Shown here one piece after another: positions 1 to 34,389 of a DNA stretch of 34,389 nt. Location of the stretch: contig CANRIU010000018.1 of NCBI GenBank assembly GCA_947630755.1, positions 1-34,389 of the forward strand, given 5' to 3'. The DNA comes from an uncultured Oscillospiraceae bacterium (GTDB taxonomy: Bacteria; Bacillota; Clostridia; Oscillospirales; Oscillospiraceae). The notes under the pieces are model-generated. The model saw only the letters and a program-made list of their open reading frames with translations, had not been told where the DNA came from and did no database searches. A program made the position numbers and the translations under genes. The first letter of the stretch is position 1; each line of letters starts with the position of its first letter.

Positions 1-50
1 GCCATGACCACTGCCAAGACCAAGCACAGGGTCTTTTTCAGAGTCTTCAT
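1..50 (-). CDS. Exported protein, N-terminal signal peptide only (runs off the left edge)
   Basis: An ATG at 50-48 on the minus strand is preceded by a strong ribosome binding site (AAGGAGG, within 60-66). The 17 codons inside the window read as a typical signal peptide start, with basic residues MKTLKK followed by a hydrophobic stretch (LCLVLAVVMA). The mature protein lies outside the window, so no function can be given. Confidence is high that this is a gene start and low for anything else. Confidence 0.7.
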   Translation of the reverse strand, partial: MKTLKKTLCLVLAVVM

Positions 51-365
51 GTAGTGTTTCCTCCTTAATAAAAATTGACATCCGCTTCCAGTCACTTTTT
101 TGAGGAATAAGTCCCGAATTGCCGTGCGATCCCGCCGATTTTTGTATTAAAAATCCAAACTGGAAATTATGGCTGTGTCTTGCGGGAGTATTGTACATAT
201 TTTTCCAAAACCTTGACCTGCGGGGAAATGCGTGGTATTATAAAAAATTGAACAATCAGAAAAAATCATTAAATTTTATAATTTTTCCCATATCTGTTGA
301 CAATCGGGCTTTTCTCATGTAAATTAACAGTGTATGTCCGGAAATATATTTGGAGGTTATGACCT
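51..365. other. AT-rich divergent intergenic region
   Basis: This 315-bp AT-rich stretch separates the leftward exported-protein gene from the rightward aminotransferase gene. It holds the ribosome binding site of the left gene (60-66) and the promoter and ribosome binding site of the right gene. A 67-codon open frame at 119-322 has no ribosome binding site and unconvincing composition, so it is not called. No terminator or repeat was seen. Confidence 0.6.
297..325 (+). promoter_or_regulatory. Sigma-A type promoter of the SPT-like/SDR operon
   Basis: A perfect -35 TTGACA (297-302) is followed after 17 bp by TAAATT (320-325, four of six matches to TATAAT). Transcription would start near 332, about 34 nt before the ATG at 366, with GGAGG at 352-356. 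Confidence 0.6.
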
Positions 366-1553
366 ATGACTGATATTTTCACAAAGCTCGTTCACGGAAA
401 CGTTCAGGCCGAAGAGGCCCGGAGACTTGGCATATACCCTTACTTCCACGCGCTGGAGTCCCGGCAGGACACGGAGGTCATCATGGAGGGCAAGCGCCGC
501 ATCATGCTTGGCTCCAACAACTACCTCGGGCTCACGACAAACCCCGAGGTCATCGAGGCGGGGATAAAGGCGATAGAGAAATACGGCACCGGGTGCTCCG
601 GCTCCAGATTTTTAAACGGGACGCTGGAGCTGCACCTTCAGCTTGAGGACAAGCTGGCGAAGTTCCTCGGCAAGGAGGGCGTTGTCACCTTCTCCACGGG
701 CTTCCAGTCCAACCTCGGCATAATCTCCGCCGTGGTGGGGCGCAATGACTATGTCATCTGCGACCGGGAGAACCACGCCAGCATCTACGACGGCTGCAAG
801 CTCAGCTACGGGACCATGCTGCGCTACCGCCACAACGACATGGCGGATCTGGAGCGGCAGCTCCAGAAGGTCCCGGCGGAGTCCGGGTGCCTCATCGTCA
901 CCGACGGCGTCTTCTCCATGGGCGGGGATATTGCGAACCTGCCGGAGATAGTGAAGCTGGCCCGCAGGTACGGCGCCCGGGTCATGGTGGACGACGCCCA
1001 CGCCCTTGGCGTCATAGGAAAGGGCGGGCGGGGCTCCGCCAGCTACTTCGGCCTTGAGGACGAGGTGGACATCTACATGGGGACCTTCTCCAAGTCCCTG
1101 GCGTCCCTTGGCGGGTACATGGCGGCAAGCACCAACGTGTGCGACTATGTGCGCCACGCCTCCCGGCCCTTCATCTTCTCCGCGTCCATCACCCCGGCCT
1201 CCTGCGCCACGGCTATGGCGGCTCTCGACCAGCTTGAGCGCCACCCGGAGCTGGTGGACAACCTCCAGCACATATCCGCATACTTCCGCAGGCAGCTCAC
1301 GGACCGGGGGATAAAGATCCGAGAGAGCGAGACGCCCATTGTGCCCATCTATACATACGAGATGATCGACACCCTCACCATCACAAAGCAGCTCTTTGAC
1401 GAGGGAGTTTACGTCAACACCTCCATTCCCCCCGCGGTAGCACCCCACGAGTGCCTGCTCAGGACCTCCCTCATGGCGACCCACACCGAGGCCCTTGTGG
1501 AGGAGGCGGCGGAGATAATTGAGCGTGTCCTCAAGGCGAACAACCTATGCTGA
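366..1553 (+). CDS. Alpha-oxoamine synthase, serine palmitoyltransferase-like
   Basis: This is a PLP-dependent class II aminotransferase-fold enzyme of 395 residues, the usual size for the alpha-oxoamine synthases (AONS, KBL, ALAS, SPT). These enzymes condense an acyl-CoA with an amino acid and release CO2. Visible motifs are NHAS with the ring-stacking His137, VDDAH (Asp209, His212), and the Schiff-base lysine Lys243 in GTFSKSLASLGG. That lysine motif, the N-terminal YPYFHALES and the CSGSRFLNGT segment resemble bacterial serine palmitoyltransferases of the Bacteroidetes type more than KBL (GTLGKA-type). The gene overlaps the next one, an SDR reductase, by 7 bp, which suits a synthase followed by 3-ketosphinganine reduction. 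The start is fixed by GGAGG at 352-356. The alternative is glycine C-acetyltransferase or AONS. The family is certain; the substrate is inferred. Confidence 0.85.
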   Translation: MTDIFTKLVHGNVQAEEARRLGIYPYFHALESRQDTEVIMEGKRRIMLGSNNYLGLTTNPEVIEAGIKAIEKYGTGCSGSRFLNGTLELHLQLEDKLAKFLGKEGVVTFSTGFQSNLGIISAVVGRNDYVICDRENHASIYDGCKLSYGTMLRYRHNDMADLERQLQKVPAESGCLIVTDGVFSMGGDIANLPEIVKLARRYGARVMVDDAHALGVIGKGGRGSASYFGLEDEVDIYMGTFSKSLASLGGYMAASTNVCDYVRHASRPFIFSASITPASCATAMAALDQLERHPELVDNLQHISAYFRRQLTDRGIKIRESETPIVPIYTYEMIDTLTITKQLFDEGVYVNTSIPPAVAPHECLLRTSLMATHTEALVEEAAEIIERVLKANNLC

Positions 1554-2347
1554 CGGAAAAGAAGGTCGCCCTTGTCACCGGGGGCTCCAGCGGCATAGGG
1601 CTTGCCGCAGTGAACGCCCTTTCCGATGCCGGGGTCACTGTATATGAGACGAGCCGCCGGGACATCGAGCTTCAAAACGCCGTCCACATCCCCGCCGATG
1701 TTACGGACGAGGCCGCGATGGACCGCGTCGCGAAGGATGTCCTGAGCCGCGAGGGGCGGATAGACATCCTCGTATGCTGCGCGGGATTCGGTATCTCCGG
1801 CGCGGTGGAGTACACGGACCTTGCCGCCGCGAAAAAGCAGCTTGAGGTGAACTTCTTCGGCGTGGTGAACACGGTGAAGGCGGTGCTCCCGCACATGCGG
1901 GAACGCAGGGCCGGTAGGATAGTGGTGGTGAGCTCCGTCGCCGGGGCGATAGCCATACCCTTCCAGACATACTACTCCGTGTCAAAGGCGGCGCTGAACG
2001 CCTACACCGCCGCCCTCCGCAATGAGGTGCGTCCCTACGGCGTCACCGTCACCGCGGTCATGCCCGGGGACATCGCCACGGGCTTCACCGACGCCCGGGA
2101 GAAGTCCCCCGCCGGGGACGACGTGTACGGCGGGCGGATCTCCCGCTCCGTCTCCCGGATGGAGGCGGACGAGCGGGGCGGCATGAGCCCGGAGACCGCC
2201 GGGAGATACATAAGAAAGATGGCGCTGCGGCGCTCCGTGCCGCCCTCCTCCAGCATTGGTCTCTCATACAAGGCCCTTGTGATGCTGACGCGGCTTTTGC
2301 CGGCGAGGCTTGTGAGCCGGGTGGTGTATCTTCTTTACGCAAAGTGA
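1547..2347 (+). CDS. Short-chain dehydrogenase/reductase, candidate 3-ketosphinganine reductase
   Basis: This 266-residue NAD(P)-dependent classical SDR has the cofactor motif TGGSSGIG (11-18), CCAG (77-80) where most members have NNAG, and the catalytic Ser130, Tyr143 and Lys147 (YSVSK). An Arg-rich loop near residues 197-211 and a hydrophobic C-terminal tail (about 244-265) could bind membrane or a lipid substrate. Its ATG lies inside the end of the upstream gene (ATGCTGA), so the two are probably translationally coupled. Pairing with an SPT-like synthase suggests it reduces a 3-keto sphingoid base, as KDSR does, but SDR specificity cannot be read from sequence. A terminator follows directly, so the operon has two genes. 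Confidence 0.85.
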   Translation: MLTEKKVALVTGGSSGIGLAAVNALSDAGVTVYETSRRDIELQNAVHIPADVTDEAAMDRVAKDVLSREGRIDILVCCAGFGISGAVEYTDLAAAKKQLEVNFFGVVNTVKAVLPHMRERRAGRIVVVSSVAGAIAIPFQTYYSVSKAALNAYTAALRNEVRPYGVTVTAVMPGDIATGFTDAREKSPAGDDVYGGRISRSVSRMEADERGGMSPETAGRYIRKMALRRSVPPSSSIGLSYKALVMLTRLLPARLVSRVVYLLYAK

Positions 2348-2352
2348 AAAAA

Positions 2353-2395
2353 TGGGCCGCGATGTGTTTATCTTCGCGGCCCATATAAATTTTTC
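2353..2395 (+). terminator. Rho-independent terminator after the SPT-like/SDR pair
   Basis: A perfect 10-bp stem (TGGGCCGCGA at 2353-2362 with TCGCGGCCCA at 2374-2383) is followed by TATAAATTTTT. It starts 6 bp after the SDR stop codon. Confidence 0.85.
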
Positions 2396-2448
2396 TGGTG
2401 TTTTTTGTTTTTTGGTCTATAATAATAAGGAGAAAAGGAGTGGTGGAT

Positions 2449-4338
2449 ATGAAAAAAATCACGGCGCTGGCCCTGGCGCTTTTAATGCTTTTGTCCCTCG
2501 CGGCCTGCTCGGGGCCGGAGACGCCGCCGGATGCGCCGACGGAGCCCGATGAGCCCGAAGCTCCGGAGACGCCGGAGACTCCGGAGCAGCCCGACCCCTG
2601 GGAGGAGCACATCTACGCCCCCATTCTGAGCCGGGACGAGCTTCCGAGGCTGGACGGCTCCACCGCCACGGCGCCTCTCGCGGTGACCATGGTCTCCATG
2701 ATGCTGGGCATAAGCGAAAAGGAGGCGGAGGGCCTCATCACCTTCTCCCGGACGACAAATTCCTACTACAACCTGCTCTACGGCTCCGCGGACCTGCTCC
2801 TCGCCAGCGAGGGGAACGAGGAGGTCTACGCCGCAATGGAGAGCGAGGGCTTTGAGTACGAGCAGACGCCCTTTGCCATCGACGCCTTTGTCTTTGTGGT
2901 GAACGAGGCAAACCCCGTGGACTCCATAACTCTGGAGCAGGCCCGGGGCATATACACCGGGGAGATAACCAACTGGTCGGAGCTTGGCGGCGAGGACCGG
3001 GAGATAATCCCCATCCAGAGGAATCCGGAGGCCGGAAGCCAGTCGCTGATGAAGAAGCTGGTCATGCGGGACACCGAGATGATGGACCCGCCGAAGGACT
3101 ACGTTGCCGGGTCCATGGGCGAGCTCATGGAGGTGGTCCGGGGCTACGACTCCTCCCCCGGGGCGATAGGCTACTCGGTCTACTACTACGCCGAGGAGAT
3201 GCGGGCGGCGGAGGGGCTGAAGCTTCTGGCTGTGGACGGCGTGGAGCCGGAACCGGAGGCAATACGCTCCGGGGAGTACCCCCTGACGAACCCCTACTAT
3301 GTGGTCATACCCGCCCGGACGCCGGAGGACTCCGCCGCGAGGCTCATACGCGACTGGCTTCTCAGCGACGACGGGCAGAAGCTCATCGCCCGGGAGGGGT
3401 ATGTCTCCGTTATGGACCTGCCCACAAAGCCCCGGGAGATAGAGCCCACCATTGGGACGAGGCTCTTTGACGACTACCGGGGGGAGCTCACTGAGGGGGA
3501 CTATGGTCTGCTCATCCCCTACGCCGGGAGGCGGCTCACCGACACGGAGATGGCGGAGACCGGGTGCCTCTACGGTCTTATGACCATGACCGGGGCCGTG
3601 GTGGTGGACCCGGTGTACTCCAGCGTCTGGGCAAGCGGCGACCTTCTCGTGCTGGGCGGCGCGGTGAACGGTGAACAGCGCTACGCCCTTGCGGCGCTGG
3701 ACGGCAGCTGGTGCACGGACTTTGAGTACCTGCGGGCCATGGGCGGGAGCAACGGCCTTGTGCTCTTCACCCCCGCCACCGTGGTGCTCATCGGCCTTGA
3801 CGGCGACACCGAGGCCGTTCTGAACATGGACGATCTGGGCATCGATCAGGAGGGCTTTAATACCATGCTCCTCGGCCCCGTGGAGGGCGGCGGAGGCGAG
3901 TGGGTCAGCGATAAGCTGTCCATCTTCTATGAGTACGACGAGAGGTCCGGCGCCTCCCGCATAAGGTACTACGACCTGACAAAGAGGGCCGTAAAGACGA
4001 TGGACCTTGAGGATTGGGCGGAGCTCTACCCGGACTATGAGTACAACGAGCCCCCTGTGGAGGGCGCGTTCTGGATATATGACTCCATCCTCGGCGAGGA
4101 CGCTCCGGCGATCCTGGCAAAGTACGAGTGGGAGGGCGAGGGCAGCCACGACACCTTCTACCACTCCGACGGAAGCCCCATCGAGGAGCTGGAGCAGACC
4201 ACCGCCATCGGCTCGCCGAACTCGATCCGGCTCGTGGGCGGACTTATCGAGAAGCTGGAGAGCAACACGGCGACATACTACGACATGAACACCATGCGGG
4301 TGGTATTTCGCACCTATCTCGGCTTTGAGGGGGATTGA
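2449..4338 (+). CDS. Lipoprotein with PstS-like substrate-binding domain and C-terminal WG-like domain
   Basis: The start at 2449 is chosen because AGGAG at 2436-2440 precedes it and it opens a lipoprotein signal (MKKITALALALLMLLS, lipobox LAAC with Cys20). A TATAAT at 2418-2423 could be its -10. After a Pro/Glu/Asp-rich linker (about 22-52), residues 57-325 resemble the phosphate-binding PstS/PBP superfamily: LDGSTAT near the start, then YTGEITNWSELGG, a hallmark of PstS-like proteins. Residues from about 350 to 629 contain YGLLIPYAGR and YGLMTMTGAVVVDPVY, which look like WG beta-repeats. The protein would sit on the outer face of the membrane. No PstCAB transporter genes are adjacent, so it may sense or bind rather than feed an importer. 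The ligand is unknown. The fold calls are fairly firm; the WG call is less so. Confidence 0.8.
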   Translation: MKKITALALALLMLLSLAACSGPETPPDAPTEPDEPEAPETPETPEQPDPWEEHIYAPILSRDELPRLDGSTATAPLAVTMVSMMLGISEKEAEGLITFSRTTNSYYNLLYGSADLLLASEGNEEVYAAMESEGFEYEQTPFAIDAFVFVVNEANPVDSITLEQARGIYTGEITNWSELGGEDREIIPIQRNPEAGSQSLMKKLVMRDTEMMDPPKDYVAGSMGELMEVVRGYDSSPGAIGYSVYYYAEEMRAAEGLKLLAVDGVEPEPEAIRSGEYPLTNPYYVVIPARTPEDSAARLIRDWLLSDDGQKLIAREGYVSVMDLPTKPREIEPTIGTRLFDDYRGELTEGDYGLLIPYAGRRLTDTEMAETGCLYGLMTMTGAVVVDPVYSSVWASGDLLVLGGAVNGEQRYALAALDGSWCTDFEYLRAMGGSNGLVLFTPATVVLIGLDGDTEAVLNMDDLGIDQEGFNTMLLGPVEGGGGEWVSDKLSIFYEYDERSGASRIRYYDLTKRAVKTMDLEDWAELYPDYEYNEPPVEGAFWIYDSILGEDAPAILAKYEWEGEGSHDTFYHSDGSPIEELEQTTAIGSPNSIRLVGGLIEKLESNTATYYDMNTMRVVFRTYLGFEGD

Positions 4339-4402
4339 TTCCGAAAAACGCGGGTTTTCCATATCTTTTGCATTATTTGTGCACCCTGTAATAAAATTGT
4401 AC

Positions 4403-4432
4403 TCGACAATCCGCCCAGCCGTCTGATATAAT
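4403..4432 (+). promoter_or_regulatory. Promoter of the DegV-family gene
   Basis: TCGACA (4403-4408) and a perfect TATAAT (4427-4432) are separated by 18 bp. A ribosome binding site (AAGGGAG near 4455-4461) precedes the ATG at 4468. Confidence 0.65.
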
Positions 4433-4467
4433 GGTTTTATAAGGCAATTTTAAGAAGGGAGATAAAT

Positions 4468-5340
4468 ATGAGCGAATATGTTCTGCTGACTGATTCCTCC
4501 TGCGATCTGCCGGACGCCCTCGCCCGGGAGCTGGGAGTGGAGATACTGCCCCTCAAGGTCAACCTCAACGGGCAGGAGTTCAGAAATTACCTTGACGAGC
4601 GGGAGCTCAAATCCCACGACTTCTACGAGGCGCTGAGGAACGGAGGTGCCGCCTCCACCAGCGCCGTGAACCCCAGCGAATTTGTGGAGCTCATGGGGCC
4701 GATGCTGGAGCGCGGGCTCGACATCCTCTACATCGCCTTTGCCACCGCCCTGTCCAGCACCTGCCAGAACGGCGCCATCGCGGCGGAGGAGCTGAAGGCT
4801 AAATACCCGGAGCGGAAGGTCTACGTTGTGGACTCCAAATGCGCCTCCATGGGGCAGGGGCTTTTGGTGTACCTCGCCGCCCTCAAAAAGCGGGAGGGCA
4901 TGGGGATCGATGAGCTGCGGGACTTCGCCGCCGCCACCGCCCCGAGAGTTGTCCACTGGTTCACGGTGGACGACCTCTTCTTCCTCAAGCGCGGGGGCCG
5001 GGTCAGCGCCGCCACCGCCGCCGTGGGGACGCTGCTCAACATAAAGCCCGTCCTCCATGTGGACGACGAGGGGCGGCTCATAAACATGTTCAAGGCCCGG
5101 GGAAGGCGCGCCGCCGTCAAGGCGCTCTATGAGAAGTGCGCAACCACCGGGGACAACATCCAAAACCAGCACGTCTTTATAAGCCACGGCGACTGCCCCG
5201 GGGATGTGGAGTATCTGGCGTCCCTGGTGCGGGATAACCTCCACCCGCTGGATATAACCGTGAGCCCCGTGGGCCCGGTCATCGGCGCCCACTCCGGCCC
5301 CGGGACATTGGCGCTGTTCTTCCTTGGCGACGTGAGGTAG
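4468..5340 (+). CDS. DegV family fatty-acid-binding protein (FakB-like)
   Basis: At 290 residues this has the normal DegV length. Family signatures are TDSSCDLP at the N-terminus, the Thr/Ser-rich segment STSAVNPSEF, and FLKRGGRVSAATAAVGTLL followed by KPVL in the C-terminal domain. DegV proteins bind one fatty acid and, as FakB, present it to the kinase FakA, which makes acyl-phosphate for phospholipid synthesis. A FakA homologue is encoded convergently 190 bp away, which supports this role. The start is set by AAGGGAG. The gene is monocistronic with its own promoter. Which fatty acid it prefers cannot be told. Confidence 0.92.
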   Translation: MSEYVLLTDSSCDLPDALARELGVEILPLKVNLNGQEFRNYLDERELKSHDFYEALRNGGAASTSAVNPSEFVELMGPMLERGLDILYIAFATALSSTCQNGAIAAEELKAKYPERKVYVVDSKCASMGQGLLVYLAALKKREGMGIDELRDFAAATAPRVVHWFTVDDLFFLKRGGRVSAATAAVGTLLNIKPVLHVDDEGRLINMFKARGRRAAVKALYEKCATTGDNIQNQHVFISHGDCPGDVEYLASLVRDNLHPLDITVSPVGPVIGAHSGPGTLALFFLGDVR

Positions 5341-5349
5341 AGAAAAATA

Positions 5350-5395
5350 CATATTATAAAAAGCGGTCATTTTCACTCAGTGAAAATGACCGCTT
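5350..5395 (-). terminator. Terminator for the leftward fakA transcript
   Basis: A perfect 17-bp inverted repeat (5361-5377 with 5379-5395) reads on the minus strand into a U-rich run (TTTTTATAAT). The plus strand has no T-run after the stem, so it fits the leftward asp23-fakA operon better than degV, although the hairpin could act on both. Confidence 0.6.
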
Positions 5396-5400
5396 CAGCT

Positions 5401-5502
5401 TGTCAAAAAACTCAAATTCAATATTTTTTCCGGCGACATATGCGTCGGAAAAAATCCCGCACGTTCCCCCTTGTCGGAAAAGCCCGAAGGGCTTTTTCGA
5501 CA
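5401..5502 (+). repeat. Dispersed palindromic element, copy A (basic form)
   Basis: The copy starts TGTCAAAAAACTCAAATTCA, continues into a hairpin whose arms are TTTTTTCCGGCG and CGTCGGAAAAAA (about 5425-5453), then CCGCACGTTCCCCC. It ends in a hairpin with arms TGTCGGAAAAGCCC and GGGCTTTTTCGACA (5472-5502). The same modules recur at 10445-10634, 12323-12396 (inverted), 13437-13520, 17269-17502 and in part at 29527-29555. It lies between the convergent degV and fakA genes. Confidence 0.8.
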
Positions 5503-5530
5503 AATTGAAAATGACCCCTTCAGTTTATTA

Positions 5531-7219
5531 TTACTCCGCGGAGATCATGTAGTAGTACACTGGCTGACCGCCGGAGATGAGCTGTATGTCCGCGTCCGGG
5601 AACAGGGCGGCAAACTTCGCCTCCACGGCCCGGGCGGCCTCCTCGCTGACATCCTCGCCGTAGAAGACCGTCAGGACCTCCGGGTCGAAGTCCCGGACGG
5701 CGAGGGCTATGCCGCCGATGAGCTCCGCAAGGTCCGAGGTGCTGGCGAGAAGGTTGTTCTCCAGCAGCGCCAGATACTCCCCCGCCTTTATCTCATTCCC
5801 GTCGAACTCCGAATCCCTGGCGGCGTAGGTGACAAGGGCGGTGTGGACTGTGCCGCAGGCGTCGGTCATGGCCTCGGTGAGCTCGTCTGCCTCGAGGGAG
5901 TCGTCAAAGCACACGAGCGCCGAGATCCCCTGGGGGACGGTCTTTGAGGGTATTACGACCACGTTCTTCTTCGTGAGCCTGTCGCACTGCTGGGCAGCCA
6001 TAATAATGTTCTTGTTGTTGGGCAGGACGAAAACCGTCTCCGCCGGGACGGACTGCACCGCCCTCAGTATATCCTCCGTGGAGGGGTTCATGGTCTGCCC
6101 TCCGGTGACAAGGGCGTCCACGCCGAGGTTTTTGAACACGGCCTCCATGCCCTTGCCGGCGCAGACGGCAACAAGGCCGTATTTCCGCTCCGGCTCCACA
6201 TCCACGGGCTCGGCGGAGCTCTTCTCCATCTCCTCAAGCTCCCGCTCCACCTGCTCCAAATCGTCGGTGGACTGGGCCTTTCTGCCCGCGGCCAGGTCGT
6301 CGCGCTGGGTGACCATGTTCTCTATCTTGGCAAGCTCCAGCGTGCCGTACTGCTGGGCGGCGTTCAGGGCGTCGCCGGGGGTGTTGGTGTGGACGTGGAC
6401 CTTGAAGGCGTCGTCGTCCTCGCCTATGACAAGGCTGTCGCCTATGGAGCCAAGATACTCCCGGAAGGGGTCCAGGTCCACGTCGGGGTCGTTTTTCCTG
6501 ACGATGAAAACAGTGTCAAAGGCGAAGGTTATCTCCTCATCGCCCATGGAGGCGAAGTCCGCGGACTCCGACGCGGGCTCCTCCCCGGGGACGTGCTCTA
6601 TGGGGCAGCCGTTGACGGCGGAGAGCATACCCCTCAATATGTAGAGATACCCCTTTCCTCCGGCGTCCACCACTCCGGCCTTCTTTAGCACCGGGTTTAA
6701 GTCTATGGTGTGGGCAAGGGCCTCGTCCCCGGCGGCGAGCATGGCGTTGAACATCTCCTCAATGTCGGAGCCATTTTCGGCGTAGGCCCGGGCGGTCTCC
6801 GCGCAAACGCGGGAGACGGTGAGTATCGTGCCCTCGGTGGGGCGCATGACGGCCTTGTACGCCGCCTCCACCCCGCGGGTGAGGGCCGCGGCAAGCTCCG
6901 ACGCGCCGCAGACGGTCTTCTCCTTGAGGCTCTTGCCCATGCCCCGGAAGAGAAGGGAGAGTATTACCCCGGAATTCCCCCGGGCGCCCCGCAGGAGGGC
7001 GCTTGCCACGGTGTCGGCAATGGCGGTCACGGTGTCAAAGGACCCGGCCTTCAGCGCCGTCACCCCGGAGCCCATGGTAAGGCTCATGTTTGTCCCCGTG
7101 TCCCCGTCAGGGACAGGGAATACGTTGAGCTCGTTTATCTGCTGCTTGTGCTGCTCCAGAAGCGCCGCGCCGGAGATTATCATGCTCTTCAAAAGCGCGG
7201 CATCAATCGACTGTACCAA
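5531..7219 (-). CDS. fakA: Fatty acid kinase FakA (DAK2/YloV family)
   Basis: FakA phosphorylates a fatty acid held by a FakB/DegV protein, making acyl-phosphate for PlsX/PlsY-dependent phospholipid synthesis. This 562-residue protein has the family's usual length. The N-terminal DhaL/DAK2 kinase domain has the metal/ATP motif NVFPVPDGDTGTN with Asp38 and Asp40, then GARGNSGVILS. The C-terminal half matches the YloV domain, which docks FakB. A Glu/Asp-rich linker lies at roughly 305-335. The asp23-like gene sits 14 bp upstream, as in many Firmicutes (yloU-yloV). The start MVQSID follows the family N-terminus. This call is very secure. Confidence 0.94.
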   Translation of the reverse strand: MVQSIDAALLKSMIISGAALLEQHKQQINELNVFPVPDGDTGTNMSLTMGSGVTALKAGSFDTVTAIADTVASALLRGARGNSGVILSLLFRGMGKSLKEKTVCGASELAAALTRGVEAAYKAVMRPTEGTILTVSRVCAETARAYAENGSDIEEMFNAMLAAGDEALAHTIDLNPVLKKAGVVDAGGKGYLYILRGMLSAVNGCPIEHVPGEEPASESADFASMGDEEITFAFDTVFIVRKNDPDVDLDPFREYLGSIGDSLVIGEDDDAFKVHVHTNTPGDALNAAQQYGTLELAKIENMVTQRDDLAAGRKAQSTDDLEQVERELEEMEKSSAEPVDVEPERKYGLVAVCAGKGMEAVFKNLGVDALVTGGQTMNPSTEDILRAVQSVPAETVFVLPNNKNIIMAAQQCDRLTKKNVVVIPSKTVPQGISALVCFDDSLEADELTEAMTDACGTVHTALVTYAARDSEFDGNEIKAGEYLALLENNLLASTSDLAELIGGIALAVRDFDPEVLTVFYGEDVSEEAARAVEAKFAALFPDADIQLISGGQPVYYYMISAE

Positions 7220-7233
7220 GGCTTATTCCTCCA

Positions 7234-7584
7234 TCAATCAAGACTTATCGAGTCCACAAACACGTCCACGGACCTGACGGCGATACCGGTGGCCTCCGTG
7301 ACCTTGTACTTTACCTCGCTTATTATGCTGCTGCACAGGACCGGGATGTTCACTCCCTGGTCCACGATAATATGCAGGTCGATATTGATGTAGTCCTCGC
7401 CGTAGGCTATGTGCACGCCCCTGCCCATCGCCTCGGGCTTCAGAAGATGCACAAGCCCGTCGGTGACGGAGCGCATCGCCATGCCCTTTACGCCGAAGCA
7501 GCTCGTCGCGGCGTCGCCGACAAGGGTGGTTATAACGTCGGGCGAGACGGAGATTACGCCAAGGCTCGTTTTGAATCTAACCAT
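7234..7584 (-). CDS. Asp23/Gls24 family envelope stress protein (YloU-like)
   Basis: This 116-residue protein belongs to the small Asp23/Gls24 family, with the typical GVISVSPDVI start, the AATSCFGVKGMA segment and a central VDLHIIVD-like strand (IDLHIIVDQGVNIP). Members are cytoplasmic or membrane-associated and linked to cell-envelope homeostasis; their biochemical role is unclear. The ATG at 7584 is preferred over the upstream TTG at 7602 because AAGGAG lies 7 nt before it. It is co-directional with fakA (14 bp gap), so the two form an operon. A possible promoter is TATAAT on the minus strand (7632-7627) with a weak TTGTGT 17 bp upstream. Confidence 0.9.
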   Translation of the reverse strand: MVRFKTSLGVISVSPDVITTLVGDAATSCFGVKGMAMRSVTDGLVHLLKPEAMGRGVHIAYGEDYINIDLHIIVDQGVNIPVLCSSIISEVKYKVTEATGIAVRSVDVFVDSISLD

Positions 7585-7763
7585 ACCTACACTCCTTACC
7601 AAAAATCGTTAAGGTCATACATATTGATTATACATCATTATATTCCGGCACACAAGATGCTATTTTGACGTTTTTTTGCCCCTCGGAATGAAATATTTTA
7701 TTCCCGCCGTCTCCGGGCCGCCGATTTTTCGGCAAAATCACCCGGCGAGGGGCAAAATAGGTA

Positions 7764-7792
7764 TTGAATATTCCACGAAAATAGTGTAAAAT
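7764..7792 (+). promoter_or_regulatory. Promoter of the 59-residue membrane protein gene
   Basis: TTGAAT (7764-7769) and TAAAAT (7787-7792) are separated by 17 bp. A strong GAGGAGGT follows just before the ATG at 7827. Confidence 0.55.
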
Positions 7793-7826
7793 ACACATAC
7801 TGTCACTCACTGAGGAGGTCCCACGA

Positions 7827-8006
7827 ATGAAAGAGAAGAAGAGCAGCCTCGTCCTTATTTTGACCGCCGTGATCGTCCTCGCCGCCGTCATAACGGCGTT
7901 TTTATGCCGCAGGCAGATCGGGGCGTTTTTTGCCTCCCTCAAGGCAGGAAAAAAGCCCGCGCCCCGCTTCACCGCCGAGGAGCGCGCGTCCTTCGCGGAC
8001 ATCTGA
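7827..8006 (+). CDS. Small single-pass membrane protein, 59 residues, unknown function
   Basis: The frame begins ATGAAAGAGAAG after an excellent ribosome binding site (GAGGAGGT, 7812-7819) and a promoter-like pair at 7764-7792. It ends at TGA 8004-8006, before a strong terminator. The protein has a basic N-terminus (MKEKKSS), one hydrophobic helix (about residues 8-27, LVLILTAVIVLAAVITAFL), then a basic and aromatic tail. Promoter, ribosome binding site, codon usage and terminator all frame it, so it is likely real. I do not recognise a family. Confidence 0.65.
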   Translation: MKEKKSSLVLILTAVIVLAAVITAFLCRRQIGAFFASLKAGKKPAPRFTAEERASFADI

Positions 8007-8031
8007 TCCGGCAAAAGCCACATCTGATAAT

Positions 8032-8074
8032 AAAATCCCCTCCGCGCCGTATTTTCGGTGCGGAGGGGATTTTT
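8032..8074. terminator. Bidirectional terminator between the 59-residue gene and the XRE gene
   Basis: The arms AAAATCCCCTCCGC (8032-8045) and GCGGAGGGGATTTT (8060-8073) are perfect complements. T-runs follow on the plus strand, and A-runs provide U-tracts for minus-strand transcripts. It serves both convergent genes and overlaps the XRE stop codon. Confidence 0.85.
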
Positions 8075-8282
8075 ATTCGTCCCTTTTATACTCCAGTATG
8101 TCTCCCGGCTGGCAGTCCAGCGCCTCGCATATGGCCTCCAGCGTGGAGAAGCGTATGGCGCTGACCTTGCCGGTCTTTATCTTCGACAGATTCACGTTGG
8201 CGATGCCCACCTTCTCGGATAGGGCGTTGAGGGACATCTTCCTGTCCGCCATCACCCGGTCCAGGCGTAAAATGATCGGCAT
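8073..8282 (-). CDS. XRE/Cro-type HTH regulator (YozG-like), partner of a DUF2975 protein
   Basis: This 69-residue protein is almost entirely one lambda-repressor-like HTH domain: MADRKMSLNALSEKVGI, then NVNLSKIKTGK as the recognition region, ending ICEALDCQPGDILEY. The size and the ending are typical of the small YozG-type regulators that accompany DUF2975 membrane proteins. GAGGTGG precedes the ATG. It lies 9 bp downstream of the DUF2975 gene and is presumably co-transcribed from 8968. The target is unknown; autoregulation is an inference. Confidence 0.9.
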   Translation of the reverse strand: MPIILRLDRVMADRKMSLNALSEKVGIANVNLSKIKTGKVSAIRFSTLEAICEALDCQPGDILEYKRDE

Positions 8283-8291
8283 ATGTCCACC

Positions 8292-8909
8292 TCACAGCGT
8301 CTCGTCCGACTGGCGCTGGAGCTCCTCGCCGTAGCGGAATATCCACGACAGCAGGAACAGCGCCGCCGGGATGAAAAACCGGGAAAGCTCCAGACGGAAA
8401 TTCACGGTGTAGCTTTTCACATACTCCGGGTTCAGGAAATACCCGAACTCAAAAAGCCGCAGCTCCATGGTAAATATCAGAAATTCCGCCACACTGTAGA
8501 CCGCCGCCTGCACCAGCGTCATCCACCCCAGCTTCCGGAGGTTTTCCGACACCGCCAGGTCGAAGGGCCGCCCCTCCGCCATGGGGGCCAGGATCCGGTG
8601 GAGGATGCCCGCCTCCGCCGCCGCGATGGCCAGCACCAGCGCGCCCGTCAGCATCAGCACGACTATCGGCACCAGGGGCCGGGGGCTGCCGGGGACAAGC
8701 TGGGCGAGGTTCAGCCTCACATTTCCCAGCGTCAGGTGCAGGTCCCCGCCCACCAGCACGGCTACCGCATCGTCGTCTCGGATGGACAGGTAGTAGACGG
8801 AGATCATGATGAGGCCCGCGAACAGGAAGATGGCGGTGGCAATGAAGATCACACGGAATATTTTGGCAAATCGGTCCAGCACACGCGCCGTCCTTTTGAG
8901 CTTTTCCAT
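8292..8909 (-). CDS. DUF2975 family membrane protein
   Basis: This 205-residue integral membrane protein has about four hydrophobic segments. One lies near residues 20-42 (IFRVIFIATAIFLFAGLIMI), then a loop, then segments near 80-100, 125-150 and 178-195. The layout, with the signature-like EGRPFDLAVSENLRKLGW in the middle, fits DUF2975, a family of unknown function usually encoded beside a small XRE regulator, as here. The ATG at 8909 is chosen over an upstream one at 8939 because AGGGAGG lies at the right distance, and because the promoter -10 overlaps the longer form. Confidence 0.85.
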   Translation of the reverse strand: MEKLKRTARVLDRFAKIFRVIFIATAIFLFAGLIMISVYYLSIRDDDAVAVLVGGDLHLTLGNVRLNLAQLVPGSPRPLVPIVVLMLTGALVLAIAAAEAGILHRILAPMAEGRPFDLAVSENLRKLGWMTLVQAAVYSVAEFLIFTMELRLFEFGYFLNPEYVKSYTVNFRLELSRFFIPAALFLLSWIFRYGEELQRQSDETL

Positions 8910-8939
8910 AGATGCGCCCTCCCTTTTGAAGATGGGCAC

Positions 8940-8968
8940 AGTATACCACGGATATATATGTTTGTCAA
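8940..8968 (-). promoter_or_regulatory. Strong promoter of the DUF2975/XRE operon
   Basis: On the minus strand TTGACA (8968-8963) and TATACT (8945-8940) are separated by exactly 17 bp, close to the sigma-A consensus. Confidence 0.8.
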
Positions 8969-8972
8969 CTAT

Positions 8973-8995
8973 TATTTAACGATAAACATTAAATA
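8973..8995. promoter_or_regulatory. Inverted repeat upstream of the DUF2975/XRE promoter
   Basis: TATTTAA (8973-8979) and TTAAATA (8989-8995) form a 7-bp inverted repeat just upstream of the -35. It could be an operator for the XRE regulator, but AT-rich palindromes also arise by chance. Confidence 0.35.
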
Positions 8996-9004
8996 TTTTA
9001 TGTA

Positions 9005-9448
9005 TTACTTCCCCGTGGAGCCGAAGCCCCCCGCGCCGCGCTCCGTCTCGGAGAGCTCCTTTGCCTCCTCAAATCCCGTGAAGGCCACGGGCATCACCAC
9101 AAGCTGCGCCACCCGGTCCCCGGGATTTACGGTGACGGGCCTATTTGAGTGGTTATAGAGAGCGACCATGTACTCCCCCCGGTAGTCGGAGTCCACCACC
9201 CCAACCTTGTTTGCCGGGGCGAGGCCGGACCTGGAGGCAAGGCCGGAGCGGGCAAAGACGAAGCCCGCGTAACCCTCCGGTATCTCGGCGGTGAGGCCCG
9301 TGTGGATGAACACCGTCTCCCCCGGCGCGACGGTGACGGGGCCGTCCATGCAGGCGTGCAGGTCAGCCCCCGCGGAGAAGGGTGAGCCCCGGGAGGGCAG
9401 GACCGCCCGTGGGTCCAGCTTTTTTACCTTGATGATCAAAGGTTCCAT
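9005..9448 (-). CDS. dut: dUTP diphosphatase (dUTPase)
   Basis: The enzyme hydrolyses dUTP to dUMP and PPi, limiting uracil in DNA and supplying dTMP synthesis. At 147 residues it is a standard trimeric dUTPase with all five motifs: SAGADL (25-30), RSGL (67-70), GVVDSDYRGE (83-92, with the catalytic-region Asp86), PGDRVAQL (109-116), and the Gly-rich C-terminal RGAGGFGSTG (137-146). It lies 39 bp downstream of trxB on the same strand, probably in one transcript. AAAGGAAA precedes the ATG. Confidence 0.96.
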   Translation of the reverse strand: MEPLIIKVKKLDPRAVLPSRGSPFSAGADLHACMDGPVTVAPGETVFIHTGLTAEIPEGYAGFVFARSGLASRSGLAPANKVGVVDSDYRGEYMVALYNHSNRPVTVNPGDRVAQLVVMPVAFTGFEEAKELSETERGAGGFGSTGK

Positions 9449-9487
9449 ATCTGTTTCCTTTCTGTGGCAGCCGCATGGCGCGGCATG

Positions 9488-10405
9488 TCACTTCATAAGC
9501 CTTACATATTTCGCCGCTGCTGTGGCTGCCACCGCGCCGTCGGCGGCGGCGGTGACGAGCTGCCGGAGCTCCTTCGTCCTGCCGTCCCCCGCGACCCACA
9601 CCCCGGGGGTGCCGGACTCACAGTCCTCCCCGGCTACGGCGTAGCCGTACTTATCGAGCTTCAGAATGTTGGCGAAGGGTGCGTTTTGGGGGATCATGCC
9701 CGTGGCGTTGAAGACCCCAGGGACCTCCAGCGTCCTCTCCTCCCCGGTGTCCACCCGCCGGATGCGAAGGGCGCGGACCCTGCCGGAGTCGTCGCCCAAG
9801 ACCTCCGCCGGGACAAAGGGCGTCAAAAATTCCACATTTGCCATATTTTTGGCAGCGTCAATGAGGTGCCGCTCAGCCCGGAATTCCTCCCTGCGGTGGA
9901 CGATATAGACTCTCTCGCATATCCCGGCAAGATACATTGCGTCCTCGAGGGCGGTGTTGCCCCCGCCGATGACGGCCACGCTCCGGTCTTTGAAAAACGC
10001 CCCGTCGCAGGAGGCGCAGGTGGACACGCCCCGCCCGGCGTACTCCACGCCCCCGGGGCAGTCAAGCTGCCTGTGGCCCGCGCCGGTGGAGACGATAACC
10101 GCCCGGGCCTCAAAGTCCCCCTTGGCGGTGTGGACGAGCTTCCTGTCCTCCAGAAGCTCCACCCCGGTGACGGCGGCGGTCTTGAACCGGGCGCCCAGGT
10201 CCCTGGCCTGCTTCTGCCAGTCGCTGGCAAGGCGCCAGCCCTCGATGCTGGGAATGGCGGGGAAATTTTCCACGCTCTGGGAGTTTATTATCTGCCCGCC
10301 GCAGACGGTTATCTCCAGCACCAGTGTCTCAAGCCCCGCTCTGCGGGCGTAGACGGCGGCTGTCAGCCCCGCGGGGCCGCCGCCGATGATTATAAGGTCG
10401 TACAT
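9488..10405 (-). CDS. trxB: Thioredoxin reductase
   Basis: This 305-residue FAD- and NADPH-dependent thioredoxin reductase keeps thioredoxin reduced. Motifs are GGGPAG for FAD (8-13), the redox CASC centre (Cys130, Cys133; more often CATC), GGGNTA for NADPH (147-152), HRR (170-172) contacting the NADPH phosphate, and the C-terminal VAGDGRTKELRQL FAD-binding stretch. GGAGGT precedes the ATG. It is divergent from trxA, its likely substrate gene, across a 316-bp region that holds repeat copy B. A weak promoter may use TTGAAT at the edge of that repeat. Confidence 0.95.
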   Translation of the reverse strand: MYDLIIIGGGPAGLTAAVYARRAGLETLVLEITVCGGQIINSQSVENFPAIPSIEGWRLASDWQKQARDLGARFKTAAVTGVELLEDRKLVHTAKGDFEARAVIVSTGAGHRQLDCPGGVEYAGRGVSTCASCDGAFFKDRSVAVIGGGNTALEDAMYLAGICERVYIVHRREEFRAERHLIDAAKNMANVEFLTPFVPAEVLGDDSGRVRALRIRRVDTGEERTLEVPGVFNATGMIPQNAPFANILKLDKYGYAVAGEDCESGTPGVWVAGDGRTKELRQLVTAAADGAVAATAAAKYVRLMK

Positions 10406-10444
10406 CGTGTACCTCCGCTTTTGATTTTTTACATATAATTCAAT

Positions 10445-10634
10445 AAACTCAAATTCAATATTTTTTCCGGCGACATGCGCGTCGGAAAAAATACCTTTTG
10501 TCGCACAAGTGTGCGGCCCTTGGGCCGTGCGCGCAGGGCGACAGCAGAGTGGTTTTCACTGAATTTCGCAAAATTCAGTGAAAATTACCCGCACGTTCCC
10601 CCTTGTCGGAAAAGCCCGCAGGGCTTTTTCGACA
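10445..10634 (+). repeat. Dispersed palindromic element, copy B (long form with about 90-bp insert)
   Basis: The left module (10445-10494) and right module (10588-10634) match copy A. Between them lies an extra module of about 90 bp made of two hairpins. One is closed by GTCGC (10500-10504) with GCGAC (10538-10542). The other has arms TTTTCACTGAATTT (10553-10566) and AAATTCAGTGAAAA (10571-10584) around a CGCA loop. The same insert occurs in copy E with compensatory base changes. Confidence 0.85.
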
Positions 10635-10665
10635 GTCTTATATAGTATAGCACGGAAAATTGAAA

Positions 10666-10694
10666 TTGACATCCCCTTTTCGGGGAATTATAAT
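10666..10694 (+). promoter_or_regulatory. Consensus promoter of trxA
   Basis: A perfect TTGACA (10666-10671), 17-bp spacer and perfect TATAAT (10689-10694). The spacer carries a short inverted repeat, TCCCC (10672-10676) with GGGGA (10682-10686), which could be a regulator site or chance. Confidence 0.85.
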
Positions 10695-10721
10695 AAAGAA
10701 AAAGAAAAAAGGAGGCAGATC

Positions 10722-11027
10722 ATGGCTGACATTATAAAAACCGATGAATTTGACGGTGCCGTTCTCGGCTCCGAAAAGCCCGTTCTGGTGGATTTCTTCG
10801 CCACCTGGTGCGGGCCCTGCAAGATGCTGGCGCCCGTGCTTGAGGAGGTGGAGGCGGAGCACCCGGAGGTCGCCTTTTTCAAGCTGGACGTGGACCAGTC
10901 CCCGGAGATCGCCAACCGCTACGGCGTCATGAGCATCCCCACCCTCATCCTCTTCAAAAACGGCGAGGAGGCAGACAAGTCCGTGGGCTACATGCCAAAG
11001 GAGGACATCGAGGAATTTCTGGCGTGA
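10722..11027 (+). CDS. trxA: Thioredoxin
   Basis: This 101-residue protein has the thioredoxin fold and the active site WCGPC (29-33, redox Cys30 and Cys33). It also has the cis-proline region [12 protein letters not shown] and the [14 protein letters not shown] segment typical of TrxA. It reduces protein disulfides in the cytoplasm and is recycled by TrxB, encoded divergently. The ATG at 10722 is chosen because GGAGG at 10711-10715 and a consensus promoter precede it. Confidence 0.96.
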
Positions 11028-11034
11028 AATGACC

Positions 11035-11062
11035 TTTGGGGGCGGCATCAGCCGCCCCCAAA
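11035..11062 (+). terminator. GC-rich hairpin after trxA
   Basis: A perfect 12-bp stem (TTTGGGGGCGGC at 11035-11046 with GCCGCCCCCAAA at 11051-11062) has a 4-nt loop. No T-run follows (AAGCATATT), so it may terminate weakly or protect the 3' end. Confidence 0.5.
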
Positions 11063-11159
11063 AGCATATTGCCCCTCCCCCGCCCATAGAGTGGTATAAA
11101 AGGGGGCGGTTTTTACGCAGTGCAGGATAGGCGACCTCCGCTACAAGGAGGTCATAAAC

Positions 11160-11402
11160 GTGAGCACGGGCCTGAGACTTGGCTATGTGTCCGACGGCGT
11201 CTTTGATATAACCTCGGGGAAGATGGAGGCGCTGGTGGTGCCCGGGGCGTACAGGGTCATGGGGCTTTTCGGGAAAAGCGAGGACTACGTCATACCCTGG
11301 GACGCCATACGGCGCATAGGGGACGATATAATCCTCGTGGAGGACGCCCGTCCCGAGCCCCGCTCCTCCCGCCGCCGCCAGACGGACCGGGGGCAGGGAT
11401 AA
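11160..11402 (+). CDS. YlmC/YmxH family PRC-barrel protein, possibly with a disrupted start
   Basis: From a GTG at 11160 the frame encodes 80 residues containing TGLRLGYVSDGVFDITSG, VVPG and YVIPWDAIRRIGDDIILV. This is the pattern of the YlmC/YmxH PRC-barrel proteins, small sporulation-linked proteins of unclear role. AAGGAGG at 11145-11151 gives a good ribosome binding site. The same frame stays open upstream, and codons from 11121 read RIGDLRYKEVINV, which looks like the family's missing N-terminal strand. No ATG, GTG or TTG is in frame there; a GTG at 11120 is one base out. Either the protein is shortened at its N-terminus, or a one-base insertion lies at the true start. Confidence 0.7.
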   Translation: MSTGLRLGYVSDGVFDITSGKMEALVVPGAYRVMGLFGKSEDYVIPWDAIRRIGDDIILVEDARPEPRSSRRRQTDRGQG

Positions 11403-11440
11403 AAATGTATGGAAAAATCACAAAAAGGGAAAAATAATCC

Positions 11441-11469
11441 TTGCATTATAAGAAAAGCTCTGGTATAAT
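11441..11469 (+). promoter_or_regulatory. Promoter of rpsB-tsf
   Basis: TTGCAT (11441-11446), a 17-bp spacer and a perfect TATAAT (11464-11469). The predicted start near 11476 gives a leader of about 110 nt before the rpsB ATG. Confidence 0.75.
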
Positions 11470-11476
11470 GCTAAAG

Positions 11477-11560
11477 CCCCAAAAGGGGTATTACGCACAC
11501 GGGAGGACTGCGCGCCTGGTGCCCTTCGGGTTGGCGAGCGGGCGGAGCCCCGTGGAGGTA
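11477..11560 (+). ncRNA. Structured 5' leader of rpsB, candidate ribosomal-protein S2 leader
   Basis: The leader holds a small CCCC-AAAA-GGGG hairpin (11477-11488). A larger branched structure follows, closed by CACGGG (11498-11503) with CCCGTG (11549-11554) and containing an inner GCCCTTCGGG hairpin. GC-rich structured leaders ahead of ribosomal-protein operons are often autoregulatory binding sites. Assignment as an S2 leader is an inference from position and fold only. Confidence 0.45.
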
Positions 11561-11588
11561 AGAACTTAAAAGAAAAGGAGAAAAAACA

Positions 11589-12320
<732 letters not shown>

Positions 12321-12322
12321 TT

Positions 12323-12396
12323 CCGGCGAAAAAGCCCCGGGGGCTTTTCCGACGCATATGTCGCCGGAAAAATATTGAATTTGAGCTTTTTGACAA
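12323..12396 (-). repeat. Dispersed palindromic element, copy C (inverted, compact form)
   Basis: Read on the minus strand this is TGTCAAAAAGCTCAAATTCA, the CCGGCGACATATGCGTCGG hairpin region, then AAAAGCCCCCGGGGCTTTTT, matching copy A with the middle spacer deleted. It occupies most of the gap between rpsB and tsf, 2 bp after the rpsB stop. Its outer end supplies TTGACA on the plus strand (12390-12395). Confidence 0.8.
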
Positions 12397-12441
12397 GCTG
12401 GAGTAATTTATATACGGAAGAATTTTGAGGAGGACAATATA

Positions 12442-13356
12442 ATGGCTATTTCCGCCGCTGATGTAAAGAATCTTCGCGAGATGACCGGCGTTGGCATGAT
12501 GGACTGCAAGAAGGCCCTCACCGCCACCGACGGAGATATGGATAAGGCAGTCGAGTGGCTGCGTGAGAAGGGCCTTGCCGCCGCCCAGAAGAAGGCCGGG
12601 CGCATCGCCGCCGAGGGCATGGCTTACGCCGCCGTCATCGACGGTGTGGGCGTCTGCGTTGAGGTCAACGCGGAGTCCGACTTCGTCGCCAAGAACGACG
12701 TGTTCGTGGATTACGTCCATCAGGTCGCCGCCGTTGTCGCCCACGAGGGTCCCGCGGATCTGGACGCCCTTATGGCCTGCAAATACCCCGGCACCGAGCT
12801 CACCGTCAAGGAGGCCCAGAATGAGAAGGTCCTCGTTATCGGCGAGAACATCAACGTCCGCCGCTTTGAGCGCTTCGCTTCCGGCGTCAGCGTCCCCTAC
12901 GTCCACATGGGCGGCAAGATCGGCGTCATCGTGAACCTTGAGACCACTCTGGATGCCAAGGCCGTTGAGACCGTGGGCAAGGACGTGGCAATGCAGATCG
13001 CGGCCCTGAACCCCCGCTTCTGGGACAAGGCCCAGGTCAGCGAGGACGTCCTCGCCGAGGAGAAGAAGATCATGATGGCTCAGATGGACAACGACCCCTC
13101 CATGGCCTCCAAGCCTCAGCAGGTCCGGGAGCGCATCGTCATGGGCAAGCTGGGCAAATTCTACGCCGAGAACTGCCTTCTCCAGCAGGAGTTCGTGAAG
13201 GACAACACCATGACCGTGGAGAAGTACATCGCCTCCTCCGCCAAGGCCCTTGGCGGCGAGATCAGGTTCGCCGGAGCCGTCCGCTTTGAGAAGGGCGAGG
13301 GCATCGAGAAGCGCCAGGACGACCTGGCCGCCGAGGTCGCGAAGCTCGTAAAATAA
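12442..13356 (+). CDS. tsf: Translation elongation factor Ts
   Basis: EF-Ts exchanges GDP for GTP on EF-Tu. The 304-residue protein has the N-terminal UBA-like region with TGVGMMDCKKAL, then EVNAESDFVAKND, the loop that contacts EF-Tu, and a normal full-length C-terminal domain. GAGGAGG precedes the ATG. It lies 121 bp downstream of rpsB across repeat copy C and ends in a strong terminator. Downstream pyrH/frr genes seen in other Firmicutes are absent here. Confidence 0.97.
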   Translation: MAISAADVKNLREMTGVGMMDCKKALTATDGDMDKAVEWLREKGLAAAQKKAGRIAAEGMAYAAVIDGVGVCVEVNAESDFVAKNDVFVDYVHQVAAVVAHEGPADLDALMACKYPGTELTVKEAQNEKVLVIGENINVRRFERFASGVSVPYVHMGGKIGVIVNLETTLDAKAVETVGKDVAMQIAALNPRFWDKAQVSEDVLAEEKKIMMAQMDNDPSMASKPQQVRERIVMGKLGKFYAENCLLQQEFVKDNTMTVEKYIASSAKALGGEIRFAGAVRFEKGEGIEKRQDDLAAEVAKLVK

Positions 13357-13380
13357 GAGCTCCCCAAATCAATAAAGCCA

Positions 13381-13416
13381 ATGTCCCGGACGCACAGCGC
13401 GTCCGGGACATTTTTT
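13381..13416 (+). terminator. Terminator of the rpsB-tsf operon
   Basis: A perfect 13-bp stem (ATGTCCCGGACGC at 13381-13393 with its complement at 13399-13411), an ACAGC loop and a run of six or more T. Confidence 0.92.
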
Positions 13417-13436
13417 GCCAAAAAAGGCGGGTTTAT

Positions 13437-13520
13437 CAAAGCCTCAAATTCAATATTTTTTCCGGCGGCATGTACGCCGGAAAAAATACTTTTTTGCCCC
13501 CCGGCAAAAGCCGGGGGGCA
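13437..13520 (+). repeat. Dispersed palindromic element, copy D (variant tail)
   Basis: The left module CTCAAATTCAATATTTTTTC is followed by a hairpin with arms CCGGCG and CGCCGG (perfect, where copy A has a G-U pair). The usual right hairpin is replaced by GCCCCCCGGC-AAAA-GCCGGGGGGC, a perfect 10-bp stem (about 13496-13519). It lies between the convergent tsf and feo transcripts. Confidence 0.75.
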
Positions 13521-13571
13521 TATCAGACCGCTTGAGAGAAGAAATGGAGGTAATAAAGAAGGGGTATGGTT

Positions 13572-13766
13572 TCAGCGGTCTCTATCGGGCTTTTTATGGC
13601 AGGCGCAGCAGCTCCCCGCGTAGGGACAGCCGGAGCAGGCGCTCCCGCCGGAGGCCGCGCCGCGCTTTTTCTCCCGGGCGAGCTTGAATATTATCAGCGC
13701 CAGCACCCCGGCGACAAGGGCCGCCACAAGGAGCGTGGCAATATTCGCGCCGAGAAGCTCAAGCAT
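13572..13766 (-). CDS. FeoB-associated Cys-rich membrane protein
   Basis: This 64-residue protein has an N-terminal transmembrane helix (about residues 8-28), a basic stretch (KLAREKKRG) and a C-terminal cysteine cluster (CSGCPYAGSCCACHKK). It matches the small Cys-rich membrane proteins found after feoB in many Clostridia. They are thought to assist ferrous iron uptake, but the mechanism is unknown. Its ATG overlaps the end of feoB by 8 bp (ATGCTTGA), giving translational coupling. Confidence 0.88.
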   Translation of the reverse strand: MLELLGANIATLLVAALVAGVLALIIFKLAREKKRGAASGGSACSGCPYAGSCCACHKKPDRDR

Positions 13767-15996
13767 TGGCGCTCACCCTCTCGTCAATGCGTCTGCCGCT
13801 CTCGTCGTAACGGTTTTTCCGGAAGAGGAGGTAAAGTATCCCGGCGAGGAGCGCCGCCGCCACTACGGTGAAGAAGTTGAAGCTCACCGCGCCGCCGATG
13901 AGGGCGGAGAACTGGTAGACGATAAGGGCAAGGACATACGCCCAGAGGCACATGTAGCCCACGGCGCCCAGGGTCCAGCGCCAGTTGTTCATCTCCCGCT
14001 TTATGGCGCCGATGGCGGCAAAGCAGGGGGCGCACAGGAGGTTGAACACCATGAAGGAGAAGGCGGAGAAGGCCGTGTAGTCAGCCGCCACAAGGGCCCA
14101 GATCTCGTCGCCGTTCTCGCTTATCTCCCCGGCGTAGTGGTAGAGGATGGAGAAGGTGTTGACCACGTTCTCCTTTGCCACGAGCCCGGAGATGGAGGCC
14201 ACAGCCGCCCGCCAGTTTCCGAAGCCCAGGGGCGCGAATATCCAGCAAATCGCGCTCCCGGCGTAGGCCATGAGGGAGTTGTCCTGATCCGCCACCGCGC
14301 CGAAGGAGCCGTTCTCCACTCCGAAGTACTGGAGGAACCAGACGGCGACGGAGGCGATAACTATAACGGACCCGGCACGCTTTATGAAGCTCCAGCCCCG
14401 CTCCCAGGTCGCCCGGAGAACTCCCCCGGCGCTGGGGACGTGGTAGGGGGGCAGCTCCATGACGAAGGGCGCGGGCTCCCCGGCGAAGGTCTTGAATTTT
14501 TTGAGGATTATGCCGGAGACCACGATGGAGCCCATGCCGATGAAGTAGGCGGAGGCGGCGATCCACGCCGAGCCGCCGAACAGCGCCCCGGCGATGAGGC
14601 CGATTATGGGCAGCTTCGCCCCGCAGGGCATGAAGGTGGTGGTCATAAGTGTCATCTTCCTGTCCCGGTCCTGCTCGATGGTCCGCGAGGCCATGAGCCC
14701 CGGCACGCCGCAGCCCGTGGCAACAAGCATGGGTATGAAGGACTTGCCCGAAAGGCCGAATCGGCGGAAGATGCGGTCCATGATGAAGGCGATGCGGGAC
14801 ATGTAGCCCACGTCCTCCAGAATCGACAGCAGCAAAAACAGCACCAGCATCTGGGGCACAAAGCCCAGCACCCCGCCCACGCCGGCGATGATGCCGTCCT
14901 GAATCAGGCTGTAAAGCCAGTCAGCCACCACGGGGTCTCCGGCGTCGTTGAGAAGCGCCCTGTCAACTAAGCCCGGCACCCACTCGCCGAAGACCACGTC
15001 GTTGGCAAAGTCCGTGCCCCAGGTTCCGATGCCGATGCCCCAGGGCTCGCCGTCCCGCCAGGACCCGTCCACCAGGGCCTGGGGCGAGGTGCCCATGGCG
15101 ATGGCGTATATAAGGAATATCACGACGGCGAAAATGGGCAGGGCCAGCACACGGTTCGTAACTATCCTGTCTATCCGGTCGGAGACGCTGAGCTTTCTCC
15201 CGGACTGCTTTTTCTTAACTGCCCTCGACACCACGTCCGCTATGTAGGCGTAGCGCTGGTTTGTGATGATGCTCTCCGCGTCGTCGTCCATCTCCCTCTC
15301 GCAGTCGGCGATGTGCTCGTCGATGTGGCGCATGAGATCCTCCGGCAAATTCAGCTCCTTGCGCACCTTCTCGTCCCGCTCAAAGAGCTTTATGGCGTAC
15401 CAGCGCACAAGCCGCTGGTCCACGGAATTCTCAATGGACTCCTCGATGTGGGCGATGGCGTGCTCCACGCTGCCCTGGAATACGGGTGGCAGCTCCACGG
15501 CCTTTTTCTCCTGAGCCGCCCTGACGGCAAGCTCGGCGGCCTCCTTCGACCCCTCGCCCTTTAAAGCCGAGGTCTCCACCACCTGACACCCCAGGGCGCG
15601 GCTGAGCTTGCCGCTGTCGATGACGTCCCCGTTTTTCCGCACAAGGTCCGCCATGTTGAGCGCCACCACCACTGGTATCCCCAGCTCAATAAGCTGGGTG
15701 GTGAGGTAGAGATTTCGCTCTATATTCGTCCCGTCCACAATATTCAGTATCGCGTCGGGCTTCTCCCCCACAAGATACCCCCGGCTCACTACCTCCTCAA
15801 GGGTGTAGGGCGAGAGGGAGTATATTCCCGGCAGGTCCTGTATGACCACGTCCTTATGGTTCCGGAGCCTGCCCTCCTTCTTCTCCACCGTGACGCCGGG
15901 CCAGTTTCCCACATACTGGTTTGACCCCGTCAGGTCGTTGAACATTGTAGTCTTGCCGGAGTTCGGGTTCCCGGCAAGGGCGATCCTTATATCCAT
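13759..15996 (-). CDS. feoB: Ferrous iron transporter B
   Basis: FeoB is the membrane permease of the Feo ferrous iron system. The 745-residue protein starts with a G domain: G1 GNPNSGKT (9-16), G2 Thr36 in NWPGVTVE, G3 DLPG (54-57), G4 NMAD (114-117). A helical GDI-like region follows to about residue 270, then the polytopic core with two Gate-type repeats (GVPGLMASR, TTTFMPCGAKLPII and the downstream GLVAKENVVNTF). AGGAGG precedes the ATG. It is the third gene of feoA-feoA-feoB-Cys-rich protein, with a further AT-rich palindrome in its leader. Confidence 0.96.
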   Translation of the reverse strand: MDIRIALAGNPNSGKTTMFNDLTGSNQYVGNWPGVTVEKKEGRLRNHKDVVIQDLPGIYSLSPYTLEEVVSRGYLVGEKPDAILNIVDGTNIERNLYLTTQLIELGIPVVVALNMADLVRKNGDVIDSGKLSRALGCQVVETSALKGEGSKEAAELAVRAAQEKKAVELPPVFQGSVEHAIAHIEESIENSVDQRLVRWYAIKLFERDEKVRKELNLPEDLMRHIDEHIADCEREMDDDAESIITNQRYAYIADVVSRAVKKKQSGRKLSVSDRIDRIVTNRVLALPIFAVVIFLIYAIAMGTSPQALVDGSWRDGEPWGIGIGTWGTDFANDVVFGEWVPGLVDRALLNDAGDPVVADWLYSLIQDGIIAGVGGVLGFVPQMLVLFLLLSILEDVGYMSRIAFIMDRIFRRFGLSGKSFIPMLVATGCGVPGLMASRTIEQDRDRKMTLMTTTFMPCGAKLPIIGLIAGALFGGSAWIAASAYFIGMGSIVVSGIILKKFKTFAGEPAPFVMELPPYHVPSAGGVLRATWERGWSFIKRAGSVIVIASVAVWFLQYFGVENGSFGAVADQDNSLMAYAGSAICWIFAPLGFGNWRAAVASISGLVAKENVVNTFSILYHYAGEISENGDEIWALVAADYTAFSAFSFMVFNLLCAPCFAAIGAIKREMNNWRWTLGAVGYMCLWAYVLALIVYQFSALIGGAVSFNFFTVVAAALLAGILYLLFRKNRYDESGRRIDERVSANA

Positions 15997-16020
15997 TTCG
16001 TTTTTCCTCCTGTCTGGGTA

Positions 16021-16055
16021 TTAGCGTTAACTAATTATAGTTATATTCAGCTAAC
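16021..16055. promoter_or_regulatory. Palindromic candidate metal-repressor site between feoA and feoB
   Basis: TAACTA (16028-16033) and TAGTTA (16038-16043) form an inverted repeat, flanked by TTAGC (16021-16025) and GCTAA (16050-16054). The vocabulary matches the TTAG/CTAA sites upstream of the operon. A minus-strand TATAAT (16039-16034) inside it suggests a possible internal start for feoB, but no good -35 is visible. Confidence 0.45.
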
Positions 16056-16071
16056 CTCCCGGCAAAATTTT

Positions 16072-16293
16072 TTACTCCACCTCGATGTTTTCCGCGTCGC
16101 CCTTCCGGATGCTCAGCTCATAGCCCCGGACGGTGACCTCGATGGGGTCCCCCAGCGGCGCCACCTTGCGGATGTAGATCTCCACACCGCGTGTCACGCC
16201 CATGTCCATAATGCGCCGCTTCAGCGCGCCCTCGCCCCGGAGCCTCGTCACCTTCACCGTGGAGCCCACCTCGGCGTCTTTTAAAGTTTTCAT
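16072..16293 (-). CDS. feoA: FeoA-family protein (second in operon)
   Basis: At 73 residues this is an SH3-like FeoA protein with the characteristic DMGVTRGVEIYIRKVAPLGDP segment and VRGYELSIRKGDAENIEV end. FeoA is a cytoplasmic partner needed for FeoB activity. It lies 75 bp upstream of feoB and 20 bp after another FeoA-like gene. Tandem feoA genes are common in Clostridia and may form hetero-oligomers on FeoB. Confidence 0.92.
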   Translation of the reverse strand: MKTLKDAEVGSTVKVTRLRGEGALKRRIMDMGVTRGVEIYIRKVAPLGDPIEVTVRGYELSIRKGDAENIEVE

Positions 16294-16313
16294 GTCTCTA
16301 CCTCCATAAAGAA

Positions 16314-16535
16314 TCAGTACGGATCCACCATGATCCGCCCGGTCATGGTCCTGTCCAGAGCCACCCGGGAGTCCTTCACCGCCAGGATCTTGCTGCCGGA
16401 CATCTCACTGAGGACCGTCACGTCGGCGCCGACAACAAAGCCCAGCTCCGCCAGATGGCGCCGGACCTCGTCCCGCCCGGTGATCCTCACGATGGTTCCT
16501 CTGTCTCCGCACCCGGTCATTGCCAGCGGGATCAC
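16314..16535 (-). CDS. FeoA-family protein (first in operon)
   Basis: This 73-residue FeoA-like protein has HLAELGFVVGADVTVLSEMSGSKILAV-type content (seen at about 27-53) and ends in RIMVDPY. It starts at GTG 16535, preceded by GGAGGGAGGGG; a downstream in-frame ATG (16520) lacks that support. It has a divergent sequence compared with the second feoA and no obvious metal ligand. It heads the feo operon. Confidence 0.88.
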   Translation of the reverse strand: MIPLAMTGCGDRGTIVRITGRDEVRRHLAELGFVVGADVTVLSEMSGSKILAVKDSRVALDRTMTGRIMVDPY

Positions 16536-16557
16536 GCTGTACCCCTCCCTCCGAAAG

Positions 16558-16614
16558 TTAGCTTGCGCTAATCTTCAGTCAAATAAATTAGTTAGACTTC
16601 ACTAACCACGTTAG
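16558..16614. promoter_or_regulatory. Cluster of TTAG/CTAA operator-like palindromes upstream of feo
   Basis: There is TTAGC-N4-GCTAA (16558-16571), GTTAG-N6-CTAAC (16591-16606) and CTAAC-CAC-GTTAG (16602-16614). The last two overlap and begin right after the predicted -10, so a bound repressor would cover the transcription start. The words resemble DtxR/IdeR-type iron boxes (TTAGGTTAG half-sites), so iron-dependent repression is likely but inferred. Confidence 0.55.
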
Positions 16615-16643
16615 AGGATACCACTCTCCGCCTCTTTTGTCAA
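16615..16643 (-). promoter_or_regulatory. Promoter of the feo operon
   Basis: On the minus strand TTGACA (16643-16638), 17-bp spacer and TATCCT (16620-16615, four of six). The operator-like cluster lies immediately downstream. Confidence 0.6.
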
Positions 16644-16848
16644 TAGGAAATTTGATTTTTTATCAAATCAAATCGACAAAAAACCTGCCGTCCCTCCCCC
16701 GGAGCCTGTGAAAAATACCCCGGCGCGGGCGCTCCCCCGCCGCTTACCTGACCGCAGGCGCGTCAGATTTTGTAAATCAGCAGATAATTTTACCCCCGGG
16801 TGGTATAATGACCACACATTATCAGAAGCTGAAAGAGAGGTTGTGATT

Positions 16849-17253
16849 ATGGTAATTCGAGAGCTTGCGTCCCTTGAGCTCGACACGCTTCTTGACCTAT
16901 ATGAGAGCGTCGGGTGGACAAACTATACCCGTGCGCCGGAGATGCTCCTGAAGGCGTATGAAAATTCCCTGCTGGCGCTGGGGGCTTATGACGGCGGCAG
17001 GCTGGCCGGGGTCATTCGCGCCGTGGGCGACGGATTTTCTCTGGTTTTCATACAGGACCTGCTGGTTTATCCGGAACATCAGCGCAGAGGTATAGGCACG
17101 CAGCTCATGCGTGAGCTGATGAGCCGATTCCCCGATGTCTACCAGATGGAGCTGATGACAGACAACACGGCAAAAACCGCCGCCTTCTACCGATCCCTGG
17201 GCTTTGTCAGGGTCGATGACATTGGCTGCTGTGCGTTTATTAAAAAAATGTAA
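16849..17253 (+). CDS. GNAT family N-acetyltransferase
   Basis: This 134-residue acetyltransferase contains the acetyl-CoA binding motif A (QDLLVYPEHQRRGIGTQL, with RRGIG as the Q/RxxGxG/A loop). It also has the C-terminal TAAFYRSLGFVRVDDIG typical of small GNATs acting on amines or aminoglycoside-like molecules. The ATG at 16849 is preferred to one at 16708, since GAGAGG lies 8 nt before it and a TATAAT at 16804-16809 sits upstream. The substrate is unknown. It is divergent from feo and followed by repeat copy E. Confidence 0.9.
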   Translation: MVIRELASLELDTLLDLYESVGWTNYTRAPEMLLKAYENSLLALGAYDGGRLAGVIRAVGDGFSLVFIQDLLVYPEHQRRGIGTQLMRELMSRFPDVYQMELMTDNTAKTAAFYRSLGFVRVDDIGCCAFIKKM

Positions 17254-17268
17254 AAAATTTTTTCCCCC

Positions 17269-17502
17269 CGCGCACCTTGTCGGAAAAGCCCGCCAGGGAT
17301 TTTCCGACAGGCTGAAATCCAACGTATTTTTTCCGGCGGCATGTACGTCGGGAAAAATACCTTTTGCCGCACAAGCGTGCGGCCCTCCGGGCCGTGCGCG
17401 CAGGGCGGCAGCAGGGTGATTTTCTCTGAATTTCGCAAAATTCAGAGAAAATCACCCGCACGTTCCCCTTGTCAAAAAAGCCAGTCAGGGCTTTTTTGAC
17501 TG
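17269..17502 (+). repeat. Dispersed palindromic element, copy E (longest form)
   Basis: The order is an extra terminator-like hairpin (GTCGGAAAAGCCC region, about 17279-17310), the left module (about 17311-17360), and the long insert. The insert has GCCGC (17366-17370) pairing GCGGC (17405-17409), and a perfect 20-bp stem with CGCA loop (17414-17433 with 17438-17457). The right module ends in GTCAAAAAAGCC/GGGCTTTTTTGAC (17470-17500). It fills the gap between the convergent GNAT and coat genes. Confidence 0.87.
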
Positions 17503-17506
17503 TTTT

Positions 17507-17755
17507 TCAGTTTGCGGAAGCGAATTTCTGCTTTACCTGGTCTATTTTGCTCTGGGGGACGTTCTCCGTGGTGTACCAGCCCTTCTGGCTCATCTGTTTG
17601 TAGATATTGTCCTGCATACACAAAGCGTCAGTCAGGGCGGACTTGAAGGCGGTGTTGACGTTCTCGGTGCTGGACTCGATGGCCCCGTGCATATAGAGGT
17701 CGCAGACGCCCTTTGTCGTCAGAAGGATATTTTCCATTATAGTCTTGTCGTCCAT
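17507..17755 (-). CDS. CotF-family spore coat protein
   Basis: This 82-residue protein reads MDDKTIMENILLTTKGVCDLYMHGAIESST near its start, then ALCMQDNIYKQMSQKGWY, the hallmark of clostridial CotF-like (Coat_F) proteins with a ferritin-like helical fold. It is predicted to be a structural spore coat component, made late in the mother cell. It is downstream of a second small coat-associated gene with a 12-bp gap. No sporulation sigma promoter was assigned with confidence. Confidence 0.88.
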   Translation of the reverse strand: MDDKTIMENILLTTKGVCDLYMHGAIESSTENVNTAFKSALTDALCMQDNIYKQMSQKGWYTTENVPQSKIDQVKQKFASAN

Positions 17756-17767
17756 CCTCTTACCTCC

Positions 17768-17941
17768 TCACACAAGGGCGTAAAATCTGCCGTAGATCTC
17801 CCGGTTCTTGTCCACAAGCTGCTGGGCCTGTGCCTTGAGCTGGGGGTCGGTCAGGGTGTTGACGGCCTCGCGGCACTGTCTGGAGAGAAATTCAGCGTGC
17901 CCCAGGGCGTCCTCGATATAGAGCAGTTCTTTTGAGCTCAT
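17768..17941 (-). CDS. Small CotF-associated protein, 57 residues
   Basis: An ATG at 17941 follows GAGGTG, and the frame runs to TGA at 17770-17768. The protein begins MSSKELLYIEDALGHAEF and is helical and glutamine-rich (QLKAQAQQLVDKNREIYGRF). Similar small proteins precede CotF genes in Clostridia and look like shortened coat family members. Its position and reading frame make it the first gene of a two-gene coat operon. A minus-strand TATAAT (17988-17983) lies upstream. Confidence 0.8.
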   Translation of the reverse strand: MSSKELLYIEDALGHAEFLSRQCREAVNTLTDPQLKAQAQQLVDKNREIYGRFYALV

Positions 17942-18061
17942 TTTAAAATCACCTCAAAGCTATTTTGCCGCGGAAGGTCCGGATTATACCCGTGTCTCCC
18001 CTTTTTTGCGTGTCATGTCCCGTCATCGCAGCGAATATCCTTCTCACGAAGGGGTGATTTT

Positions 18062-18544
18062 ATGAAAATTGATCCAAAAAAGCTGGCTCTCTGCCTTCTG
18101 CTGCCGCTGGCGGCGGGGGCCGCGTCGGCGGCGCTGTCCGCCGGGGGGATGGCGGAATTTTCCCAAATCAAAAAGCCGCCCCTGACGCCGCCGGGATGGG
18201 TGTTCCCGGTGGTGTGGACGGCTCTGTATCTTTCCATGGGCGCGGCGTCCTATATCGTCTCCCGGTCCCGCGCTCCCCGGGAGCACATAAGCTGCGCCCT
18301 GACGGTCTACGGCTGTCAGCTCGCCCTCAACTTCTTCTGGCCCATACTGTTTTTTGTGGTGAAGCTCTACCTCACGGCGTTTTTCTGGCTTACCGCGCTG
18401 TGGCTGGCGGTGCTGGGGACCTTCGCCATATTTAAGAAGCTGAGCTCCGCCGCGGGATTTCTCATTCTCCCGTACCTTATCTGGGTCACCTTCGCGGGGT
18501 ATTTAAACCTCGGGGTGTACATCCTCTCCGGAGGGGCCGCCTGA
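18062..18544 (+). CDS. tspO: TspO/MBR family membrane protein
   Basis: This is a 160-residue five-helix protein of the translocator protein (TspO/MBR, tryptophan-rich sensory) family. Visible family segments are KKPPLTPPGWVFPVVWTALY (loop and helix 2), NFFWPILFF, and the C-terminal helix VTFAGYLNLGVYIL. Bacterial TspO binds porphyrins, and roles in tetrapyrrole or stress handling are reported. AAGGGGTGA precedes the ATG. Its last 42 bp overlap the 3' end of the convergent Nudix gene. Confidence 0.92.
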   Translation: MKIDPKKLALCLLLPLAAGAASAALSAGGMAEFSQIKKPPLTPPGWVFPVVWTALYLSMGAASYIVSRSRAPREHISCALTVYGCQLALNFFWPILFFVVKLYLTAFFWLTALWLAVLGTFAIFKKLSSAAGFLILPYLIWVTFAGYLNLGVYILSGGAA

Positions 18545-18931
18545 AAGCTCCATCAGCCTGCGGAGGATCTCCCTGTCCGCGGGGCAGAAGCTGTATTTCG
18601 GTATGTCCCGGGGATATATCCACCTTATGTCCGTGTGCTCTATCATTTTCGGCTCACCGCTCACGAGCCTTGTGTTGAAAAGCGTCAGGTCCACGGTCAT
18701 GTCCGGGTAGGTGTGGACAAGCTCCAAGAACACGCTCACGGGCTCCACCTCAATGTCCAGCTCCTCCCGGCACTCCCTGACGAGCGCCTGGGCCCCGGTC
18801 TCCCCGGGCTCGACCTTGCCGCCCACGAACTCATACAGCCCCCCGCGTGCCTTTTGGGGCGGGCGGCGGCATATGAGGAACCTGCCCTCTCTCCAGATAA
18901 GCGCCGCGGAAACTGCCACAGGTGTGCCCAT
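18503..18931 (-). CDS. Nudix hydrolase, MutT-like
   Basis: This 142-residue protein contains the Nudix box G38-x5-E44-x7-R52-E53-C-R-E56-E57, which binds Mg and hydrolyses a nucleoside diphosphate linked to X. The final conserved Gly of the box is Asp59. Motifs before it (ICRRPPQKARGGLYEFVGG) match 8-oxo-dGTPase/MutT-type enzymes, so nucleotide-pool cleaning is plausible. The ATG at 18931 is chosen because AAGGAGGGG precedes it. It has its own promoter, divergent from the ATP-grasp gene, and overlaps tspO tail-to-tail. Confidence 0.9.
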   Translation of the reverse strand: MGTPVAVSAALIWREGRFLICRRPPQKARGGLYEFVGGKVEPGETGAQALVRECREELDIEVEPVSVFLELVHTYPDMTVDLTLFNTRLVSGEPKMIEHTDIRWIYPRDIPKYSFCPADREILRRLMELSGGPSGEDVHPEV

Positions 18932-18951
18932 ATTACCCCTCCTTTTCACGA

Positions 18952-18980
18952 ATAATACCACAGGACCCGGGGAAATTCAA
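18952..18980 (-). promoter_or_regulatory. Promoter of the Nudix gene
   Basis: On the minus strand TTGAAT (18980-18975), 17-bp spacer and TATTAT (18957-18952, five of six). Confidence 0.65.
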
Positions 18981-18989
18981 TTATATTCG

Positions 18990-19018
18990 TTGAAAATCCC
19001 GGCGCCATGTAGTAAAAT
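18990..19018 (+). promoter_or_regulatory. Promoter of the ATP-grasp/PHP operon
   Basis: TTGAAA (18990-18995), 17-bp spacer and TAAAAT (19013-19018). Its -35 is 9 bp from the -35 of the divergent Nudix promoter. The arms TTCAA and TTGAA (18976-18980, 18990-18994) form an inverted repeat between the two. Confidence 0.6.
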
Positions 19019-19049
19019 GACGTGTAAAAGCTGCCGAGGAGGTCCGGAT

Positions 19050-20183
19050 ATGCAAGCGGTGATAACAGATGCGCAGTACAGGATGGCTCTCCCCCTCATC
19101 CGCGATCTTGGTGAGCACGGAGTGGGGGTCACAGTCTGTTACCCGGGCGCGGACCTGCCCTATTCGGCAAGGTCAAAGTATGTGTCCGGGGCGGTGAGCC
19201 TCCCGGGGCAGGACGACCCGGGGCGGTACATCCAAAGGCTCTTTGAGGTATGCGCGGGACTTGCCTCCGACCGGGAGAAGCCCGTGCTGCTGCCCGTGGG
19301 GGCGGGGACGCTGGAGCTTCTTGCGGACCCCGGCGTCCGGGAGAGATTTGACACGGTGTGCCACGCCCTTCTGCCCAGCCGCGGGGCGCTGGACGGCGCC
19401 AACGACAAGGCGTCCCTGGCGGTGCTGGCCCGATCTCTCGAGGTACCCCTGCCGAGGATATACTCCGGCGGCGAGGAGGTGTCCTTCCCCGCCGTTATTA
19501 AGCCCGTCTGCGGTGAAAAGCAGGGTCTTCACGCCGAAGAGAGGTACGTTATCGCCCACAGCACGGAGGAGCTCACATCGGCGTGGGACAGGTTTCGGGC
19601 CCTCGGCTCGGAGATCATTATCGAGGAGTACCTCCCCGGCGAGGGGCTGGGTCTTTCGGTGCTCGCCAGGGACGGGGAGATAATCGACCATATCGCCCAT
19701 CGGCGGGTGCGGGAGCTGCCGGTATCCGGCGGGCCCTCCACCTGCTGCGAGGTAATTGACGGCGCGGAGCTTCTGCCGATGGCCCAAAAGCTCATTGGCG
19801 CCCTGTCCTTCTCCGGCGTGGCGATGGTGGAATTCAAGCGCGGGGCCGACGGCGTGGCGAGGCTTCTGGAGATAAACCCCCGGATCTGGGGCTCCTTCCC
19901 GCTGGTGAGGGCGTCGGGGAGCGCCCTCGCCCTCAACTGGTTTCGCGTCTCCGCCGGGCTCAGGCCGGAGCGCCGCCAGCCGAAGCCCGGGGCGCGGATG
20001 TACTTTCTCCCCTCGGAGGCGGCGCGGGGCCTCAAGTGCCTCGCCATGGGCCGCCCCGGCGGGCTGTTCGCGCCGCTGGGCGATATGCTCTCCCCCAGAT
20101 GCCGTGAGGGGATATTCGACCTGCGCGACATGGCGGCGTCCTGGGGCTACATCGGCTCTTACCTGAAAAGGAGCGGAAAATGA
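19050..20183 (+). CDS. ATP-grasp carboxylate-amine ligase-like protein
   Basis: The ATG at 19050 follows GAGGAGGT, giving 377 residues. A pre-ATP-grasp domain (1-110) is followed by an ATP-grasp fold: NDK (118-120), VIKP with the nucleotide-binding Lys151, IIIEEYLPGEG (Glu192, Glu193), and the Mg-binding MVEFKRG and LLEINPRIWGS (Glu261, Glu274, Asn276). Such enzymes activate a carboxylate as acyl-phosphate and join it to an amine. The C-terminal third (about 300-377) is basic and not recognised. The gene overlaps the PHP gene by 4 bp (ATGA). The substrate is unknown; a wall, peptide or small-metabolite ligation is possible. Confidence 0.85.
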   Translation: MQAVITDAQYRMALPLIRDLGEHGVGVTVCYPGADLPYSARSKYVSGAVSLPGQDDPGRYIQRLFEVCAGLASDREKPVLLPVGAGTLELLADPGVRERFDTVCHALLPSRGALDGANDKASLAVLARSLEVPLPRIYSGGEEVSFPAVIKPVCGEKQGLHAEERYVIAHSTEELTSAWDRFRALGSEIIIEEYLPGEGLGLSVLARDGEIIDHIAHRRVRELPVSGGPSTCCEVIDGAELLPMAQKLIGALSFSGVAMVEFKRGADGVARLLEINPRIWGSFPLVRASGSALALNWFRVSAGLRPERRQPKPGARMYFLPSEAARGLKCLAMGRPGGLFAPLGDMLSPRCREGIFDLRDMAASWGYIGSYLKRSGK

Positions 20184-20923
20184 ACCTGAAAATCGACCTT
20201 CACGTCCACTCGGACCTCTCCCCCGACGGCATCGACAGTCTTGAGAGCCTCCTTGACGCCGCCCGCGGGCGGGGCCTTGACGCCATAGCCCTGACAGACC
20301 ACGACATCCCCTCGACGGCCCTTTCCGGGGATGTGCTGGTGATACCGGGGATAGAGATCTCCACCTCCGACGGGCACATTCTGGGGCTATTCACCTCCGG
20401 CGGGGAGTACACCCTCCGGTCGCGGCTCGGGCGGCTGCCCACCGCCCGGGAGGCCATCGAGGAGATACACGCCCGCGGCGGCGTCGCCGTCTGGGCGCAC
20501 CCCTATGAGCGCCGGGAGGAGGTAAGCGCCGACGCCGCCCTGGCGGACCTCATCGAGACGCAAAACGCCCGGGCGGACTTCAAGCGCTTTCACGCAAACG
20601 CGAAGGCCCGGGACCTAGCCCGGCGCCTTCAAAAGCCCGCCTCCGGCGGCAGCGACGCCCACAGCCGCCACGAGGTGGGAAACGCCCTCACCGTGGCGGA
20701 CTGCGCCGGAAGGACCCTTGAGGACATAAAGGCCGCGCTTCTTGCCGGGAGGACGAGGCCGCAGCTTATAAGGTCCACGCCGAGGCTCCGCAAGGCGCTG
20801 TCGCAGCTTAAAAAATGCCGCCGCACCCACGCCTCCCCGGCGAGGCTCCTCAAGGCGGTTTTGTATTTCCCCTACTGCCTGCTGCTGGACGTTAAGAGCC
20901 TTTTCGCAAAAAGGGAAAAATAA
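20180..20923 (+). CDS. PHP domain metal-dependent phosphoesterase
   Basis: This 247-residue PHP protein carries the metal-site motifs in order: HVHS (8-11), TDHD (39-42), PGIEI (Glu59), His66 in GHILG, AHP (His107) and GSDAH (157-161). PHP proteins hydrolyse phosphoesters such as histidinol phosphate, nucleotide 3',5'-bisphosphates or cyclic phosphodiesters. A basic C-terminal tail (about 195-247) ends in a hydrophobic stretch (AVLYFPYCLLLDV), possibly membrane-facing. The 4-bp overlap with the ATP-grasp gene indicates a shared pathway, for instance removing or supplying a phosphate on the ligase substrate, but this is inferred. Confidence 0.88.
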   Translation: MNLKIDLHVHSDLSPDGIDSLESLLDAARGRGLDAIALTDHDIPSTALSGDVLVIPGIEISTSDGHILGLFTSGGEYTLRSRLGRLPTAREAIEEIHARGGVAVWAHPYERREEVSADAALADLIETQNARADFKRFHANAKARDLARRLQKPASGGSDAHSRHEVGNALTVADCAGRTLEDIKAALLAGRTRPQLIRSTPRLRKALSQLKKCRRTHASPARLLKAVLYFPYCLLLDVKSLFAKREK

Positions 20924-20945
20924 AGCTGCAACTTCAGAATAAAGC

Positions 20946-20990
20946 TGCCCGGGCGGACCGCAGGGTCCGCCCGGGCAATTTGCTTTTTTA
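20946..20990 (+). terminator. Terminator of the ATP-grasp/PHP operon
   Basis: A perfect 14-bp stem (TGCCCGGGCGGACC at 20946-20959 with its complement at 20964-20977), GCAG loop, then ATTTGCTTTTTTA. The convergent giant gene ends just beyond it and may share it. Confidence 0.88.
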
Positions 20991-20994
20991 CGGT

Positions 20995-23900
20995 TTATCT
21001 TCTCTTCCTGCCGGGGATGAGGCAGGTCGCCGCGAAGGCCGCGAGGCTCAGCGCCATGACCGCGATGAGAAGCGGCATGGGCAGGGAGTCGTCGCCGGTT
21101 GCGGGTGTGTCGTCCTTGTCAACATCCTCTCCGCTGTCCAGAGGCACATCGTCGTCGGGTATCTCGGTGCCGGGCTCCTCGGGAGTGCCGGGGTCGGGGG
21201 CAAGAGGCGTCTCCTCATCGGGTATCTCCGCGCCGGGGTCCTCGGAGGTGCCGGGAGCCGCGGGGGTCACCGGGTTTGCGGGGAACACGGGGCCCGGAGC
21301 GGACTGGGTCACGACCGCGGTGCCGCAGACGGTGAGCTCGTCGAGCATGATGAAGGTGTAGGGCTCGTTCTTGCTCTCCTGAATTGCGCGCTTGAACTCA
21401 AACCTCACGAATCTCGCCGTCAGGCCCTCAAGCTTCATGGTGTAGAGGTGCTTCTCAAACCGGGTGTCGTCAGCCGCGAGGGTAACATCGGGCTCTGCGA
21501 AGGCTCCAACCTCGGTCCAATTCTCGCCGTCGTTGGAGATAAGGAGCTTCAGCCCCTCGGGACCGCCCATTCCCGGTCCGTCGCAAACCACAAAGTCGAT
21601 ACTCGCCCGGCTCAGCTCGTGGGCCGTGCCGAGGTCCGCGGTGACGTAGTAGCCGCTGTTGAGGAAGGTCGTGGCGGTGTCTCCCGCCTCCCAGCCTCTC
21701 TGGAAGCCAAGGTAGGGGCCTCCGGCGGTGTTCATGTTGTACTTGTAGCCTCCGCCGTAGGCGCCGTCCACCAGCTTGCCCTTCAGAGCGCCAATCTCCT
21801 CAAGCTTCGCCTTTCCGGTGTCGTTCATCTCGCCGATGAGCCCGACGGTCAGGTCTCCGCCCTCAAGGCGCACGGTGTCAAGCTCCGCGTCGATGTTGTT
21901 GAAGCCCTTGATGTACTTGTAGGTGTAGTCGTAGATGTCCCTGAGGCCCTCGCCCGTGCCCTCGTTGTAGGCCATGTTGGTGAAGTCCCAGGTCCCCCAG
22001 TACCACGCCTGAGGCGCGGCCTGATAGCCTGTGCTTATTCCGGTCTGGAGGTAGGAGCGGAAGGTGTCCACATAGCCGGGCTTGTTGCCCATCCACTCCA
22101 TCTCTATGCCAAGTCCGTACTTCTTCGCCAGAGACGCGGCGGTGTCCATGCGCTTCTGGTCGTAGTTGTAGCCGTTGGGCTGCATCACGGCGTAGTCGAA
22201 GCCGTAGCTGGCCCAGTCGCGGTAGCCCTCGGCGGTGTAGAAGGGTATCCAGTAGGAGCTGTACTTCTCGCCGACCTCATCCACCATCATGTTGTAGACG
22301 CGGATGGTGTCGTAGATTATCCTGTCGGAGGCGATGGAGGCCTTCTCCTCGAAGTAGTAGAACCCGTCGAGGTAGATGTGCTGGTAATTCTTCGCCTCGA
22401 ACACGTCGACTACCTCCTCCATGTACCACAGGAACACGGAGGCCCTGTCGGAGAGGGTGGCGTCCACGTCGCCGCCGTGGCCCTGGAGGGTGAAGTCAAG
22501 GACCCTGTCCTCCTCAAGGACGCTCACGGTGTAGGAGAGCTTCCCCTCATCGTCGCGGGTGACGGTGACGTACTTCTCGCCCGCCTTGAGGGAGCCCCAC
22601 TTGTCCTGAACGGGGACCGCGGGATACACGGGGATCTTTATGGCGATCCTGTGGTTGTTTATCTCCTCCTGAGTAAGTCCGTTGAGGCCGGAGGGCCTGA
22701 GCTCTCCCTTGAGCTGCCGCATGGCCTCCTCCAGGGCGTCAACTCCGGTGGGGTCGCCGTTGTCCTTATAGTTGAAGGTGTGGTCGAGCTGCGCCTCCCA
22801 GTCCTCTCTGTCGGCGTAGGGCCCGTTGGGCACGCTGGAGTTGAGAAGGTATGTGCTCTTATCCTTTGTCCAGCCGTGGCCCATGAAGGTTATGGAGTCA
22901 TAGAGCCAGTCAAGGGGATTGCCCTCGTTGTCGATATATGCCGCCACGGCCCTCATGTCCTTTACGGTGCGGAAGATCTCGGTGATGGCGCCGTTCACGG
23001 TGCCCCAGCCCTGATACGCAAGGTAGTCGTGGTGGATCTGTTTGGACTCCTCATAGGTGGGCCAGGTGTTTACGATGTTTTTCTCCTCGCCGAATTTCTC
23101 AAGTTTGGTGAGGTCATCGGCGTCGCCGCTGGGAGTTCTGGAGCCCTCGACTATGAGCTCGTCGGGGAATACAAAGACCTCCACATCGAACACAAGGCGG
23201 ATGTACCTTGCGTTGTAATTAAGCCCGGTGAAGCGCATGACGCCCGCATCAAGGGAGTAGCCCAGGCTCTCCCGCTCCACCTCGGTGAGCTCGCCGATGT
23301 TGTAGAAGCTCTCGCCGTCCTCGGAGAGGGCGATCTTCAGTGTGTTGGGGGCGTAGATGCCGTAGCTCTCCTCGCCTCTGAGGGTCACGCGGGTGGGGTC
23401 GCTGATGCCCATGCTCATGCCTACCTCGGTGATGTTGTAAAGGCCGCCAAGGTCAACTATGATGTCGCGCTCGCCGCCGTGGTAGGCGTTGATGTAGAGG
23501 CCGCGACCGGAGCTCAGGTCATCCCAGCTCTTTCCGACCCACTTGGCCTCGTTTGTGAAGCGCTCGGGGTAGTCCCTGGCGTACACGCCGTCGATGAGCC
23601 TGTCGCGGGACTTCTCCTCGACCTCCTCCACCAGAGGCAGGGACTGGTTGTTGTTGTAGTGCCAGGTCGTGTCGGAGAGGGCCCACTGGGTTATTTCGGC
23701 GTCCCTTGTGAGCCTGTTCTCATCCACATCGGGGGTGTCGGGCGTCTCGGGGGCAGCAGCCGCAGGCCTGGCGCCGTTGACGGAGACCTCGTCTATCATA
23801 AGCCATGTGTCGGTCCCGTTGTAGACCTCGGGGTCGAGCACCAGGCGCGAGAAGGCGAAGCGCACATACCTGGCACTGCCCACCGTGTCGATGGTGTAGA

Positions 23901-26900
23901 GGAATTTCTCATAGTTGCCGCTTCCGGTGATGCTCACCTTCATCTTCCCGGCGTCGGTCCAGGTCTCGCCGTCGGAGGAGAGCTGGAGCACGGGGGTGGC
24001 GGGCTCGCCGATTCCGGAGTTCCTGCGGGTCTTTTCGGGCAGGATCTTGCCCACGAGGAAGTCTATTGCCGCCCCGGTGATGTTGTAGTCCTCGCCGAGG
24101 TCAACGGTGATGTAGTTTCCGCTGTTGAGGAACCCGTCGTCAAAGGTCCCTGTCTGCTGCGTGCCCTCCCAAATGCGGCTGAAGCCCACGAAGGAGGAGC
24201 CGGCGGCGTTGACGCTGTTGTAGCCTGCGGGCATGTCCCCGTCCACAAGGACGGCTGTGATCTTATTGGCGCTCTCAAGTCCCGTCACGCCCGCGGCGTT
24301 GGGCTCGCCCGCAAGTCCGACGCTGACCATATCCCCGGTGAGGGCGATGGGTCCGGCGGCGTCGCTGGCGGCGGCCTTTATCTCCACCTCGTCGAACATG
24401 ACGAAGCTGTATGTGGTGCCTGCGGCGGTGTTCGCCTCTCTGACAAACTCGAACCGCACATAGCGGGCGGCGATGTTTGTGGTGAAGGTGTAGGTCTGCT
24501 TCTCATAGTGGTAGGGGTAGAGCATGGAAACCTCGGGCTCCACGTTCAGCGCGGTCCAGCTCTCGCCGTCGTTGGAGGCCTTGACCACAAGTCCCGCGGG
24601 GGCGCCGATCCCGGCGTTGCGGGTGCCGTTTAAGTCCGCTCCGGCAACGAAGTCAAGGGAGAGGCTTGTCACATCGCAGATCTGTCCCAGGTCCGCCTCA
24701 AGGAAGTAGCCGTCGTTGGCGTACTCCTTGCCGCCCTCGGGGATGTCCTCCCAGGTGCGAAGGAAGCTCAAATAGGTGGAGTCGGGCTTGTTGAAGCTGT
24801 TGTCGTAGGTGGGGGCCGTGTATCCGTCCAGAAGCTTGCCGATGAGGCCGTTGAGAGTCTCCAGCCCCTTCAGTCCCTCGGCGTTGGGCTTGCCGAGGAA
24901 TCCGAGGGTGAGCATATCCTCGGTTATCTCCACTAAGGGCCTGCCCTTTGTGGCGGCGTCAATGGTTATCTCATCAAAGCAGATGAAAGCGTAGGTGTTG
25001 TTCTCGTTCTGCTTGTCGAGCTTAAACTCGAAGCGGACAAAGCCCGCGGCGGCGCCGTTGAGGCTGGCGCTGTAAAGCCTGTTCATCTGTCCGGTGGAGG
25101 AGCAGGGGGTCTCCTTCACCTCGTTGAGCTTCGCCTCGGTCCACTTCTCCCCGTCGCCGGAGGTCAGGATCTTAAACTCCCTGGGGCCGCCGACGCTGGC
25201 GGAGACGTAGGTGATGAAGTTCATGGTGATGTCCTGAATGGGGTACTGCCCGCCCAGGTCAAACTGGACGAAGTAGCCGCTGTCGCCCCAGCCCTTGTTG
25301 TAGGCGTCAGCGCTGTACGCGCCCTCCCAGCCGTAGTTGAAGCCGATGCAGGCGCCATTATTTATCGGGTCGTACTTGTTGGAGTAAATGCCGTCGATGA
25401 GCACGCCCTTGGCGGCGTTTATCTTTGCAAGGTTCGTCTCGCCGTCGGCGTTGGGCTTGCCGAGGAAGCCGATAGTCATCATATCCTCGGTGAGCTCCAG
25501 CTTCCCGCCCTCCCCGGAGGGATCGTCGGTGGACTCCTTCGGCAGCTCCACCGTGGCGGAGACCGCGTTGCCCTTTATGTAGTTATAGACCTTGAAGTAC
25601 ACGTCGTGGAGGGTCCCCTTGTCGTAGGCCACCTCGGAGAGCCCGTCGGTGCCCCAGTACCACGCCTGAGGGGCGTTCCGGTACTCTTTGGAAACTCCGG
25701 TGTTCAGGTAGCGGTCGAAGGTCTCCACATACCCGGCCTTGTTGCTTCCCATCCACTCCATCTCGATGCCGAGGCCGTATTTTTTGGCCTGATCGGCGGC
25801 GTTGTCCATACGGTCCTGCCCGTAGCCGTAGCCGTTGGGCTGCATCACCGCGTAGTCAAAGCCCAGGTCCCTCCAGATCTTGAAGCCGTTGACGGTGTAG
25901 TAGGGTATCCAGTAGGAGCTGTATTTTCCGTCGCCCACAAGGTCAAGGACCATGTTGTAGGCCTTTATGGACTGCTCCGCATATTTGTCGTTGGCGATGT
26001 TGACCTGCTCCTCAAAGAAGTAGAAGCCGTCAAGGTAGATGTTCTCATAGCCCTTCGCCTCAAAGCGCCTCACGGCCTCCTCCATGTACCACAGGTACGC
26101 GGAGGCTCTGTCGGAGAGGGTCTTGTTTATGTCCTTATCATGTCCGTCGAGGGTGAAGTCAAGGTGCTTCGCCTCGTCGAGGGTGGTGACCTCCACCTTC
26201 ACGTCCTTGCCGTTTACCGTGACATTGACATACTTGTCGCCTGCCTGAAGCTCGCCCCAGTCGGACTGGCTGCAAATGGCGGGGTAAACGGGGATCTTCG
26301 CCGCGACGGTGTGCCCGGAGATGTCCTCCTCGGTGAGCTTATTTAAGGTGTTCGGCGTAAGCTCGCTCTTTATCTCCCCCACAGCCTTGTCCAGGGCGTC
26401 GATATTGGTCTCGCCGTCGGTGTCGTTGTCGGGGTCGTCAAAGGCGTCGTCGAGCCACTCTATCCACTCCTTCTTCCCGGCGAGCCTGTTGTCGGGATAG
26501 GAGGAGTTTAAGAGCATCAGGGTCTCGTCGGAGGCCCAGCCGTGGCCCATGAAGGTCACGGAGTCATAGAGCCAGTCGTAGGGCGTCCCGTCCTGGTCCA
26601 CAAGGGCGACCACGGCGCGGAAATCCTTCACTGTCTTCTTTGTGGGGAGGAGGTCCTTCCCGTAGCGCCCCCAGCCCTCGTAGGCGAGGAAGTCGTGCTT
26701 TATCCCGCCGGACATCTGGGTGGTGGGCCACTCGTTCACCGCGCCAAGGTCCGTGCCGAACTTCTCGCCGCTCTCAAGGTCGTCAGGCTCGGCGGCGGGG
26801 GTGGTGGAGCCCAGTATGGACACCTCGTCCATAAACACCCACACGTTCACGGGGAACACTATCTTAATATACTTTGCGTTGAAGTTGAGGTTTTTCTCGG

Positions 26901-27498
26901 CAAGGTGCCCGCCGTCCAGGGCGTAGCCGACCTGCTCACGGCCCGTTATCTCGGTGACGTGGGCCGCAAGGTAGAAGTCCTCGCCGTTCTCGGAGAGGTA
27001 GAAATCCATGTAGGGCACGGCGTCGATGCCGTAGCTCTCCTTGTCCCTCTCCCTAACATCGGTGTCGCTTATACCGATGCTGGCGTCTATCTGCCTTATG
27101 TTGTAAAGGCCGCCCAGGTCCGCGGTGATGGCGCGGCTTGTCCCGCGGAAGATGTTGAGGAAGAGCCCGCGCCCGCCCTCGGTGTCACTCCAGCTCTTTC
27201 CGACCCAGCCGGAGTCGGCGGCAAAGAGCTCGGTGTGGTCCTTCATGAAATTGCCGTCGAAGATACGCCCCGCCGTGGTGGTTTCCACTGTGCGGATCGG
27301 ATCTCCGTTGCCGTTATAATTCCAGGATTCGTTCTCAATGTAGTAGTCTGTGATTTTTGCGTTTCCGGTGAGGCTCACAAGCCCTGACGCCGGGTCGTCG
27401 TCCTCCAAGGCTGTCACCGTGGACGGCAGCAGCGAAGCGACCATCGCCAGCGCCAGGATACAGGTGACAAGCTTTGAAAGTGCCCTGTGCTTTCTCAT
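20995..27498 (-). CDS. Giant wall-anchored surface protein with duplicated discoidin-like + DUF4855 modules
   Basis: This 2167-residue exported protein has a signal peptide (about 1-30). Module 1 has an F5/8 type C (discoidin)-like domain (about 43-229) and a DUF4855-like domain (about 269-620). Three shorter discoidin-like repeats follow (starting about 666, 856 and 1051). Module 2 repeats the pair (about 1261-1451 and 1486-1834), and a fourth short repeat starts near 1876. The two DUF4855 copies are close, sharing AVMQPNGY, KKYGLGIEMEWMG and APQAWYWGT. A Pro/Glu/Asp-rich spacer (about 2066-2130) leads to TPATG (2131-2135), a hydrophobic helix and RKRR, a sortase-type sorting signal. Likely a carbohydrate-binding, possibly glycoside-acting, wall protein. 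GAGGTAGGA precedes the ATG. Confidence 0.88.
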   Translation of the reverse strand: MRKHRALSKLVTCILALAMVASLLPSTVTALEDDDPASGLVSLTGNAKITDYYIENESWNYNGNGDPIRTVETTTAGRIFDGNFMKDHTELFAADSGWVGKSWSDTEGGRGLFLNIFRGTSRAITADLGGLYNIRQIDASIGISDTDVRERDKESYGIDAVPYMDFYLSENGEDFYLAAHVTEITGREQVGYALDGGHLAEKNLNFNAKYIKIVFPVNVWVFMDEVSILGSTTPAAEPDDLESGEKFGTDLGAVNEWPTTQMSGGIKHDFLAYEGWGRYGKDLLPTKKTVKDFRAVVALVDQDGTPYDWLYDSVTFMGHGWASDETLMLLNSSYPDNRLAGKKEWIEWLDDAFDDPDNDTDGETNIDALDKAVGEIKSELTPNTLNKLTEEDISGHTVAAKIPVYPAICSQSDWGELQAGDKYVNVTVNGKDVKVEVTTLDEAKHLDFTLDGHDKDINKTLSDRASAYLWYMEEAVRRFEAKGYENIYLDGFYFFEEQVNIANDKYAEQSIKAYNMVLDLVGDGKYSSYWIPYYTVNGFKIWRDLGFDYAVMQPNGYGYGQDRMDNAADQAKKYGLGIEMEWMGSNKAGYVETFDRYLNTGVSKEYRNAPQAWYWGTDGLSEVAYDKGTLHDVYFKVYNYIKGNAVSATVELPKESTDDPSGEGGKLELTEDMMTIGFLGKPNADGETNLAKINAAKGVLIDGIYSNKYDPINNGACIGFNYGWEGAYSADAYNKGWGDSGYFVQFDLGGQYPIQDITMNFITYVSASVGGPREFKILTSGDGEKWTEAKLNEVKETPCSSTGQMNRLYSASLNGAAAGFVRFEFKLDKQNENNTYAFICFDEITIDAATKGRPLVEITEDMLTLGFLGKPNAEGLKGLETLNGLIGKLLDGYTAPTYDNSFNKPDSTYLSFLRTWEDIPEGGKEYANDGYFLEADLGQICDVTSLSLDFVAGADLNGTRNAGIGAPAGLVVKASNDGESWTALNVEPEVSMLYPYHYEKQTYTFTTNIAARYVRFEFVREANTAAGTTYSFVMFDEVEIKAAASDAAGPIALTGDMVSVGLAGEPNAAGVTGLESANKITAVLVDGDMPAGYNSVNAAGSSFVGFSRIWEGTQQTGTFDDGFLNSGNYITVDLGEDYNITGAAIDFLVGKILPEKTRRNSGIGEPATPVLQLSSDGETWTDAGKMKVSITGSGNYEKFLYTIDTVGSARYVRFAFSRLVLDPEVYNGTDTWLMIDEVSVNGARPAAAAPETPDTPDVDENRLTRDAEITQWALSDTTWHYNNNQSLPLVEEVEEKSRDRLIDGVYARDYPERFTNEAKWVGKSWDDLSSGRGLYINAYHGGERDIIVDLGGLYNITEVGMSMGISDPTRVTLRGEESYGIYAPNTLKIALSEDGESFYNIGELTEVERESLGYSLDAGVMRFTGLNYNARYIRLVFDVEVFVFPDELIVEGSRTPSGDADDLTKLEKFGEEKNIVNTWPTYEESKQIHHDYLAYQGWGTVNGAITEIFRTVKDMRAVAAYIDNEGNPLDWLYDSITFMGHGWTKDKSTYLLNSSVPNGPYADREDWEAQLDHTFNYKDNGDPTGVDALEEAMRQLKGELRPSGLNGLTQEEINNHRIAIKIPVYPAVPVQDKWGSLKAGEKYVTVTRDDEGKLSYTVSVLEEDRVLDFTLQGHGGDVDATLSDRASVFLWYMEEVVDVFEAKNYQHIYLDGFYYFEEKASIASDRIIYDTIRVYNMMVDEVGEKYSSYWIPFYTAEGYRDWASYGFDYAVMQPNGYNYDQKRMDTAASLAKKYGLGIEMEWMGNKPGYVDTFRSYLQTGISTGYQAAPQAWYWGTWDFTNMAYNEGTGEGLRDIYDYTYKYIKGFNNIDAELDTVRLEGGDLTVGLIGEMNDTGKAKLEEIGALKGKLVDGAYGGGYKYNMNTAGGPYLGFQRGWEAGDTATTFLNSGYYVTADLGTAHELSRASIDFVVCDGPGMGGPEGLKLLISNDGENWTEVGAFAEPDVTLAADDTRFEKHLYTMKLEGLTARFVRFEFKRAIQESKNEPYTFIMLDELTVCGTAVVTQSAPGPVFPANPVTPAAPGTSEDPGAEIPDEETPLAPDPGTPEEPGTEIPDDDVPLDSGEDVDKDDTPATGDDSLPMPLLIAVMALSLAAFAATCLIPGRKRR

Positions 27499-27755
27499 TT
27501 TTCCTACCTCATTTCTGAAAAAATTTTCGGCTGGACTGTTCGCCCGAGCCGTGTCTCATGGGCCCATTATAGACTAAAAAATACCAAAAAAGAAATGAAT
27601 ATTTTCAAAAATACTTGTCAAATCGTACAAATACCCGGCAAATAATAGATATTTCTTCAACTATTTTACTGCCGATTTGCTGATTTTTCTCATTATTTCA
27701 AAAAAATTTTGGAAATAAATTTCAATTTTTTAAATTTTCCCCGCGCCGGGCCGAG

Positions 27756-27845
27756 ATTTGGGTGCGGTCAGGCGCGGATTTCGTAAAAATTTCCCGAAAT
27801 TTGGGCGCGGTCAGGCGCGGATCTCGTAAAAATTTCCCGAAATTT
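27756..27845 (+). repeat. 43-bp tandem repeat (two units) with internal palindromes
   Basis: Two units start at 27756 and 27799 and differ at only a few positions (GGGTGCGG against GGGCGCGG, GGATTTCG against GGATCTCG). Each ends in the palindrome AAATTTC-CC-GAAATTT shared with the unit border (27787-27802 and 27830-27845). The second palindrome abuts a TTGACA at 27845-27850. Confidence 0.85.
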
Positions 27846-27888
27846 TGACAAAAACCACCTTGATTTGGCAAAATATCCGCGGCCGGGG

Positions 27889-27917
27889 TTGCGATTTTTT
27901 AAAAGAAGTGATATACT
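27889..27917 (+). promoter_or_regulatory. Promoter of the exbB/exbD-like operon
   Basis: TTGCGA (27889-27894), 17-bp spacer and TATACT (27912-27917). A second candidate is TTGACA (27845-27850) with CAAAAT (27869-27874), 18-bp spacer. Confidence 0.55.
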
Positions 27918-27992
27918 TCCGTAAAACGGAGGGCGGCGGGATCCGGCGTATTTTCCTGTGTCCCCGTACAACGCAGGAAGGGCGGCGGAAGT

Positions 27993-28571
27993 GTGCTTTT
28001 CATATCAAAGCTCCTGGCGGCGGTGCTCAATCCCGCAATAATCATTCTCATGGCGGCGGAGCTGCTTCTGGCCTGCGCCTCCGTGCCCAGGCTCCTGGCC
28101 TCCAGGCGGGAGCTGGGGACCCTGACGGGTGTCAAGAGGAAGCTGGAGAGCCGGCGCCGCAGCCCCTCAAGGCGGATAACCGACGTGGTGAGCATCACCA
28201 CCGAGGAGGACTGGGAGTCCTACGTCCGCTTCCGGGAGACGTACCGGAGGCGCCTGAAGCTCTACGACATTTTTGCCTCGGCGGTGCAGCTTTTCACCCT
28301 TCTCGGGATACTTGGCACGGTGGCGGGGCTTTACATCGCGCTGAGCTCCGCCGAGGGCAGCGCCCGGGACATAACCTACGAGGGCATCGGCTTCGCCCTG
28401 AGCTCCACTATCCTTGGCATTATCGGCGCCGTGGTGTTCAAGACGGTGGATATGTTCACCGTCACGCTCATTCTGAACCCCATTGAGGACACCCTCGACC
28501 TTTTTGAGAAGGACTACGGGGTGAAAAACGACTCCATAAAGGGCGAGGAGGCCCGGGAGGCCGGGGAATGA
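27993..28571 (+). CDS. MotA/TolQ/ExbB-type proton channel protein
   Basis: This 192-residue protein has three predicted helices: about 10-30, about 95-118 with LFTLLGILGTVAGLYIAL, and about 131-150 with GIGFALSSTILGIIGAVV. The last two segments match the pore-lining helices of TolQ/ExbB, which assemble as a pentamer and conduct protons together with ExbD/TolR. A basic, Arg-rich cytoplasmic region lies between helices 1 and 2. The start is a GTG at 27993 with a GGAAGG-type ribosome binding site. It overlaps the ExbD-like gene by 4 bp (ATGA). ExbB-like motors normally act across a Gram-negative periplasm, so the target here is unclear. Confidence 0.85.
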   Translation: MLFISKLLAAVLNPAIIILMAAELLLACASVPRLLASRRELGTLTGVKRKLESRRRSPSRRITDVVSITTEEDWESYVRFRETYRRRLKLYDIFASAVQLFTLLGILGTVAGLYIALSSAEGSARDITYEGIGFALSSTILGIIGAVVFKTVDMFTVTLILNPIEDTLDLFEKDYGVKNDSIKGEEAREAGE

Positions 28572-29113
28572 GGCGCCGCCGGGGCTCCGGCAGGGAGGAG
28601 ATAAACCTGACGCCGCTGCTGGACGTGCTCTTCTCCATACTGTTCATTGTGCTGCTCGCCGGGGCGCGGATGGAGCAGGACCGGGTGGACGAGGCAAAGG
28701 CCGAGGCCGACGGCCTCCGGCAGGAGCTCTCCCAGGCCCAGGACACCGCCGAGGGGTACAAAATGCAGCTTGAGAGCATGGAGGTATTTGAGGAGGAGGC
28801 CACGGTGCTGACCCTCCGCAACACCTCCGGCGAGGGAGGGCACAGGCTGCTTATCTCCCGGGACAACGACGCCTCCGCCGAGGTGATCCCACTGGGCCCC
28901 GACAGGCTGGAGAACGTGAAGGCGCGGCTTCGTGCGCTGGTGGAGGGGGAGCTGGACGGCTCCGGGGCGCCGGTGTTCGTGGTGTTCCACTGTGACCGGG
29001 ACGCCATCTACCGCCGGGAGTACGAGGCGCTGACGGACACGCTGTCGACCCTTCAGCGGGATAACAAAGAGGTATTTTTCAAGCTTTTAAACAGGGAGGA
29101 AGAAACAAAATGA
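28568..29113 (+). CDS. ExbD/TolR-like protein
   Basis: This 181-residue protein begins with a basic tail, then EINLTPLLDVLFSILFIVLL. That is the ExbD/TolR transmembrane signature, with the functional Asp19 that carries protons. A charged coiled-coil-like stretch (about 36-75) follows. The C-terminal region (about 135-175, VFVVFHCDRDAIYRREYEAL-type) resembles the extracytoplasmic ExbD domain. The 4-bp overlaps with both neighbours show a tightly coupled three-gene unit. Together with the ExbB-like protein it should form an ion-driven motor. The presence of the key Asp makes this call fairly firm. Confidence 0.82.
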   Translation: MRRRRGSGREEINLTPLLDVLFSILFIVLLAGARMEQDRVDEAKAEADGLRQELSQAQDTAEGYKMQLESMEVFEEEATVLTLRNTSGEGGHRLLISRDNDASAEVIPLGPDRLENVKARLRALVEGELDGSGAPVFVVFHCDRDAIYRREYEALTDTLSTLQRDNKEVFFKLLNREEETK

Positions 29114-29520
29114 AAAAAGTGATTGCAATCGTGCTTGTTGTGGCGGTGGTCGGGGTCGTAGTGTACCTGTTCGCCATGGGCAACGGCTTCGGCTTCGGCA
29201 AGGGCAGCGGAGAGGGCGACGTCCCCGCGGACAGTCAGGATGAGCCCGAGACGCCCGAGGAGCCGGAGGAGCCCGAGGAACCGGAGGAGCCGGAGGAGCC
29301 CGGCGAGGGCGGCGCCGTCAGGGTCACTGTCCGCGAGGACACGGTGACGGTTGACGGGAAGGAGTTTAAGGACGCCGACGCCCTCCGGGAGTACATCGAG
29401 AGCACAAACACCGACGGCAAAACCTATGAGCTCTACGAGGAAAACGCCATCCTCTCCACCTACGAGTGGGCGGTGAAGGTCTTTGAGGATCTGAGCATCC
29501 CTCTTAAGACCGAGGCATAA
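29110..29520 (+). CDS. Membrane-anchored protein with Glu/Pro repeat linker and ExbD-like distal domain
   Basis: This 136-residue protein has one N-terminal helix (about 3-22), a Gly-rich stretch, and a rigid EEPEEP-repeat linker (about 45-64). A small distal domain follows (about 69-133: RVTVREDTVTVDGKEF, then STYEWAVKVFEDLSI), which resembles the beta/alpha domain of ExbD/TolR proteins. Unlike the ExbD-like gene its helix lacks an Asp, so it would not carry protons. It may be an accessory arm that reaches through the wall. It overlaps the upstream gene by 4 bp. The ExbD-like fold is inferred from pattern, not proven. Confidence 0.7.
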   Translation: MKKVIAIVLVVAVVGVVVYLFAMGNGFGFGKGSGEGDVPADSQDEPETPEEPEEPEEPEEPEEPGEGGAVRVTVREDTVTVDGKEFKDADALREYIESTNTDGKTYELYEENAILSTYEWAVKVFEDLSIPLKTEA

Positions 29521-29526
29521 AACAAG

Positions 29527-29555
29527 CAAAAAAATCCCGCTAGGGCTTTTTCGAC
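29527..29555 (+). repeat. Dispersed palindromic element, copy F (right-end fragment)
   Basis: AAAAAAATCCCGCTAGGGC followed by TTTTTCGACAG matches the tail hairpin of copies A and B with the left arm degenerate. It lies directly after the ExbD-like operon. Confidence 0.5.
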
Positions 29556-29560
29556 AGTAT

Positions 29561-29595
29561 AAAAAATGCGTCAGGCACAGCCTGACGCATTTTTT
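29561..29595. terminator. Bidirectional terminator between the ExbD-like operon and the abrB-like gene
   Basis: A perfect 15-bp stem (AAAAAATGCGTCAGG at 29561-29575 with its complement at 29581-29595) around a CACAG loop supplies U-runs on both strands. Confidence 0.92.
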
Positions 29596-29628
29596 ATTCA
29601 AGCGCCGTGTGTCGGCGCGCATGGTTTT

Positions 29629-29820
29629 TCACTGCCCCTGTCCGGCCTGCGCCTCCACGTCGTCTCCGGGCGCGGCAGTCTCCGTCTCACTCAGCTTCTC
29701 CACCACTATTTTTCCCTCGTCCTCGACGAGCAGAACGCTGTCACCCGATTCCAGTTGGAGCAGTGCGCGTATCTGTACGGGTATAGTGATCTGTCCGTCG
29801 GTGATCCTCACAAGCTCCAT
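29629..29820 (-). CDS. AbrB/SpoVT-type transcription regulator
   Basis: This 63-residue protein has a swapped-hairpin AbrB DNA-binding domain in residues 1-42 (MELVRITDGQITIPVQIRAL, then GDSVLLVEDEGKIVVEKL) and a short acidic tail. The consensus QITIPVQIR matches MazE/SpoVT-AbrB proteins. AGGGGTGG precedes the ATG. No toxin gene adjoins it, so it is probably a stand-alone regulator rather than an antitoxin. Its promoter is bracketed by 10-bp inverted repeats, suggesting autoregulation. Confidence 0.88.
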   Translation of the reverse strand: MELVRITDGQITIPVQIRALLQLESGDSVLLVEDEGKIVVEKLSETETAAPGDDVEAQAGQGQ

Positions 29821-29831
29821 AAGACCACCCC

Positions 29832-29905
29832 TTTTTACGGAAACATTACAACGCCGGCACTTATTTCCCCTTTATATAAATAGATTAAAGTAAACTCCGT
29901 AAAAA
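29832..29905. promoter_or_regulatory. Widely spaced inverted repeat around the abrB-like promoter
   Basis: TTTTTACGGA (29832-29841) and TCCGTAAAAA (29896-29905) are perfect 10-bp complements 54 bp apart. One arm lies in the promoter spacer, partly overlapping the -35, and the other just upstream of the ribosome binding site. This suits looped binding by a dimer or tetramer. Confidence 0.55.
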
Positions 29906-29910
29906 GTCAA
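29882..29910 (-). promoter_or_regulatory. Promoter of the abrB-like gene
   Basis: On the minus strand TTGACT (29910-29905), 17-bp spacer and TAATCT (29887-29882, weak -10). Confidence 0.45.
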
Positions 29911-30114
29911 GAGAAAATTGCGATTGTTCACAAAAAACTTTATTTTTTACCATTTTTTCTCCATTTCCCCGGCGTCAGAGGACCTCGTCGGCGGGAAAAA
30001 CCAGCCGCTCTGCGCGTTTTGATGCAGGCGCTTTTCAGTTTCGATGCCGGGCCTCCTTATAATAAATTCCAATGCGGAGCACCGCTTTAAAGAGCATTAT
30101 TCTGGAGGCGCGTC

Positions 30115-31161
30115 ATGGAGCTTGTAAGGGACGCCGGGACATCCGGCGAGTACATATCGTTTCTCGAGAGCCACCCCCGGGGGCACTTTCTCCAGCTCCC
30201 GGAGTGGGCGCAGGTGAAGTCCGGCTGGCGGGGCGAACAGATAGTCTCCCGCGGCGGGGACGGGGCGATACGGGGCGGGATGAGCCTTCTCATCCGGCGG
30301 CTGCCCGTGTTCGGAGATCTCGCCTACTGTCCCCGGGGCCCGGTGTGCGGCCATGACGACATGGATGCCATGGCGGAGCTCACCGATGGCTGCCGGGAGC
30401 TCATGGGGCGGTACGGGGCCTTTGCCGTGAGGGCGGAGCCGGACTTTCCCGAGGGGGACGAGGTCTTTCGGGCCTGCATGGAGTCCCTGGGCTGGCGCTT
30501 TCGCCCCTGCCGGGACGCCTTTGACACGGTCCAGCCAAGAAGCCTCTTCCGCCTGAGACTCTCCGGTAGGACGGAGGAGGAGATATTCGCCGGGTTCCAC
30601 AAAAAGCTCCGGTACAACATACGTCTCGCCCTGCGCCGGGGCGTGTATGTGGAGGAGGGGCGGCGGGAGGATCTGGCGGCGCTCTCCGCGCTCATGGATG
30701 TCACCGCCCGCCGGGACGGGTTTCTCGGCCGGGGGCTGGCATATTTTCAGAGGTTCTGGGACTGTCTGGGCCCCGGCAGGGTGAGCCTGCTGCTGGCGAA
30801 GCTGGACGGCAGGTGCCTCGCCGCCGGGCTCTTTGTGAGCTTCGCCGGGAGGACCTGGTACTCCTACGGCGCCAGCGCCGACGAGGGCCGTGAGGCCATG
30901 CCCTCCCACCTTCTCCAGTGGGAGGCCATCCGCCGGGCGCTGCGGCGGGGTGACAGGGTGTACGACCTCCGGGGCTTTCTCGAGCGTGGCGAGGAGGACC
31001 CCTCCGGGCTCTATCGGTTCAAAAAGCAGTTTGGCGGGGACCTGGTGCGCCTTGTCGGTGAGATGTACCTGACGCCCCGCCCCAGGCTCTACGCCCTTGA
31101 GCGGCGGGTCGAGAGGGGCTGGCGGAGGCTCGCCCCGGCGAGGGAGAGGCTGCGCAGATAG
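30115..31161 (+). CDS. FemAB/FemX-type peptidyltransferase (aminoacyl transfer to wall precursor)
   Basis: This 348-residue protein of the Fem family uses aminoacyl-tRNA to add amino acids to the peptidoglycan stem peptide. Family features are HFLQLPEWAQVKSGW at the N-terminus, the paired GNAT-like domains, FHKKLRYNIRLALRRGV in the middle (a classic Fem segment), and YDLRGF followed by GLYRFKKQFGG near the C-terminus. GGAGG precedes the ATG by 7 nt, and a TATAAT lies at 30058-30063. The amino acid added cannot be told. The C-terminal tail is Arg-rich. It ends 20 bp from the convergent YolD gene without an evident terminator. Confidence 0.9.
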   Translation: MELVRDAGTSGEYISFLESHPRGHFLQLPEWAQVKSGWRGEQIVSRGGDGAIRGGMSLLIRRLPVFGDLAYCPRGPVCGHDDMDAMAELTDGCRELMGRYGAFAVRAEPDFPEGDEVFRACMESLGWRFRPCRDAFDTVQPRSLFRLRLSGRTEEEIFAGFHKKLRYNIRLALRRGVYVEEGRREDLAALSALMDVTARRDGFLGRGLAYFQRFWDCLGPGRVSLLLAKLDGRCLAAGLFVSFAGRTWYSYGASADEGREAMPSHLLQWEAIRRALRRGDRVYDLRGFLERGEEDPSGLYRFKKQFGGDLVRLVGEMYLTPRPRLYALERRVERGWRRLAPARERLRR

Positions 31162-31181
31162 CCGCCCCGGCCTTCCGGCGT

Positions 31182-31583
31182 TCAGCGCGAGCCTATGTCC
31201 AGCACGTCCCGGAGGGTTATCCTCGCGCTGTCGAGGACCATCACCCCGGGGGACGTGCGCGTGCCCTGATACCTGCCGCTGACGGTGTGTATCTCGCCCA
31301 GCTCCTCCGGTCCGTCCCAGACACGGCGCTGGAAAAATGTGACCGTCACCCTGTCCCCGGGGCGGAGCGCCCGGAGCCTGCGGTCCAGCTGCTCCTGCCT
31401 GTCCTCCGCCATGTCGGGGCGGGGCACGAACCTTGTCTCCCGGGCCCTTGACGACTCCTCAAGTCCCCGGAGCGCCGCGAAGGGGGCGAAGAGCTTCGCC
31501 CGGTCCTCCCGCGCCATGCGCGGGCGGCGGGAGGCGGGCCTTCCCCCGCCCATTATATCCATATACTCCATATATCCGTTCAT
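31182..31583 (-). CDS. YolD-like protein
   Basis: This 133-residue protein carries the YolD hallmark near its N-terminus (MAREDRAKLFAPFAAL) and a C-terminal beta-rich part (VTVTFFQRRVWDGPEELGEI). The start at 31583 is fixed by AGGAGG and overlaps the polymerase stop by 4 bp (ATGA). YolD-family proteins are typically encoded with UvrX-type Y-family polymerases and are predicted to work with or regulate them. Their biochemical role is not established. Confidence 0.88.
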   Translation of the reverse strand: MNGYMEYMDIMGGGRPASRRPRMAREDRAKLFAPFAALRGLEESSRARETRFVPRPDMAEDRQEQLDRRLRALRPGDRVTVTFFQRRVWDGPEELGEIHTVSGRYQGTRTSPGVMVLDSARITLRDVLDIGSR

Positions 31584-32935
31584 AGTCTGTGTCCTCCTGT
31601 CTGACCGTTCCTGTCCCGGGCCGTGGCCCCCCGCAGGAAGTCCCGGCCCTTCAATATGGCGTTTTTCCCGTATTTTTTCCGCAGGGCGTACACCGCCCGC
31701 TGGAGGTCCTCCTCCCGCTGCTCCGCCCTTATGTCGGCAAAAAAGCTCAGCTGCCTCGGGACGCTGTCCGCGGGACGTAAATGCACGGCGGCGATGTTCA
31801 GGCGCCGGACCAGAAGCTGCTTGTTCACCTCCCGGTCGTATGCCTCCAGCACCGCCCGGGTTATCTTTGACAGCGCGTCCGTCGGCGCGCCCAGCCGGAC
31901 GCTGCCGTGGGCCGACACCGGGACTGTCCGCCCGTAGTGGTCGCGCTTCACCGGGCCGTCCCACGCCGCGTTGTCCCTGTCGTAGCCCGCATGGAGAACT
32001 ATCCCGTCGGTGAGATACCCCTTGTCCGTCAGCTCCATCGTCAACTCCTCCGCCATCTCGCTTATGACCACACGGCCCTCCTCAAAGTCATAGGGCCGGG
32101 AGAGGACCTGCCCGGTGCTGACGGACAGCTCCGAGGGCTCGTAGGATTTTATGTCCGCCATGGTGCAGCTCTCCACCCCCCAGGCGTGGTCGATGAGCAG
32201 CTCCGCGTTGACGCCGAAGGCCCGGTACAGCGCCCCCTCGTCCCGGGCGCTCAGCCGCGCCAGCTCCCCCATGGTGGCGACCCCCAGCGCCCCAAGCCTG
32301 CGGCTTATGCCGGGGCCTATCTGCCAGAAATCCGTGAGCGGCCGATGGTCCCAGAGCAGACGGCGGTAGGACGCCTCGTCAAGCTCCGCTATCCTCTCGC
32401 CCCCGGGCCCGGGCCGCGCCTTTTTCGCCATAATGTCCATGGCGATCTTCGCAAGATACATATTTGTCCCGATGCCCGCCGTCGCCGTGATGCCCGTCTC
32501 CTCCAGCACCTCCCGGACGAGCATGGCGGTGAACTCCCGCGCCGTCATCCGCGCCGGGCGCAGATACAGCGTAAGGTCGATGAACACCTCGTCCACGGAG
32601 TAGATGTGTATGTCCTCCGGCGAGATGTGCCGCAGATATATGCTGTACACCCGGGCGGACACGTCAAGGTACAGCCCCATCCTCGGCCGGGCGATGATGA
32701 AGTCCGTATCCGCATCGCGGACATTTTTAAGGCACTCGTACACCTCAAAAAGTCTGGACCTCCCCGGGACACCCAGTGCCTTCAGCGCCGGGGTCACGGC
32801 AAGGCATATGGTCTTGTCCGTGCGCTCCTCATCCGCCACCACAAGCCTCGCCGTAAGCGGGTCCAGGCCACGGGCCACGCACTCCACCGAGGCGTAAAAG
32901 GACTTAAGGTCGATGCAGCAGTATGCTCTCTCCAC
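31580..32935 (-). CDS. Y-family (UvrX/ImpB-type) translesion DNA polymerase
   Basis: This 451-residue polymerase starts at GTG 32935 (MERAYCCIDLKSFYASVE). It has the catalytic palm acids Asp9 and the SVDE pair Asp115 and Glu116, then GIGTNMYLAKIAMD and a helix-hairpin region (WQIGPGISRRLGALGVATMG). A QLSFF motif (395-399) suits beta-clamp binding. Such UvrX/DinP-type enzymes copy damaged DNA with low fidelity. An upstream frame extension to 33031 covers the promoter and is rejected. It is first in an operon with yolD, and divergent from an XRE/ImmA operon across a shared control region. That arrangement predicts damage-inducible control. Confidence 0.92.
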   Translation of the reverse strand: MERAYCCIDLKSFYASVECVARGLDPLTARLVVADEERTDKTICLAVTPALKALGVPGRSRLFEVYECLKNVRDADTDFIIARPRMGLYLDVSARVYSIYLRHISPEDIHIYSVDEVFIDLTLYLRPARMTAREFTAMLVREVLEETGITATAGIGTNMYLAKIAMDIMAKKARPGPGGERIAELDEASYRRLLWDHRPLTDFWQIGPGISRRLGALGVATMGELARLSARDEGALYRAFGVNAELLIDHAWGVESCTMADIKSYEPSELSVSTGQVLSRPYDFEEGRVVISEMAEELTMELTDKGYLTDGIVLHAGYDRDNAAWDGPVKRDHYGRTVPVSAHGSVRLGAPTDALSKITRAVLEAYDREVNKQLLVRRLNIAAVHLRPADSVPRQLSFFADIRAEQREEDLQRAVYALRKKYGKNAILKGRDFLRGATARDRNGQTGGHRL

Positions 32936-32981
32936 TCCCCCGCCCCCCGAAAAAAATTTGCCGGGCCCCACGCCCGGGCTA

Positions 32982-33010
32982 TTGACAAAATGGGAACTTC
33001 GTTGTACTAT
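32982..33010 (+). promoter_or_regulatory. Promoter of the XRE/ImmA operon
   Basis: TTGACA (32982-32987), 17-bp spacer and TACTAT (33005-33010, four of six). The half-site ACTTC (32996-33000) lies within the spacer. The leader to the XRE ATG is about 100 nt. Confidence 0.7.
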
Positions 33011-33101
33011 TATGGCAAATAAACTTCCCATCTGCCCATATTATAGGCAATTATACTTCGCTTGTCAAGATATTTTTCAGACTTTTGAGAAGTTCAACTT
33101 C
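32990..33101. promoter_or_regulatory. Operator-like array of ACTTC half-sites in the polymerase/XRE control region
   Basis: ACTTC occurs at 32996, 33023, 33055 and 33097. The last is half of a perfect palindrome GAAGTT-C-AACTTC (33089-33101). A further inverted repeat ATGGGAA/TTCCCAT (32990-32996, 33025-33031) overlaps the first two. The spacers of both divergent promoters contain ACTTCG (32996-33001; 33055-33060). This is the pattern expected of a single repressor silencing both operons. Binding is inferred. Confidence 0.6.
33040..33068 (-). promoter_or_regulatory. Consensus promoter of the polymerase/YolD operon
   Basis: On the minus strand a perfect TTGACA (33068-33063), 17-bp spacer and perfect TATAAT (33045-33040). 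So strong a promoter for an error-prone polymerase implies a repressor. Confidence 0.85.
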
Positions 33102-33117
33102 GCATGGAGGTGCCGCG

Positions 33118-33510
33118 ATGAAATTTGGAGAGAAGCTGAGAGCTCTCCGGGCCGAGAAGCACGTCTCTCAGGAGGAGGCAGCGAGGGCCGCGGGAATATC
33201 CCGGCGCGCCTACGGCTCCTATGAGCAGGGCGGCATATACCCCCGGAACAGGGAGACGTATGTGAAGCTGGCGGAGCTCTTCGGCTGTGATGTCAACTAC
33301 CTTTTGACGGAGGACGAGGACTTTGTCGCCGAGGCCGGCGCGCGCTACGGCGCCCGGGGCAGGCGTCAGGCGGAGGAGCTTGTCCGGGAGGTGTCGGGGC
33401 TCTTCGCCGGAGGGGAGCTCGCCGACGAGGACAAGGACGAGATGCTCCGGGCCATTCAGGAGGCGTACTGGATAGCGAAGGAGAAGAACAAAAAATACGC
33501 CGGGAAGTGA
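33118..33510 (+). CDS. XRE-family repressor (ImmR/DdrO-like), partner of ImmA
   Basis: The ATG at 33118 follows GGAGGT, giving 130 residues; an upstream ATG at 33085 is rejected. An N-terminal lambda-type HTH (about 5-64) contains SQEEAARAAGISRRAYGSYEQGG-type helices. A linker and a helical C-terminal part (about 80-130) follow, where a protease could act. With the metallopeptidase gene downstream it forms a repressor/anti-repressor pair as in ImmR-ImmA and DdrO-IrrE. It probably represses itself and the divergent polymerase. Confidence 0.9.
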   Translation: MKFGEKLRALRAEKHVSQEEAARAAGISRRAYGSYEQGGIYPRNRETYVKLAELFGCDVNYLLTEDEDFVAEAGARYGARGRRQAEELVREVSGLFAGGELADEDKDEMLRAIQEAYWIAKEKNKKYAGK

Positions 33511-33567
33511 CCCGGCGCATGGTGTGCATATCGATTATTTTTTGATTCTTTTCAGCGGTGATATTAT

Positions 33568-34146
33568 ATGTCCATGAAAATCGAAAGGGTCGCCCGGACC
33601 GCCGACGGGCTTGTGCGGCGTCTCGGGACCCGCGACCCCTGGGCCGTGGCGCGGGAGCTGGGGGTAGAGGTCCTGCCACGGGCTTTCTCCCGGCAGAACG
33701 GCGCGTACAAGCTGATAATGCGCAACCCCTTCATCTTCATACGGTCCGACCTTGACGAGGTCATGTCCTCCATAGTCCTCGCCCACGAGCTGGGGCATCA
33801 CTGTCTCCACCGCCGGGAGGCGGAGATCATGGGCGGCTTTCAGGAGTTCAACCTCTTCAGCCTCCAGAACGACAGGCTGGAGTACGAGGCCAACGTGTTC
33901 GCGTCGCAGCTCCTGCTCTCGGACGAGGCCGTGCTGGAGTGCGTGGAGCTGGGCTATGACCTTCAGGAGACGGCGTTCGCGCTCAGGAGCGATGTGAATC
34001 TGCTGGCGCTGAAGCTGGATACGTTGATAGCCGAAGGGCATCTGCTGTTGAAACACCCCCATGCGGGGCGTTACCTCGCCCCGGGGCGGGAGGGAGATGT
34101 CCGCCCGGAGGACGGAGGGGCCCGCCGGGCGGGGTTTATCAGTTAA
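33568..34146 (+). CDS. ImmA/IrrE family metallopeptidase
   Basis: This 192-residue zinc protease has the HEXXH motif HELGH (His73, Glu74, His77), a following EYEAN (Glu105/Glu107) that likely gives the third ligand, and a hydrophobic N-terminal [10 protein letters not shown] start. ImmA and IrrE proteins cleave XRE repressors upon DNA damage. The start at ATG 33568 has only a weak GGTGA site; a second ATG is at 33574. It lies 57 bp after the XRE gene, in the same operon. Its last 8 bp overlap the convergent rpoD stop. The C-terminal tail (about 165-192) is Gly/Arg-rich and unusual. Confidence 0.9.
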
Positions 34147-34389
34147 GGAAATCCTTAAGCTTCTTGCTCCTCGAGGGGTGCCGCAGCTTGCGGAGCGCCT
34201 TGGCCTCGATCTGACGGATGCGCTCGCGGGTCACGTTAAACTCGCGGCCCACCTCCTCCAGGGTCCTGGTGCGCCCGTCCAGTATCCCGAACCGGAGCTC
34301 CAGCACCTTCTTCTCCCGGGGGGTCAGGGTGTCCAGCACCTCCATGAGCTGCTCCTTCAGGAGGGTGAAGCTGGCGGCCTCCGCCGGCT
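34139..34389 (-). CDS. rpoD: RNA polymerase sigma factor RpoD (3' end only)
   Basis: The frame stays open to the window edge and encodes the last 82 codons plus the stop. It reads [18 protein letters not shown], then [20 protein letters not shown], then [20 protein letters not shown], region 4 of the housekeeping sigma factor, which contacts the -35 element. The N-terminal part lies outside the window. It ends tail-to-tail with the ImmA gene, overlapping by 8 bp. Confidence 0.95.

Follow-up and report, generated by a model that had tools for sequence, protein, structure and literature searches.

The palindromic repeats of the window (the whole 34,389-nt stretch of Oscillospiraceae DNA analysed here) are very probably miniature inverted-repeat transposable elements (MITEs) mobilised in trans by IS1182-family transposases. 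Sequence comparison shows many dispersed copies with shared inverted ends and abutting duplications, along with IS1182 elements that have like ends and duplications. The initial annotation, which described a modular repeat family under selection for RNA or cruciform structure and correctly guessed Oscillospirales as the group, was right that the family is real but missed its transposable nature, visible in the inverted terminal repeats, the target-site duplications and the IS1182-family relatives with the same ends.

The six pieces first proposed have the sequences attributed to them, and five are supported as family members. The sixth, at 29527-29555, may at most be what is left of the right arm of a hairpin 4 and has no entry among the matches listed for model R1 (150 of 1516 candidates scored). 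Boundaries and make-up required revision (Table 1): copy A was redrawn, copy D breaks off beyond hairpin 1, the second hairpin there being unrelated, and copy C looks like a fusion. Copies A and B differ mainly in the absence or presence of hairpins 2 and 3; since the short form without both is dispersed in several genomes, these two hairpins are probably dispensable for movement.

Table 1. Repeat copies and their parts in the window (R1 bit scores come from a model whose training set includes copies B and E)
Feature	Positions	Strand	Remarks
Left flanking hairpin of copy A (left copy of target-site duplication)	5360-5395	.	AAAGCGGTCATTTTCACTCAGTGAAAATGACCGCTT, then at once CAGCTTGTC
Copy A, short-form MITE	5396-5507	+	Exact end pattern CAGCTTGTCAAAAAA at 5396-5410; R1 109 bits (5398-5507); layout: left end, hairpin 1, CCGCACG linker, hairpin 4, right end
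Right flank of copy A	5508-5520	.	Half of left hairpin remaining, AAAATGACCCCTT
Copy B, full-form MITE	10440-10639	+	R1 228 bits (10435-10639); left end eroded, neither ends nor duplication recognised (locus L034)
Hairpin 1 of copy B	10459-10493	+	Within R2 match 10450-10543, E 3.2e-13
Hairpin 2 of copy B, with conserved internal loop	10500-10542	+	
Hairpin 3 of copy B	10544-10592	+	
Hairpin 4 of copy B, terminator-like	10603-10635	+	
Copy C, inverted, apparently fused hairpins 1 and 4	12321-12400	-	Left end CAGCTTGTCAAAAAG; R1 47 bits over 12162-12398
Copy D, truncated left part with hairpin 1 only	13437-13494	+	R1 55.5 bits over 13431-13526
Apparent hairpin-4 right end of another, truncated copy, immediately left of copy E	17269-17310	+	R1 25 bits over 17235-17314
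Copy E, full-form MITE without clean left end	17311-17506	+	R1 206 bits over 17299-17506
Possible remnant of hairpin-4 right arm	29542-29557	+	29542-29565 83% identical to 5488-5511

The family extends well beyond these copies. Copy B as a blastn query returned 80 HSPs in its own genome, and R1 found at least 63 non-overlapping places there at 55 bits or more (150 of 1516 candidates scored), which together exclude chance. Repeats occur in about 30-31 of the 34 genus genomes (31 in the genus table), and none of 95 placed copies lies inside a gene by our in-house gene calling. Short, noncoding and dispersed in many copies, the repeats thus have the general character of MITEs.

Further MITE features are found at their borders. 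The terminal inverted repeats consist of CAGNNTGTCRAAAAA and its complement; the exact end pattern has 18, 106, 66 and 36 matches in genomes G000, G032, G012 and G025, against 0, 0, 0 and 2, respectively, for the reversed pattern. Duplications were sought at the 50 of 106 distinct copies with both ends recognisable, the other 56 being left out: abutting target-site duplications are present at 35 and absent at 15, against 12 among 970 mismatched flank pairs. Thirty of the 35 duplications (15-36 bp) span a hairpin, which therefore stands on both sides of the element, in two cases with an inverted loop; this is not the pattern of IS1272-type replacement of an inverted repeat, where the target hairpin is lost and no duplication arises. 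In other genera, long flanking repeats are seen at 12 of 45 core loci and at 0 of 175 mismatched controls. An empty-site comparison at the DegV-DAK gap met intergenic DNA too diverged for alignment; the gap is short in loci L241, L245, L246 and L249, with a terminator-like hairpin and no element, and longer in three further loci (two viewed in part).

Terminator-like hairpins are the usual insertion target of the elements, and this bears on the earlier statement that the repeats are "not simply terminators". That statement was right, as was the report of copies in convergent, divergent and tandem gaps (convergent gaps are enriched, divergent ones under-represented), although hairpin 4 is itself terminator-like in copies B and E. 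Both the enrichment in convergent gaps and this hairpin would suit elements acting mainly as bidirectional transcription terminators and spread by selection for termination. We consider this highly improbable: inverted ends and duplications require a history of transposition, and most tested copies already have a duplicated terminator-like hairpin as their own flank, so the elements add to existing terminators.

Candidate autonomous partners are IS1182-family transposases scoring 378.8 and 436.4 bits against the curated NF033551 cut-off of 270, a cut-off exceeded in 30 of 300 family genomes. IS1182-family elements with ends of this kind occur in the genus and in other genera (G001, G013, G015 and G031, among other genomes), the G015 element having both ends and duplication perfect, and in G060 a MITE (L327) and an IS1182 element (L398) share the start CAGACTGTCGAAAAACT. 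Insertion at palindromes, a trait of some members of the IS1182 family, is seen here as well: duplicated hairpin flanks accompany 9 of 16 distinct IS1182 loci examined, the own genome's copy included, and 7 are without duplication. Co-occurrence is weak, both for the core in IS1182-positive and IS1182-negative family genomes (28 of 42 vs 134 of 258, p 0.09) and for the partner in repeat-rich and repeat-poor genus genomes (8 of 19 vs 2 of 15, p 0.13).

Intergenic position, palindromic structure and high copy number would also be expected of REP/BIME palindromes dispersed by a RAYT (Y1) transposase. Such palindromes are not known to carry inverted terminal repeats or to duplicate their target, whereas the elements here do both, together with IS1182 elements whose ends match; on these features the probability of a RAYT origin is close to nil.

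Inside the element lies a structured core. Double-sided changes occur at 19 of 21 core pairs (66 distinct sequences), a count that none of 500 shuffles equalled, and covariation is far above both shuffled and slid controls, neither of which models kinship; covarying pairs above controls are what a functional structured RNA should display. The covariance search thus turned up many intergenic copies in the genome and its relatives, rather than only the copies first noted and no covariation. The paired changes reported between copies B and E hold: T10501-A10541 is replaced by C17367-G17408, and A-T by T-A in the CACTG/CAGTG stem. G-U exceeds A-C mismatches in three comparisons (42 vs 15, 63 vs 15 and 20 vs 4, counted as sequences rather than events), pointing to a structure maintained on one strand; in set A2 the G-U excess falls almost wholly within hairpin 3. 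Of the proposed selection on RNA or cruciform structure, selection on a one-strand structure is therefore supported, and its action at the level of RNA is likely.

Long, almost perfect stems in which entire segments have been swapped at once might result if paired changes arose by copying from arm to arm during replication (quasipalindrome correction) instead of by selection on the folded strand. Such copying predicts equal numbers of G-U and A-C mismatches, contrary to the counts above, and does not predict the loop of hairpin 1 (ACATGYG) and the internal loop of hairpin 2, conserved over many genera amid variable stems. We regard it as an improbable source of the covariation.

Of 300 family genomes sampled, 162 carry the core, as do 3 of 398 genomes of a phylum sample, own genome included. 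Matches come from 74 genera in all. The sole match outside the order (G555) is without the conserved loop and looks like chance. In the f7 genomes (G042 and others) hairpin 1 is held in common and hairpin 2 aligns poorly, so their kinship is less sure. Searching viral contigs with one exact core pattern gave no match. The initial annotation's view that no named family fits stands: the window has no Rfam match at gathering score, relaxed searches with 7 and 14 loci reached no family's gathering score and gave nothing credible, and no description of the element was found in the open-access literature searched.

This breadth, together with the strong covariation, the conserved loops and the G-U excess, also agrees with a reading that would add to transposition: that the host cell makes use of the core as a noncoding or cis-regulatory RNA, the transposon being a mere carrier. 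Against it, hairpin 2 is missing from the short form, and in most tandem gaps the modelled strand runs antisense to the genes alongside (37 vs 16 in the genus, 22 vs 8 in other genera), so a core RNA would need its own promoter. On balance a host role is a real possibility, though the less probable side. A promoter candidate at the left end of copy A (TTGTCA-16-TATTTT at 5400) is not relied on, as its start point would land within hairpin 1, and a possible pseudoknot of the hairpin-1 loop with the CCGCACG linker, judged by eye, was dropped.

For the preferred reading of MITEs moved by IS1182-family transposases, we propose that the transposase binds the CAGNNTGTCRAAAAA ends and picks out terminator-like hairpins through their shape, perhaps as extruded cruciforms. 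The element would be joined to the 5′ foot of each stem-loop, with gap repair then leaving a whole hairpin on either side; in this way it could settle downstream of genes while hardly disturbing termination. The structured core kept inside the element comprises hairpin 1 (ACATGYG loop) and hairpin 2 (internal loop); its pairing is maintained on one strand, the likeliest reason being that this strand is transcribed into RNA. More speculatively, and with the chances rather against it, the core may represent a hitherto undescribed class of RNA in this bacterial family (two hairpins, with the ACAUGYG loop and an internal loop conserved) that the element itself encodes and that acts on host or transposase. 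Insertion would then pass through an extruded cruciform, each of its two arms turning into one of the flanking hairpins; this route is hinted at by the inverted loops seen at MITE copies and at IS1182 copies alike.

There is precedent for MITEs, for MITEs derived from IS1182 and for hairpin targeting within the IS1182 family; what appears to be new is whole-hairpin duplication on such a scale, together with a family-wide structured core. The results connect an uncatalogued, family-wide structured element with a transposase family that already has a name, and two questions become directly testable: the way in which IS1182 transposases recognise hairpins, and the job of the conserved core. More generally, compensatory substitutions within a bacterial repeat can be the signature of a mobile element.

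With REP/BIME palindromes and their RAYT transposases the elements share dispersed intergenic palindromes in high copy number. Structured bacterial MITEs such as QMITE2, BOX, RUP and SPRITE, some of them terminator-like, are likewise short intergenic mobile repeats with transcripts predicted to fold, according to the sections concerned of a review (PMC10969869); they have other ends, hosts and partners, and core-pair covariation across many genera of one family is the feature here. Closer are the IS1182-derived MITEs listed for Methanosarcina acetivorans with ISMac2 as partner (PMC3852290), also short non-autonomous elements assigned to an IS1182 partner; their host is archaeal, and the passage listing them mentions neither terminator targeting nor a conserved structured core. 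Closest are IS1272 and TnSha1 of staphylococci, IS1182-family elements that target stem-loops without sequence specificity, several of them confirmed terminators (relevant parts of PMC4923244 and PMC5678879). Whole-hairpin duplication, of which the present elements supply many natural cases, was found in the literature searched only as a drawn IS1272 model, where route 3b-6b predicts it (PMC5678879, Fig 13 legend). As these sources describe them, IS1272 and TnSha1 partly delete or replace the hairpin without duplication, whereas here the whole hairpin stands on both sides of most recognised flanks.

The repeat copies named in the initial annotation are all present at their sites and have modules in common, and the paired base changes described there were confirmed when those stretches were read. 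The covariance search that it proposed, run with a model trained on 22 full copies (R1), matched many copies in the source genome GCA_947630755.1, an incomplete assembly (2.19 Mb, 98 contigs, 89% complete) of which the window is one contig. With 150 of 1516 candidates scored, there were 131 matches at E ≤ 1, palindromic parts being counted on both strands, and at least 63 non-overlapping places at 55 bits or more; the fragment near 29527 is absent among the R1 matches listed from these 150. Copy B, a full form, gave 80 HSPs as a blastn query against the same genome. Five copies are longer than usual (L120, L127, L135, L158 and L119; 265–309 bp, with additional internal sequence), and a tandem array of a ~40 bp hairpin unit (TCTTACGGGGAAAGGCTTTAGCCTTTTCCCG) adjoins the right flank of copy L027 on contig 12 of genome G000.

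The element extends from CAGNNTGTCRAAAAA to TTTTTYGACANNCTG, as judged from flanks viewed for 60 of 107 listed copies. Of 106 copies confirmed as distinct from one another, 50 had both ends recognised by a script; the other 56 were left out as eroded, truncated or unrecognised. In 35 of the 50, the flanks match within three bases of both ends, against 12 of 970 mismatched-flank controls, and under a stricter score 31 of 50 lie above the 99th percentile of these controls. Only five of the 35 duplications are hairpin-free (7–12 bp); the remaining 30 contain a hairpin and are 15–36 bp long. The exact end pattern returned 18, 106, 66 and 36 matches in four genomes of the genus, and the reversed-pattern control 0, 0, 0 and 2. 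In other genera, a long repeat stands on both sides of 12 of 45 core loci (mismatched control 0/175), mostly as hairpins, with L320 and L344 not clearly so. There is good support for the element inserting at terminator-like hairpins and duplicating the whole hairpin.

Transposases of the IS1182 family, the probable mobilizing partner, were found through fetched pieces and a protein search (10 of 38 genomes), two of them scoring 378.8 and 436.4 bits (family cut-off 270). Duplicated hairpins flank nine of the 16 distinct IS1182 loci examined, and in seven of these nine the CAG..TGTC ends abut the duplication exactly, whereas in the remaining two, L291 and L296, the called repeat runs over into the end; the source genome's own IS1182 copy, of a second subfamily (CAGTCTGTCGACAAAC), is one of the nine. 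No duplication was found at the other seven loci, some of which lie close to a contig end. Many end-pattern matches in genome G012 are located at contig ends, as expected from a multicopy IS. The reading of the repeats as a MITE superfamily whose ends are of IS1182 type is well supported. Co-occurrence is weak: the core is found in 28/42 partner-positive vs 134/258 partner-negative family genomes (p 0.09, two samples of 300 being taken as the same genomes and overlaps counted by eye), and the partner in 8/19 repeat-rich vs 2/15 other genomes of the genus (p 0.13, overlaps likewise counted by eye). The weakness could be due to MITEs that outlive their partner and to assemblies that break at IS copies; even so, it remains evidence against the IS1182 partnership.

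In two of the 30 hairpin duplications (L040 and L050) one copy has its loop in reverse-complement orientation relative to the other. The same inversion distinguishes the two hairpin copies at the IS1182 locus L398 (genome G060) and the hairpins found in G012 where contig 22 ends and contig 33 begins, so that it occurs at both MITE and IS1182 copies. Such loops are not predicted by simple staggered cutting, nor explained by any simple cut-and-fill scheme; a cruciform step might yield them.

RNAalifold on 22 copies from the source genome gave 58 pairs, with double-sided changes in 26. Within the order, 21 of 394 sampled genomes (11/168 genera) carry hairpin 1 with ≤2 mismatches, and none of the sample has the reversed pattern. 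In other genera the sequence beside hairpin 1 follows the plan of the element. A second model, R2, built from eight copies from other genera only, matches the source genome at E 6e-14 and copy B at 3e-13, a test only partly independent because hairpin 1 served as the handle for finding those eight copies. R2 matches were obtained in 162/300 sampled family genomes (74/106 genera), with no more than 13 candidates per genome being scored, but in only 3/398 genomes of a phylum sample, one being the source genome and another, G555, probably a chance match. Across 66 distinct core sequences, 97.8% of cells pair and 19 of 21 pairs show double-sided changes. The covariation score is 0.433 vs 0.040–0.094 with the partner slid and 0.165 for shuffles, in an alignment fitted to the model, which biases it toward structure and is shared by the slid controls.

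At pairs whose commonest state is Watson-Crick, G-U outnumbers A-C by 42 to 15, 63 to 15 and 20 to 4 in alignment sets A1, A2 and A6, figures that count sequences rather than independent changes. Such an excess is a sign of one-strand selection, equal numbers being expected otherwise. The lean is seen in all four helices of A1; in A2, hairpin 3 contributes 51 to 6 and the other three 4 to 1, 5 to 5 and 3 to 3. Plus-strand DNA in a single-stranded state would tilt the counts in the same direction as RNA. A functional RNA from the structured core is plausible but unproven.

Twenty short-form candidates were fetched from nine genomes, L384 being left out as an adjacent full form was shown instead. 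By eye, 17 of 19 carry hairpin 1 and, no more than three bases further on, CCGCACG and hairpin 4. Several, most clearly L387, retain intact ends and lie between hairpins that match each other, which indicates that the element can probably move without hairpins 2 and 3. Copy C resembles the product of a deletion from GTCGGAAAA of hairpin 1 to that of hairpin 4.

R1 was run on 60 related genomes, scoring no more than 40 candidates in each, and matched 34 of them at E ≤ 0.01: 31 of 34 within the genus (G003, G007 and G021 gave no match; G016 and G027 a single weak one each) and G034, G042 and G052 beyond it. A named collection scanned by pattern holds at least 80 matching loci. Of the 80 listed, 68 are from uncultured Oscillospiraceae MAGs with isolate names starting Lapin, a name that by itself suggests a rabbit gut source; the other 12, from other organisms, reached at best E 0.88 with R1. 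G042 (family f7; L085, L092, L094–L118) also harbors a second high-copy hairpin family with hairpin 1 in common, other modules and long, near-perfect hairpins on its right side.

Using genes called by a home-made program that had been trained on the window, 95 of 106 copies could be placed (11 were at a locus edge): 35 in convergent, 53 in tandem and 7 in divergent gaps, with none called inside a gene. Compared with gaps ≥60 bp in the window and all fetched loci ≥6 kb, copies are under-represented in divergent gaps (p 0.002) and over-represented in convergent ones (p 0.0003); this background is rough, as it takes in the element-bearing gaps themselves and loci of other organisms. Copies in tandem gaps have their plus strand antisense to the genes 37 times and sense 16 times (p 0.005). 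Among the 45 other-genus core loci, 22 are antisense and 8 sense, 10 are convergent and 1 is divergent, and 4 lie at an edge. Two further features of the window are tabulated: a promoter-like site preceding a thioredoxin-like gene, and a long frame whose direct repeats, ~3660 bp apart, are 73–82% identical in the stretches listed and whose product is perhaps a cell-surface protein.

Coordinates of element copies and neighboring features in the window
Feature	Positions	Strand	Description
Copy B	10440..10639	+	Full form
Promoter-like site	10666-10694		TTGACA-17-TATAAT, 12/12 sigma-70 consensus, 27 bp after copy B
Thioredoxin-like gene	~10722-11027
Copy C	12321..12400	-	Hairpins 1 and 4 apparently fused
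Open frame	20995-27498	-	2167 codons, internal duplication, hydrophobic tail

No earlier description of this MITE was found in the open-access literature searched. MITEs of one archaeon are assigned to IS1182 in a table (PMC3852290), and MITE transcripts are described as forming stable stem-loops (PMC10969869). Two IS1182-family elements, IS1272 and TnSha1, target stem-loops, several being confirmed terminators, and remove the target hairpin partly or wholly, leaving no duplication (PMC4923244, PMC5678879). Route 3b-6b in the Figure 13 legend of PMC5678879 gives a stem-loop duplicated at both ends, and, going by that legend, the elements described here resemble naturally occurring examples of this route.
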